DNA from: Cristatella mucedo
Lineage: Eukaryota; Bryozoa; Phylactolaemata; Cristatellidae
Reading direction: 5' to 3'
DNA length: 64,000 nt
Assembly: GCA_009760855.2 (NCBI GenBank)
Contig: WPIO01000005.1
Span: 13,072,001-13,136,000, forward strand
Below the pieces are notes generated by a model that saw only the letters and a list, made by a program, of their open reading frames with translations, did not search any database and was not told the origin of the DNA. Shown piece by piece: positions 1-64,000 of the stretch; the first letter of the stretch is position 1, and each line of letters begins with the position of its first letter. Made by a program: the position numbers and the translations under genes.

Positions 1-2
1 TC

Positions 3-529
3 GAGCCGGACGTGTTCACGTCGCTTGGCAACCTGACCAGACTGTACCTCCAGGGCAACTTGATCGCCCAGCTCGACGGCCGCGTCTTCCGCGGCCTCGT
101 CTCGCTGCAGTACCTGAACCTGGCGTCGAACCGGCTGTGCGCGCTCGGCGGTGGCGCGTTCGAGCACCTCACCAAGCTGCGGTACCTGTCGCTGCGCGGC
201 AACGTGATAGCCACCGTGGAGACGTCCGCATTTCCGGTCGGCTCGACCGAGCTCGGCTACCTCCTGCTCGGACGGAATCGGCTCGCCGACGTGCCGCCGA
301 TCGCCTTCCGCTTGCGCAACACGCTCGCGCTCGAGCTGTCGGACAACGAAATAACGTTCGACAACCTGGCGCGAACGCTCTCGCAGATCGACGCCGACGA
401 CGCGCGCGTGTACAGCGTCGAAAGCATCAGCGAGTTGGACGATTCGAACCAGCTCGGCACGCAGAACACTCGCACCAAGATCGATCTGCGGCGCAACCGC
501 GTGCGCTCATTTCCCAAGACGGCGCTCAG
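3..529 (+). CDS. Toll: Toll-like receptor gene 1, LRR exon (5' partial)
   Basis: This exon encodes part of the extracellular leucine-rich-repeat domain of a Toll receptor, an innate-immunity or developmental receptor at the plasma membrane. The frame is open from the window edge, so the start, signal peptide and first repeats lie outside. At least three regular LRRs are visible (LTRLYLQGNLI, LQYLNLASNRL, LRYLSLRGNVI), followed by more degenerate ones and a final IDLRRNRVRSFP. The ORF runs on to 569, but I end the exon at 529 because CTCAG|GTTCGT is a donor. Leaving in phase 2 there joins in frame to the acceptor at 1885/1886, and the joined protein continues into an LRRCT. The family is clear. 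The exact member of the Toll family is not. Confidence 0.85.
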
Positions 530-562
530 GTTCGTTTGCTCGCTCGCCAGCGGCGGCCGCCG

Positions 563-680
563 TCCCTGATTTTATTGAGCATGCCACCACTAACCACTCG
601 ATCGCGCTTCCTTTGCGGCAAGTGTAGAGTGCCTAGAAAGAGTTCTCTGAGCGCGCTTTAGATAATGCATTATTATTATC
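563..680 (+). mobile_element. LINE-A 3' tail fragment in Toll intron 1
   Basis: This fragment matches the LINE-A 3' UTR: an ACCACTAACCA-type segment, then GTGCCTAGAAAGAG, then TTCTCTGAGCGCGCTTTA and a short ATT tail. It contains no coding part. It shows a retrotransposition event into intron 1. Confidence 0.7.
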
Positions 681-1245
681 GTCAGCGGCAGCCGCGCCGC
701 ATCGCGCTGGGTGGACTGCAGGAGAACTCGCACGCCAGCGACGAGCTGGCTAAAAGCTGCACGCTCTCGCTCAGCGCAGGAGCGAAGGGGACGCCGAAGG
801 CGAAGCCGAAAGACGCGGCGAGAAAGCAGCAGCTCTACTTTCTTGCGGCGAATCGAAGAATAGTGTCTTTCATGAAATTCTATCGCCGCATGCCGAGATG
901 GCAGCGCGCCGCGCCGCCGAGTGCCGGTCGGACGCGGCGCGCTGGAGAGCCGACAGCGAGCGCAGGCTTAGGCGAGCGTCTGTGCAATTGCTAAGCGAGA
1001 TCGGTAAAGACTCGTCGTGTAATTTGCAGTGGGGGGAAGAAAACCCCAACTTATTCTTTAGCCAGAGCGGGCTTCTTCTCGACGCGCCGGCGGCTAGCTC
1101 GCAGAAGTAGCACTCGCACGGCGCGCTTGCAGAAATCGCAGCGGTCGTCGTTTATTATTTAGTTTTGACTCTCGCTGCTTTATTCGATTGCGCATGCGGT
1201 AGATGTCGTCGAGGTGGTGCAGCGATGGTGCCCGGACTTGGCTGC

Positions 1246-1680
1246 CCGTTCCTTCTGTGACTGAATGTCGTCGCAACTTGCAGATTCGCTCCAAATATAG
1301 TACCTTGAGTTGCGAAAATGTTCTTCCGGTTGAGCCCTGCCGCATTCCGGTCTAAAGCTTTCTACGACGCTCTTCACAGCGGTCCGTTCTCTCTGCGACT
1401 GCATGTCGTCACAACATGTACATTCGCTGTAAATACGGTCTGCGGCGCAGGTTTGGCCCAGTAGTTATGGTCCTCACCACTACCGAGGTCAAGGTGAATG
1501 TATCTGACGGCCGAGGTCGTGGGCTCGAGCCCACGGCATACGTGAAGCGCCTGAAGAGAGATTAAGTTATGCTAGGGCACTATATAAATGAATTACGTTA
1601 TTATCTTGAGTTGCGAAATCGTTCTTCCGGTTGAACTCTGCCGAATTCCGGTTCTAAGCGCTTGAACACCACTCATCGCC
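1246..1680 (+). repeat. Diverged tandem duplication split by a SINE
   Basis: A unit containing GACTGAATGTCGTC, ATTCGCTCCAAATA, CTTGAGTTGCGAAA and TTCTTCCGGTTGA (about 1246-1391) is followed by a second copy (GACTGCATGTCGTC at about 1398, CTTGAGTTGCGAAA at about 1605). A SINE-A copy interrupts the second unit. The duplication therefore predates the SINE insertion. It lies wholly in intron 1 of Toll gene 1. Confidence 0.7.
1441..1605 (+). mobile_element. SINE-A copy 1 (tRNA-headed)
   Basis: The head has an A-box-like TTTGGCCCAGTAGTTATGG and a B-box-like GTCGTGGGCTCGAGCCC. The tail holds GAAGCGCCTGAAGAGAGATT, then a decayed GGGCACTATATAAATGAATT. The tail stem-loop is the one found at the 3' end of LINE-A. 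The copy sits inside the tandem duplication of intron 1. Confidence 0.8.
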
Positions 1681-1712
1681 GCCCCAGCGGTTCGCAACTG
1701 CTATTGCGCTCT

Positions 1713-1737
1713 CTCTGCCGAGCAATACTCGGCAGAG
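1713..1737. repeat. Perfect 10-bp inverted repeat, 5-nt loop
   Basis: Arms CTCTGCCGAG and CTCGGCAGAG flank CAATA. The hairpin lies 150 bp upstream of the Toll intron 1 acceptor. No function is evident. Confidence 0.6.
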
Positions 1738-1885
1738 CCTCCTTTTCGCTCGCTCGCCCCACTCACTCGCTCGCCGTCGCACGCTAGCCGCGGCCGTCGC
1801 TCGCTCGGCGACGGTCGAGCGGCCGCGGCTTCGTGCTCCGAACTCTGAGCGCGCGAGCGAACCGTCGCTGCTCATCCGCTCCCAG

Positions 1886-2595
1886 GCCGGCAGAGATGCG
1901 AAACCTCGAGTTCGTCAGCAAGTGGTTCGAGCTCGACCTGGAGGAGAATCCCATAGAGTGCGACTGTCACGCCTTCCGATTCCGGCGCGACCTGCAGAGC
2001 GCCGGCGCAGCGGCCGGCGGCTTCGAGTCGTGGAAGTGCCAGACACCGTCGGAAGTTCGTGGCGCCAGCTTCTTCGCGGCGCCGAGCAAGGCCTTCTCGT
2101 GCGCGGAGCCGATGGACGGCTGCCCGGCGCCGTGCGAGTGCCGGCGGCGCAGCGTCGACAACGCCACCATCGTGGACTGCAGAAATCGCAGCCTGACGGC
2201 GATGCCTGATAGCCTGCCGGCGCCGGCGTCCGCCGACGGCGAGCTCGTTCTCGACATGCGCGGCAACCGCGTGGAGGCGCTGCCGGAGGCGGCGGCCGCC
2301 GCCCACGGCACGCTCGGCGCCGTGACGAGCCTGCTGCTGAGCGGAAACGCACTGAGCAGCGTCGACGGCGGCGCGATGGGCGCGATGGCGCGGCTGCGCG
2401 AGCTCGCGCTGGACAACAACAAGCTGACGAACCTGCCGCTCGACGTGCGCACCGCCGCCGCCGAGCTCGGCTCGCTCACGCTTCGCAACAACTACTGGCC
2501 GTGCGACTGCAGCAACGGCTGGATGAAGGCGTGGCTGCAGCGGCAGAGGTCCGTCGTGTCCGACCTGTACCAGGTGACCTGCTCGTCGTCGAGGG
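1886..2595 (+). CDS. Toll: Toll-like receptor gene 1, LRRCT-LRRNT-LRR-LRRCT exon
   Basis: The exon starts after CTCCCAG, where one base completes the split codon from 529 and the frame reads RPAEMRNLEFV. First comes an LRRCT (NPIECDCHAFRFRRDL ... WKCQTP ... FSC). A second LRRNT follows (CPAPCECRRRS ... IVDC), then two or three LRRs (LVLDMRGNRVEALP, LTSLLLSGNAL-like, LRELALDNNKLTNLP). A juxtamembrane LRRCT ends it (NYWPCDCSNGWMKAWL ... YQVTC). This order is the multiple-cysteine-cluster Toll architecture. The exon ends at 2595 before GTGAGC, in phase 1, the same position as in the minus-strand paralogue near 63,782. The ORF continues to 2660, but that tail is intron. No stops or frameshifts are seen in the exon. 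Confidence 0.88.
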
Positions 2596-2667
2596 GTGAG
2601 CTAGCGACAGCGCCGAGCTGCGCCACGCCGACAGTAGATGCTGAATTTGGTCGTCGATGAGGAGGCT

Positions 2668-2812
2668 GCAGCGGAGGTGGAAGAAGAGGAGGAGGGAGAG
2701 AAGGAGGAAGAGAGATGGAGAGAAGGAGGAAGAGAGATGGAGAGAAGGAGGAAGAGAGATGGAGAGAAGGAGGAAGAGAGGTGGAGAGAAAGAAGAGAAG
2801 AAGATGGAGTTC
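2668..2812 (+). repeat. GA-rich minisatellite
   Basis: Imperfect copies of an 18-bp purine unit (GAGAGAAGGAGGAAGAGA) run in tandem. The apparent Glu/Arg-rich reading frames across it are products of the repeat, not genes. Confidence 0.9.
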
Positions 2813-3547
2813 GTACTTCGCATGGCGAGTGCGGTGTGCAAATGCTGAAGGCGAGCTTTGCCGGAGCGGCGGCGGCGCTAGTGGGGATGAGGGCGCGGTG
2901 GGCTGCCGCCGGGCAGCGCGAGCAGTTGTCCAGTGACGAAAGCATTCAATGCGAGCTTGTGCTTCGCGACGCTCGGGAGGAATTTCATGATGGCGGTGGA
3001 GGCGGCACCTGTGAATGGAGGACGTCTGCAGACCGTCCAATGTAGGAGCGAGGAACTCCACTCAAACGATAGAGCCAGGATCCGTTTTGGGAGCTGTGAG
3101 AGTCCGGCGGCCCCTTGAAGGCCGTGGAGGTTAGGCGTGTATGGACTCGACTTCAAGATCCTCTCTGTTGCTCGCAGGTCGCTTGTTACCGGATGCACCA
3201 GCCTACCAATTCTCGACCTCGTTGCTTCTTTAGCGTGCTCTCGCACAAATCGCTCATTGGCTTTCAGTCACCTCGCTGTTCCTTGCACAGTATTGCAATC
3301 TTTTGATGATAGGACCCGCGATATTCGCGGGAGTCTAAAGTCAGGAGCTCGCTTCCGGCTTCGGATACCATCTGCACTGACTTAGTATCCTTCACGTTTA
3401 ACCTACTGACCTGTTGCCCGGAGCATCTTCTTGTTTGCTTGTTTTCACGCGCCTGAGCTTGATTGCGCTCGTTCGAACGCTTGTCTCAGCTTGATACCGT
3501 GTGTGTAACCCTCGATTCTCATTTCTCATTGCCCGGATAGAGATTTA

Positions 3548-3548
<1 letters not shown>

Positions 3549-3621
<73 letters not shown>
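3549..3621 (+). repeat. (CT)n microsatellite
   Basis: About 36 uninterrupted CT dinucleotides within Toll gene 1 intron 2. Confidence 0.97.
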
Positions 3622-3622
<1 letters not shown>

Positions 3623-6600
3623 AGGCAGCGTAAAAAAAGGATCTGTTATTATATCTAGCTCAGTTGCTCGCCCAAGCAGGAAGGTTCGCTGTCTGCAGGT
3701 TGCGTAATATGACGAGCCTCTCGTTTGAGCTCTGCAGCAGCTATCAACGGCGTGCGTCATGCGAAACAGAGTCAGAGAGGGAATCTTTACCGAATTAGAA
3801 AGCAGGAAGCAATGAAGAAGAACCTCGGCGACCGTGAACTTTGGGGGGTGACAGTGCAGGCAGGGGAGAGCAGGCTGCCTCGTCGCTCGAGGAAGCGAAT
3901 TCCGCTGGTCTGCGGTCTGAGGTCCCGAAACGTCTGTTACCAGAGATGGAGGGGGCGGGAAGACAATGTAAGCGCCTGCTCGTTTACTGCGAGGCTAGCG
4001 GTAGCTCGGTCACGTGCAGGGCACGTGATTAGCGGCGTGGCTAGACTTCGCGCTGACGCGTCGCGCTGCGGGGCGAACGCCGCTTCCATCGAGGCTTCCT
4101 TTCTCTGCCGGGGCTGGGCTGTAGGGAAGGGGGGGGGGAGGTCGGCGATGTACTTTTCACGAAAATATCCTCCCGGCGCGGCTCCGAGATGATAAATTGC
4201 ACCGCGCATTCGTCGGGTGCGGTGCGGCAAAACTTCGCATCGTGCCCAGCCGGCGATCCGGTTGCCGTTCCCGCGTTTATCCAGCCGTTCTGCAACCCAT
4301 GTCGCCCCCCAGCCGTCCCGAGTTCGCAGACCGTTTCTAATTTCGCCCTCCGGCACTGTTTGCATTCGCTCTAAAAGCGAAGCTCTGACGAGAGCGTCGC
4401 ACATCGTCGCAGGACCGTAACGTTTTGACTATTTAAAAAGGGATGGGGCCGCTGACTCGCGTGACCTTTCGGAATAATCGGAATATGGAATAATAATAAT
4501 AATAATAATTTCGGAGTAATCCTCTCGAATCGCCGAGCGCCGACGCGGCCCGAACGACGCGCAACGCTCCCCTGCTTCCTGCAACCCCGCCCGCCGTGGC
4601 CGCGGCGTCCGTTTCTGCACGGCCATGGCGGCCGACATCAGGAGGGACTCGCGCTCCCGGCCGAAGAGCCCCCTCCCCCGCTTAATCGCCGAGCTGCGCC
4701 GAGCGAGCATTGAACTCTCCTCCCGTCTGTCTGACAGCTTTCGGTGCATTTAAAAGTGAGAGTAGCGAATAGCGCTCAGCCGCACCTCCAGCAGCTCCAA
4801 ACGACGAGTGACTGGGAGCCACTGTCGGCGAGCGCGGCTGCCATCGATTGGCCAGCTTCCGGCGGCGGCGGCGGCGGCGGCTGCCCAGACGCTCCGCCTC
4901 CGCGAGGTAATTGCCGCCAGAGCAATCCACTTCCGCTTTCGCTTGGGGTGGGGTGGGGGAAGGCTAGCACCTTTGAGGAGCCTACCGACGCCTCTGCCGG
5001 TATTTTCCGGCCCCTAGAGTTAGCGCTAGGGCAGAAGCTTCCAGCTGCTCACTCTCCGCTCGCCGGCGCTCAGCGAGCCGCCGGCTCTGCTCTCGAGCCA
5101 CCGAGCCGCTCCGGAGAAGCTGCCACGAGCGTCGCTAGCTCGCTCGGGCTGTGCTATTTCCAGCACTCCGACTTTAAGAGCGCAGGCAAGGGAAAACCGA
5201 CGCGGGCCCTGACCGCCGTCACGTAGGCGGCACGTTTATGGTTCGGTTATATATTAGCTGATTTCATCTGTACGGCGGCAGGGGAACCTTCGCTGCTTGC
5301 ATTTCGCAATAAAGTATCGCTCGCTACCGGATTCGAAAGCACGACCTCGGCGGTAAAGAGCGAGCGAGCACCTTACCTCCTGGGCTATCGCGGCACCGCC
5401 GCACCGTGGCGCAGCGCATATTCAAAGGTCTGGCCTTCTCCTCGCCTTGACCCTGGATAGATGCTCGGCTGCGAACCCACTCCGTCGACAGCGGTTTAGT
5501 TGGGAACCGTCTGTGGTTGCGCATTGGCGCTCATTTCCCGTCTGCCCAGAACATCCGGGCAGGCATGTTCACGTGGTTTTCTCGAGCGCTTATCAGTTGA
5601 GCCGCTCGAGACGATCGGGCCATACCGGCTCGTCTAGTCAAGACTGCATCTGCGGAGTGGCGTCTTAACCGCACCTAGTCAGCTTACAGTCTATTCGCTG
5701 TTCGCGGTGGCCAGCGGAAAGTATAAGCATTAATTGTCAGTGTTCGCCGCTGCGGGCATTCCGTCGCCGCTCAAGTCAGCCTTTCTTCCCCTGCTCTTGC
5801 CGACCGATCGCTCTCGCTTGTGTGGTCTGAGTATATGCAGGCCGGTACCGCTCCTTCCATAAACAGCTGTCAGGAGCATCACCGGTGGTGCATAGCTGTG
5901 GTCTGCCTGTTGTGTGGTTTGGACAGGCCGGTAACCACAGTCAGATGGTGGACTCACGATCGGGTCGGCCAAAACACAGCCGTGGGCGAGGAGGGGGATT
6001 CAGTGGGGAGAGAGGGGCGAGTGAAGTCGTGCTCCCTCTGCTCTGTAGTAGAATAAACTATTGGTATTGGTTCTGTGCTGGCGTTCTTCGTGCAAGGCGT
6101 TCTTCGTGCAAGGCTCATCGAAGCACAGCTTTTACTCATCATTTCCGGCGTCCGAACTTGCTCTAGCTGTCTAATAGGCCCCGCGCCTTTCCCAAATGCA
6201 GGTTCTCGAGGGGAGCCCGTACCGAAACTTACTGTTCGCGGAAGGCAGACGCGAGGCTGCTGCTGCTGAATCAGCCAAATCGTCCTCGTAATCTGACGTA
6301 GCCTCCGCGAAGCTGGCTGAGCGCCAGAAAAGCACCAACCTATATCGAGGGACCGCGGTCTGCGAGACCCTGGCGGCTAAGTGCGCCAAGCTTTCGGAAG
6401 ACTTTTGGGCGATAGTCGCTGCCATTTGGGTCACCATTTGCAGCCACCGCTGCCGCCGCTGCTGATATCACATCTGCGGCCGCCCCGCGGCGCTCCCGCC
6501 GAACCCCTGATGCAGCGCTGGCTCGCAAATCCACTCTGGCCGCCTGCTGCGTCGTCTGCACGACTGGCGGCTCTGGGAGCGAGGGAGCAGCTGGAACGGA

Positions 6601-6740
6601 TTGTATGCGTCTGCAGTACTTGAGGTGCTTTGGGGGGGGGGAAACTTCCACGAGCCAGCCAGTAATGGCGGCTGTAGCATTAGTCGCGGCTGCGCATGCT
6701 TATGGCCGTCTGATTCCGACCGACGCTAATACAGGTCGCT
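3622..6740. other. Intronic unique sequence, GC-rich, no gene recognised
   Basis: The stretch is part of Toll gene 1 intron 2. It is CpG-rich between about 4,000 and 5,220, with a (GGC)n run at 4,861-4,881 and an (ATA)n run at 4,490-4,508. Several long open frames exist on both strands, but none has recognisable domains and their composition is that expected of GC-rich DNA. A tRNA-like SINE-B head remnant lies at about 5,330-5,405. A hidden promoter or 5' exon cannot be excluded. Confidence 0.5.
5330..5405 (-). mobile_element. SINE-B-like head remnant
   Basis: Read on the minus strand, a tRNA-like head gives AGGTAAGGTGCTCGCTC, then GAGGTCGTGCTTTCGAATCC, with the B box nearly intact. The body and tail are missing. 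Confidence 0.5.
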
Positions 6741-6749
6741 ATCATTGTG

Positions 6750-6983
<234 letters not shown>

Positions 6984-7440
6984 GCGGCGGTGATAGCGGG
7001 ATCCTTACGAATTAGGGACAATATCTCAGTTTTTACCCCAAGTACACCGGAAGTGTTAAGAAAGAGCGCTTACGGAAGCCTATTGCATACGCAGTAAATT
7101 TTAGGGGATCTAGGTTAACAAATGAGTTCTCGAAGGCGCTTGGTCGTCGGCAAGTATGCTCAAGCTGCAGGCAAGCCCAGAAAGCAACAAACTCCGGTCG
7201 CCGGAAAGTAATATGGCAATTGGTTCGAATATCCAAATACCTCGATCGCATCTCGCCAAGTCCGCAAGCATTCGGTTTATACCATAGTGATGTATTAAAA
7301 AGCGCACAACTTTATATTCCTGTACAGAAGAAAGCGTTAGGTATCCTGATGTGCGTGATCGGTTGTTCGGTTGGGAGCGGCGTGGATGCTGCGATTAGGA
7401 GCGGCTGAGCAATGAGCGGCCTCAGTCTACAATAGCTTGC
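6984..7440. other. Intronic unique sequence
   Basis: This is part of Toll gene 1 intron 2. No gene, repeat family or RNA feature was recognised. Confidence 0.4.
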
Positions 7441-7982
7441 TGCTGAGAGGAAGCAGATGAAAACGCATCTATCTATCACAGCATTAAGTGGATCCTTGTG
7501 ATTTGTCCTTTACGTGCTTATGCGCGCTGACGCCGCAGCATGCTGCCACTACAAACAAATACTAGCTGATTTAACAGCCTCTTTTTGTATAGCGACAGAA
7601 GAGCCTTGACGGCTATCACCACCGCTTGCAGTGGCGATAAAGGATCGCCCACCACAGGATTCGAACCCACGACCTCGGGCCGAGGTCGTGAAAAGCAACC
7701 GCTTTACCTAGTGAGCCATTGCGGCTAACCAAAGCCATTAGCCATATTTGCATGCTGACCCTGTGCACGTCACCCCTAACGATGTAATAATAATAAAAAC
7801 ACATTTGATATAGCGCCCTCAGAGAACTAAATCTCTATCTTGGTGCTTTAAAAATTTGTAATGTTTGTTGTCATTTAGTATGCTAGCGCTATCAATTCGG
7901 TCGTGCTTCCTTTGCAGAAAATGTAAAGGGCCAGAGATTGAGTTCTCCGAGGGCGCTAAATCAAATTTATCATTATTATTAT
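7440..7982 (+). mobile_element. Nested LINE-A 3' UTR pieces around a SINE-B
   Basis: Plus-strand LINE-A 3' UTR sequence (AGTGGATCCTTGTGATTTGTCC, quoted in part here: AGTGGATCCTTGTGA) runs to about 7,558. It resumes after a SINE-B at about 7,727 with a CATTTGCATGCTGACCC-like match. A minus-strand LINE-A tail (about 7,785-7,850, TGATATAGCGCCCTCAGAGA) and a plus-strand tail (about 7,905-7,982, GTAAAGGGCCAGAGATTGAG) follow. At least three insertions are stacked here. Confidence 0.7.
7560..7726 (-). mobile_element. SINE-B copy 1
   Basis: On the minus strand the head has A-box-like TGGCTCACTAGGTAAAGC and a good B box in GTGGGTTCGAATCCTGTG. The body follows (GCAAGCGGTGGTGATAGCC, GGCTCTTCTGTCGCTATAC), then the tail GGCTGTTAAATCAGCTAG. 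The tail carries a small GCTG/CAGC stem and no LINE-A hairpin. Confidence 0.85.
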
Positions 7983-8612
7983 AGCGGCTTCCTAAAGTCT
8001 GCGTACTGCCGGTGTGCTCGCACAGGCGCGCTACAGGGGTTTCGATCGGCTTTCGCTGTGGCAGAGGGGGCGTAGCACTTGGACGCGCCGTCCTTGCTCT
8101 GCGTTGTGCTACTCCTAAATGACTAGCAGCGCCAGCCTACCGAAAAGAGTGAGATTTCGCGTGAAAAATCGCTGCCCGTTAACGAAGTGACCAGGAACGC
8201 GCGTTTACAATATTGTGGTGTAAGCGCGTGCATGTATTAGAAACGATATGTTTTGCTCATATTCAGAGGCTTTCACATTATATAAGCTTAGATATTTAGA
8301 GAACTGTAAGCGGCTAGCTTGATTGGAGCAGACGCTCTCGGTCCTGAGCCTGCATCGACTCGTCAAACAGGGGCGGCTACCGAATTGTGCGTGGCCGAAT
8401 ATTCTCACGCAGGCGTGCAGACTCAATGTTGAAGTACGGGCAGTCAGTATCGATTCAATTCGCTTTCGGCTCTCGACTGCCAGCAATGGATGCAGTGCTG
8501 CTGATGTCTCTCCACTGAATAGAGCAGTGCTTCAAGGCGCACTGCTCCACTCACGGCTCCAGCCGACCGAGCTCAAGCAGCCGCCATTAACGCTGCTCGC
8601 GTGAAAAATATA

Positions 8613-8788
8613 CACTTGACTCCACGTATAAGAATGTCGGATATACGAATACTCCGCTTATAAGAATAGCAATTCAGCTCCCAGATTTACTCTAGCAACA
8701 GTCCCACTCAGCATATGGGAATACTCCACCTATAAGACTGGCAACTGGCCGACCGGCCCGAGCGTATTCTTGTAAGCCGAGTCGACTG
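8613..8788. mobile_element. Pogo/Tigger-like MITE
   Basis: The ends are imperfect inverted repeats, CACTTGACTC at the left and, read inward from the right, CAGTCGACTC. Both continue into motifs of the form TATAAGAAT or ACAAGAATACG, and further ACTCCGCTTATAAGAATA-type motifs occur inside. This resembles Tigger/pogo ends. It is only 176 bp, so non-autonomous. A TA precedes the left end. The right target base pair is not conserved. Confidence 0.55.
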
Positions 8789-9750
8789 AAGTTGGGAGCC
8801 ATCGCGGATGTTGGTGCCGCTGCAGCCTCGTTCTCAAATATTCCGGTAAATTCAATATCAATGACATTCCAACATTCCAAAATTCAATATTTTATGTTAT
8901 TTTCAATATTAAATATCCATATATTCAATATCTTGGTAAATCCGGTACGATTACTGCACCGCCTTTCCGCTGTCTCATGGGAGGGGCGCCGCTGCCTCTT
9001 CTGACCCGGCGGCGAAGGCGGCTTGCACCGCCTGGTGGTCTCTTTGAGCCTCGCGCGCTTTCGGACCGTTTAAGTAAGCCGCAGAGCGCCGCGAGCTCCG
9101 CCTCCGTTTTCCGGACGCGGCAGCTGTGTGCGGCCTCAAACTTCCCAAGGCGCCAAGACGAGGCTGGCCGAGCTGCGTCCGGCCCCAGGGCGGGGTTGGC
9201 ATCCCAGGGCGGGGCTCAGCTTGAAGATACGCGCCGCGCACGGCCTCGCTGGTGGCCTGCTGACTCGCGGCGGCGGCAGCTGACCGAAGCGGGTCGCTGA
9301 CCTCGACCCGCTAGCGGGCTAGCGGACGCCGCGACACGACCGCTGAATCGACCACGACATCGTGACGTCGCCCGTCCAGCGCCCGCTCCAGCTCGTCTCT
9401 CGGGCACACGCGGTCTGTTGCCTCGCTAATCTGCCTTTTCTGTCCACTGCACCCTCTCCCAAGGCTGCCCGATCCACGACCTGTAGCTGGTTGTTTTTAA
9501 TGAGTCATTCATGTCCCTTAAACACTTACGCACGTCGGAATAGGCGCATTTCCGAGGTCCCAATAGCTAGGAGCGGACCAGGAAGTAAGCGGCTAGCAAT
9601 CGAAATGGTCTCCAAATTCTTGGGCTACAGAAGAGCAGGGATATAAGATAACTATGCTAGCAAAATGTTATAATGTCGATTAATTTGACCGTAAGCGAAC
9701 CATTTTAAAATTAGGAACACATTTTAAGAATAAAAGAAGCTTAAAACGCA
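8789..9750. other. AT-rich motif cluster then GC-rich sequence
   Basis: ATTCAATAT-type words recur at 8,845-8,935. The next 400 bp are GC-rich and CpG-rich with overlapping open frames on both strands and no recognisable domain. The stretch lies within Toll gene 1 intron 2. Confidence 0.4.
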
Positions 9751-9759
9751 CCTGCTTGT

Positions 9760-9995
9760 CTCAGCGTTTAGTGGGTTCTTGTGACTCGTCGTTTGTATGC
9801 TAATGCGTGCTGACACCGTGCAAGCTACCACCAGCCATATTTTACAAGTTAACACTGTGCACATCACCTTTTTTAACCGTGTTATGCTAAATGGCATTGT
9901 GCATGCTACCACTAGTCATTTGATCACGCTTTCTTTGCAACTTATGCAAAGTGCCTAGAAATAGATCAAGTTCTCTGAAGACGCTATGCAAACGT
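9760..9995 (+). mobile_element. LINE-A 3' UTR fragment
   Basis: The fragment matches the LINE-A terminal UTR: AGCGTTTAGTGGGTTCTTGT, the TGCTGACACCGTG segment, then GTGCCTAGAAATAGATCAAG and a decayed GACGCTATGCAAA. No coding sequence remains. Confidence 0.75.
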
Positions 9996-10156
9996 ATTGT
10001 TATTAATGCTATAAAGCGATATGGATTATAATCATGAACGTTTTACGGGCGAATGAGTGTGCGGGACTCACGCGATATGCCCACTCCTCCGACATTCCTC
10101 GACCTGCCCTTACGACCGTAACTAGCGCCCTGTGCACTACCAAAAGATTAAAAAAA

Positions 10157-10325
10157 TACTAGCTGATTTAACAGACTCTTCTTGTATAGCAGCAGAAGAG
10201 CCTTTAAGGTTATCGCCAACGCTTCCAGCAGAAATAAAGAACCGCCCACTGCAGGATTCAAACCCACAAAGTCGGGACCGAGGAAGTGAAAAGCAACCGC
10301 CTTGCCTAATGCCGTAGAAGCACGG
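10157..10325 (-). mobile_element. SINE-B copy 2
   Basis: This is an older copy than the one at 7,560. The tail AGCTGATTTAACAGA is at its left, and the body and tRNA-like head follow to its right. The B box is mutated (GGGTTTGAATCC on the minus strand). Confidence 0.8.
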
Positions 10326-11535
10326 CGTGTTCGATAAGGGCATATGGCTAGCTCTTCATAAACAAGGAGATCAGCACAATGAACGCTCGTCTTATCGGGA
10401 TGAGCAAAGGCTGCACGTTATTTAACTTGGCTCAGTATGAGAGGGAAGGGGTTCAAATCAAACTCACACCGCGAATCCAAATACTTACCTGCGCGAGAGC
10501 CTTGAGGTTAGAGGTAGAAGTGGGTTACGTGTCAGGCCCACTCAGTGGCTAAAAACTAGTGCGCTCGTTCAAAGGGAATGACTAGAGAGACTTTCACGTC
10601 TTTTGGAATACAATACACCGCCTCTAAATAAACCAAAGAAATGGCGAGGAGTCGGGCTACTGTTAAGCAAAGCGATTGAGGAATCCTATTTTCCGATGTT
10701 GGTATCTTGTCACTGCAGCTCTTTCTTGGCTTTGTGAACCAGAATTCGTACTTGGATGTGCTTCGTAACGTAGGAGTAGTGTCGGCCAGAAGTCGTTTGG
10801 GATATACATTTATGTATCAGCAGGATAATGAACTAGATCATGCTGCCAATTGGGCCAGGAAAATATTTCCGCGATTCCGCTGTTACCCGTCCCAAATTGG
10901 CCGTCCGCCGCACGTCTAAAACTAATCGCAGCTTGTAATGGGTGGCTCTTGAACAGGCACTGAGAAGATAGACCAGCGAGTGAGATGGAATCGAGATCCA
11001 AATTTGCCTAGCTTATGGCGGACAATTTTTTCGAGCGGGATTTGGAGCGGATTCGTGATCGCGCGCGGCACAGTTTATAAGCGGGCGGCTTCGATGCCCT
11101 GCGGCGAGCAAGCGGCGGTCTTCAGTTACCACGCGGGCCTACTTCTTACCAATTGAGAGCCTAGGTAGTGCTGTTTTGTGAACTTCTGAGAGGCCGGTAC
11201 GTATTGTTACGCATCGTATACAGCTCTTTCTGTTCCCTGCGGCTGCTGCAAATCCTATGACAGACCTCAAAGGCCATATTTGTCTGGGATGCGCAAATAC
11301 GAACGCATGATTGTGGCTCAATAATATGCTGCCTTTCCTTTTTTCATCGATCCCTCTCACCGGTCTGTCTATTTGGCGATCGTGACCTATAAACAGCATT
11401 TTGTTTTATTGAGTAGCCCCTTCTTACGGCGCTGGCTGCACTGCCAACTAGGACCGTTCTCTCTCGTACGATACCCCAGTGCGGCCTTCGCGCGCTGCAC
11501 TTGGGATGGTTTATTATACAACGGCTAACGGTAAC
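10326..11535. other. Intronic sequence, nothing recognised
   Basis: This is part of Toll gene 1 intron 2. No domains, tRNA-like motifs or repeat-family matches were found. Short open frames are at chance level. Confidence 0.4.
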
Positions 11536-11540
11536 AACGG

Positions 11541-11675
11541 CTGATTCGGCCCAGTGCTTACGGTGCTCGCCCCGACCGAGGTCTGGCCAAGGTCGTGGGC
11601 TCGAGCTCCGAGGTGTTTGTGAAGCGCCTGAATAGAGGTTAAGTTCTCGTACCGCGTCATACAAATGAAATATAC
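11541..11675 (+). mobile_element. SINE-A copy 2
   Basis: The head reads TTCGGCCCAGTGCTTACGG and then AGGTCGTGGGCTCGAGC. The tail is GAAGCGCCTGAATAGAGGTT with a decayed second arm and ACAAATGAAATA. It lies in Toll gene 1 intron 2, same orientation as the gene. Confidence 0.8.
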
Positions 11676-12294
11676 ATTTTTTAGCAGCCTCGGCGAGAGC
11701 CATCTGTGGCGTAAGATTTCGTGGGAGGTCGGCGGATGCCGTAGCTCACTCAGTGGTCGTCTGCTTGGAGTCTCTTAGGCAGCCCCGTGACCCCGTCTAC
11801 TTTCGAGAAATCCCGCCTCAGGCCCGCGCCGACTTCCACTCCGACTGGCTCGGCGCGAGAGTGGCTTGCAGCAGCGAGAGATTCGCCTCCGAAATGAATC
11901 GAGACGTTTGCCGGCGTTTGCCAGGAGCGTGAGGTCGCGTTCGGCAGGCTGAGCCTCGATGACCCTCATGCTTTTCTTTCGTCGCCGCCAGTGATAGCGA
12001 TAGCTTTTCTTTCGTCGCCGCCAGCGCCGCCGATAATGCGATCCGAGGCACCTCTCCAGCCCCGCCAGCGCCGGCGCCTCTCCAGCCCCGTCCAGCATCG
12101 GCGCTGTCCGTCTTCCCGCCAAGGCCTCGGGGCTCTCGCTATTGCGGCCGTTTGCGAGTGCTGCGTCGTCGGCGAGCGCAACGGCTACGCACGCCCTTCC
12201 ACGATCCGCCGCCGCCGCTGGGCAACCGCAGCCGCTGCAGCAGCTCGTCCACCCTCGATCCCGCATTCGCACCGTCGTTTCGCTCCTTTCTCAG

Positions 12295-13076
12295 ATTCGG
12301 TCCGCGGCGTGCCGATCACGGAAGTGAACGACGACGACTTTGTCTGCGTGGACGAGCAGCACCATCTGAAAGTCGCTGTCGGCGTCTCGGCCACGCTGCT
12401 CGCGCTCACGCTGCTCTTCGTCGGCTTGACGTACCGCTACTTCAGCACGATCAAGATAATCCTGTACGCCAAATTCTACTGGCACCCGTTCGATCGCATC
12501 GACGAGCAGGCCGACGCGTCGATGCAGTACGACGTGTTCGTGTCGTACAGCAGCCACGACTGCGACTGGGTTCTCGGCACGCTGTGTGCCGTGCTCGAGA
12601 AGCGCGTTGTGCCGCCGCTGCGCACGTGCGTGCACGACAAGGACTTTACCGTCGGCTGCAGCATACACGACAACATACTCGCCTCGGTGCGCCGCAGTCG
12701 GCGAATGGTCGTCGTGCTGTCGGAGAGCTTCGTGCAAAGCGACTGGTGCATGCTCGAGTTCCGCACGGCGCACGAGAAGGTGATGAAGGAGCGAGGCGCC
12801 TACCTGGTCGTCGTCCTGCTCGACGACATCGACGTCGCGTCGCTCGATGAGAGCCTTCGCGCCTACCTGAGCACCAACACGTACCTGCACGTCGGCAACA
12901 GGTGGTTCTGGAGCAAGCTGCTCTACGCGATGCCGCAGGGCACGCGGCCGAGGCTCCACCCCGACCTGCCGCCGCCCAGCTCGCGGCGGCGGCCGCCAGG
13001 CGCCGCATGCTCCAAGGCGGACTGCGACGGCGGCGACGACGTCAAGGAGGCGTCGTTTGCTCTGGCACCCGTATAG
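12295..13076 (+). CDS. Toll: Toll-like receptor gene 1, transmembrane and TIR exon (3' terminal)
   Basis: This exon encodes the juxtamembrane stretch, one membrane helix and the cytoplasmic TIR signalling domain that recruits MyD88-type adaptors. It starts after TTTCTCAG. Two bases finish the split codon, then SVRGVPITEVND is read. The helix is VAVGVSATLLALTLLFVGL (about 12,370-12,430). TIR box 1 is YDVFVSYSS at about 12,528, box 2 is CVHDKDFTVG and box 3 is FWSKLLYAMP near 12,905. The BB loop has Val-Gly, as in fly Toll, where many TLRs have Pro-Gly. A Pro/Arg-rich tail of about 45 residues ends at the TAG at 13,074-13,076. The ORF opens earlier, at 11,991, but that part is intron by homology with the paralogue at 59,642. 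Confidence 0.92.
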
Positions 13077-13383
13077 GCGACTGTGGAGATCGAGGTGGCG
13101 AGCGTCGGGCGTCGATCCGACGAGTCTGGCATTCCGTGGTGGCAGCGCGGTCACACCCGGCCTACCGGTGGTGACCTCGAAGGTCGCTCTCAGCCAGAGT
13201 CTGAGCGGAGGGAACTTCCCGAGCCGGCGCCGAGCCGCAATGAACCCACATCCATCCAGAAGGGGACCACACGATGCACTACGTTAGTTTACTGGCGGCG
13301 CGTCAGGCTGTCAGACTGTCACACGTAGTGTCAGGTCATCAGACTGTCTGGCAGTCGGCTGCAGTCATTCGTCTGCGTGGCAC

Positions 13384-13385
<2 letters not shown>

Positions 13386-13415
<30 letters not shown>
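13386..13415 (+). repeat. (GT)n microsatellite
   Basis: Fourteen or so GT dinucleotides lie 310 bp after the Toll gene 1 stop codon, at the edge of an old LINE-A copy. Confidence 0.9.
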
Positions 13416-13417
<2 letters not shown>

Positions 13418-14861
13418 TATAACGCCATCAGGGAACCACACTTTTTGTAGGCAGTTTACATATACCGTATAAGAATCTCGTCAACAAGTTGGTGACAACA
13501 TGCAGTTTCAGCACGCATTATCACACGTAAAGGATAACTCACGCGGACCCAGGAAGTGCTTTGTGCGAAAAGGTGCGTGTTTAGCTTCGATTTAAATGTT
13601 ATCTAGTCACGAGGACGTCAGTTGAGAGTGAGTTAACGGATTTGGGAGCATAAGACCTAAAGGTACGATCCACAGAAAACTTGAGCTTGGTTTGGCGCTG
13701 TTAAACAATTTGATTCAAAACAGCGGGTATCGATACTAAGCCTGATTGGGGAGTGGTTTTGATACGTAGGCTGGAGCAAGAGAATTAAGGGACCCGAAAG
13801 TCAGAGATAAAGCACCTTGAATTCGACACGCTGCTTGATGGGGTGCCGGTACAGGTCGGCGAGAAGTGGTGTTGTAGGGGCGCGGGCGCGAGATGGCGGC
13901 TCGACGAAGATGAGCGTTGCCCCGCACAAGTGAGTTGTGGCGTTGACGACGGCTCTACGAAATCATACGCAGGCATTACAAGCGTGCGAGCGTGCATACG
14001 GAAGTAGAAGCCGTCGTGGAAGCTGCTCCGGAGCGCGTGGAGAGAAGAGAAGAGCAAGTGAGCGAGAAGAAGGGGAGAGCGAAGGGATAGCGTTCGTACA
14101 GGCCGACGAACAGGCAGAAAGTTCCTTGATGCCGACTAGCGTGGTCGCGCTACCGCAGCTGACCCCTTCATCCAGCTTAGTTAGCCGGTACTCTACATCG
14201 GCAGCTCCTAGTGAGGCGGTACTCAGCCCGCCTGTTGGCCTGGCGGAGTGATGTGAGTCCGGCTGTGGAGGAATGACATTGTGGGAGTGGCCACGCCCGC
14301 AGTGTAATGTGGTCACTGCGACCCTCATCACAGATAAGCCTGGCTCATTGTTTTGTGCCAACTGTAAGCTCCTGGTTGCACAGGCGGGAAGACTGCAAGC
14401 AGTCAGTTACAGAAGCCGAGATGGGATGTCGCAAATGCATAGGCCAGCATGGATATGACGTACCTGTCTAAGCAAGCCCAAATTTCTGTAATGTGATGCA
14501 GCAAATAGTAGGTAAACTTGACTGCGTAGCTGATGTGATCGTCCAGTGAAAGGTCACCTTGAAATAGGGCACCGAGATTTCGTACAGATGACCCCGGGAG
14601 ATATGCTGGGGAGCCTAGTTTCAGCGTTAAGCATTCCGATTTCTGAATCACATACAGTTTGCACATAGTTAATAACTTGGTTTTATCTTCGATCCATTTT
14701 ATCCATACCCAGCAACGATCCAAGTGCGAATGCTGGAAATACATGTAGCGAATGTTACAAATAAAGTACACGAAGCCGAGTGGATTAGACTCCGCTGGAA
14801 GGCTGGAAAGGATCACAGCATTGCCACAGTTTATGTCGTCTGTAAAGTGACTCGAGAGAGA
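13415..14861 (-). mobile_element. Old LINE-A copy, broken in two
   Basis: Minus-strand LINE-A sequence is seen at about 13,415-13,890 (3' UTR and the C-terminal coding end) and again at about 14,270-14,830 (RT/C-terminal coding). Readable remnants include SVRNLGALFQGDLSLDDHIS and VISMLAYAFATSHLGFCN, the latter matching the [15 protein letters not shown] of the younger copies. About 380 bp of unrelated sequence separates the two blocks. Frameshifts are numerous and no protein could be made. Confidence 0.75.
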
Positions 14862-17060
14862 TTTAATAATAATGTTAATATAATAATAACGTACTTGATA
14901 AATCGCCCTCAGATAACTTAATCTCTTTCTAGGCGCTTTACATTTGCTGCAAAGGGAAATGCAATTGAATGGTGAGTAATATCATGCTTGAAAAACAAAC
15001 AAAATCAATAACATGGTTAGGGGTGACACGCACAGGGTCAGCATGCAAATGTGGTTAGTGGCAGCATGCACAGTGTCAAAACCCATAAGCACGTGATGGA
15101 CGAATCATAGGGACCCACTAAATGCTGTCCTAAATAGGTGTGTTTTTAAGTTCCTTTTAAATGTGGTCAGGTCAGGGGATGTTCTGACGCAGGTCGGGAG
15201 GGAGTTCCAGGCTTTGGGAGCATACGAACTAAATGCACGGTCTCCAAAGAATTTGAGGTTTGTACGAGGTATTTCTAGACTGTTGGATTCCGAAAAGTGG
15301 GTGGTACGATGCTTGGCCTGATGGGGGAGTATGTCGGAGAGATAGGCTGGAGCCATAGAATGAAGGGACCTAAAAGTGAGCGACAAGACGTTGAAGTCAA
15401 TCCATTGCTTGACTGGTAGCCAGTGCAGGTCGTCGAGAAGTGGAGTAACGTGGCAACCGCGAGGCTCACGACAGACAAGCCTAGCTGCAGAGTTTTGCAC
15501 CAGCTGCAATCGCCTGATCGCACATGCTGGTAGGCCAGTAAGCAGTGAGTTGCAGAAGTCGAGACGAGATGTCACGAATGCATGGACCAACTTGGACGTG
15601 GTATCCTTATCTAAACAAGCCCGAATTTTAGCAATATTATGAAGCTGGAAATAGGCAGATTTGACCGTGGAGCTGATATGGTCGTCTAACGAGAGGTCGC
15701 TTTGGAATACGACACCTAGATTTCGAGCTGATTCGACAGGAGATATGCTGGCAGAGCCAATTTTGAGAGTCAGCCTTTCCAATCTCTGGATCACACTGGG
15801 TTTGCCCATAACTAGTAAGTTAGTTTTGTCATCGTTTAGTTTTAGAAAATTTGCTGCCATCCATGTGCGGATGTCATCAATGCATGCAGCAAGTGAGTTT
15901 AGAGAATTTGAGGTGCTCGAAGGCTGTGAGGGATCAAAGCAAAGGTACAACTGAGTGTCATCCTCATAGAAGTGAAAGCCTAGATTGTGCTTGGCAATCA
16001 CATCAGCGAGAGGGAGAGTATAAACCGGGAAAAGAACCGGACCTAGCACTGAGCACTGAGGTACTCCATATTTTAGAGGTACTTCAGATGATCTTTGTCC
16101 ATTCACGTCAATACTCTGGAGTCTCCCACTGAGATATGACCTGAACCACTGCAGAGCAGTGCCAGTGATGCCCAGGCGAAATGAGAGGCGCTCTAGAAGA
16201 ACTTTGTGATCGATGGTATCAAAAGCTGCCGAAAGATCGAGCAAAACAAGAAGAGACACTCTACCCATGTCTGCATTCCTAAGTAGGTCGTTGTATACCC
16301 TAAGCAATGCTGACTCTGTGGAGTGATTAGCTCTAAAGCCAGACTGGAACTTGCTAGCAAGGTGTGAGGTTTCGATATATGAGTTTAGCTGGTCTGCCAC
16401 GACCCGTTGCAGTGTCTTTGATAGAAATGGTAGAAGGGAGACTGGGCGGTAGTTGCTTAAGTCCTCTTGGTCTAGTGTTGCTTTCTTGAGGAGAGGCCTG
16501 ACTACAGCTTTTTTGAAAGGTGCTGGGACATGACCTGAGGCTAATGACATATTAATGATGTTAGTTATACATGGCAGCAGCAGATCAATGCAACGTAGGA
16601 GCAGGACAGTGGGAATAGGGTCCAGAGGACTTGTTGTCTTCTTTGATTGAGATACGAACTTTAGGACTAGATCACTAGTGACTTGCTTAAATGCAGACAT
16701 TGAGGTGCAGCCAGGAACCGAGGAACAGCATTCTAGTGGGGAGGTTGTCATCGCAGGGATGGATTCCCTGATCTTGTCTATCTTCTGCACAAAGAATCGA
16801 GAGAAGCGATCGGCTAGATCATCACAAGGATCATCAGGCAAGGAGCTAATCTGGGAACGGCTGAGGAGATGGTTTATTGTCGACACCAGCATTTTTGGAT
16901 TGTGCATCTGTGATTCAACAATGTTTCTATAGAAGCTAGACTTGGCCTTTGCTAGGTTCGATTGGTACGACTTACAGTAGTCTTCATATGCCTGTCGATG
17001 GACAGTTAGTCCGGATCTTTTGTATGCTTTTTCAAGTTTCGTTTAGTAGACCTGGCTAGT
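14862..17060 (-). mobile_element. LINE-A copy A1 (L2/CR1 clade, 5'-truncated)
   Basis: This non-LTR retrotransposon copy retains the linker, reverse transcriptase and C-terminal parts, 200 bp of 3' UTR, the terminal stem-loop and an (ATT)n tail at about 14,862-14,892. The endonuclease half is missing. Its 5' border lies near 17,060, where a frame break occurs and older repeat debris begins. Confidence 0.9.
15105..16907 (-). pseudogene. LINE-A copy A1 reverse transcriptase ORF
   Basis: The 600-residue frame copies element RNA into DNA at a nicked target when intact. Visible are NYRPVSLLP (152-160), LSAAFDTID (225-233), the PQG-box position (283-285) and the YxDD catalytic box (314-317), followed by the typical C-terminal WNSLPTCVR. 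The frame is the longest of all copies here, but two signature positions are altered: PQG reads PQC and YADD reads YEDD. With those and no endonuclease, it is very probably inactive. The reading frame extends upstream of the first Met to about 17,038, where a frameshift breaks it. Confidence 0.85.
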
Positions 17061-17150
17061 TTAATGTCTGTGGTTTAGTTCTCTGAGGGCACTACACAAA
17101 TGTACTATTATTATTCGCATAGAAATGAAAGCCTAGATTGTGGTCAGTGA
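17060..17150. mobile_element. Stacked LINE-A scraps
   Basis: A plus-strand tail (GTTCTCTGAGGGCACTACAC with ATTATTATT) at about 17,080-17,114 runs straight into a minus-strand fragment of the RT region (GAAAGCCTAGATTGTGGTC) at 17,117-17,145. Confidence 0.6.
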
Positions 17151-18020
17151 CTACACCGATCGTGCTTACGTCAGCGCTACCTTCTGCTAGCCTCCCGTCT
17201 TGTTTCTGCAACGAGGCGTTCGCCTTGCGCCGAATTCCTCCGACTCTCTCGCTTCCCGTGGGGGGTGGGGGGCTTCCTCGAGATTCTCGCGAGATTCCGC
17301 CCGAGTCTGACGAGATCTCCCGAGCCGGAGGGGGGTGTGACAGCGGCGGCAGAGGTGGTGGCAGGGGGGGGGGGCGAGACATGCAGCCTGCGACTACGCT
17401 AAGCCTCGAGTCGGAAGGGACGACTCGTGTCGTTGACCCAAGTCGTAGTATTTACAGACCCAAGTAGTAGTATTTACAGCTGTAGCGACCTACGAACGAA
17501 AGTGGGTACAAGCGCTGTGCTCGTAATGGCGCCAGTCTTGGCCGACGCATGGCCGGCGTCCCGCTGGCGTCTCGAAGAATCGCAGCAAGCGAAGCGTCAC
17601 TCGTCGAATGCACGCGACTCTTAGCGCTGCCTGTGCATTCTCCGCTGCAGCAGGGCATACATAGGGCAGCGATACAGATAAAGCAGCTCATATCTTCAAA
17701 AAAAGAAAGTCCGTGTCCAGTCAGCGCAGAAGTCAGCCTATTCGATCGGCGGTGCACAGCTTTGCAAGCTTTGGCTGGCGTCAAGCGCTCAGCCAAAGCT
17801 TGCAAAGCTCTCCGAGCCCTAACGAAGTGCGAAGGACCAATCGAGCTGTGATTTCTGCGGGGGCTAACCCCAGATTATAGCTTGAGCGGTTCCGACTCAT
17901 CATTAGTTTACTATAATTCAGGGACCACCGCGAAGAGCATCCAGGCAATAGTCGTAGTCTGGCTGATGTGGCGTGCCAAACTTTCAGCAGTCCATTCGCA
18001 GACGAGCTCATTACAAATAT
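17151..18020. other. Unassigned sequence with a perfect hairpin
   Basis: The stretch has G/C homopolymer-rich patches at 17,258-17,372. No recognisable gene was found. The hairpin at 17,758-17,809 is listed separately. Confidence 0.4.
17758..17809. repeat. Perfect 20-bp inverted repeat, 12-nt loop
   Basis: Arms AGCTTTGCAAGCTTTGGCTG and CAGCCAAAGCTTGCAAAGCT are exact reverse complements around a loop of 12 bases. It is isolated: no coding frame, tRNA-like head or transposase lies next to it. Confidence 0.9.
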
Positions 18021-18021
18021 T

Positions 18022-18154
18022 AAAATAGCCGATTTAACAAACTCTTTTGTATTTCGGGGCAAGGGAGCCCTACGTCCCGAGGTCGTGCTTTTGAATCCTG
18101 CAATGGGTGATTCTTTATCGCTGCTGCAAGCGGCGGTGATAGCCGTAAAGGCTC
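18022..18154 (+). mobile_element. SINE-B copy 3 with inverted tail
   Basis: A minus-orientation SINE-B tail (GCCGATTTAACAAACTCTTT, 18,022-18,052) abuts a plus-orientation body (CCGAGGTCGTGCTTTTGAATC, shown in part; GGTGATAGCCGTAAAGGCTC) at 18,054-18,154. The two halves face opposite ways, so a 5' inversion or a local rearrangement is implied. Confidence 0.65.
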
Positions 18155-18164
18155 TTAATAACAA

Positions 18165-18420
18165 TAATAATAATAATGCACTTGATAAAGCGCTCTCAGA
18201 GAACTCTCTCTCTCTCTCTCTCTCTCTCTAGGTGCTTTACATTTGCTGCAGAGGGAAATGTAATTGAATGGTGAGTAATATCATGCTTGATAAACAAACA
18301 ACATGAATAACATTATTAGGGGTGACATGCACAGGGTCAGCATGCAAGTGTGGTTAGTGGCAGCACGCACAGTGTCAGCACGCATAAGCACGTGAAGGAC
18401 GAATCACAGAAGCACGAATC
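18165..18420 (-). mobile_element. LINE-A 3' UTR fragment with expanded hairpin repeat
   Basis: The LINE-A 3' UTR is on the minus strand with an (ATT)n tail at its left end. In the terminal stem-loop the AGAGA arm has grown into a (CT)n run (18,204-18,230). Confidence 0.85.
18204..18230 (+). repeat. (CT)n inside a LINE-A terminal hairpin
   Basis: The CT run replaces the CTCTTTCTAG segment seen in other LINE-A tails, so the microsatellite was born from the hairpin arm. Confidence 0.85.
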
Positions 18421-18429
18421 ACTATATTA

Positions 18430-18565
18430 AAGAGACTGTTAAATCAACTAGCCCCAAAGGCGGCTGTCACCGCCACTTGCAGTTGGCAATGAAGGATTGC
18501 TCAATTGCAGGATTCGAACGACCTCGGTCGTTAAGAGCGAGTACCTCACCTCCGGGGCTTGCCCA
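18430..18565 (-). mobile_element. SINE-B copy 4
   Basis: The tail GACTGTTAAATCAACTAG, the body and a tRNA-like head with the B-box remnant GTTCGAATCC on the minus strand are recognisable. About 12 bases of the head are deleted. Confidence 0.7.
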
Positions 18566-20570
18566 TTGGCAGCACACTGGCCGATAAGCAATGCAAGCGT
18601 CCGATGTCCAAACGACAGGAGTGCGTCGAGAGCAGTGGGTCCAGTCTCGACGACTCTCCCGACGGCCGCTTGTGAGCGATGGGCGTGAGCGTAGGCAAAA
18701 AATCTTCTCGGACCACTGTCGGCGGATGTGCTAGCACCATTCTCCCCAGTTAGAGGTAGGAAGTGCTTGCTCGCTTTGGCTTCCGTCAGCACTGGCTTTC
18801 GCAATTAATTCTGTCGATCGTCAAGCGAATTAGACAGGTATGCCACTGATGCAAACCAGTGCGTTCACGTGCATCTAGCGATGATCGGGCGAGCGATAAA
18901 CGAACCGGAAAGGTGTCACCTTGTGGGCGGTGCCTTTCCTGGGATGTTCGACACCATCTGGCGAGCGCTGCTCGGAGGCGCCAAATGGCGGGCTGCTACT
19001 CTGACGACCTGCAGCGCTGTCGGAGTCGGCCCCAAAGGGTGCATGCACCGTCTAGCTCCCGCGGACTGAGGATTGTCAAGATCCTGGACCCGGCTTTAAA
19101 TCAGCTCTACGTGCGGCAAAGAAGAGGCTTGAGCCCCGCAGCCAGCGCGAACTGTGCAGAGCACGCGATCCGAGATGATGAACGCGTGATGACTACTTTA
19201 CCGAGTGAAAAGTATGACTCGGCCTGGTAAGCCTCCTCCCCGTTCGTCACGTGTCTATAGCCATTGTCTCCCAGTCTGCACCGCTGACTGCAACTCCTCA
19301 AAGCCATGCAGACAAGGGAGTGTGTAATGGTGAAGAATTTTCTGTGGCCCACTCGTAGCTTCGAGCGACTGTCGGTGCGCGTACTCTACACAGAAAAAGC
19401 GAGAAGCAAAGCTAAGTCAAGAGGAAGTCGAACAATTGACTACCATGACAGTGGCAGTACAGGAAGTGCCTGACCCGACAGCCGGTAGAGATGATATCGT
19501 CGCTGCCACAATCTAAGGAGCGGTTACTCTGTACAGGACTGGACTGCAAAAGCTTCTGTCGCCAACAGTCTTTAAATGAAAGAAAGAGACAGCTAGGTAA
19601 TTGTCTCTAAAGGAGTTGAGGACATGAGAAAGCTGGCTCTGGTGCAACAGTTTATGTAATTACGAAAAAATTCAGTGGCAGCGAACCTCGCATGTTAAAC
19701 GCGTAAGAATTTCTGTTTGTGGCTTCTTTTGATAAACCAGAACTCATTGCTGCTATTGAGCATCTGAGTGACGAGACTGAATTTCTTGGATTTGAAGTGC
19801 AATCCTAATGGAAGTATTCTTATTTCGGCAGCCCTGAAAATTACTGGAGCTAGCAAGATCTTGATCTAATTTGTAAAAATTCGTCATGCTGTACAGGGAT
19901 CAAACGTATTTTTTTTATCTACGCGTCTGACGGCAGTCTTCTGAATGGAGCTATAAAGCGTCATTCGCTGCCGCGTTTGGGCTCTGAGGTCCTGGACTAA
20001 ATTTCTGGACACATATGTCATGATTGATAACATCAGAGTGCAATCGCAGTGCTGACTGACCCACTAAACCTAAGTGGGTTGTGGGCAAGAAAATGGTAGC
20101 CTGAAGATGTCATTACAAGGCTGAAGCTTTGCTTCTCCTTATCATTAGTCAGTCACTTCGTTGCTGAGGGGTTAATCTTAGCGCACTGCTTTGGTCTTTG
20201 CCTTTGGTTGTTTTGTTCGGTTCTCTATGGTCTTGCCTTAAGTCAACCCGGGAGTAATTTGCTGCTGCCCGTCGGGAGTAAGCTTCAAAACAGCGTGAGC
20301 TTAATCAGCCAGATTATGATCGGTATTCATTATTCGTGGTTCCTGATCTCTAACCAAGGCCGTATTAAAGCCGATGCATTGAAATAGGCTGGCAGTTATG
20401 TTTCCGGAGTTGCCCAAGGTATTTGAGCTGATCCCGATTGATTTGAGATGACGATGATAATGATAATAATTAATAATGTTAATAATAACAATAATGATAA
20501 TTTAATACTAATTTTTGGCTTAATACGGGCTTAATAACTAGACGAAATGCAAACATTAAAATATATAATT
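18566..20570. other. Intergenic, one LINE-B scrap
   Basis: No gene is recognised. A minus-strand LINE-B C-terminal scrap lies at about 19,540-19,650. AT-rich (TAA)-like sequence is at 20,450-20,510. Confidence 0.4.
19540..19650 (-). mobile_element. LINE-B coding scrap
   Basis: The scrap matches the LINE-B copy near 57,020-57,110: TTCTGTCGCCAACAGTCTTT, AAAGAGACAGCTA, then the GAGTTGAGGACATGAG region. Frame is lost. Confidence 0.55.
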
Positions 20571-20574
20571 CATC

Positions 20575-20895
20575 TGCATAGCACCTAACGTAACTTAGTC
20601 TTCATCCATGCGCTTCGCATATGCCACAGGGCTCGAGCCAAAGACCTCGATTATCTAATGCATTCAACTGCTGGGTTTTAGCCTAGAGTTAAGGTGCTCG
20701 CTTTTCACGACTCAGGTCATGGGTTCGAGTCTTGCAGTGCGAAATTCTTTATTGCCCATTGCTAGCGGTAGTGATAGCCTATAAGGCTCTTCTGCGCTAT
20801 ATAGCTGAAGCTGTTAAATCAGCTAACCATTATTTACCTGGACCTCGGTCATCAAAGGCGAGCATCTTAATCCCTGGGTCAAACCAGGGCGTCAT
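20575..20895. mobile_element. SINE-A and SINE-B nest
   Basis: A decayed minus-strand SINE-A (CGCTTCGCATATGCCACAGG, GCTCGAGCC) at about 20,590-20,690 is followed by a plus-strand SINE-B (20,672-20,830, with GTCATGGGTTCGAGTCTTG and TGTTAAATCAGCTAACC). A minus-strand SINE-A head remnant (GACCTCGGTCATCAAAGGCG) lies at 20,838-20,895. Confidence 0.7.
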
Positions 20896-21450
20896 AAATA
20901 GCCGCAATGAGTAGTTTCCTCTAAGCACTGTTTATGTAGCTGTGCGGGAACTGTGAGGAAAACCTGCACAATTCTGGAAGTTCTATTATGTCCATTAGGT
21001 TTCAATTTAGAGGACATTAAATGCACAGGAACATTGGATGGTTTGTAGCCGATTGATTTTCCTTTCGGCTGTAATTCTTTCGATGTCTAATCGGAGCATG
21101 GTCACGCGGCAGAAAGGCCACTGGATTTTGGATCGTGACAGCAAGCTTGCACTTGCCAATTTCGATGGTGACACGGCTTACCTGAGGAAAGTCGCTCCAC
21201 GAGGAAGCGAGTACGACGAAGGCTACCAGTTTGCTTGTCATGGAAGCGGCAGGAACTAAATAGAGCGAGAGAGGCGGAGGCTGCGAGTTAGTGAGACAGA
21301 AGAAAAAGAGAGTGGAGAGTAAGAGGAGACGGATAAGCAATAAGAGAAAGTGAGCATGAGAAATAAAGAGGGATACGATTGAGAACGGTGGAAAGAGAGT
21401 GGTGATTAGATAAAGAAGGAAGAGTGAGAAGGAAAGGTGAGGATGAGAGA
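20896..21450. other. Intergenic, nothing recognised
   Basis: Sequence becomes progressively GA-rich toward the microsatellite that starts near 21,450. No gene is seen. Confidence 0.4.
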
Positions 21451-21451
21451 A

Positions 21452-23300
<1,849 letters not shown>

Positions 23301-23312
23301 GGCCACTAGGCA

Positions 23313-23776
23313 TTAAAGCTCATTGAGACAGGCCTCGAGCGTGGCTATTGCATCTTGTCCGTTAGCTTGGACAGTTAGCACCATCGTTTCGTAATGTGAG
23401 GCGATGGGTGAGATCTCGGACGGCCGTTCTCGGCAGTTCGGACACTGCGATCTGTGGCCGGTCAATACGGCTCGGTGCACGCAGGGCGGCAGCTGTGTGG
23501 CCGACATCGGCAGGGCGTTGAGCTGTGCAGCGAGCGGCTGGCGAGTTGCCCGTACAAGCCGCACACATGCAGTCGAATCGAAAAACCTCTTTTAGCAAGG
23601 TTCTCCTTTCTTGTCTGGCCCGTAGTCGTCGAATGTCTGCTCACCAGTCGACGTGGGACGCAAGCTCAGGACCACCATTTTGGTGCTGTGGTAGTAGTCT
23701 CTGCTAATGCCACGGGCGCAAGAATGGTTGAAAAAACTCACGCTAGGATATGGGGCGCTGGCAATTCGCACCGACT
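23313..23776 (-). pseudogene. SMYD4: SMYD4-like retrocopy, C-terminal (SET) half
   Basis: Minus-strand frames read YPSVSFFNHSCARGISRDY, the SET-domain core with the NHSC motif that binds S-adenosylmethionine and the substrate lysine. Next come LRPTSTGEQTFDDYGP, then in a shifted frame LLKEVFRFDCMCAACTG, the post-SET cysteine cluster. A second frame gives QCPNCRERP and a C-terminal DAIATLEACLNEL, then a stop. This is the order of the C-terminal half of SMYD4, a TPR-MYND-SET lysine methyltransferase. No intron separates the parts, but frameshifts and a small deletion break it, so it looks like a processed pseudogene. It begins at a LINE-A tail (23,776-23,822). Its missing N-terminal half is on the opposite strand at about 51,800-53,200. 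Confidence 0.75.
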
Positions 23777-23822
23777 TATAATAATATTGCACTTGATAAA
23801 GCGCCCTCAGAGAACTTAATCT

Positions 23823-25541
23823 TAAGCTCCTTACCTGATGATCCTTGTGATGATCTAGCCGATCGCTTCTCTCGATTCTTTGTGCAGAAGATAGACAAGA
23901 TCAGGGAATCCATCCCTGCGATGACAACCTTCCCACTAGAATGCTGTTCCTCGGTTCCTGGCTGCGCCTCAATGTCTGCATTTAAACAGGTCACTAGTGA
24001 TCTAGTCCTAAAGCTCGTATCTCAATCAAAGAAGACAACAAGTCCACTGGACCCTATTCCCACTGTCCTGCTCCTACGTTGCATTGATCTGCTGCTGCCA
24101 TGCATAACCAACATCATTTAATATGTCATTAGCCTCAGGTCAGGTCCCAGCACCTTTCAAAAAAGCTGTAGTCAGGCCACTTCTCAAGAAAGCAACACTA
24201 GACCAAGAGAGCTTAAGCAACTACCGCCCAGTCTCCCTTCTACCATTCCTATCAAAGACACTGGAACGGGTCGTGGCAGACCAGCTGAACTCGTATATCG
24301 AAACCTCACACCTTGCTAGTAAGTTCCAGTCTGGCTTTAGAGCTAATCACTCCACAGAGTCAGCATTGCTTCGGGTATACAACGACCTACTTAGGAATGC
24401 AGACATGGGTAGAGTGTCTCTTCTTGTTTTGCTCGATCTTTCGGCAGCTTTTGATACCATCGATCACAAAGTACTTCTAGAGCGCCTCTCATCTCGCCTG
24501 GGCATCACTGGCACTGCTCTGCAGTGGTTCAGGTCCTATCTCAGTGGGAGACTCCAGAGTATTGACGTGAATGGACAAAGATCATCTGAAGTACCTCTAA
24601 AATATGGAATACCTCAGGGCTCTGTGCTAGGTACGGTTCTTTTCACCGTTTATACTCTCCCGCTTGCTAATGTGATTGCCAAGCACAATCTAGGCTTTCA
24701 CTTCTATGCGGATGACACTCAGTTGTACCTTTGCTTTGATCCCTCCCAGCCTTCGAGCACCTCAAATTCTCTAAACTCACTTGCTACATGCATTGATGAT
24801 ATCCGATCATGGATGGCAGCAAATTTTCTAAAACTAAACGATGATAAAACTAACTTACTAGTTATGGGCAAACCTAGTGTTATTCAGAAATTGGAAAGGC
24901 TGACTTTCAAAATTGGCTCTGCCAGCATATCTCCAGTTGAATCAGCTCGAAATCTAGGTGTCATATTCCAAAGCGACCTCTCGTTAGACGACCACACCAG
25001 CTCCACGGTCAAATCAGCCTATTTTCAGCTTCATAACATTGCTAAAATTAGAGCTTGCTTAGATAAGGATACCACGTCCAAGCTGGTCCATGCATTCGTG
25101 ACATCTCTTCTCGACTTCTGCAACTCACTGCTTACTGGCCTACCAGCATGTGCGATCAGGCGATTGCAGCTGGTGCAAAACTCTGCAGCTAGGCTTGTCT
25201 GTCGTGAGCCTCGCGGTTGCCAGGTTACTCCACTTCTCGACGACCTGCACTGGCTACCAGTCAAGCAATGGATTGACTTCAACGTCTTGTCGCTCACTTT
25301 TAGGTCCCTTCATTCTATGGCTCCAGCCTATCTCTCCGACATACTCCCCCATCAGGCCAAGCATCGTACCACCCACTTTTCGGAATCCAACAGTCTAGAA
25401 ATACCTCGTACAAACCTCAAATTCTTTGGAGACCGTGCATTTAGTTCGTATGCTCCCAAAGCCTGGAACTCCCTCCCGACCTGCGTCAGAACATCCCCTG
25501 ACCTGACCACATTTAAAAGGAACTTAAAAACACCTATTTAG
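23823..25541 (+). pseudogene. LINE-A copy A2 reverse transcriptase, two frameshifts
   Basis: Two frames cover the protein. The first ends at a TAA (24,119-24,121) caused by one extra T relative to copy A1. The second, 24,123-25,541, carries [18 protein letters not shown], an intact PQGSVLG and an intact [10 protein letters not shown] catalytic box. A 2-bp deletion near 25,530 ends the protein early, removing the [11 protein letters not shown] tail seen in the other copies. Catalytic motifs are better preserved than in A1, so this copy is a good guide to the active sequence family, though it cannot itself make a complete protein. Confidence 0.88.
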
Positions 25542-25731
25542 GACAGCATTTAGTGGGTCCCTATGATTCGTCCATCACGTGCTTATGGGTTTTGACACTA
25601 TGCATGCTGCCACTAACCACATTTGCATGCTGACCCAGTGCATGTAACCCCTAACCATGTTATTCATTTTGTTTGTTTTTCATGCATGATTTTACTTACT
25701 ATTCTGTTGCGTATCACTTTGCAGCAAATGT

Positions 25732-25771
25732 AAAGCGCCTAGAAAGAGATTAAGTTCTCTGAGGGCGCTTT
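25732..25771 (+). other. LINE-A 3' stem-loop
   Basis: AAAGCGCC pairs with GGCGCTTT, and within it AGAGA pairs with TCTCT around TTAAGT. The same structure ends every LINE-A copy and, in shortened form, every SINE-A. In L2/CR1-type elements such 3' structures are thought to be bound by the reverse transcriptase. That role is inferred here. Confidence 0.8.
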
Positions 25772-25806
25772 ATCAAGTGCAATATTATTATTATTATTAT
25801 TATTAT

Positions 25807-26297
25807 TAATGTAGATCTTTAGATCGGCATTTCGAACGCTGTTAACTAGCTGCTTTAGTAACTGCTCGCATGTCTGTGGAGCTGCCGCCACGAGGTATGG
25901 CGGATGTGAGTAGAGAATGCTGGGAGTGAAAAGAAGAGGAAAAAAGGGGAGCGCGTCAGTCAGTCAGAGTAGAGCTACGGGAGAGAATGCAAAGGGGACG
26001 AATATTGAAGCCCCGATCGCCCTGATAGCCAGTCGACCGACGCCGACTGAGCGGCCCAGAGCCAGCGGCCAGATGCCAGCCAGAGTAACGAAAGTCACGC
26101 TCGCGCTCTCACGCACTACCGAACCGAGCCCTCAATATGCACGTAAGTGCGTGCACCAGGCGCGAGCGCACGCTCCGGATCCGTATGCTCGCACGCTTCG
26201 GATGACGTGATGGCAAGCCCGAGCGTTCGACTGCACGGCGTGCCGTCGCACCAGCCGAGCCTTGTCTACACTGGTAGCCGCGGGTAAAAAATAAAAT
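25807..26297. other. Intergenic, nothing recognised
   Basis: No gene or repeat family is identified. Composition is moderately GC-rich. Confidence 0.4.
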
Positions 26298-26460
26298 CAT
26301 AGCTGATTAAAGAGCCTCTTTTTGTATAGCGATAGAAGAGCCTTTACGGCTATCACCATCGCTTGCAGTGGCGATAAAGGATCGCCCACCGAAGGAATTG
26401 AACCCGCGACCTCGGGACCGAGGTCATGAAAGCAACCGCCTTTCCTAGTGTGTCATCACG
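26298..26460 (-). mobile_element. SINE-B copy 6
   Basis: The copy is nearly full length. It has the tail AGCTGATTAAAGAGCC, the body GATAGCCGTAAAGGCTC on the minus strand, and a head with AGGTCGCGGGTTCAATTCC. Confidence 0.85.
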
Positions 26461-26587
26461 GTATCGGATGAAGGCCATCATAACGCGACTCGAACGGGCA
26501 GGTACGAAATTTCCTAACGACCTCTAAACCAGCGAGAATATCTTAAATTCGAAGCGATGCTTGACAGGGAGCCAGTAAAGCGCAGCT

Positions 26588-26668
26588 AGAAGTGGTGTCA
26601 TGTGGCAGCAAAGCTGCTGACGATGGACTTGAGGGGCAGCAGATTTGTACGCCTGCTGCAGACGAGAA
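26588..26668 (+). repeat. 81-bp direct repeat, left copy
   Basis: The copy starts AGAAGTGGTGTCATGTGGCA and ends CTGCTGCAGACGAG. It matches 27,148-27,228 at about 88 percent by eye (10 differences). Confidence 0.85.
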
Positions 26669-27146
26669 GCGAGCTGCGTACAGCGCCGAGAGCATCGGCG
26701 AGCTCAAACAGGCCTGGCAGCTGATCTCGAAGAGCAGCGCAACGCGGCGCACTAAGGCCAACCTGAGCCGAAGCCTCGTGCCGCACTTGCCGTGGAGCGG
26801 AGCGCGCTCAGGTGAGGGGCGCTGGCGGCGGCGGCAGCCTGCCGGCGTGGCGTCAGTGCTCCATGAGCAAGTGTCCGCGACAGAGCGACGACCCGTGCCG
26901 CGAGCCGAGCCCAGCGCTCACTCTCGGCTCGCCGCTTTCGTGCCGTCCGAGTTGCGAAATCTCATCTTCATCTGAAAGTGGTTGCAGCTCAATCTGGACG
27001 AGAATCCGATCAGCTTCGACTGCCACGCCTACTGATTCCGAACCGACCTGCTCGGACGCTCTGCCCCCGGCGCTGACGTCGACGACTGGCTACGTCGACA
27101 CGTGGAAGTGCACGTCGCCGCCGGAAGTTCGAGGCGCGAGCTTGTC
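26666..27146 (+). pseudogene. Toll: Toll-like receptor fragment (third paralogue, broken)
   Basis: The left part reads AAYSAESIGELKQ and TRRTKANLSRSLV, parallel to VYSVESISELDD and NTRTKIDLRRNRV at the end of the first Toll gene 1 exon. It stops at an intact-looking donor, GCGCTCAG|GTGAGG (26,811/26,812). After about 125 bp of intron-like DNA the right part reads SELRNLIFI, a stop, KWLQLNLDENPISFDCHAY, a stop, then FRTDLL. This parallels AEMRNLEFVSKWFELDLEENP and CDCHAFRFRRDL. Two in-frame TGA codons, a Cys-to-Phe change in the LRRCT and loss of the acceptor AG make it a pseudogene. Because the intron is retained, it was copied at the DNA level, not from mRNA. It covers only about 480 bp. Confidence 0.85.
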
Positions 27147-27147
27147 G

Positions 27148-27228
27148 AGAAGTGGTGTGATGTGGCAGCTAAGCTGCTGACAATGGGCTTAAGGAGCAGC
27201 AGATTTGTGTACCTGCTGCAGACGAGGA
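27148..27228 (+). repeat. 81-bp direct repeat, right copy
   Basis: The partner of 26,588-26,668, it begins at the very end of Toll homology (AGAAGTGGTGTGATGTGGCA). Confidence 0.85.
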
Positions 27229-27550
27229 GTGTTGTGTAGTATGGGATGCCAGGAGCTGGAATCAAAACAGTGGTTGTAATGTAGATTCAGTGTCAAGCAC
27301 CCCTAAACTATTTTGGCGGTCGTAATCTCGGCTAAGCAGGCCCTAATTTTGGCAATAATCCTCATCTGATAATGGCCAGACTTGACAGTGGAGGTTATGT
27401 TCCCATCCCTTGACGAGTCGTTTTGGAATAGCACGCCAAAGTAGCTGAGGGTGACATAAAGCTTGCTCATACATTTTAAGTTGGTCTTATCATCCTTAAG
27501 CTCAAGAAGCTGCAAGCCACTCAAGTACAAATGTCGTTGATGAAGGTTAC

Positions 27551-28030
27551 AATAAAGTCAGATTTAGCGTGGCTTGGGTGGGTCTGTTAGCTGATTCTGC
27601 TTTACAACCAGTTCGTCTATGCTACACCGAGCGATTTCACCTTGACCCGCAGTGCAGCACTGGCTGACTCAAGAAAACACGTCGATTTCTTGAGCCGCGG
27701 ACCACTGCTGCTTGGCTGAATATCGCGTTAGCTATGCCAATTGGCCTCTGCCACGGCTACATCAGCTACGGCTGATCGGGGCACGCTACTTAAGAGAAAC
27801 CGATAGCATTAAGATTCCTATGAATGATGGCTTGCCCAGTCAATAGTACTCATTTAGGATTACTGTTTAGTAATCATTTAGGATTCCTATATACTGGACC
27901 TGATTGTCGCCTATTCTTTGTCTGCATTTGCCACGGTCCACGTTCTATTTGTCGGCTGCGTTATAAAACATAGTAATTTCCCAGCAGTTAACTCGTGAAT
28001 GACTTCACGGAAGCCCTTCGTGTCACAGGT
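27551..28030. other. Intergenic, nothing recognised
   Basis: A 20-bp-scale local duplication (TTTAGGATTACT / TTTAGGATTCCT) occurs near 27,855-27,885. Otherwise no features are seen. Confidence 0.35.
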
Positions 28031-28480
28031 TCTAAGGATAGGTTGATCTGGGTGCTATCGGTATAGAAATAAAAGAAAGGATTGTGTTTGGCGATGACAT
28101 ACCAAAGGGAGAATACAGATTGTGAAAATTAGGGGCCTAAGACCAAACCCGGGGAACCCTTAATTTTAAGAACCCCGGGATGACCGTAGCAGTTAAAAAA
28201 GACTCCGTCTGTCACGAGATGGGGCGTAATTCACTTTAGCATCATCGTGATGCCTAAGCGCGTTGAAAGGCGCTCGAGAAGGATTTGGTAGTATACTCTG
28301 TCAAGCGGTGCTGGAGATCTAAAAGAACCAGCAGCGAGGACCAGCAGCGAGGACCGATACCCCGATCGAAATCTGTCAAGAGGTTGCTGGAAACCCGAGG
28401 CTGAGCTACTAATGAAAGACGCACGATTGTTGTTAGATATGTAACCGAGTTCAATGGGCCAGCGGCTAACTCCCACTATG
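28031..28480 (-). mobile_element. Old LINE RT fragment (LINE-A/C-like)
   Basis: Minus-strand homology to the RT region is visible through blocks matching GCATAGAAGTGAAAGCCTAG-like and GGCGCTCGAGAAGGAT-like segments of LINE-A. Readable peptide is limited (ILLERLSTRLGIT, parallel to [13 protein letters not shown]). It is badly decayed. Confidence 0.65.
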
Positions 28481-29830
28481 GCTCGCTACTATCTATGTCC
28501 GTTCTGGGTCATTACGCCGGGCCCTTCGGTAACAGTGGTTCACGCGTGATCAATCGGGTACACAACACTTTATATAATACACACGCATGCGCTATACAAA
28601 GGAGGGCACTAAAAAAAGCCTACAGAGGAAGTTCCCATACAAGGTAAACTACAGGGGCACGGGATGACGCCGCAAGCGCGAACAAACGTGTTAGTGCTCA
28701 GTCGGCTTCCACAGTCGCACCGTCGCAGGACTCCGTCTCACCAGTACAAGCATACGCCGCCCAAGACCCGGCTAGCTGATTACTCTGTGGTAGACGAAGC
28801 GGACGTCCAACACCGTCGAGAGCTTCCGCCGAAAGAGAGCGAGCACGTTGTACCCAGTTCCCGTCCTCGGAACTCTGGGAGCTGACCCACAGGCTTTACC
28901 CTTCCGGGGCAAGGCGACGCCCAGCCCGACATATCGAATGTCAGTGGGTCCGCCTACTCTAGGGTACATATATAATGCATGGAAAAGATATCGACCCTTT
29001 GCTATCCGCCAATAGAGAAGGGGTCAGTGATCAAGTTAACGACTTCACACACGACAATGTCAGCTCAGCCCAAGCGGCACGGAGAGACGGTCTTGTGTGT
29101 ACCACGACAAGATGAAGGTCGGGCAGGACTGACCTTTACTGCACTGATTTCACAGATGGTCTGGCAGTTACGTTGGGTAGCCCGCAATGGCTAGATGGTT
29201 TCTGTGGATTTCCGTGGAAGAGCCGAGAGAAACTCGTGAAAGTCAGAAATAAAGCTGAGATTGGTACCTCTTGGACGACAAATTACTGCGACCATTCACA
29301 CTTCTGGATAGAGAACTAGATTCTAAGATAGTTTAGCAGTAGCTCAGAAAGTTTTGAAATTGAAAGAGGTGCGGTTGTCAACGGCATTTCCGCCGCCATG
29401 TTTCAATTAGTTCGGATAATGAAAAAGGCGAAAATCTCAAGGGTGTTAGTGGTGGTAAACTTGCATTTCGTTGACTTCAGCCAAGTTGTCTCAGTTACAG
29501 TGAAAATATCAAAAGCGTCGTCAAGTGTCAGGCTTCAAAGAGCTCATGCTTTCTGGCACGGCCAGACATTCGAGGGAGTTTGAAGTGGTCGCCGAGGTCA
29601 GCTATTGCTTTTGGCTAAACTAGTTTAGAGAAGTTAACAGCAGATCAAAGGGAACACCACGGTTAGTGGGCAACCAAATTCGCTGCCATTCAAACCGGAG
29701 AATTCGTTTTGCGATTAGTAGCAGACTATGCAGATGATGACTGTACGCCGACAGCGTCTTCTATTACCCTAGCGCGTTCTACGGGCGATACCCAACTCGA
29801 GATAAGCGTGACGGTAACACATGCAGTGGC
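28481..29830. other. Intergenic, nothing firm
   Basis: A short plus-strand YADDD-like peptide at about 29,730 recalls an RT catalytic box. The surrounding frame does not support an RT, and I do not call it. Confidence 0.35.
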
Positions 29831-29839
29831 ATATGCTAC

Positions 29840-30570
29840 CTCAATCAGCACGAGGCGACAAGCCCAGATTGTGCTTTGTGATTGCACCTGCAGGAAGGGA
29901 GAATACATTGTGAAAAGAAGTGCACTAAGTTACACATTCCTTCGGTACGCCAATGTTTGCGCCCCTACAGAAAGCAAAGCACGTGCAAATGTGAGTTGCA
30001 TATACAATCTGTTGCAAGTGAGCTTACTAAGCGTCCTTGAAATCAAGCGAATGCTCCGGCGGCCATTGAAAGATACAAAAGTCGAGATGTGATGTGGCAA
30101 ATGCGTGGAACAGCTTGAATATGGTGTCCTTGTCTGAGCAGGCTCGAATTTTCGCAACGTTACGTAGCCGAAAGTACACGGAGATGACCATGAAGCCGAT
30201 GCGGTCGTCTAGCGAAAAGTCCTTTTCGAACCGGACACGCAGATTTCGTGTAGACACGACACGAGACATGCTTGCCAAGCTCATTTCGAGGACAGGATTC
30301 TCCGATGTCTGAGTAACACTAGGGAATCAGGTCTTGGATAGCCGCGAGCGTATGCTACTGCTGCTGCTGCCTGGCTGCTGTGCGGCGGCCTTGCTTTTAG
30401 TGAGTCTTTGTGATTCATCCTTAGTGTGCGTATGCATGCTTACACGGTGTGCGCTGCTTTCGGATGTTACCACTAATAATTTCTTAAGGCTTCCTGTGCA
30501 GCATTTGTAAAGTGCCTAGAAAGAGATTCAGTTCTCTGAGGGCGCTATACAACTCTTTTATTATAATTAT
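29840..30570. mobile_element. Old LINE-A pieces, two orientations
   Basis: Minus-strand RT and C-terminal coding remnants lie at about 29,845-29,950 and 30,020-30,300 (AKIRACSDKDTIFKLFHAFAT, shown in part: KDTIFKLFHAFAT). A plus-strand 3' UTR with the stem-loop lies at about 30,385-30,570 (GTGCCTAGAAAGAGATTCAG, GAGGGCGCTATACAAC). Confidence 0.7.
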
Positions 30571-32269
30571 GTTTCTTCTGTGCTGTGTACTTGTTTGCAC
30601 AGTCAGATTGGTATGGGTCGTCTATGGTTTGTATTCGATTCTACAAGGCTGCTGCTGGCCCGGCCTCGGTGAGGAGTACTGCAGTTCATCGGGCCAAAAT
30701 ACCCTCTCACAGCCTTGGTCTGGAGCAGATAACGGAACGACCACTGATCAGCATTAGGCTTCCTCATCTGACTGACTGGTCATTCTGTGGTTTTTGTTTT
30801 ATTCTTTTATTATTCAATTTTATTGACTACTTTTATTTGAATTACTACCGAGTAGATGAGCAAAACCGTAGCAGGAATAGACTATTTCATCCATAAATCC
30901 AGCTCCACAACGTATTCTTATCGAAGCCAAAAAGGCAATTACAAATTCCATGACTAATTTATCGTTTGACTTCGCTAAAGTAGCACCACGGCCGTACTAG
31001 TGCAACGCACTAGTACATTCGAGCGCCAAGCTAACGCTCGCTGCTATAAAATGCAAATTAGCATAAGGCTACCATAAAGAAGCTCCGGAGCTACAGCCAC
31101 GTGACTACTGTGCAGCACGGTGGAATACATTTTGCTCTAACGAAGGCAAACCGTGACGCCGTTCGTGGGAAACACTCCCAAAATCAGCCACTGTGTAAAT
31201 ACTATGCATAAGCATAGTCAATACATGCCATTTCTTCCCATTCTATATCGAGGCATAATCGCTGTCTAATAATAAGCTACTGGTCCGCAGCCTCAAAATG
31301 TCTATTTGCAACCTCATACGCAGTTCGGCAACGAGCAACCTGCGTAGAGCACCTGCAGCCCCAGTACAAACTCGCTCCCAATCACCGATAAACGGCGATA
31401 ATGCACACCTCGTGCGCCTTCGCAAGTCAAGCGGATATATTTTTCGTCAAAACTGTATACAGTGTTTTGGCATTATCAGTTTCAGTAGCCGTTTGCCTCC
31501 GTAACCCCGCAGTTAGTTCGATGACTTCCGCCGCAGCGGCCGTGGCGAGAGTTGAAAGGTTGTCTTAACGGACCATGCCTTTCCTCTATCTATGTGCAGA
31601 TAGGACCGATGCCGAAGCAGCGGTGGCGGCTGCACTCGCCTGGAGAAGCGCAGAACTTGGCGCTGGCTCTGCGCCAGCGATGCTGTCTCTGAAAGAGCGG
31701 ATGAGGATTGGGCGAAGCTCTTGGCGAACGAGAGCATCCTCGAGCCGTCAATCACTCCAACGCTATTAATGCTATTTGCAGGCGACGCGGGCTCAGAAAC
31801 AGCCGCCACGTTACAGTAAATAGTTTGGTCATAAAAATACAATGCAAATTGTTATATCCGTTCAGGCTGCGACGGAGCGCGAGTAAATTTTTTCTCTTCG
31901 AAAACCGCTGAACCGCGAACAGCTTTCGCCGCGCAGCTGGTTTTATTCGCAGCGCATCGAATATATTCGCTCGCGGGTCTCTCTTGAACAGCCAGCGGGC
32001 ACGCGAGAGCGGCCCGTGGCTCGAGAGCAAGGAGCGACCGGTCGTCAGCTGCCGCTCTGCCAGAGCGAGGGAGGTATCGCTTGAGTTCAAGGACGAAACC
32101 TCTCGATCAGACTGAGCCGGGGAGAGCGACAACTGGCAGACGGCAGAGAATCGCCACGGGCGCTGGCGGCTCCGGAAGCGCGGCGCTCGGAACCTGCAGC
32201 CTGCGACCTGCGTGCCGCCTGGCGGCGCCGAGCGAGCTCAGCGAAGCCAGCGACTGAAGAGATTCGGGC
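30571..32269. other. Intergenic, one possible terminal exon
   Basis: No gene is firmly recognised. A CpG-rich patch lies at 31,900-32,270. The possible exon at 31,6xx-31,819 is listed separately. Confidence 0.35.
31628..31819 (+). CDS. Possible 3' terminal exon, unknown protein (low confidence)
   Basis: One plus-strand frame ends SERADEDWAKLLANESILEP, continues SITPTLLMLFAGDAG and stops at TAA (31,817-31,819). It has the look of a protein C-terminus and lies downstream of AG acceptors (for example GAAGCAG at about 31,621). I do not recognise the protein. Overlapping frames are also open, so this could be chance. Confidence 0.22.
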   Translation, partial: GCTRLEKRRTWRWLCASDAVSERADEDWAKLLANESILEPSITPTLLMLFAGDAGSETAATLQ

Positions 32270-32375
32270 TGGGCAGAGCGTGCGCGAGTGCGCTATATAA
32301 TGCTCTCCTGCGTATCACCCACGTGGTCTTTGTGGCTTTGTGGAGTTACGGACGGAGACGCATCTGCACGGCGTA
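32270..32375 (+). mobile_element. LINE-B 3' tail
   Basis: The tail matches the LINE-B end: TGCGCTATATAATGCTCTCC, the hairpin CCACGTGGTCTTTGTGGCTT, then GTTACGGACGGAGACGCAT. Confidence 0.7.
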
Positions 32376-32403
32376 GCGCAAGCGCGCCTTGAAGACGAGG
32401 CTG

Positions 32404-32489
32404 CTCCTGGTCGCTCAGTCACCGGCGGCAGATCAAGGCTGTTGGTAGAGTTTCGGCCGGATTTACTGCCGTATTCGCGATGCATTGCT
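32404..32489 (+). repeat. Unclassified repeat R3, copy 1
   Basis: An 86-bp segment starting CTCCTGGTCGCTCAGTCACC matches 47,769-47,855 at roughly 80 percent by eye. It has no A or B box. In this copy it follows a LINE-B tail by about 30 bp. Confidence 0.65.
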
Positions 32490-32496
32490 TAAACTG

Positions 32497-32650
32497 CGTT
32501 TCATAGCACTTACATCTGTACATGAGCACTGTAGTCGACAAAAGCAGCCTAGAAAGAGATTGAGTTCTCTGGGCCGCTACGTAAAGTGTATTAGTAGCAG
32601 TTGCAGTAGCAGTACCAGTACCAGTAGTAGTAGTACTAGTACTACTTTTA
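32497..32650 (+). mobile_element. LINE-A 3' tail with (AGT)n end
   Basis: CAGCCTAGAAAGAGATTGAG and TTCTCTGGGCCGCT mark the terminal stem-loop. It is followed by a decayed AGT/ACT trinucleotide repeat where other copies have (ATT)n. Confidence 0.7.
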
Positions 32651-32929
32651 AGGCTAGATCCTCATTATACTGACAGAAACGATCATTCAACCATTCACTT
32701 CGCCTTGGAAGTATGTTGCCGTACTCTATTCGAGGATTATCATTTCTGCTGGAGCAACTGACACCTCTCGGCAAGCATACTTCGTTTGTGGCATGGTTTC
32801 TGGCCTTCTCCGAGGGGCCTTCGGAGAGCGAGACTACCAGATGTGGACAAAACGACTTCTTATTGACGGTTATTCCCTGGCTCGTCATCATCCACTGCTG
32901 GTCGACCGTGTCCTTGGAGTTCCACACGT

Positions 32930-33535
32930 GTGGTTACACATTAAAGTACATTGCGAAATTCAATATATCATACCAATTGGAGCTTCGAGCCACCGATTCT
33001 TAGTCAATTGGAAACCGATTGCGATCAAAGCCGGCCCATTGCCCTCGATTGCCAAGCATTGTCCAATGTTGAAGGCTCACGTGGATTGACAGTATTCGCA
33101 ATGTGCAATTAACATTAAGTGGCATGATAATTGGAGCTTCGAACAGCCAATCTCTAGTCAATTTGAAATGGATTGGGGTAGAAGCTGGACCATTGCCGTA
33201 GATTGCCGCGCACTGTCCTAGTTCGAGATTGTTTAAAAGGATGGGGCTACACTTATTAATGCAACGAACTATAATAACCAAAAAAGTATAATCTTGTCCC
33301 ACCAGCTTTGTGTCTAATCTTACCAGACCATCATATATTGGCTTTTGTCCTGGCCCAATGCCATCGATTGAAAGCCCACAATTGATGCAAATTATGCCCA
33401 CACACAGTTAGATGTAACGTGGAATGCGTGTTCAGTTTCGTGAAGCCAATCGTCGATTTTCCACGGATTGCGGGATTTAGCCCTACCATCGCTGTCGATT
33501 GCAGTAGATTGCTGACAGTTATCTAGCAAATCAGC
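32930..33535 (+). repeat. Short array of the ATTGC satellite
   Basis: About four monomers carry CCATTGCC-TCGATTGCC-type cores at about 33,038, 33,190, 33,356 and 33,486, with TTGGAGCTTCGA-type spacer words. The monomer is the same family as the 43-46 kb element. A LINE-A/LINE-B chimera begins at its right end. Confidence 0.7.
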
Positions 33536-33539
33536 TTGA

Positions 33540-34188
33540 CAATGTCTACATTCAAGCAGGTCACTAGTGACATCGTCCTAAATTTCATATCCTAATCAAA
33601 GAAGACAACTAGCCGTTTGGACCCTATTCTCACTGTCCTGCTCCTACGTTACATTGATCTGCTGCTGCCATGCATAACTCACATCATTAATGTGTCATTA
33701 GCCTCATGTCAATTCCCAGCACCTTTCAAAAAAGCTATAGTCAGGTCACTTCTCAAGAAAGCAACGCAAGACCAAGAGAACTTTAGCAACTACCGCCCAG
33801 TCTCTTTTCTACCATTCACATCAAAGACACTGGGACGAGTCGTGGCAGACCAGCTGAACTCATATCTTGAAACTTCAAACCTTGCTAGTAAGTTCCAGTC
33901 TGTCTTTAGAGCTTATCACTCCACAGAATCAGCATTGCTTAGGGTACACAACGACCTACTTAGGAATGCAGACATGGATAGAGTATCTCTGATCGTTTTG
34001 CCCAATCTTTCGGCAGCTTTTGATACTATCGATCCCCAAGTCCTTCTTGAGCCCGAAGTCTGTTGGCTACCGAATGCGTACCGAAAGCCGCTTAGGCTGT
34101 GAGTGACTATACAAAACTGTCCTGCGTAACACCCACATGGTCTTTATGACTTTGTGGGATTACAGACGGAGATACATACATACAATAC
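33540..34188 (+). mobile_element. Chimeric retrocopy: LINE-A body with LINE-B tail
   Basis: From 33,540 to about 34,050 this is LINE-A RT coding sequence ([34 protein letters not shown]). At about 34,051 it switches without spacer to LINE-B 3' sequence (CGAAGTCTGTTGGCTACCGA through the CCCACATGGTCTTTATGACT hairpin) and ends GGAGATACATACATACAATA. The LINE-A portion has no stem-loop of its own. Confidence 0.8.
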
Positions 34189-34215
34189 CTATAGCCTAAC
34201 TCCAAGAGTGTCAAT

Positions 34216-34354
<139 letters not shown>

Positions 34355-34404
34355 CTAAGTTAGTGACTCACTGTTATAGGTACCACAGGCAGTAACGCCA
34401 GCCA

Positions 34405-34640
34405 TTAAGAATAAGTAGGCTGTCTAACTGACGAGCTTTCTATTGCGCACGTTTTTGGCGGCTTTTGGACAGCCAACAGAATTCGTTCACTCAACATGAA
34501 CGAGTTAAGTAGGGTCGAGTTAAAAGAGAGAGGATGAGAGGTAGGGCAGCTTAGGAAGTAGGTAGCACAAGTATCTCTGACATAACAATTGTGGAAGGAA
34601 GTTCCGATGTCTATGACTGGCACAGCGAAAGCTTAGGATA
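34405..34640 (-). mobile_element. LINE-B coding fragment
   Basis: The minus-strand peptide resembles the LINE-B C-terminus with decay: LLNSFMLSERILLAVQKPPK corresponds to the FSLLRETKS region of the copy at 45.3 kb. No tail is attached. Confidence 0.5.
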
Positions 34641-35440
34641 CATATAGTCTTTAAGCGAATGAGAAGGATAGCTGATTTAATGTCCAGGTATCATCTTGAA
34701 CGTGGACAGACTGCAATGGATACAGCAGCACAGCTAGGTATAACCGAGCACAGCAGCAGCAGCCTTGTACATAAATGTTGGCATTGTACTAACAACTGCT
34801 GCAGCTCAGCCAAGGATGCATTGCAGCTCCTTTAACCCAAGTGCCCCTCAATTTCTTGGATTCACAAACCAGCCTTGGCGTTATAGTTACCGGCACTCAA
34901 TAATATACTTAGCACACACTATAGAGACTCAAGAAAGCTTCTTTTGGCAGCTCGGTCAATACTGAGTTACTGTGTATACAGCGTGGGAGCTACGAGAAAT
35001 TCTAGCTTGCGTGTGTTTAATCCCCCTCCCCACCCCAGAGATACCCTTCCGAACAAGTGCTACTCTCTTATATGGTCAACTGGCAGCATTAGCAGCTGCT
35101 GCTGCTGCCAAGGCATGGAAATCTGCCGGTGGGCAAAAAGATAAGAAAACTCGTCGGCCATGACAGACTGAGCGAACAGCAGCCGGCCCGATGCACACGG
35201 AAACTGGGTGACTTGATAAACTAGTTGTCAGTTTCCGACCCGGAGGCCGGCAGGGCCTCACCGTCAAGCGTCAAAGCAGTCAAAGTAAAGCAGTAAGCTG
35301 CAGCTGGCAACACTAACAAGTGAGAAAAACAATGCATCGCTGCCACTGGCTTGCTGCTCGAAAAAAAGTGTGCATCGTCAAACAGGCTGCTTTACTCATG
35401 CACAAGTAAACGCCGAACGAACGCGGCACGGGATGGCCTA
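34641..35440. other. Sequence 3' of the reductase exon, nothing recognised
   Basis: If the HSD17B12-like gene is intact, this is the start of its first intron. No second exon with the expected continuation was found anywhere to the left on the minus strand. Confidence 0.4.
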
Positions 35441-35441
35441 C

Positions 35442-35637
35442 CGATGCCGTCCGTAGAGCCTGTGACGACGGCCCACTGGCCTTGACTTTTAAAATCCACT
35501 TTGCTCGGCAAGAAGAATGCTCTGAATGCCCTCAGCACGGCATAGACAAACCGAGCGAGGTAGTATGCCAGCGCAACGGTTCCCACAGTAGCCACGGGTG
35601 ACTTCAACACAGCCGACAAAAGGCCGACTTCAGGCAT
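35442..35637 (-). CDS. HSD17B12: HSD17B12-like very-long-chain 3-ketoacyl-CoA reductase, first exon
   Basis: The family reduces 3-ketoacyl-CoA in fatty-acid elongation at the ER membrane and uses NADPH. The frame from the Met at 35,637 reads MPEVGLLSAVLKSPV, a hydrophobic anchor (TVGTVALAYYLARFVYAVL), a basic linker, then QWAVVTGSTDGIG. The last block is the Rossmann-fold cofactor loop (TGxxxGIG) of short-chain dehydrogenases, placed as in HSD17B12. I chose this Met because it has A at -3 and fits the family N-terminus. An upstream in-frame Met at 35,724 adds sequence unlike the family. The exon ends in phase 1 at ATCG|GTAGGC. The catalytic Ser-Tyr-Lys exons are not in the window, so this may be a real gene with a very long intron or an orphaned exon. 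Confidence 0.8.
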
Positions 35638-37090
35638 GCTGGGCTGCGAGGCAAGGAGGTGGCGGAATTCAGGCCGATGATTATGGCTACGGAGCCGAGT
35701 AGAGATCGTAACGAGAGAGTGCACGACCCCTCAGCCTACGGCAGCGCCGCCGGCCGTCAATCTGTAGTCGCGGCTGGTTTTAGGCTGGGGGGTCCCTTCC
35801 CCCGACCTTGGCTAGCGAATCAGTGCGCAGCATTCCTGATGCGAAGCTCGAGCGAATCGGAGCACAACTTTCCTGAGCCGCAGATGACCAGACAGTTCCA
35901 GACTAATTGAAATCGCATAGAAATGGCAACAGTAGCAGCAGATTGATTAAACCTATTTATAAAAATATCGAATGCACCAAAAATAACAGAGGAACTAAAC
36001 CGTATATTTGGGGGCTCTAGGTATATTATGCCACGGGTGACGAGGGAAACAACGAAGCAAGCATTCCCAAAGCGGGAGGACACTCGGGCTAGAGCAATCT
36101 TGAAGGTGGGACAGCAATCCCACAAATACCAACTACGACGATTTGTGTAACGTCAGCGGCTGCAGTAACTGGGCTTCACTGACGCGACACATCTCAGCTC
36201 GCTGATGGTCGCAGCTAAAGGGAGGATGCTGCGAACAACCTGCCCAAACCGTATCACCTTTCAGGTCTCCACTCGCTTCAAATATCAAATAGACACCTTG
36301 AAGGCTGCCGAACCTGACAGGTGATGTTGACAGAGGCGGTGAAGATCAACCACCCACCAGCAGGATTCGAACCCAGAACGTCAGGGCTCAGCAGCAGTCC
36401 TGAGCCTGCCTTAAAGCATCTGCTTGCAGGAGGTGCTTGCTTGGTACCACACATGTGTAAAAGCGATACGAAATTGTCTAAGCAAACTAAAATCTATGCT
36501 AAGGAAAAAGCTAGTTTCAAACACCTTCGCTCCAAGCCTGTGGTGAAATACTTTAAGCTGATATCGCATAGAATACTGGCTTCGTAACTGCTGCGGTCAG
36601 GACACGACTTGCTCTGTGTCTCGAGAGTTCTGAAACTGTTAGTCATTTTATGGCCATTTTTGGTCCATAATGCTTGAAATAATGAGCGCGGGACACCCAA
36701 AGCTTTTTGGAATAGCTTCGCCGACCGCCTCATTAATTAAAGATATAAAAGGCAATGGCAATTGCGTCCCAAAAACTAGAAAATGGAAGTGTGATAAAGA
36801 CCACGATGCTTGATTTCCAATACTGTCCGCTGGCATTTTGATGATTCGTAATGACTTACAGCAATTGAAAGTACATCAGCTTCTGTAAGATTATCTATTA
36901 GTTTGATTCGGTGGCTTGAATATTAACTGATCAGCGTAAACTCGAGTAAGAAGGATTTTAAGGCCACTGATTTGCAGAACCTTACTTAGTAACTGCATAA
37001 ATCCTAAACAGCTAATCACTCAAAGCGCACAGGAAAAAAACAAAAAAAGTTCATTAGAATACAGGAAAATCTTAGAGGAAAGGATAGATA
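35638..37090. other. Upstream of the reductase exon; SINE-like remnant
   Basis: The promoter of the reductase-like exon would lie here, but no clear TATA or initiator was seen. A tRNA-like head (minus strand, CTGGGTTCGAATCCTGCTGG) occurs at about 36,340-36,425. A hydrophobic minus-strand frame at 35,820-36,125 is not recognised. Confidence 0.4.
36340..36425 (-). mobile_element. SINE-B-like tRNA head
   Basis: The minus strand contains an intact B-box match, GGGTTCGAATCC, with weak A-box similarity. The SINE-B body is not evident. Confidence 0.4.
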
Positions 37091-37095
37091 TATAT

Positions 37096-37170
37096 TATTT
37101 GTATTGCACCCTAAGAGAACGTAACCTCAATCCGGGTGCTTTACATATGCTGCATGGCTCGATCCCATGA
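37096..37170 (-). mobile_element. SINE-A tail fragment
   Basis: The fragment reads TTGTATTGCACCCTAAGAGA, then AATCCGGGTGCTTTACATAT and a partial head. It is older than the neighbouring copy at 37,434. Confidence 0.6.
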
Positions 37171-37274
37171 CGTTGGAAGTTAAAGGTGAGCAGCTGATGT
37201 TTCGTTAGGTCAGGCTTACATGATGCAAAAATCAATCCGTGTAGTGACAGAAGCCACAACGAGTTCCAAACTTC

Positions 37275-37800
37275 CGATGACTACGAACCGAAGGTCCGAT
37301 CTCTTAACGAGTTTACTTTAGTGCCAAGGACTGTAAGACCTCGCACCTCCTGACACGTGCGAGAGCATCTGACTGTAGGTGCGAGGAGGCCGCAGAGGTA
37401 GTCTGGGACAAGTAGTGTGGCGACCTTTAAAATATATATTTAATTCATTTGTATAGCGCTCCAAGAGAACTTAATCTCTATCCAGGCGCTTCACATATGC
37501 CTCGGGACTCGAGCCCACGACCTCAGCCAGACCTCGGTCGGGGCGAGCACCTTAACCACTGGACCAAACCAGCTCGGCACCTTTAGGCCAAAGAGGAGGA
37601 TCTTGAACTCAATTCGACGCTTAATATGGAGCCAGTGAAGCTACGACAGAAGTGATGTGCTGTGGCAGCTACGCCGTTGACGACAGAATAACTGAGAACG
37701 GATTTGAGTTTTGCACCAGATCCGGAGATTTTGTACACATGCTGACATTTTGAAATGCAGGCAACGAGTGAGCCTGCGAACTCGCTTTGCTGAGTTGCAG
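37275..37800 (-). mobile_element. LINE-C C-terminal and 3' part, interrupted by SINE-A
   Basis: Decayed minus-strand coding sequence of an L2-like LINE is at 37,275-37,430 and 37,580-37,800. The second block aligns with 26,535-26,668. The SINE-A at 37,434-37,579 sits between them. Confidence 0.6.
37434..37579 (-). mobile_element. SINE-A copy 4 (full length, with target-site duplication)
   Basis: On the minus strand: head TTTGGTCCAGTGGTTAAGG, B-box region GTCGTGGGCTCGAGTCCCG, tail GAAGCGCCTGGATAGAGATT, second arm TCTCTTGGAGCGC, then ACAAATGAATTA. The flanks GGCGACCTTT (37,420-37,429) and GGCACCTTT (37,576-37,584) look like a 9-bp target-site duplication. This is the best-preserved SINE-A here. 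Confidence 0.9.
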
Positions 37801-38125
37801 TAGAAACAGAATACTGCACGTATATTTACGCGTCTATTACCTCTTGGTGTGATATGTTTTTGTCCTCTTAGAATCTGAATAGCTGTTGAGCCGGGTGCAA
37901 ATGTTATCCCGATGGCTGACCTGTGAAGCGGCCAAGTAGAGTTTCCCATGAGCGAAAACATCCTCCCCAAGCAAGGCTCCAACGCGCTCGAGCGTCTGAC
38001 CTTTGATTCGCTGATTTTAATGGCGATAGCTTTGCGTACGGGAAATTGTCGCATTCGGCACTCGAATGGGAAGTCGTCCTTAAAAGCGAGCACTGTGTGC
38101 TGGATAAAAACAACGTCGCCATCGA
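37801..38125. other. Intergenic, nothing recognised
   Basis: No gene or repeat family is identified in this short spacer. Confidence 0.35.
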
Positions 38126-39430
38126 ATTAATAATAGTAATGATACATTTGGTAAAGCGCCTTCAGAGAGCTAAATCTCTTTCTGGGCGATTTACATTTGC
38201 TGGAAAGGAAGCAGGATCGAATGTTAGTGGTAGCGTGCTCAATAAGCAACAAGAATAAAATGGCTAGGGGTGATATGCAAACGGTCAGCAACCAAGTATG
38301 GTTAGTTGCAGCATTTACAGTGCCAGCACGCATATGCACTTAAAGGTCGAATCACGGGGACTCACTAAATGCTGTCATAAATAGGTTCTTTTAGTCAAGT
38401 CAGAAGTTGTCGTGACGCAAGTCGGAAGTGAGTTCCTGGCTTTGGGAGCATATGAACTATAGGCACGGCCGCCAAATGATTTGAGGTTTCTACGAGATAT
38501 ATGTCAACAACTAGATTCCAAAAAGCGGTGGGAACGGTGCTCAGATTGGTTTGGGAGTAGATCTGATAGGTAAGCTGGAGCAAAAGAAGGAAGAGACGTA
38601 AAATTGTGTGGCAGGACTTTGAAGTTGATGCGTTGCTTGACTGGGAGTCAGTGTATGTCGGCAATAAGTGGTGTGATGTGGCAACTGCTACGCTCACGAA
38701 AAACAAGATTAACTGTAGAGTTGTGCACCAGCTGTAAGCGTCTGAGTGCACATGCCGGTAGACCAGCAAGTAGTGAGTAACAGAAGTCAAGACGAGATGT
38801 CACAAATGCATGGACCAACTTAGATATGGTATCCCTGTCTACACAAGCTCGAATTCCAGCAATCTTTTTCAGCTGAAATTAGGCAGATTTGATTGTGGAG
38901 CTGATGTTGTCGTCTAATGAGAGGTCACTTTGGAACATGGCACCTACATTTCGTGGAGGCTCACCAAGAGATATGCTGGCAGAGCTCATTTTTAGTGTTA
39001 GGTTTTCCAATTTTTAATTACACTTGGTTTTTCCATTATTAGTAAGTTGGTTTATCCTCATCCAATTTAAGAAATTTTGCTGCCATCTATGTGCGGATGT
39101 CATCAATACATGCGGCAAGGGAGTTGAGAGACTTCGACGTGCTGGAGCGTTGGGAGGGGTCAAAGCAAATGTAAAACTGAGCGTCATCCGCATAGAAGTG
39201 GAAGCCCAGATTTTGCTTGGCAATCAAATCAGCAAGAGGGAGAGTATAAACCGTGCAAAGAACCGGACCTAGCACGGAGCCCTGAGGTACGCCATGTTTC
39301 AGAGGTACATCGGATGATCTTTGTCCATTCACGTCAATACTCTGGAGTCTCCCACTGAGATAGGACCTGAGCCACTGCAGAGCAGTGCCAGTGATGCCCA
39401 GGTGAGATGAGAGGCGCTCTAGCCGAGCTG
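38126..39430 (-). mobile_element. LINE-A copy A6 (5'-truncated, degraded)
   Basis: It runs on the minus strand from the ATT-like tail and stem-loop (38,150-38,200) through the 3' UTR, C-terminal coding region and the RT catalytic core. The region 39,087-39,430 still reads [29 protein letters not shown] and FYADDAQFYICFD. Frameshifts break the rest. It ends abruptly in the middle of LERLSSH. Confidence 0.88.
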
Positions 39431-39599
39431 GATAGGGGCAGCAGAGACACAGAGAATGACACAGAAACAGACAATAGCAGATGGAAATTGACTTGAGACA
39501 AAAAGACAGTAAGAAAGACAAAAAGAGATAGACAGGGAGGGAGCAATCATCGACGTGTACCAACCGACGGCAGACACACCACTGGTGCTAGCAGCGTAC

Positions 39600-39752
39600 C
39601 TCGGCTATGGTTGATGTCACAGCACCAGTGGTGGTAGCACCAGAGAGAGCGGCGATGCGCTGCTCGTTGTGGCTGCACAGTGTCTTCATTTCAGCTGCGT
39701 GCTTCTCTTTCAGCTCGCTCACTGTACGACCCAGCCGTTGTAGCTGCGACTG
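39600..39752 (-). CDS. 51-codon internal exon, coiled-coil-like, unknown gene
   Basis: Read on the minus strand, ATTTCAG precedes 153 bp of open frame ending GCCGAG|GTACGC. It translates to QSQLQRLGRTVSELKEKHAA, EMKTLCSHNEQRIAALSG and ATTTGAVTSTIAE. Both splice sites are good and both borders are phase 0. The first two-thirds have a heptad-like pattern of Leu, Val and Ala with charged residues between, and the last third is Thr/Ala-rich. It has no repeat-family match and is bounded by LINE-A 170 bp to its left. I do not recognise the gene. It could belong to a minus-strand transcription unit whose other exons are unrecognised or outside the window. Confidence 0.5.
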
Positions 39753-39769
39753 CTGAAATCACGAGTGAA

Positions 39770-40200
39770 CAAGTGATGTATTGAGCAACGTCTTTTCACT
39801 TCGGCACGTGCAATGGCGACAGTGCCAGACTCGGGTAGGGATAAGCACAAGGCAAAGAACGCTGGTCACAATGCCATTCTATACTATAAGAGCCTAGTTT
39901 TGTCATCTAGCATACCCCAAGATGTTGTAGGTAATACGCCCAAAGTGAGTAGTCAAAACCGAGCACATGCGAAGTGCTTCGAAGAAATTGGTTCTTGCTG
40001 TTGCACCACCAAATGAGCGGTTAGGTGTTATGGTACAGGCAGAATGCTGCACACAATTCCATTAGAGTATACGGCAAATGGAGAGACTCTAATATTACTA
40101 ACAGAGCCTCGTACTAATCGTGAAATCGGCAGTTGAGCAGGGAGTCCGACATGAGAAGCAGATGAAAAGTGGCTTGTAAAAAATTTAACTGGCTCCTTAG
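39770..40200. other. Intergenic, nothing recognised
   Basis: No gene or repeat family is identified. It may be intron of the coiled-coil-like exon. Confidence 0.35.
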
Positions 40201-40205
40201 TTAGT

Positions 40206-40357
40206 GCCGAGCTGGTTTGGCCCAGCGGTTAAGGTGCTCGCCCCGACCAAGATTTGTTTGAGGTCGTGGGCTCGAACCCTGAGGCATATGTGAAGCGCCT
40301 GAATAGAGATTAAGTTCTCTTGGGGCGCTGTACAAATGAATTATGTCTTATGTCTTA
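40206..40357 (+). mobile_element. SINE-A copy 3 (full length)
   Basis: The head is GCCGAGCTGGTTTGGCCCAG with GCGGTTAAGG, and the B-box region is GTCGTGGGCTCGAACCCTG. The tail is GAAGCGCCTGAATAGAGATT paired with TCTCTTGGGGCGCT, then ACAAATGAATTATGTC. The two-part stem-loop is intact. Confidence 0.9.
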
Positions 40358-40362
40358 GAAGA

Positions 40363-40530
40363 ACTTGGTGATCTATAGCATCAAAAGCTTGCGAAAGATC
40401 GAGCAAAACAAGCAGCGATACTTTACCTATGTTTTCATTCCTAAGCAGGTCGTTGCACACCCGAAGCAATACTGACTCTGTGGAGTGGTAAGTTTTAAAA
40501 CCGGACTGGAACTTACTGGCAAGGTTTTAA
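40363..40530 (-). mobile_element. LINE-A RT fragment
   Basis: Minus-strand RT coding (the STESVLLRV-type and LSAAFDTID-type region, decayed) abuts SINE-A copy 3 within about 6 bp. Confidence 0.75.
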
Positions 40531-43025
40531 GTTAAAAAGCATAAATTGGCCGCCAATGACGGAGGCTCCCAAAACACTCACGTATTAACCTTGAACTCGG
40601 GCTTCAACGGGAGCAAAATATGAGCTTGCATAAGCCCCCCCCCCCAGCTGTTAGAACTCAACGGGGTAGACCAAGGTCACGGGCTTTCCGAAAACGTGCT
40701 TCACCTTAAGATCGTTGATGAGCTCGTCGAGTTAATATATAAACACTGGCCATCATGTCTGGGCAATCTTTCGGTTGCTGGTTCGGAAGAAGGTTCTCTT
40801 TCCCTTCCGAGAGGTTTTCGTTGCGCGTGAGATAATGAAAAGATCCGGCTGTCTATGGACTCGAATGACTGCCCATGGACTCGAATGACTGCCATGGCGT
40901 CTTGATATCATGCGTGGATATCCTTCGGAGAACCTTCCTTCGGAGAACCAAACGTGCGAGCCAGGCAAAACTACCCGCCTACAGCGGCGCGCCTGGGATG
41001 CCATCTCTTGCATTGACGTGATCGTGCAAGTTCTGATAAAGATCAGCTCACAACTTCTCCTGGTCAAGTCAAAGATAGTTGAGATTGTCTGTCCCTCGCT
41101 CGTGAAAAGCAGCAATACGCTTGAAACAGGCGCTCCAAGCAAAATAGCTTGTGCAAATTCGACGTGCGTTGATGGATATGGTAAGCCTCGCTAAAGCCTC
41201 GGCGTTCTCCTTTGCCTTCGCGTAAGTTTAGCGCGAATGCGATTGTCTACTCAGCCCCAAACCATCAACTAAAACGTGTGTACATCCTTTGTTCAGCTCA
41301 TTCTCCTGGATGTGTATCAGCTCAAAATCAACTCCAAACGCTTGTATGACCGCGTCATTAACTCCGAAGGCATCGTTTTGGTGCTCTTCACTGTCGTCTT
41401 CCAAATATGCAGAGTCCCTCGTATTTTTATGCGCTGGGCTATTGCTTTGCAATTGAAAAGCATGAGGTCCATGATATTTTAACTGTCCAGCAACACCTCT
41501 ATCACCTGCCCCAACAGTAGCACTAAAGCAACATTGTCCACGAAAGAAAAGGCGTATATAACTTCGTTTGCGTCTGTCATAGCTCTGCACGGCCCTTAAT
41601 TTTTCGAAGCATTATATACGCACTCCCCAAGTCTGCACTCCACAAAGCTCGTCTCAAAAAAAGACGCGAAAGACAACGCTGTGCCATCTTGCCGCGTGAC
41701 GGAAGAACGAACTTTCTTTCTTTCATTAATAGGGAATTAATAGCTAAAACGCGATGAAAGAGTATTTAAAAAGGAAGTCCCATAATTGAAACATGTCTGC
41801 ACTGGGTCTCTGGCTCTCGCTCCGGATGTGGTGATCCCGGAAGACAACGCAGCGCCATATTACCACGTGAAAGAGTCCGTCTTTCCGGAAGTTTGGTCGC
41901 CATCTGGCCGCGTGATGCACGGACTTTCTCCATTTAATAAATAGTGGTAATTGCAGTAATATGCACGAGATGTCACTCATGAGTGAACTATTTTAATTGG
42001 AAAAAATATTTAGGGTAGGCCCTAATTTTGTCAGTGTTCGTCAAATAAAAGTAGGCCGACTCGACGGTGGAGACAACGTGCTCACTCAACGGCAGTTCTT
42101 TTTAAATAACGAGCCAGATTACGGGCAGCTTTCGTGGGAAGGATTTCGCCTATGTTGACTCGCGGGCTCATGATTAAGTACAGGGCCGCTTTGCGCATTC
42201 ACAACACATGCCCATAAGTGAATCCAAGCCAAGTTTCTCCCTAAAGGAGCCATGGAGAAAATTGCAACTCGCGAAAAGAATGCTCGCTGTGAATCTTTGG
42301 CCATCTACACGGCAGATGGAGATTTGCAAGTGTACGCATGCATTTAGCTCAACCTGTAACGGTCAAAAACGGCATAGACAGTCGATTTGAAGGAACCTCG
42401 TAAATGCTCTACAGCATCCATAGAAAGAATCAACACAGTCACTCTAAGAAGCGGTATCTTGCCATCCGCTTAGAGATAAAGTCTCTCTATTTCCTTCTTC
42501 TCAATTTCATACTTGGTAATACTTTTGAAACGACGGAGCCTCAAACGCGGCTCTAATACCGATCCATTTTTTTTATGTCACAGAAAGTGGTGTGCGTGCA
42601 ATATCTTACACGTTCTGAAGCAATTATAGTGCACGTAGTCATCTTAGCTACTGTTTTGAGATATTTTACAATTTCACTCTCTATTTACCTAAGTTCTATT
42701 TACCCTTTTCAAGGTGCGAAATAGTGCAGTAGCAGGCTCGTCAGAAACTCGGTAAGCATTAATTTATTATTAGTCGACCGTCAGCAGCTTAATGTCTATC
42801 ACGTTGCGGCAAGAAAACGCTTGAAAGCTAATATAACCTTAATTGCAGCAGGTGAAGACGTACCTGGTGAGGTCCATATACCGATACGTACACACAGAAT
42901 AGCTGCACCGATGCGCATCCATTGCTTGCTCGGCCTAAGCACGGAGCACTTTGATTGGTTGACCTGGTATGCTCTTTGTTAATGCTGTCTTGAACTTCCA
43001 GCTAATCAGCTGTTATACCGTGCGG
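40531..43025. other. Intergenic with one unrecognised acidic ORF
   Basis: A poly-C run lies at 40,638-40,651. Minus-strand coding-like bits occur (a frame ending VFGKPVTLVYPVEF and a stop at about 40,650), none recognised. See the ORF at 41,228-41,590. Confidence 0.35.
41228..41590 (-). CDS. Unrecognised 120-codon ORF, acidic middle
   Basis: The minus-strand frame has a basic N-terminus, then LEDDSEEHQNDAFGVNDAVI, QAFGVDFELIHIQENELNKG and a C-terminal CTHVLVDGLGLSRQ. It has no repeat-family match and no evident splice context. It may be a remnant of an unknown element or chance. No function is proposed. Confidence 0.2.
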   Translation of the reverse strand: MQSYDRRKRSYIRLFFRGQCCFSATVGAGDRGVAGQLKYHGPHAFQLQSNSPAHKNTRDSAYLEDDSEEHQNDAFGVNDAVIQAFGVDFELIHIQENELNKGCTHVLVDGLGLSRQSHSR

Positions 43026-43555
43026 GGGTTCGACGAATTACCGCAATCCACTCGAATTAGGCTAACTTCAACCAGAAACAAGCACTTCCGAGCTTAAGTG
43101 TTGCGCTTATATGTTAGTACACGTTCGAATTTATCTGTCCACCAAATTGCATGTCGCTGTTCGAACGCGCACTTATGCAAATGAGCTTCGACGCCGGACG
43201 CCTGTACCGAAATCCACCTCAATCCATTCTAATTTCCGTCAAATCCACCGTAAATCAGCTGCGCACAGCTTCAAAAAGCTTGGAATATCAAACTATGCTA
43301 CGCGTACAATGTACCCAGAAAATGTCGCACAATTCCGCTCATACGTTCTCACGAGGTCCACTGAAATAACATTGCAGTGGCCCAGGCCAATGCCGCAATC
43401 CACCGCAATCCACTGCATTCCACGGCGAAACAAAAGAAATAATGTTCGACAAGCTCTTTTTTAGATTTTAAATGGCAACACATTCTGCGACAATTGCATT
43501 GAAAAAATTTCACTTGCATTGGCACGGCCATTCTCGTGCAATGAGCTGAAACAGA

Positions 43556-45203
43556 ATGCGGTCGGAGCCGGGCCCTTGCCGTCGATGGCCGTGCATTGCC
43601 CTCAATTGTGCGTTCTTCATTGCTTACAAGGACGTGGTTGCACTTTTAATGCAGTATAGTGCAATACGCAAGAAAAGTTGGAGCTTCTCTGAGCATCTGT
43701 TGGTCTATTTGTAAAGGACCGTTATGGATTTGCGTATGTCTCCGGGCCATTGCCGTCTATTGCCGTGCATTGCCGTCGATTGAACGCGAACAATGGGTGA
43801 AAATTATGCGTGCGCACAGGTACATGCTACGTGGAATGAGAGTTGCAGGTTTTTTCGGCAAATCTTGTCAATTTTCCACGGATTGCCCTTTCAGCTTCTA
43901 CCATTGCTGTGGATTGTCGCGAATTGCTGACAGTTAACGAGAAAAGCATCTTAAAACCACCACGGTTTTACTTTGCACGCAGGGGGATGTTATATGTAAT
44001 GACAATCGGGGATTCGAGCTGCCAATTTCGTCAATTTGCCGTGAATTAGAGTATAGGCCTCGGGCCATTGCTGCCGATTGTCATTAGTTGCTCGCGGTCG
44101 TACGTGCACGATTGGTTGAAAGATGTGATTGCACGTTAAAAACAGTGCGTTGCGACAGGTAAGTTATATTTGATCTTGGCCCAGTCACTTTCCAGTGATT
44201 TGCGATGGATCATAATGGATTGCCGTATTTGCCCGGGCCATTGCCGTCGATTGCGATGCATTGCCCAAGATTAAACAGTCAAAGATGTTTGAAAAGGTTA
44301 AAAGTATATGCGAGCGCAGTGAGTTGTTATGTGGAATGAGAATCGGAGCTTGGTGCAGCCGATTTCTCGTCGATTTCCCTCGAATTGCGGCATTGGTGCC
44401 TGCCATTGCTTTCGATTGCTGTGCTGTTGACAATTAAAGTGCAAAATAGCTTGAAAGTTCTACGATTTTACTTTTAGCACAAAGAAATGTGAAATGAGAT
44501 GACAATTGGCACTTTGTGCAACCAATTTGTGGTCGACTTGCCATGGATCGTAGTGGATTGCTGCTGCGAGCCGAGACGTTGCCGTAGATTGCCATGCATT
44601 GCCCGAGATTTTACCAGCGCAATTGCTTAAAATGATGTGATTGACTTTAAACAGTGTGCTTTGCAGTGTGCATTCAAAATTGGGGCAATGCGAAACCGAT
44701 TTCAGGGTATTTTCCATCGGATTGCTGTAGATTGAGTGAGGTATTGGCCCAGGTCATTGCAGTCAATTGCAGTGCTTTGCTAAGGAATGGTAGAGGCGAT
44801 TGTAGGGAGATTGTGCGATTACATAATAACAGAAAATTAGAGCAACATGCAATCACTATTAGAGATTAAAGTGTACGTATTCTGGTCGTTTTGCGGCTGG
44901 TTGCCGCTGATTGACTACCGTCCCGGGCAGTTGTAGTCGATTGCAGTGCATTGCAGCAGAACGGTCGAGGTAATTACAGTGAAGTTATGCGAGTATATAA
45001 TAACCAAAGAGTAGTGCAGCGTGCAATCATAGTTAGAGCTTCTAGTGTACGCGTTCTGGTGGCTGTGTATCGGATTGCAGTGAAATTCGGCGGATTGAGG
45101 TGGATTGCGGTATGGGATCGGGCCATTGCAGTCGATTGCAATTCATTGCATGAGAATGCGTGTGCACAACGGAGCCGAATTTTTTGGGTGCAATTTGAAC
45201 TGA
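43556..45203 (+). repeat. Satellite-like array, 165-180-bp monomers with 10-bp sub-period
   Basis: Cores of the type CCATTGCCGTCGATTGCCGT recur near 43,572, 43,741, 43,900, 44,065, 44,228, 44,395, 44,568, 44,745, 44,923 and 45,118. Spacing is 160-195 bp and widens rightward. Within a core, ATTGCCGTCG, ATTGCCGTGC and ATTGCCCTCA follow at 10-bp steps. A TTGGAGCTTC-type word and a GTGATTGCAC-type word recur between cores. Confidence 0.8.
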
Positions 45204-45552
45204 GTAATGTAATGTAATGTATCTCCGTCAGTAACTCCACAAAGTCATAAAGACCATGTGGGTGTTACGCAGGAGAGTTTTGTATAGCGCACTCACAGCC
45301 TAAGCGGCTTTCGGTACGCATTCGGTAGCCAATAGACTTCGTCTCACGCAACAAAGAGAAAGTGGGAAGCATAGCAGAGTTAGGAGAGCAGTTGAGGTAG
45401 TGAGTAGCATAGAAGTAGCAGTTCAGGACCGCTGAAAAAGATGTGCCATAGTCGGCAGTTGGAGAGTAGATGTCGTTGCGTAAGAATTGTGGAAGCGAGT
45501 TCCTATTCCCATGAGCAATGTCAATTAGAGCGTCGAGATCGCGATTAGAGGA
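45204..45552 (-). mobile_element. LINE-B copy inserted in the ATTGC element
   Basis: The C-terminal coding part (NSLPQFLRNDIYSPTADYG) and 3' UTR run to the hairpin CCACATGGTCTTTATGACTT and the tail ACGGAGATACATTACATTAC on the minus strand. It matches 56,720-57,060 closely. ATTGC-type sequence resumes on its right side, so it inserted after the array existed. Confidence 0.85.
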
Positions 45553-46130
45553 TGATTTGCAGTGGAATACAGTGGATTTCGGTAGTTTTCCTGTCATTTC
45601 AGACGATTGCCGCCCATGCCACAGTGCGAGGATGCACAATTTTTTTAGTTTACGTAGTTGTGCACACAGCAATGGGGAACTTTAATATGCAATCAAAACT
45701 GGAGCTTAGCGCAATCTATTTCGATTTTGTGTGCCGTAGATTCGGTGGATGGAAGTGGATTGGGGCATTGGCCCGGGCTACTGCAGTCGACTGCAGCTCA
45801 TTGCACGAGAATGGTCGTGCCAATGCAAGTGAAATTCTTTCAGTGCAATTGTCGTAGAGTGTGTTGTCATATGCAATCAAAAAAGGAGCTTGTCTAACAG
45901 GATTTCTTTCCTGTCGCGGTGGATTGCGGCATTGGCCTGAGCCACTGCAATGTTATTTCAGTGAACCTCGTGAGAACGCATGAGCGGAATCGCGCGAGAT
46001 TTTCTGGGTACATTGTACGCGTAGCATAGTTTGATACATCAAACTTTTTGAAGCTGTGCGCAGCCGACTTGCGGCGGATTTGACGGGAACTAGAATGGAT
46101 TGCGGTGGATTGGGGTAATTCGTCTAACCC

Positions 46131-46708
46131 TACTGAGAGCCTGAGCCGGCTAGCCTGTTGGTTGCGTTGGTACATTTGCTGACTAGAAACATCGAATTTC
46201 CAGAAAGAGCCAGCTTAAGCTGCGGCTGTGGTAATGGCAGCGGAGCTCGGCCCTCGGAGAAGGTACGGCACCCTATCCGTATCCCACTAAGGGTACTCCT
46301 ACGAACCGTTCGTGGCTAGGTAGCTGGAAATTTTGACGTTTCAGCCGACGTTTCAGGCGACTTCTGCATTGACCTTTTCGTCCACAGACGTCCGTTCAGC
46401 GGCCCTTCGTGGACGCGTTGTCATAGTCGTTCGGCCGGACGGCCAGCCGAACATCTAGGACGCAGCTACAGGCCCGGATGTCCTCGCCTAGTACTGCTGT
46501 GGAAATTTCCCTTTCAGCCGGATGCTCGGACTAAAGGCCAACCTTACTGCGAGAGCCCCTCGGACAACCCGTCGTCAGGTTAGGTAGCGAGACTGAGCGA
46601 CAAGTCTCCTGACTCCAGCACCAAGCACTTTCTTCACAAAAGCCACGCTCGTCAAGCCCAGTCTACGCTTGTCTAGACGGCCGCCGCTGGCATCCAGAGG
46701 AATCCATC

Positions 46709-46711
<3 letters not shown>
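46131..46711. other. Intergenic, nothing recognised
   Basis: CGTT/GACG-rich words repeat loosely at 46,300-46,450. No gene or repeat family is identified. Confidence 0.35.

Positions 46712-46797
<86 letters not shown>
46712..46797 (+). repeat. (CT)n microsatellite with C9 interruption
   Basis: Two CT runs flank a run of nine or ten C residues near 46,767. Confidence 0.97.
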
Positions 46798-47147
46798 CCG
46801 TGTATGTGTCTCCCCCTCATGTGTCTCCTCAGGCAGTCGTTTTATTTCCTGCACGAGTTGTTTTTAACCGTCAAGCCACTGTTCGTTTCGAAACCGCTCG
46901 GCAACTAACGGCAGTTTGGATAGACAGATGCCCCGGTAAACGCCACCCATGCATGGACTTGCGGCTCGCCTGCTAAGTCATCGGCCGAGAGCCATTGTCA
47001 GTCAACCCCAACTGCTCGACAGCGGGAGCGATGGACAGCTTAGGACGACGGATACATCAAAGGGGCTCCGCTCATTGTTCTAGGGCGCGGAGTCACAGTT
47101 CTCTTGCGAAAGAATTAGTAGGACGAATGTTTTTGAGTGAGTTTGTG

Positions 47148-47201
47148 TCTGTCTGTTTGTCTGGTCGTCTGTCTGTCTGTCTGTCTGTCTGCCTGCCTGC
47201 C

Positions 47202-47234
<33 letters not shown>

Positions 47235-47290
47235 TGTGTGTGTGTGTGTGTGTGTTTGTGTGTGCATATGTGTGTGTGTGTTTGTGTGCA
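47148..47290 (+). repeat. Compound (CTGT)n / (CTGC)n / (GT)n microsatellite
   Basis: The tetranucleotide block at 47,148-47,233 is followed by GT-rich sequence to about 47,290. Peptide frames across it are artefacts. Confidence 0.95.
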
Positions 47291-47516
47291 TTGGTGTGTG
47301 TTTGCATGTTTTGGATGTGTCGTGTGTGGCTGTTTGTGGCTGTACGTGTCTGAATGCATAGGCAGATGGTACGATAGCAAGCGTTTATTGTATTATCGCA
47401 TGCAATTTTGTGCAGAGCAACGGAGATGGATACTCTTCTCCCCTCACCTCGATGGCATTTGGCGGTTGCCAAGGCTCCCCCGCCCCGTCTACCTAGCCAT
47501 GCAGATTATGTAAAAA

Positions 47517-47661
47517 AGTTTAATTCACTTTTATAGAGACCTAAGAGAGAAACTCTATTCTGGTACTTCACATAAGCCACTGGTCGAGCCCACGGTCATC
47601 AAATATGTTCACCTTGACCTTGGTTCAGGCCCGTTAACCACTGGGTTTAACCGGTGTGGCA
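47517..47661 (-). mobile_element. SINE-A copy 6 (diverged)
   Basis: The tail (GAAGTACCAGAATAGAGTTT on the minus strand), a shortened B-box region (CGTGGGCTCGACCAG) and the head are recognisable with many substitutions. The hairpin is weakened. Confidence 0.75.
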
Positions 47662-47768
47662 GATGGCCCTCATCTGGACCATGTGCCCTCACGACGGCTG
47701 ACAACAGATTGCTCGATCATGCAATTTAAATACTTGGTGTACAGCAAACCTTCCTCGAAGCAGAGGCC

Positions 47769-47855
47769 TCTCCTGGTCGCCCAGTCATCTGCGGCAGACC
47801 GAGGCTACCAGTAGAGCTTCGGCCGGATTCACTGCTGCATTCAAGATGTATTGCT
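47769..47855 (+). repeat. Unclassified repeat R3, copy 2
   Basis: The partner of 32,404-32,489, it starts CTCCTGGTCGCCCAGTCATC and includes CTTCGGCCGGATTCACTGCT. Here no LINE-B tail precedes it. Confidence 0.65.
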
Positions 47856-47870
47856 GACTGTCCTAACTGC

Positions 47871-49434
47871 CCACACAAAATGTCGGTCAGATACAGATTG
47901 ATTTGGAAAGCATTACTAGAGGGCCCCCATAAAATTAGTGAAACTTCAATGCGAGGGAATTAGGTACGGAAATATCGTATTGACTAAAGTGCAGCTGAGA
48001 TGTGTACGATTGACGAATCAATGAGTCGCGTATGAGACAAATATCCACTGGGCATCCTTTGAACAATATTTGCAATACCATGCTTATGCCTTCAATAAGC
48101 ATTAATTTTCATTTGAGATCAGACCTTTTGAATGCGTTTTGAATTATAGTGCGGTGCATTCCTTACATTGTGATCCCACTGTTGGAGGGTGAGAAGGGCA
48201 TGGTGAGGTCCGGTTATTCCTCCAGCTAGAAGTCTTTTAACATTTGGTGGTTACTGTGACGAGCAGCACCAGGCCAACAACAAGCCGAGGTTTCGCTCTG
48301 AAGTTGCCAGAGATGATCGAAGTAATGATGATCTTATTTAAAGAGCCCTCGTTTGTTCAGTCTATGTACTAATTAATTAACTAAACTAATGGAGAATGTG
48401 CACCCAGTTGCCTTCTTGATATCGGATATCTCATATGATTTACGGAAAACTGGAAACGAGCATGTCCGCACTTATAACAATCTGAGATCCCTCTATTGGC
48501 GCGGCTTGCTGCCTGAACCCGTTTCAGCACTAAATAAATCGCACCTCGGTAAGACTCGAATCGCACTGAAACAACACTACACCCACGTACATTTGTTGAG
48601 TTTAGGTTCTTTTACGATCGCCTTAGATGCTACTAGGTCATGCGATTGTATTCAAAAGCATCCTTGATCGCCTACTTCTAGCACCACTGCCGGCAGCGGA
48701 ACGGTGTCCGGCAGTCGTGCCAGGATTAGGTGACCTGTACATATGGCACCCGTGGGAAAGGCCACTCAGCGTCACACCACCGGGTCGCGTTTTTATGCAA
48801 AGCGTATCCAGCTGTGTTTATTGTTCCTGCCCTTGGTGTGGTCTAATGAAGAACAGGCAAAAATCGAAAAGAATCCTTGCTTTTGAGACTCTACGTCGAC
48901 AACCATGAACTCAGTCCTCATAGGGTACCCTAAATCTAGCCCCCTATAATGGACGGTGCACCGCAGTAACTGGGAATTCTGCACTATTGATGACGGCAGT
49001 ACGTGTGAAGCGTTCGTAATAAACGTGCCTTCCTTAGTTTGGTAGTCTACCCGTCACTGCATCACTAGCAATGGGAAGCCTGTGAAGCCCTGTGCATTGA
49101 CGACGGGCAGTCAATGGCGCGATAACCTTGAGAGCCGGCGAGTGACTGACTGCAGTGCGATGCTTTCTGCTTTCCTTCTATCACAACTCCTCGACCGCCT
49201 ACCAGCCGTCTAGCTATCAATTACTCTGTTCAGTGTCTGCCTGCCTTTTCGCCGGTGCAGGAATCACTCGGTACAAGCTTTCACGAACGCATTTCAAAAC
49301 TCGTCACTCGTTATCTCTACTTGAAACAAACATCTGATGTGGCTGCATGCCGTCTGAGATCTAATCTGATAGCAGGCCGCCGTCTGAGTTCTTGACGCTA
49401 TGGAAACGCACGGGGACTTGATATATACGTCCAT
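47871..49434. other. Intergenic, nothing recognised
   Basis: Several short open frames occur on both strands (for example 48,389-48,667 plus). None has recognisable motifs. Confidence 0.35.
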
Positions 49435-49435
49435 T

Positions 49436-50385
49436 AATAATAATAATACACTTGATAAAGTGCCCTCAGATAACTCAATCTCTTTCTGGGCGCTTTAAAT
49501 TTGCTGCGAAGGGAAACGCGATTGAATGGTGAGTAATATCATGCTTGATAAACAACATTAATAACATGGTTAGGGGTGGCATGCACAGGGTCAGCATGCA
49601 AGTGTGGTTAGTGGCAGCATGCAACAGTGCCAGCACGCATTAGCACATTGGACGAATCGCAGAGACCCAATAAATGCAGTCCTAAATAGGTGTGTTTTTA
49701 AGGTCTTTTTAAATGCAGTCAAGTCAAGGGATGTTGTGACGCAAGTCGGGATTGAGTTCCAGGCTTTGGAAGCATACGAACTAAATGCACGGTCTCCAAG
49801 GAATTTGAGGATTGTACGAGGTACTTTTAAACTGTTAGATTCCGAAAAGTGGGTGGTATGATGCTTTGACTGGGGGGAGTAGATCTGATAGGTAGGCTGG
49901 AGCCAAAGAATGGAGTAACTTAAAAGTGAGCGACAAAACCTTGAAGTCGATCAGTTGCTTGACAGGTAGCCAGTGCAGGTCGGCGAGAAGTAGTGTGATG
50001 TGGTGTGATGTGGCTACTGCGACGCTCACGACAGACTAGCCTAGCTACAGAGTTTTGCACCAGCTGTAAGCGCCTGATTGCACATGCCGGTAGGCCAGCA
50101 AGCAGTGAGTCACAGAAGTTAAGTCGGGATGTCACAAATGCATGGACCAACTTGAATGTCGTATCTTTATCTAAACAAGCCCGAATTTTAGCAATTTTAT
50201 GTAGCTGAAAGTAGGCAAACTTGATTGTGGAGCTGATGTGGCAGTCTAACGAAAGGTCACTTTGGAACATGACACCTAGATTTCCTGCAGATAGTTGAGG
50301 GAATTCGAGGTGCTCGAAGGCTGGGAGGGATCAAAGGAAAGGTACAACTGAGTGTCATCCGCATAAAAGTTAAAGCCTAGTCAGC
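49436..50385 (-). mobile_element. LINE-A copy A7 (truncated, internal deletion)
   Basis: The copy runs from its (ATT)n tail, stem-loop and 3' UTR through the C-terminal coding region ([40 protein letters not shown]) on the minus strand. A deletion near 50,285 then joins it to the catalytic-core region (GTGTCATCCGCATAAAAGTT). Confidence 0.85.
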
Positions 50386-51720
50386 CATCGATTCCACATG
50401 CGTTTCCTTAATTTAGGCCGACTCCCCCTGCCCGCTGCCCCCCCCCCCCGCAGGCGCAAAGCAGTAGAATTCGTTAGGCGTCTTCTTGGAAGGAGGCTGT
50501 CTTTTCTAACCAGTCCTATCTCAGCAGTACGTGCGCTCCAGAATTGCTGCGGGAGTTCTGAAGTGTAACTTTGGGTGAGATGCAACTTTGGCTCAATGCA
50601 TAGAAAGCGAAGAGGATAAGAGTTTCAGCTTCCGTCCTGCAGACGATGGTAAAATGCGAGTGCTAGCTCATTCACAGCAGTGGCTGTCAACATTCTTCTT
50701 CAACGTATACGCATCCGTCCACCAGTCCAGATCGTAAAAACTATCGTTAGCTCTACGAGCACCGGCTTTATGCTCGTGCACCTCGGATGAGGCAAGTGTG
50801 CTTATTACTACCACGTGGTCTCCGTGGCTCCAGCTAGTGTCTTGCATTAATCATGGCCGTGACGGACATGAGCTTAGGAACAGACCGCGCCTCGAACTGA
50901 GAGGTACCAGGCTAACCGAGAACCGCAAGAACAGGGCTTGATAAACGTGTCCTAGGCGATTTGACTTTAAAGTCGTATCGCTAATGCACACTCAAAATGA
51001 GTCAACAAAAACAGCTCTCTCATGTTGCCAGAGCTTTCCGGCACGGATAAGACTGATTCATACGCATACTTCATATGGACTCGTTTAAATGCGTTTCGTG
51101 AGGAGCAATTTGATTTGACGTGTAAACGCTTACCAGTTGAGTATTCTTGGACAGTTATCAAGATAGGCAAGCTATTTTTGGCTGCTCTGGACAGTTATCA
51201 ACTAGTCTTTATATCTTTCCTTCATAAAAAAGCGCTAGCAAACTGCATTGTAATTATCTACATAAGAGTCGAGGAATATTTTTAGTTTTCCTATAGTGTT
51301 ATACAAATATTAGTATTGTTATTCTTATTAATCCCTTTGTCCTCTCTTGTGGGGAGGACAGCCTAATCAACTGGCAGCGGTAAGACGTTTCCCCTTCACA
51401 GTATCACCGTCATCACAGCATGTGCTTTCAGCTACACCCTTAAGTTTGTTGCAATGACAGTACTAGACGGTGAATTATTTCAGAATGGAATACTTCAGAT
51501 CTACGCTCGTACTGCTGCGACACCAGATCACCCCTCCCCACGGGGCTCCGGTATCCCATCAGCCTTGTTGGTGTGCTTTAGCAAACGACATCAGCCTAGC
51601 AGCTCGGGACTGAAACAACAATCGTTCTTCTTTATGGGTGCTGAAGTCGTCAGCTTGCCAGGCAATCAGCGTTTATAATTGCTGGACAAGGTTCGGAGCA
51701 AATCAGCCATAACCAGATGC
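50386..51720. other. Intergenic, nothing recognised
   Basis: A C-run is at 50,438-50,449. A small minus-strand frame at 50,370-50,585 is not recognised. Confidence 0.35.
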
Positions 51721-51799
51721 TAGGCGATGTCTGCTTTTTTTGAGGAGGCACCTGCCAATTCGGATCAGTCACAGTGGACATGTTCAGCGCACCTGCATT

Positions 51800-53200
51800 G
51801 CAACATCAGCCGTACAGGAGACCGCTTTCGGTGATGGCTTCTATCAGCTTAAGTCGAAGCTTTTGGCTAGAATGAATCACCCGGACTTCGACAATACCAT
51901 CTTTATAGCTTTTCACCGAGCACGAAATAACAAGGAGCGAATCTCTTTCCTGCTTGGGTTGTCGATATTACGGCCCTTGCTTAAGCTAACGACTGATTTT
52001 CCGAAAACAGGGCTGCAGAAATCCGGTCAGGAATCCGGCCACGCTTTACGCGAATATGGGAACGTGCTCTTCAAGAAAAGGAGATTCCGCGAGGCTTTGG
52101 TTGCGTACAGCAGCATACTTCGCTGTCGCTTGGAGTCGGATATCGGCGATGAAGTTGGTCAATCTTTGGCCCTAAGCTATTCGAACAGGCCGGCGGTTTG
52201 GTACCGTCTCCGTGAGTTTGAATGCTGCCTGACCGACATCGATGCTGCCCTAACGGCGGGTATCATGCAAACAAGCTGCACGACCGACGACTGAGCCTGG
52301 AAGACCATCTCGCTGCTGCGGAAGCCACGAGGGCAGCTGAAAAGTCGGTCACTGCGGCCGAGCTGAGTGAGAAGGAAAGAGGGGAAGTGCTTCAAGTCCT
52401 GCGGCAGCCCGCTGATGCTTTCGTCTTGGCTTCGCCAACAACTGCTTGCACTGCGACAGTATCTGCTGACGTGACCAAATCAACTTGCAGAGATGCCACG
52501 GCGGCCGCTCCCATGCTCTCTCAGACTGCCGTCGCAGACTATCCGGCGTTGTCGTCAGCTGTCGGCATCACTAGGATTGACCGTTACAATATGCACGTAG
52601 CGGCCAAAAAGTCTTTGCGGTTGAACATGAGTTTGCAGCCGACCCAGTGAGGCGTGCATGCCGACGCACTGCTATGGCTGCCTGTCGAGGTTGAAGATCT
52701 TTATCCATGCAGGAGATGCATCGTGACGCTCTATTGCAGCCAGCGACGCGAGCAGGTCAGCTGGTCGGGCTACCACCGCTACAAGTGTCACAGCATGGCC
52801 GCATCGATTAACTTTGCCAACTGGCACGGTCACGTGGCCTTGCGAGCAATGCTGTATGCCGGTTTGACCCTCTACACCCAGCACGCTAGCTCCGACGGCT
52901 CCAGTAGTCACAAAGACTTGCGACACGATGCATACATCGGCTGCCCAAGATGTCCTCCGGACTACTCTAGAGTGCAGGGCCTGCCTCGGCAGACGCTTAG
53001 AAAACTTCGATTACCCGTCCAATGCTTCGGTACTCGGTGCTGGCCGCGTACCTGGCGCTATGCGTCTGTCCCACGGAGGCAGTGGCAATCAGACCCAACT
53101 GTAGGGCAGACTATCCCAATGGATTACAGTGCGCCATTGCAGCTGTCACTTTCCATCACCTGCTTAGTGGTCTTTTCAAAAAAATTGCACACACTCACTG
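51800..53200 (+). pseudogene. SMYD4: SMYD4-like retrocopy, N-terminal (TPR-MYND) half
   Basis: SMYD4 is a TPR-MYND-SET protein methyltransferase. The first frame reads FDNTIFIAFHRARNNKERIS, then a TPR region (GNVLFKKRRFREALVAYSS, ALSYSNRPAVWYRLREFECC, LTDIDAALTAG). A 1-base deletion near 52,260 shifts it to YHANKLHDRRLSLEDHLAAA. A TGA at 52,648-52,650 interrupts the frame. It then resumes as YPCRRCIVTLYCSQRREQVS and GYHRYKCHSM, the MYND zinc finger, in which one zinc-binding Cys (after YCS) reads Arg. Further decayed sequence, including HHLLSG-type remnants, follows to about 53,200. There is no intron across regions that should span several exons, so a processed copy is likely. LINE-A begins at about 53,280. 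The SET half is on the other strand at 23.3-23.8 kb. Confidence 0.8.
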
Positions 53201-53249
53201 AGCTAAGGTGTATCGATAAAGTTTCGAACAACAGCAATACATTGATTGG

Positions 53250-54605
53250 ATGCTATCAAAAGATCTTATCAAAGACTCTTGGATCTTATCAAAGACTCTG
53301 GAACGGGTCGTGGCAGACCAGCTGAACTCCTATATCGAAACCTCACACCTTGCTAGTAAGTTCCAGTCTGGCTTTAGAGCTAATCACTCCACAGAGTCAG
53401 CATTGCTTCGGGTATACAACGACCTACTTAGGAATGCAGACATGGGTAGAGTGTCTCTTCTTGTTTTGCTCGATCTTTCGGCAGCTTTTGATACCATCGA
53501 TCACAAAGTACTTCTAGAGCACCTCTCATCTCGCCTGGGCATCACTGGCACTGCTCTGCAGTGGTTCAGGTCCTATCTCAGTGGGAGACTCCAGAGTGTT
53601 GACGTGAATGGACAAAGATCATATGAAGTACCTCTAAAATATGGAGTACCTCAGGGCTTAGTGCTAGGTCCGGTTCTTTTCACGGTTTATACTCTGCCTC
53701 TTGCTGATCTGATTGCCAAGCACAATCTGGGCTTTCATTTCTATGCGGATGACACTCAGTTGTACCTTTGCTTTGATCCCTCCCAGCCTTCGAGCACCTC
53801 AAATTCTCTAAACTCACTAGCTGCATGCATTGATGACATCCGCACATGGATGGCAGCAAATTTTCTAAAACTAAACGATGATAAAACTAACTTACTAGTT
53901 ATGGGCAAACCCAGTGTGATTCACAAATTGGAAAGGCTGACTTTCAAAATTGGCTCTGCCAGCATATCTCCAGTTGAGTCAGCTCAAAATCTAGGTGTCA
54001 TATTCCAAAGCGACCTCTCGTTAGACGACCACATCAGCTCCACAGTCAAATCTGCCTATTTTCAGCTTCATAACATTGCTAAAATTAGAGCTTGTTTAGA
54101 TAAGGATACCACGTCCAAGCTGGTCCATGCATTCGTGACATCTCGTCTCGACTTCTGCAACTCACTGCTTACTGGCCTACCAGCATGTGCGATCAGGCGA
54201 TTGCAGCTGGTGCAAAACTCTGCAGCTAGGCTTGTCTGTCGTGAGCGTCGCAGTAGCCACATTACTCCACTTCTCGCCGACCTGCACTGGCTACCAGTCA
54301 AGCAACGGATTGACTTCAAGGTTTTGTCGCTCACTTTTAGGTTCCTTCATTCTATGGCTCCAGCCTATCTTTCAGATATACTACCCCATCAGGCCAAGCA
54401 TCGTACCACTCGCTTTTCGGAATCCAACAGTCTGGAAATACCACGTACAAACCTTAAATCCTTTGGAGACCGTGCATTTAGCTCGTATGCTCCCAAAGCC
54501 TGGAACTTCCTCCCGACCTGCGTCAGAACATCCCCTGACCTGACCACATTTAAAAGAAACTTAAAAACACACCTATTTAGGACAGCATTTAGTGGGTCCC
54601 TGTGA
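53250..54605 (+). pseudogene. LINE-A copy A3 reverse transcriptase, N-terminally truncated
   Basis: The frame is unbroken for 451 codons and includes [20 protein letters not shown], the intact [13 protein letters not shown] catalytic box and the full C-terminus [11 protein letters not shown]. The first 15 or so residues are flanking sequence and not LINE protein. The RT fingers (NYRPVS), the linker and the endonuclease are missing, so it is not functional. It is the youngest-looking copy in the window by its open frame. Confidence 0.88.
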
Positions 54606-54845
54606 TTCTTCATTGATGTGCTTATGCGTGCTGACACTGTGCATGCTGCCACTAACCACATTTGCATGCTGACCCTGTGCATGTCACCCCTAACCATATT
54701 ATTTATTTTGTTTGTTTTTCAAGCATGATTTTACTTACTATTCTATTGCATATCACTTTGCAGCAAATGTAAAGCGCCTAGAAAGAGATTAAGTTCTCTG
54801 AGGGCGCTTTATCAAGTGCAATATTATTATTATGATTATTATTAT
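53270..54845 (+). mobile_element. LINE-A copy A3 (5'-truncated)
   Basis: The copy starts inside the RT domain at about 53,285 and runs through the 3' UTR, stem-loop (54,771-54,810) and (ATT)n. A 19-bp word, GATCTTATCAAAGACTCTT, is duplicated at its 5' junction (about 53,262 and 53,282). Confidence 0.92.
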
Positions 54846-55580
54846 GCTTTGAGAGTACCTGAATACCAGAACCTTGGAACGCGGCACAAGTGGCGAGCCG
54901 ACTGAAGCAATGCCGACGTCAGTAAGTGATGCATTCTTTTACCCGAGCAACGTTCGATTACAAGCCCGTTGCATGAGTGGCAGGCAGCTTTCCATTAATT
55001 GCTAGTAGTTAGAGTGTCGATTGAAGATCGGCCAATTAGATCTGGCTAATTCACACGACTATTCTAAAAGCAGGTGCTTCAAAGATAAGACTGTGGGGTG
55101 CTTTCATGAGCTAGGCGTTTATTGCTAACTTGAACGTATCTTTGCCTCGAACAACCAATTTCTCTCATCTCCGACGCAAGATAAAGTGATGTTTAACGGC
55201 TAGTATAGGCATCGACTTAAAACGCAAGCGAAAAAGGATCCGGACTTTTGCAGTAAAAATTAATCGTTGTAAGCCCTGTATAGGAAAACGAAGACTCGCT
55301 ATTGCAGTGCGGTCGAGCTGCATGCGCAACTTAAGTGGACATTGGGGTCAGCGTATACCTTAATGATCAGTTTAAATAACATTTTTTTATTTATATTTAT
55401 ATTTTCTTTTATAGTTTTAGCTTGATTACTGGCGTTCATCGGGGACCTATGGAATTGCAACGCCAAAGGCTCGGCGGAGTAGGCTTGACCTGCCGCTTAC
55501 CTAGCACTGATGCCGTTCTTAACTTAACCTAGTGCTGATGCCGTTTGGTGCGCGCCTACGCGAAATAAGCTGGCCGCCAC
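54846..55580. other. Intergenic, possible LTR-element leader
   Basis: GCACTGATGCCGTTCTTAAC and GTGCTGATGCCGTTTGGTGC form a short direct repeat at 55,506-55,550. Otherwise nothing is recognised. Confidence 0.35.
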
Positions 55581-55603
55581 AAAACGAGCGTTTCTGGCGC
55601 CGA

Positions 55604-56240
55604 CCTGCTTGCCGTTACTAAAAGGGTTCGCGAGTCCGCGGCGTGAATTGGAAAGCGAGACACACACATTGGGGATTTTACTGAGCTTTGTTCGCAAGCG
55701 CACAAAGTCGCTGCGCGTCTAGCTCAGCTTTATCTCCCCACTCCTCGCACGCTCTCAACAGTACCAACACTCTTGCGGAGGGAATACTTCTCCACACTGG
55801 GGCTGCTTACGTCTCTAATGGGGAACGATCCAAATAGACGGAGCCCGAACCGGAGCTTAAACCCTATCCGGAGAACTAGGACCAGACACACGCCAACTAC
55901 GTCTAGCTCACAGCGGCAAATCCTTATGCCGAGACCACGTGCTAGTGCGCACACACAAAACACGAAAGAAACACAAAATGCCAGCTCGGGCGCGATACTA
56001 CCGTATTCGGTGGAGTCTACCGAATTGTCCTAGCGCTGTCTCGTTCTGTTCCGTCAATCGCCTCCGAACAGCCCGCCCTCTTCCCTCGCTTTCAGAGAAA
56101 CGAGTCCAACGGCGTCGAAGCGCGGAGCCGGACCAAAGACCAAAAAGACCAAAAGACCAAAGACCAAAAGCGAGCAACGCTTGACTCTTAAATACTTAGC
56201 TGAGACAATGGGCAAGAGCTTAGTGGTATTGGGCCCGACA
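55604..56240 (-). mobile_element. Putative solo LTR (LTR retrotransposon)
   Basis: On the minus strand the block starts TGTCGGGCCCAATACC. It has a TATA-like TATTTAAG (56,187-56,196) and a late AGATAAAGCTGAG that could serve polyadenylation, and ends before GTCGGCGCCAGAAACG (about 55,590-55,605), which resembles a tRNA primer-binding site. No gag or pol frame and no second LTR are present. The 3' border is uncertain. Confidence 0.4.
56130..56168 (+). repeat. (CCAAA(A)GA)n short tandem repeat
   Basis: About five copies of a 7-8-bp unit lie just downstream (minus-strand sense) of the putative LTR TATA box. Confidence 0.85.
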
Positions 56241-56719
56241 CCCCGGCCCATTACGGCAAGGAATTTATACCATCAGTAGGCCACTGGAAGGGCACTTCTG
56301 TCCAGCTTGAATGGCGAAGGTGTTCCGGACGATTCTTTCTTGGACCTAGTGAAGGCGGAGGTTAACAGGCCAGCCAACACCAATCAGCAGCTTCCGCGGG
56401 TATTGGACCAATTCTAAAGGCCGAATCGCCACAGCTGGTCTCAGAGCTTCCTGGCTCGCTCTTAAGCTCTTGCTCTCTAACCGCACTGGCGCTCCTCTCT
56501 GGCTCACCGCTCTAGGACAAAGGAGTTCTTGCCCGCCGCCGAACAGCTCTTGTTCTCGCTAAAATTCAGCCAAGGCCAGCAGGGCGCTACAGAATTATAC
56601 TATTGCTATGCCACACAGGCTGGACAAAGGCGGCACTTTTAACTTCTTCTGTGCCTTTCCTAGGCGCTGATGTAATTGATTCTGGACCAGAGGTTCCTGG
56701 TTCAGAAATAGAGATTGCT
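56241..56719. other. Intergenic, nothing recognised
   Basis: No feature could be assigned. Confidence 0.35.
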
Positions 56720-57310
56720 ATTGTATTGTATCTCCGTCTATAACTCAACAAAGCCACAAAGACTGTGTGGGTGCGACGCAAAAGAGTTTTTCATATCTCA
56801 CTCACAGCCTAAGCGGCTTTCGGTACGCATTCGCGCGTGCAGACTTCATATCACGCAACAAAGAGAAAGTGAGAAGCATAGCAGAGTTAGGAGAGCAGTT
56901 GAGGTAGTGAGTAGCATAGAAGTAGTAGTTCAGGACCGCTGAAAAAGATGTGCCATAGTCGGCAGTTGGAGAGTAGATGTCGTTGCGTAAGAATTGTGGA
57001 AGCGAGTTCCACAGTCTAGGACCTGCAGAGCTATTGCTTCTGTCACCAACGGTCTTTAAGCGAAGGAATGAAACAGCTAATTTATTGCCCACATATGACC
57101 TGAGGGGGCTGACACTGATGCAGCTGTCCAGCTAGGTAGGAAGGAGCCAAGCCGTGTTGGACCTTGTGAGACCTCTTATGAGTTTTACTCGGTATCCATT
57201 GATCAACCGGCAGCCACTCAAGTTATTTTCAGCAAAGGAGACACGAGGTTCAACCGCTGATATTCACCACCAGCTGCAGTGATAGAGTCGCTTTTTTTGG
57301 TCGCCCAGTC
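56720..57310 (-). mobile_element. LINE-B copy B2 (best preserved)
   Basis: From right to left the copy holds RT C-terminal coding (HYLNCSPNSAM, LWNSLPQFLRNDIYSPTADY), 3' UTR with AAGCCGCTTAGGCTGTGAGT, the terminal hairpin (CCACACAGTCTTTGTGGCTT) and the tail ATACAATACAATA. The WNSLPQFLR motif is typical of non-LTR RT C-termini. The RT catalytic core is absent. Confidence 0.85.
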
Positions 57311-57736
57311 AAAGGGATATTGCAATAAGCTAGTCGAGACAGAACCAGGGAGCTAAGAATTTATATTTCTTTGCAAGCCATCGTGGAAGAAAGTTCACAA
57401 TCTTAGATAGGAATGGACGTGATGGCTAGCTGTGGAAGTGGTCTTATTGAAGAATCTGCCAAAATTTAGGCAGCTGTGGAAAACGACAACTGAACTAAAT
57501 GACCTCTAACCCGCGAAGCCAATCCCTACCGGTCGCTCCGATTTATCTAGGCAAATATTCGTGAGAGAGGAATATCTGGAGGGAACCCCGAAAATGCCTT
57601 CACTGGGCAATCCGTTAAAGGAGCATGTTCCTGAATGCGACTGCCATCAAATTACTATTAAATCCTCTCGCTACGTGTTATTTTCCAATTTGAGCTGGCG
57701 CCAGTAAGCAACGATCGCCTCACCAGCTCATTTTAT
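57311..57736. other. Intergenic, nothing recognised
   Basis: No feature could be assigned. Confidence 0.35.
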
Positions 57737-57848
57737 CAATGTAACGTATCTCCGCCTATAACTCCACAAAGTCATAAGTACTACGTGGGTGTAATGCGGG
57801 AGAGTTTTCTATAGCGCACTCATAGCCTAAGCGGCTTTCGGTACGCAC
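57737..57848 (-). mobile_element. LINE-B 3' tail
   Basis: It holds only the terminal 112 bp of LINE-B: TGCGTACCGAAAGCCGCTTA through the hairpin to GGCGGAGATACGTTACATTG on the minus strand. Confidence 0.8.
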
Positions 57849-57944
57849 AATCAACCATTCACTATGGAGAGAGTCTCGCTGTGTTTATTATAATATTGCT
57901 GTAGCATTAACAAACACGTTCCAATGTCCTTACCGAGAATGCTA

Positions 57945-58018
57945 TTGCTCACTGTAAGCGGCGGCGATAGCCATTAAGGCTCCTCTGCTGCTAAGTGCAC
58001 GAGGCTCTTTAATTGACT
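57945..58018 (+). mobile_element. SINE-B tail fragment
   Basis: GCGGCGATAGCCATTAAGGC and GAGGCTCTTTAATTGACTAG match the SINE-B body and tail. The tRNA-like head is missing. Confidence 0.6.
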
Positions 58019-58903
58019 AGCATTTAACCTCTTTTTAGTCACGCTTCCAAAGCAAATTTAAAATCTCTGCTAGGTCTAAACTACAGCCGCGCGTCTTTGA
58101 AAAGTTGCGTTGCTGCTTGCTAGTTGATTTTGACGCGAAGCTTAGCAGAACACTTTCTTTACGACATGAATGGGAGTGAAGTGAAAATCGCAAAAGATTC
58201 CATTATTTTGCTTATACCGACTAGCAATTTTTCCCAGACATTAATGTGACCCGGTTAAAATATTTGAAAGCATGGCCTGGTTATTATTTACAATTGCGTC
58301 ATACGAATGCTCTGCCATTGACATATCAGGCACAGCACAGAACGTACCAAAACAGAAAAAAATTGAAAGACTATTGAGAAATTTTTTTCCAACGATGCGG
58401 TGCAATTCAACCGCCACGAACAGCACCCAATGGGTGCGATGCTGGCCTCAGCAGGAAGATCTGTAAACAGTGGCCAACGTATGAAATCCTCCGAAATGCC
58501 CGCTACGCTCCCAAGGACACTTCTTCGTAGCCTGCAGCGCTTGCAGCGCTGCGGCAGCGGTCGCGCTTCAGCATTGCGCTGGAGAATAACTTCTGTCAAG
58601 CGCTGTCTCGCCACTTCACGCCGTCAGCCTGAGAGCCTGGAAGGAAAGTGAAGCCAGCGAGAGGCAGGGCGATAGAGATGCAGACAGAGAAGCAGAGCGT
58701 CGCACGCCGTCGATCCGTGCAGCGCCTCTCCGATGGGGCAGAGGCCACCGCCGATCGATGGGGCGTGGCCGCCGATTTCGCGGATCGATCTCGCCCCATC
58801 GATCGATCGCCCCATCGATCGATCGCCCCATCGATCACCGATCAAGGCCCGCTCGACGCGGCTCAGCAGACGCGGAGCGAGGGCTGCGCCGCCAGTGCCG
58901 ACA
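58019..58903. other. 3' flank of Toll gene 2
   Basis: The 3' UTR and polyadenylation site of Toll gene 2 (minus strand) should lie here. No certain AATAAA on the minus strand was picked out. A GATCGATCGCCCCATC repeat is at 58,790-58,847. Confidence 0.4.
58790..58847. repeat. 16-bp tandem repeat rich in CGATCGATCG
   Basis: About three copies of CCCCATCGATCGATCG occur 60 bp after the Toll gene 2 stop codon. The units are partly self-complementary. Confidence 0.85.
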
Positions 58904-59642
58904 TCACTGTGGCCCGCCGCTGCCGCGAGCGGCGGGCGGCGGCGGCAGGTCGCCCAGCAGCCTCGGACGGCCCTTCTGCGGCATACGGTAGAGCAGGCGG
59001 TGCCAGAACCACCGGTTCTGCACGTCCAGGTAAGTGTACGTGCTCAGGTAGCTGCGCAGCGTCTCCTCGAGCTCCAGATTGCTGCGGTCGACGTCGTCGA
59101 GCAGGACGACGACCAGGTAGCTGCGCCTCGCTCCTTCATCACCTTCTCGTGCGCCGTGCGGAACTCGAGCATGCACCAGTCGCTGCGCACGAAGCTGTCC
59201 GACCGAAGCACGACGACCATGCGCCGGCTGCGGCGAGTGGCGCTGAGAATGCTGTCGTGTATGAGCCGCCCGGGGCCGAAGTCCTTTTCGTGGAAGCAGA
59301 CTTTGAGCGGCGGCGCGACGCACGACTCGAGGACGCGGCGCAGCGTGCCCGTCACCCACTCACTGTCCTGGCTGCTGTACGACAGGAACACGTCGAACTC
59401 CTTAAGCGGATCGTCGTCGCCGCCCACTCGGTCGAACGGGTGCAGGCCAAAGTTGACGTACAGGATTATCTTGAGGGCACCGAAGTAGCGATACACGAGC
59501 GAGGCTGCGACGACGCAGAGCGCCAGCAGGACCACGACTACAGCCAGCCAGGCGGTCAGTGCTCGCCGCTCCGCCTCGCCGCCTTCGTCGCACACGAAGT
59601 CGCCGTCGTTGATTTCCGTGATTGGCATTCCCCGGACGATGG
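58904..59642 (-). CDS. Toll: Toll-like receptor gene 2, transmembrane and TIR exon (frameshifted)
   Basis: The exon starts after GTTGCAG (acceptor at 59,643-59,644) in phase 1, exactly as in gene 1, and reads IVRGMPITEINDGDF. A membrane helix (LAVVVVLLALCVVAASLVY) follows, then TIR box 1 FDVFLSYSS, box 2 CFHEKDFGPG and box 3 FWHRLLYRMPQ. The BB loop has Pro-Gly, unlike gene 1. At about 59,120-59,130 the frame breaks: HEKVMKERGA is followed by two extra bases relative to gene 1, and SYLVVVLLDDVDRSNLEL resumes in another frame. One extra residue is also present before DSFVRSDW. The frame ends at TGA 58,904-58,906. This is either a recent pseudogene or a sequence error, because everything else is intact. 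Confidence 0.85.
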
Positions 59643-59824
59643 CTGCAACGCGAACGAGCTGCGCTCTTTCTCGCGCCGCGGCGGCGGCGAAAAAACGGCC
59701 GCCAAAGCCGCGGGTCGAGGCGGCCGCGAGGCAGCGTGCGCCGATCGATGGCTTCTAGACGTGCGCTGCCTCCTGGCGACAATGTACGGCACTGCTTCCT
59801 GCGCACTACAGCAGCCGTGGAATT

Positions 59825-59886
59825 TTATAAATAAATAAATACACAAATAAATAAATGAATAAATAAATAAATGTATATATATATAT
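59825..59886 (+). repeat. (AAAT)n and (TA)n microsatellite
   Basis: ATAAATAAAT-type units are followed by a short TATATATATA run. It lies beside the SINE-A at 59,888, at the tail end of that SINE. Confidence 0.9.
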
Positions 59887-59887
59887 A

Positions 59888-60015
59888 TGCACTTAATTTT
59901 CATAATGATCTAAGAACTCAATCTCCATCCAGGCACTTCACATGTGCTGAAGGATTCGAGCCCACGACCTCGGTCGTCGAAGGGGAGCGCCTTAACCCAG
60001 TGGACCAAACCAGGG
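59888..60015 (-). mobile_element. SINE-A copy 7
   Basis: The copy has the head TTTGGTCCACTGGGTTAAGG, the B-box region GTCGTGGGCTCGAATCC, and the tail GAAGTGCCTGGATGGAGATT with a weakened second arm. Confidence 0.85.
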
Positions 60016-60955
60016 TGGATGGGCGCTAGCAGTCTTTTCGCGTTCACCTTTGCCCCGAGGCTGAGCTGCTTGTGCATCGAATTTTAAGCTAAGCGCACTG
60101 GCCGCGAGATACTTTCTATCGCTTTCGCAGTCGCGAACGGCCGCGAGACTAAGCCTGACCCCAACTGACCCGCTGCCCTGCTTGACCCGCCGCCCCACCT
60201 GACCAGCTGCCCTGCCTCGAGCGCGTCTTGCTGACGCTGGCGACCCCTTACGACTAAATTTTGAGAGAGAATTATGAAAAAATATGTCCAACAATCGACA
60301 ACTTGCTAGTGGTACCTTTCAAAAGACAACACGCTAGAAATGGGATAGTAAGTGTTGAGAATTTCCACGAAAATGAACGCAATGATTATGCAAGCCTTGT
60401 CAAACCTGTAACCTCACTTATAATCAAACGATTAATTCTATATTTCCTGCTATAGAGGAAATGTACAGCAATAATCATTCAAAATAAATCAGAAATAAGC
60501 TACTGCATGAAGTGCAAGCAGAGCTTAACTCAGACTTCACATTAATCCTTGATGTATTGGCCGAGTTAAGGATTTTACAAGGCGAAAAGCACTACAGCAT
60601 GTGGAGCCTTTAAAAATCACAAGCACGCACCTCAAAAAGCTGCGAAAATGTACCTCGATTTATCAAGGCTCAACAACTTTGAACGGAAGTCGCACAGGAT
60701 GCTGAGATCTGAAAGTTTTCACTCGTAGATAGTGTGCTTTAGGTTTACTTCCGGGTTAGGCGGTTTGAATCGTCGCTGTTTGCTTTTATTTGGAAATCGT
60801 CAACACTTCAAATCGCACGTCTCAATATTTTCTGCTCAAAAGTTAGCCTATACAAATATTCGACTGTCTGAGATTTTCTCGTCGAGTAACGATCTTCAAA
60901 TCACTGCTGCGAGTGCGACGCCGCCGTAACGTCGCAGAGCGAACAGCGGCAGCGT
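60016..60955. other. Toll gene 2 intron, unassigned
   Basis: CTGACCCGCTGCCCTGCTTG-type words repeat loosely at 60,165-60,220. Nothing else is recognised. Confidence 0.4.
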
Positions 60956-60956
60956 C

Positions 60957-61022
60957 AGCAGGAGGAGAAGGAGGAGGAGGAGGAGGAGGAGAAGGAGGAG
61001 GAGAAGGAGGAGGAGGAGGAAG
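60957..61022 (+). repeat. (GGA)n microsatellite
   Basis: The run is of GGA/GAA triplets. Confidence 0.95.
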
Positions 61023-61390
61023 ATGACCCTGAGGTCAGAGTCTCCTTAACGACCGAGCGGTCTGAGGCCGCCGGCGCCTCGCCGACGATTGGTTACTAGC
61101 CTCGAACGAACCCGGCTTAACATGGGGTGCACTTAAGTCAGTCCGCCAGTTGCCGCAGCATCGGACAAGACAGAAAAAAAGGAGCGCGTCGCCTTATCCT
61201 CTGGATTTGAGTCGATGAGCACCCAGACCGGAGACTATCGTCCGAGCGAGCATTTTGCGAGCTATTCGCGACTGGAATGCGGTCGGCGGCCTAGCACCGA
61301 GGCGGGAACTAGCGAGGTTGCTCCGAAAGTTCAGCGGTCAATGGAGAAACTGATATGCCAACATCCGCCTGCCAGTGTATCCGAGAGGGC

Positions 61391-61431
61391 GCGTGAGTGA
61401 GTGAGGGAGGAGGTCACTCACTCACTCACGC
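61391..61431. repeat. 14-bp inverted repeat of GTGA units
   Basis: Arms GCGTGAGTGAGTGA and TCACTCACTCACGC are exact complements around 13 bases. It lies in the Toll gene 2 intron. Confidence 0.8.
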
Positions 61432-61484
61432 CGTCGAGCACCGACTAACGGCGACGCTTGAACTGCTGCGAGATGTCGATATCA

Positions 61485-61690
61485 ACAAGACAGGGATATT
61501 ATTGTGCAACTCACTTCCACAATTCTTACGAAACGACATCTAAATTCCTGTTGCTGACTGCGGCACATCCTTTCCAGCTGTCCTGGGCTGCTAATTCCAT
61601 GCTAGTAACTTCCTCGGCAACTAGCAGCCTGAGTCAGCTATGCTTTTCCTTTGTGGCTGTATGGAGTTTCAGATAGAGATTACATAATGT
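61485..61690 (+). mobile_element. LINE-B fragment with decayed tail
   Basis: CAACTCACTTCCACAATTCT and ACGAAACGACATCTA match the coding NSLPQFLRNDIY region of LINE-B. It ends TTCCTTTGTGGCTGTATGGA then CAGATAGAGATTACATAATG. Confidence 0.65.
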
Positions 61691-61844
61691 TTACCTATAA
61701 AATTAGTCACAATCTATGGGGTTCATCTTCGGTGATAACCTCTTCTTTTGATATATTTAATCAGCAGACTCCTTAACAAAAGTCACGGTCATTATCTTCG
61801 CATTTTGCGCAGAGTTAAGCTTTACTTGCGGCTGCGAATGGCTT

Positions 61845-62095
61845 GCTAATAATAATAATAATAACGATAATATTAATACATTTGATATAGCGCCCTCAGG
61901 GAACCCAATCTCTTTCTAGGCACTTTACATACGTTGCAAAGGAAACACAATCGAATGGTTAGTGGTATTATTCTCCAGAAACAACAAGAATAACACGGTT
62001 AGGGGTGACAAGCGTAGGGTCGGCATGCAAGTATGGTTAGTGGCAGCATGCACAGTGTCAGCACGCATAAGCACATAAAGGACGAATCAAAGAGC
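61845..62095 (-). mobile_element. LINE-A 3' UTR fragment
   Basis: The (ATT)n tail, the stem-loop (61,885-61,925) and the UTR on the minus strand are well preserved. The coding part is absent. Confidence 0.85.
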
Positions 62096-62790
62096 TCTTT
62101 CTACTTTAATTCGATTATGCCTTGATATTATTGAAAATATTACGTATTTCAGGACGCAGCTGTGGCTCGAGGTCACTTTTTGAAATTCCTTTGGATGAAA
62201 TGGACCTTTTCTCCGGTTGAACACTCGACTGTGAAGATCAAAGACGCCCATTCGGATCTTTAAATTTGCGCTATTTCTAAAACCCCGTCTTCTCTAAAAA
62301 GAAATTCCGCACATTTCATTTAATCAATGTATTGGCATATATTTATAGGTGGAATCGAACCTATAGCCTAGCCATTTGACAGACGGGGGAGGGGTAATCG
62401 GGACTACATTCATTAGGCATGTACCCCGGTATTTGGTTGCTCAATCGATGAATATGCGAATAGCTCACTTTCCGGAACTATTTCTTCGCATGCCGGCTCA
62501 CTTTGATGGACTCCTCTAGCTATCAAACGGGAAGATGTGGGTACAAGCACAGGCTTATTTGTTAAATATCAGATTCAACCATCGCTGCTTTGGTGAGGCA
62601 TCCTCGCATCCCGCAGTCTTGAAATTAGGCAGGCTGGATAGCGGAGTACCGTGTACGCTCCCCTCGAAGCACGAAGATCTAATAGTCTACTAACCAGAGC
62701 TTAGATCAGACCACCTTGCGGCCTAGGTGTTAATGCAAGAATTCCAGTTTTGAAGTTCTAGAACTTACTATTTGAGAAATTCGAAACTTA
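62096..62790. other. Toll gene 2 intron, unassigned
   Basis: No gene or repeat family was recognised. Confidence 0.35.
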
Positions 62791-62799
62791 TTACAAACT

Positions 62800-63003
62800 A
62801 TAAGAATAAGAAACATGTTTACGATGCTCTTAGAGAACTACATTTCTTTCATGACACTTTGCATAGGCTGGACATGAATATTTTGAATCGGTTAGTGATA
62901 GCATGCACGATTTCGGCACTCGCAAGCATACAAATGATTATTCACACTGCAGCGAATGCTGTGAATGATAATAATAATAATAATAAACTCGATAAAGCGC
63001 CCT
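62800..63003 (-). mobile_element. Two LINE-A tail scraps
   Basis: An old 3' UTR (62,800-62,940, GATGCTCTTAGAGAACTACA) is followed by a fresh (ATT)n end (62,965-63,003, CTCGATAAAGCGCCCTT) cut off inside the hairpin. Confidence 0.6.
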
Positions 63004-63781
63004 TGCTAAGTTTATTTAGTAGCTCGGTGGTTCTCTAAGGCTAGACTAATGTTGTAACTCAATTAAGACAGGATGCAGAATATTTTGCATAAGCATGTAT
63101 AGTGTCGAATGCGGTCCTTACGCTGGCGCCTAAGAACTCTAGCGGAGCGGCTCTTTCGTTAGAGGAGTCGCGGTGTCACGTGTCTCCACTGGTACAGAAG
63201 CTGCGGTAGCCATCTTCGGTCGAACGGCGAGTGAGTTAAATTCTCGAGCTGACCAACAAGACTCCCCACGACGTACTTCCTACAACCCTAGCCGAACTGC
63301 TGCGGCGACGTCAGATTCCCCACGAGGCGGATTGCAGTAGCGGCCGGTGTCTTTGCTGACCATTTGCACGAGAACCCACCAGCGCAATGGCATACAATTT
63401 GGCGAGTAAATTATAAAGACGGCCTACAACACTCTTTCAAAAATTGAGCTTCGCACTGCCGATTTCCGGTCGATTTTCGCCTAATAACCGGACCGCCGCG
63501 GTAATTCGTTGCACAGCCCCCCCTGAGCCCCACCACCCTGCCCACCTTCTGTAAAACCTGGTAAAAAGCGAGAGTATGGTCTGCGACCGCCGACTCACCG
63601 GCGAAAGCGGGGCGCTCTCGGCGCAGCGGCGGCAGCGGCGCGGCGAACCGCACAGCTGAAGCTCGGCAAGCATCCGCTGCCGTCAGAACTGAGGCGCGCG
63701 GCGGCGCCGCCGCAGAGCTTCGCGCCTCGCCCGACCTCAAGGTCAAACCCGTCGTTCGAGGAAACCTCGCCGCTAACTCAC
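63004..63781. other. Toll gene 2 intron, near donor
   Basis: The sequence is GC-rich next to the exon. The minus-strand frame open across the donor to 63,411 is intronic read-through with no domain content. Confidence 0.45.
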
Positions 63782-64000
63782 CCCGCGATGACGTGCAGGT
63801 CACCTGATAGAGGTCCTCCACGACGGCGCGGTTTCGCTGAAGCCACGCCTTCATCCAACCGTTGTGGCAGTCGCAAGGCCAGAAGTTGGATCGGAGGCTG
63901 AGTCTGACCAACCGGGCAGACTCGATTTCGCGCGGCAGGCTGGTCAGCCGGTTGTTATCGAGCGCCAGCACAGCGAGCCGCACCATCCCCGCGAACGCAC
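63782..64000 (-). CDS. Toll: Toll-like receptor gene 2, LRR-LRRCT exon (5' partial at window edge)
   Basis: The minus-strand frame is open from the window edge: AFAGMVRLAVLALDNNRLTS, a last LRR (LVRLSLRSNFWPCDC), then the juxtamembrane LRRCT (CDCHNGWMKAWLQRNRAVVE, DLYQVTCTSS). It aligns closely with the end of gene 1 exon 1886-2595. The exon stops at 63,782 before GTGAGTTAGC in phase 1, and joining to 59,642 gives TSSRAIVRGMPITE. The upstream ectodomain and the start lie beyond the window. The surface-receptor role is inferred from the family. Confidence 0.88.

Follow-up and report, generated by a model that had tools for sequence, protein, structure and literature searches.

A decayed SMYD4-like pseudogene, probably one gene in two oppositely oriented halves, with LINE-A at both broken ends, in the bryozoan Cristatella mucedo

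Inversions with retroelements at both breaks are known between human and chimpanzee, where, according to PMC2603318, oppositely oriented L1 or Alu elements lie at both breaks in 49 of 252 cases, 12 of these 49 having also lost sequence. In human tumours, L1 can bridge rearranged ends, and head-to-head fold-back structures are on record in the account of L1 rearrangements in PMC7058536. SMYD4-class proteins are known to have undergone lineage-specific expansions in animals, as described for this class in PMC4521844 and for SmydA in PMC5459927. Here we analysed a window of 64,000 nucleotides of the Cristatella mucedo genome (C550:13,072,001-13,136,000, the whole stretch of DNA under study; all positions are counted from its first letter), in which two parts of the same kind of gene complement one another on opposite strands, each with LINE-A sequence at its broken end (Table 1). 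It is probable, in our judgement, that an intronless SMYD4-like copy decayed, that a LINE-A in sense orientation split it, and that ~31 kb were inverted with both breaks in LINE-A.

Table 1. Positions of the pseudogene halves, the LINE-A elements and the putative inverted segment in the window
Feature	Position	Strand	Basis
A1, the longest LINE-A copy of the window, listed for context	14863..17042	-	645-codon open frame; alignments
C-half of SMYD4-like pseudogene	23217..23771	-	family HMM matches in order; alignment; Pfam SET
LINE-A 3' tail, 47 bp	23776..23822	-	32-base exact match; sequence
LINE-A copy A2, head to head with the 47-bp tail	23823..25810	+	alignment; junction read
Putative inverted segment, ~31 kb (ends uncertain by LINE length on each side)	23823..54797	.	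opposite strands of the halves
N-half of SMYD4-like pseudogene	51845..53211	+	family HMM matches in order; alignment; Pfam zf-MYND
Joint of N-half with LINE-A, consisting of a linker that does not align and, after it, a ~20-bp tandem repeat of the LINE start	53212..53283	+	sequence read directly
LINE-A copy A3, 5'-truncated	53284..54845	+	alignment; open frame

Proteins of the SMYD4 class have an N-terminal TPR region, a MYND finger, a split SET domain with an NHSC core and post-SET cysteines, in this order. Because the Pfam matches for zf-MYND in the N-half (21.4 bits, cut-off 22.7, E 2.7e-4) and for SET in the C-half (22.0 bits, cut-off 22.4) lie near their cut-offs, and TPR is hinted at with an E-value of 0.1 only, the case is carried by a family profile of 725 positions, which was built from 16 long single-frame relatives in the same genome and compared, with filters off, with all fragments between stops, 12 residues or longer, in the six frames of the window. 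The N-half contains the TPR region, the MYND finger and the start of the SET part, from profile position 9 to ~518, in plus-strand pieces that follow one another at 9-158 (from 51,845), 162-280, 293-313, 313-378, 436-476 and 497-~518; the E-values on this side are 3.8e-30, 3.6e-20, 6.5e-17, 2.9e-4 and 0.0045, the last piece (53,149-53,211) is weak (-0.1 bits) and was accepted for its position, and profile 379-435 corresponds to ~125 bp without alignment. The C-half contains the end of the SET domain, the post-SET cysteines and the C-terminal region, in minus-strand pieces at profile ~529-581, 588-618, 619-682 (weak, 9.2 bits) and 685-713, with E-values of 4.5e-10, 7.3e-7, 8.5e-4 and 0.052. The HMM pieces thus run in the domain order of the class, and the same order is visible in the family alignment. 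Beyond the two halves, all fragments of the window have E-values above 3 with this profile. Both halves therefore lie, well above chance, where the initial annotation had placed them; for the C-half, which it had confined to 23.3-23.8 kb, the place holds and the extent does not, since the match continues to 23,217.

A SET search pointed to C486 as rich in long genes with a single frame. The 16 relatives, translated from such loci, have open frames of 637-790 codons, with 15 of them located on C486 at 1.578-1.911 Mb (333 kb), where they sit on both strands, and one on C113; one stop lies inside the match to the family gene L026 in 3 of the 16 (L018, L045 and L049). When the whole L026 protein was searched against the 572-Mb genome in 688 contigs, 33 matches were found, namely the 16 family genes, the pseudogene locus in 3 pieces, 11 short matches in the C486 cluster, 2 on C110 and a weak one on C669 (E 0.005). 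Similarly, protein searches with the TPR part gave 17 matches (the pseudogene locus, 15 on C486 and 1 on C113) and those with the C part gave 18 (the pseudogene locus, 16 on C486 and 1 on C113). Beyond the C486 cluster, C113, C110 and the weak C669 match, the TPR, SET and L026 searches yielded no further dispersed SMYD4-like piece.

The gene on C110 is an intron-bearing SMYD4, whose exon pieces spread over ~21 kb and match the profile clearly at 275-314, 303-350, 485-555 and 584-613 and weakly at 562-581 (E 0.7) and 642-710 (E 0.015); no significant match to its TPR exons was found in a 3-kb stretch upstream. The presence of such a gene in this genome would favor a reading of the two halves as exons, belonging either to one or to two SMYD4 genes with introns. 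However, the split point falls within a single C110 exon, that of profile 485-555, and the halves leave no room for an intron at any of four positions where C110 has one: after 314 and after 555, both firm, and after 581 and after 613, which depend on weak exon matches. These make a strong case against exons of separate genes, a possibility so improbable that we reject it. Moreover, the joined window row still groups with L026 when C110 is included (support 95/91), on long branches, and from such comparisons the copy appears to belong to the intronless family rather than to have been made independently from the C110 gene, a conclusion of moderate weight. The initial annotation had called it a retrocopy. 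This term cannot be kept in preference to a copy made through DNA, which fits equally well, because the family to which the copy is closest is itself intronless, so that the two products would look identical; no poly-A tract was noticed on reading the 3' flank of the pseudogene. A recent copy from the C486 cluster is also unsupported, as a DNA search with each half, in a program that skips very common words, matched its own locus only.

It is also evident that the two halves fit together. On the profile they follow one another in order with zero overlap, and ~10 variable linker residues separate them in the alignment, so that the end of one abuts the start of the other, in agreement with the little or no overlap noted at the first reading. 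On the chromosome they lie on opposite strands with ~28 kb between them. When the ends were drawn at random from a uniform distribution, 2% of the simulated draws had a gap of 0-15 and 4% an absolute gap of at most 15. Taken by itself, the C-half is grouped with L026 (97/98), and so is the joined row (97/97), the program warning of long branches meeting in the joined tree and in that of the N-half; the N-half alone takes no firm position and has its top identity with L019 (38%, against 34% with L026). The end branches are similar, 1.57 for the N-half and 1.68 for the C-half. The C-half tree, the end branches, the few dispersed pieces and the close abutment together make one gene likelier than two. 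Two separate SMYD4-like copies that lay nearby in opposite directions and were truncated independently, the fit of their ends being due to chance, would be in keeping with the occurrence of family genes on both strands of the C486 cluster and with the different nearest rows by identity (L019 for the N-half, L026 for the C-half), but they would have to abut within ~10 residues without overlapping, which has a chance of 2-4%, in a genome where the C113 gene and the weak C669 match are the only other dispersed intronless pieces found; they would also have to decay alike, with similar end branches, and each to have LINE-A at its broken end, the orientations being such that they match. We consider this improbable. 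Thus, the comparison revealed no overlap of the halves, no intron remnants and, despite the different nearest rows, no clear sign of differing parents, any of which would speak against a single split gene.

The pseudogene has lost any intact frame: frameshifts number at least 5 in the N-half and at least 2 in the C-half, hence at least 7 together, and the C-half also has 1 in-frame stop. Its motifs are degraded as well: one MYND cysteine has been replaced by R, and NHSCDPN of the family reads NHSCARG. Among the 8 disablements, counted by hand from frame changes, 5 are in the 1,367 bp of the N-half and 3 in the 555 bp of the C-half, and these 8 in 1,922 bp compare with 1 in ~3.0 kb of the A2 and A3 LINE frames (binomial P 0.003). 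This excess suggests that the LINE probably inserted into a gene that was already dead and decaying, and that the insertion was probably not the cause of its death.

At the broken end of the N-half, the plus-strand copy A3 keeps its reverse-transcriptase frame open over 461 codons (53,220-54,605, counted from 53,220) and shows 94.3% identity with the copy at 14,863 and 95.2% with the copy at 23,825. At the broken end of the C-half, the 47-bp tail stands directly upstream in gene sense and is joined, head to head, to an internal part of A2, which is 95.8% identical over 1,987 bp with the copy at 14,863-16,847; no LINE-A match was found in the 4 kb that follow A2. Sequence and alignment thus bear out the minus-strand LINE-A tail and the plus-strand A3 reported earlier, which give oppositely oriented LINE-A at the two breaks; A2 is borne out as well, its alignment covering 23,825-25,809 (+). 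Both LINE ends are oriented as expected for one sense insertion in one gene, and, with the complementary halves and the absence of the C110 introns, this agrees with the proposal that a LINE-A split one intronless gene. At a threshold of 8 edits, 6 tails of this LINE group are found in the window, and 3 of them, at 23,780 (-), 25,758 (+) and 54,797 (+), show a young tail variant without mismatch; all three lie at the break ends. The tails of the 47-bp stub, A2 and A3 are identical over 32 bases, and the other three tails of the window differ by 2, 4 and 6 bases. Among 29 tails in the other loci fetched (256 kb, some overlapping), 2 are exact copies of the young variant. The 35-base young tail has 4,776 exact occurrences in the 572 Mb, and the 47-bp stub matches its first 34 bases. 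With the rate from the 29 tails in 256 kb, the chance that a tail of any variant lies within 80 bp of both ends is 3e-4, and with the rate of the 35-base young tail the same chance is ~2e-6, both figures being too small because even spacing was assumed and LINE-A is clustered.

The clustering is seen in the 8 of 20 sampled young copies that have another LINE-A at their 3' flank (L055, L058, L061, L062, L065, L066, L070 and L073). The 20 copies are the first 20 listed places (18 on C1 and 2 on C2), a non-random sample in which L066 was judged by eye and L069 overlaps L070, the first tail found in L069 being that of the L070 copy, so the 8 of 20 are counted by copy. Short LINE-A stubs are common too, as 12 of 31 other measured tails are below 100 bp, although old copies may look short in such a measurement. 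Because stubs of this kind are frequent and LINE-A often lies beside LINE-A, the left LINE cluster could partly consist of later insertions. LINE-A leaves no detectable target-site duplication: the mean longest common flank word is 5.34 against 5.00 in control pairs in 32 of 46 tails, a set that includes the four LINE-A ends of the window and omits 14 tails for which the LINE match stopped short of the tail or started less than 25 bases from the sequence end. Target duplications are therefore no guide to whether a single insertion gave rise to both A3 and the 47-bp tail. We infer that it did, that the halves are one gene, that the inversion was simple and that LINE sequence was used in it.

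The opposite strands of the halves imply an inversion, which would comprise ~31 kb if its breaks are at 23,823 and in the A3 tail. No uninverted or empty paralogous site was found in the same genome, in which searches with the halves gave no uninverted copy and two flank searches hit their own locus, dispersed repeats and one local repeat. An inversion of the segment at LINE repeats by an assembly error would be helped by the abundance of LINE-A, within which both ends lie; however, the contig spans 13.6 Mb, and an error of this kind, which would also need to account for the unusual head-to-head joint at the 47-bp tail, is quite improbable. Under the history that we favor, a full-length intronless member of the SMYD4-like family would have reached this chromosome and then decayed, after which a young LINE-A would have inserted, in gene sense, in the variable linker between the TPR/MYND part and the part that ends the SET domain. 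At or after this insertion, a segment of ~31 kb, containing the N-half together with the greater part of the LINE, would have been inverted through breaks that both lay in LINE-A. The C-half would thereby have kept 47 bp of LINE tail, on the minus strand, and the N-half, on the plus strand, would have kept A3. The LINE may have served through recombination over the tail, followed by the loss of the left LINE remainder, or through joining coupled to its insertion.

Recombination between inverted LINEs is expected to leave a chimeric LINE at each break. A3 could be the right-hand one. On the left, the element is 47 bp long, no chimeric LINE is seen, and the compared tail stretch has no diagnostic bases. 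Simple recombination between full-length LINEs is thus set back by the head-to-head joint on this side. Such a joint between the stub and A2 would mean that the left LINE was lost, for example on the arrival of A2, or that the homologous stretch comprised no more than the tail, or that the joint was made during insertion. Homologous recombination of the LINE in the gene with an oppositely oriented LINE-A, most of the left chimeric LINE being lost later, for example through the insertion of A2, is quite possible, though we would not call it probable. The minus-strand tail and the plus-strand A3 are inverted copies, exact over 32 bases, LINE-A beside LINE-A is common, and the human-chimpanzee inversions, including those with lost sequence, provide a precedent (PMC2603318, as above); the cost is an additional deletion, since only 47 bp of homology remain on the left, and no base in the compared tail is diagnostic of a chimera. 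The claim of the initial annotation that opposite LINE-A copies recombined to invert the segment therefore stands for the inverted halves, and recombination as it was put there is possible only, the left LINE being a 47-bp stub.

More tentatively, and in our view rather unlikely, the inversion may have been coupled to LINE insertion, with cDNAs joining the breaks to give the joint of tail and A2, and with A3 as the bridge from the N-half to the far flank. In keeping with this, the break ends have three tails of a single young variant, the joint of tail and A2 is head to head, and A3 shows repeat-like slippage where its 5' end is joined; bridged ends and fold-backs are known for L1 in tumours (PMC7058536, as above). 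However, several priming events would have had to be simultaneous, an ordinary nested insertion can give a similar joint, and no target duplications are visible. It is a doubtful but concrete proposal that outward-facing LINE-A cDNAs from two break sites bridged the wrong ends, so that the joint of the 47-bp tail with A2 and the copy A3 arose in one event. If true, this insertion-coupled inversion would parallel the L1-bridged rearrangements of tumours, but in the germline and with a LINE other than L1.

Whichever way the LINE was used, the locus can be compared with the systems described. The lack of introns at comparable C110 positions is as in a processed pseudogene or retrogene, but no poly-A was noticed here and DNA copying is equally apt, given that the nearest family is intronless. 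The family resembles the Smyd4 expansions described in PMC4521844 and PMC5459927 in being SMYD4-class and lineage-specific, and it differs from them in its 16 long single-frame copies, 15 of them within 333 kb, with an intron-bearing SMYD4 elsewhere; for the chromatin-enzyme field, this family and the intron-bearing SMYD4 are probably of greater interest than the broken copy. With the L1-mediated tumour rearrangements, so far as PMC7058536 describes them, the locus shares LINE sequence between rearranged ends and head-to-head structures; those cases are somatic and due to L1, whereas this one is a germline fossil of another LINE, in which the coupling is hypothetical. As in the inversions mediated by L1 and Alu recombination that are treated in PMC2603318, opposite LINEs lie at both breaks, the scale is that of kilobases, and sequence loss is known in some of those cases; the difference is that here no chimeric LINE is seen on the left, and the LINE is a different one without detectable target duplications. 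The locus is a fresh example of a known transposon-associated rearrangement and not a new mechanism, and because the split pseudogene marks both order and orientation, a LINE-associated inversion can here be read from one genome alone.

Protein searches and translated loci gave 16 long, single-frame SMYD4-like genes in the Cristatella mucedo genome (loci L011-L019, L026, L027 and L045-L049), of which 15 lie on both strands of a 333-kb stretch of contig C486 and the remaining one is on contig C113. The C486 stretch bears 11 further short matches, and a stop falls inside the match in 3 of the 16 long genes. The genome also holds an SMYD4 gene with introns on contig C110, possibly the ancestral form of this intronless family. 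On contig C669, a stretch within a 359-codon frame weakly matches residues 540-588 of L026, a member of the intronless family (45% identity, E = 0.005).

Positions of the SMYD4-related sequences and of repeats in the window
Feature	Position	Strand
SMYD4-like cluster	C486:1,578,849-1,911,426	both
Remaining SMYD4-like gene	C113:223,498-225,582	
Intron-bearing SMYD4 (L074-L076)	C110:4,710,085-4,731,611	
Weak L026 match	C669:1,549,399-1,549,548	
Inverted pair, first arm	window 12431-12976	+
Inverted pair, second arm	window 58938-59494	-
Direct repeat, first copy	window 26588-26666	
Direct repeat, second copy	window 27148-27226	
Dispersed repeat 1	window 26287-26461	
Dispersed repeat 2	window 55456-55950	

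Other LINE-A sequence often directly adjoins a young LINE-A copy (8 of 20 copies, loci L054-L073), and many LINE-A tails are stubs shorter than 100 bp: 12 of 31, leaving the studied stub out of the count.

The window carries two dispersed repeats, most listed copies of which show 91-95% (repeat 1) and 82-89% identity (repeat 2), some copies being weaker. A 79-bp direct repeat (89% identical, starts 560 bp apart) flanks a stretch that by eye resembles part of a Toll receptor. The arms of an inverted pair are 78% identical across 566 aligned bases and, as judged by eye from their sequence, may encode Toll-type intracellular domains.
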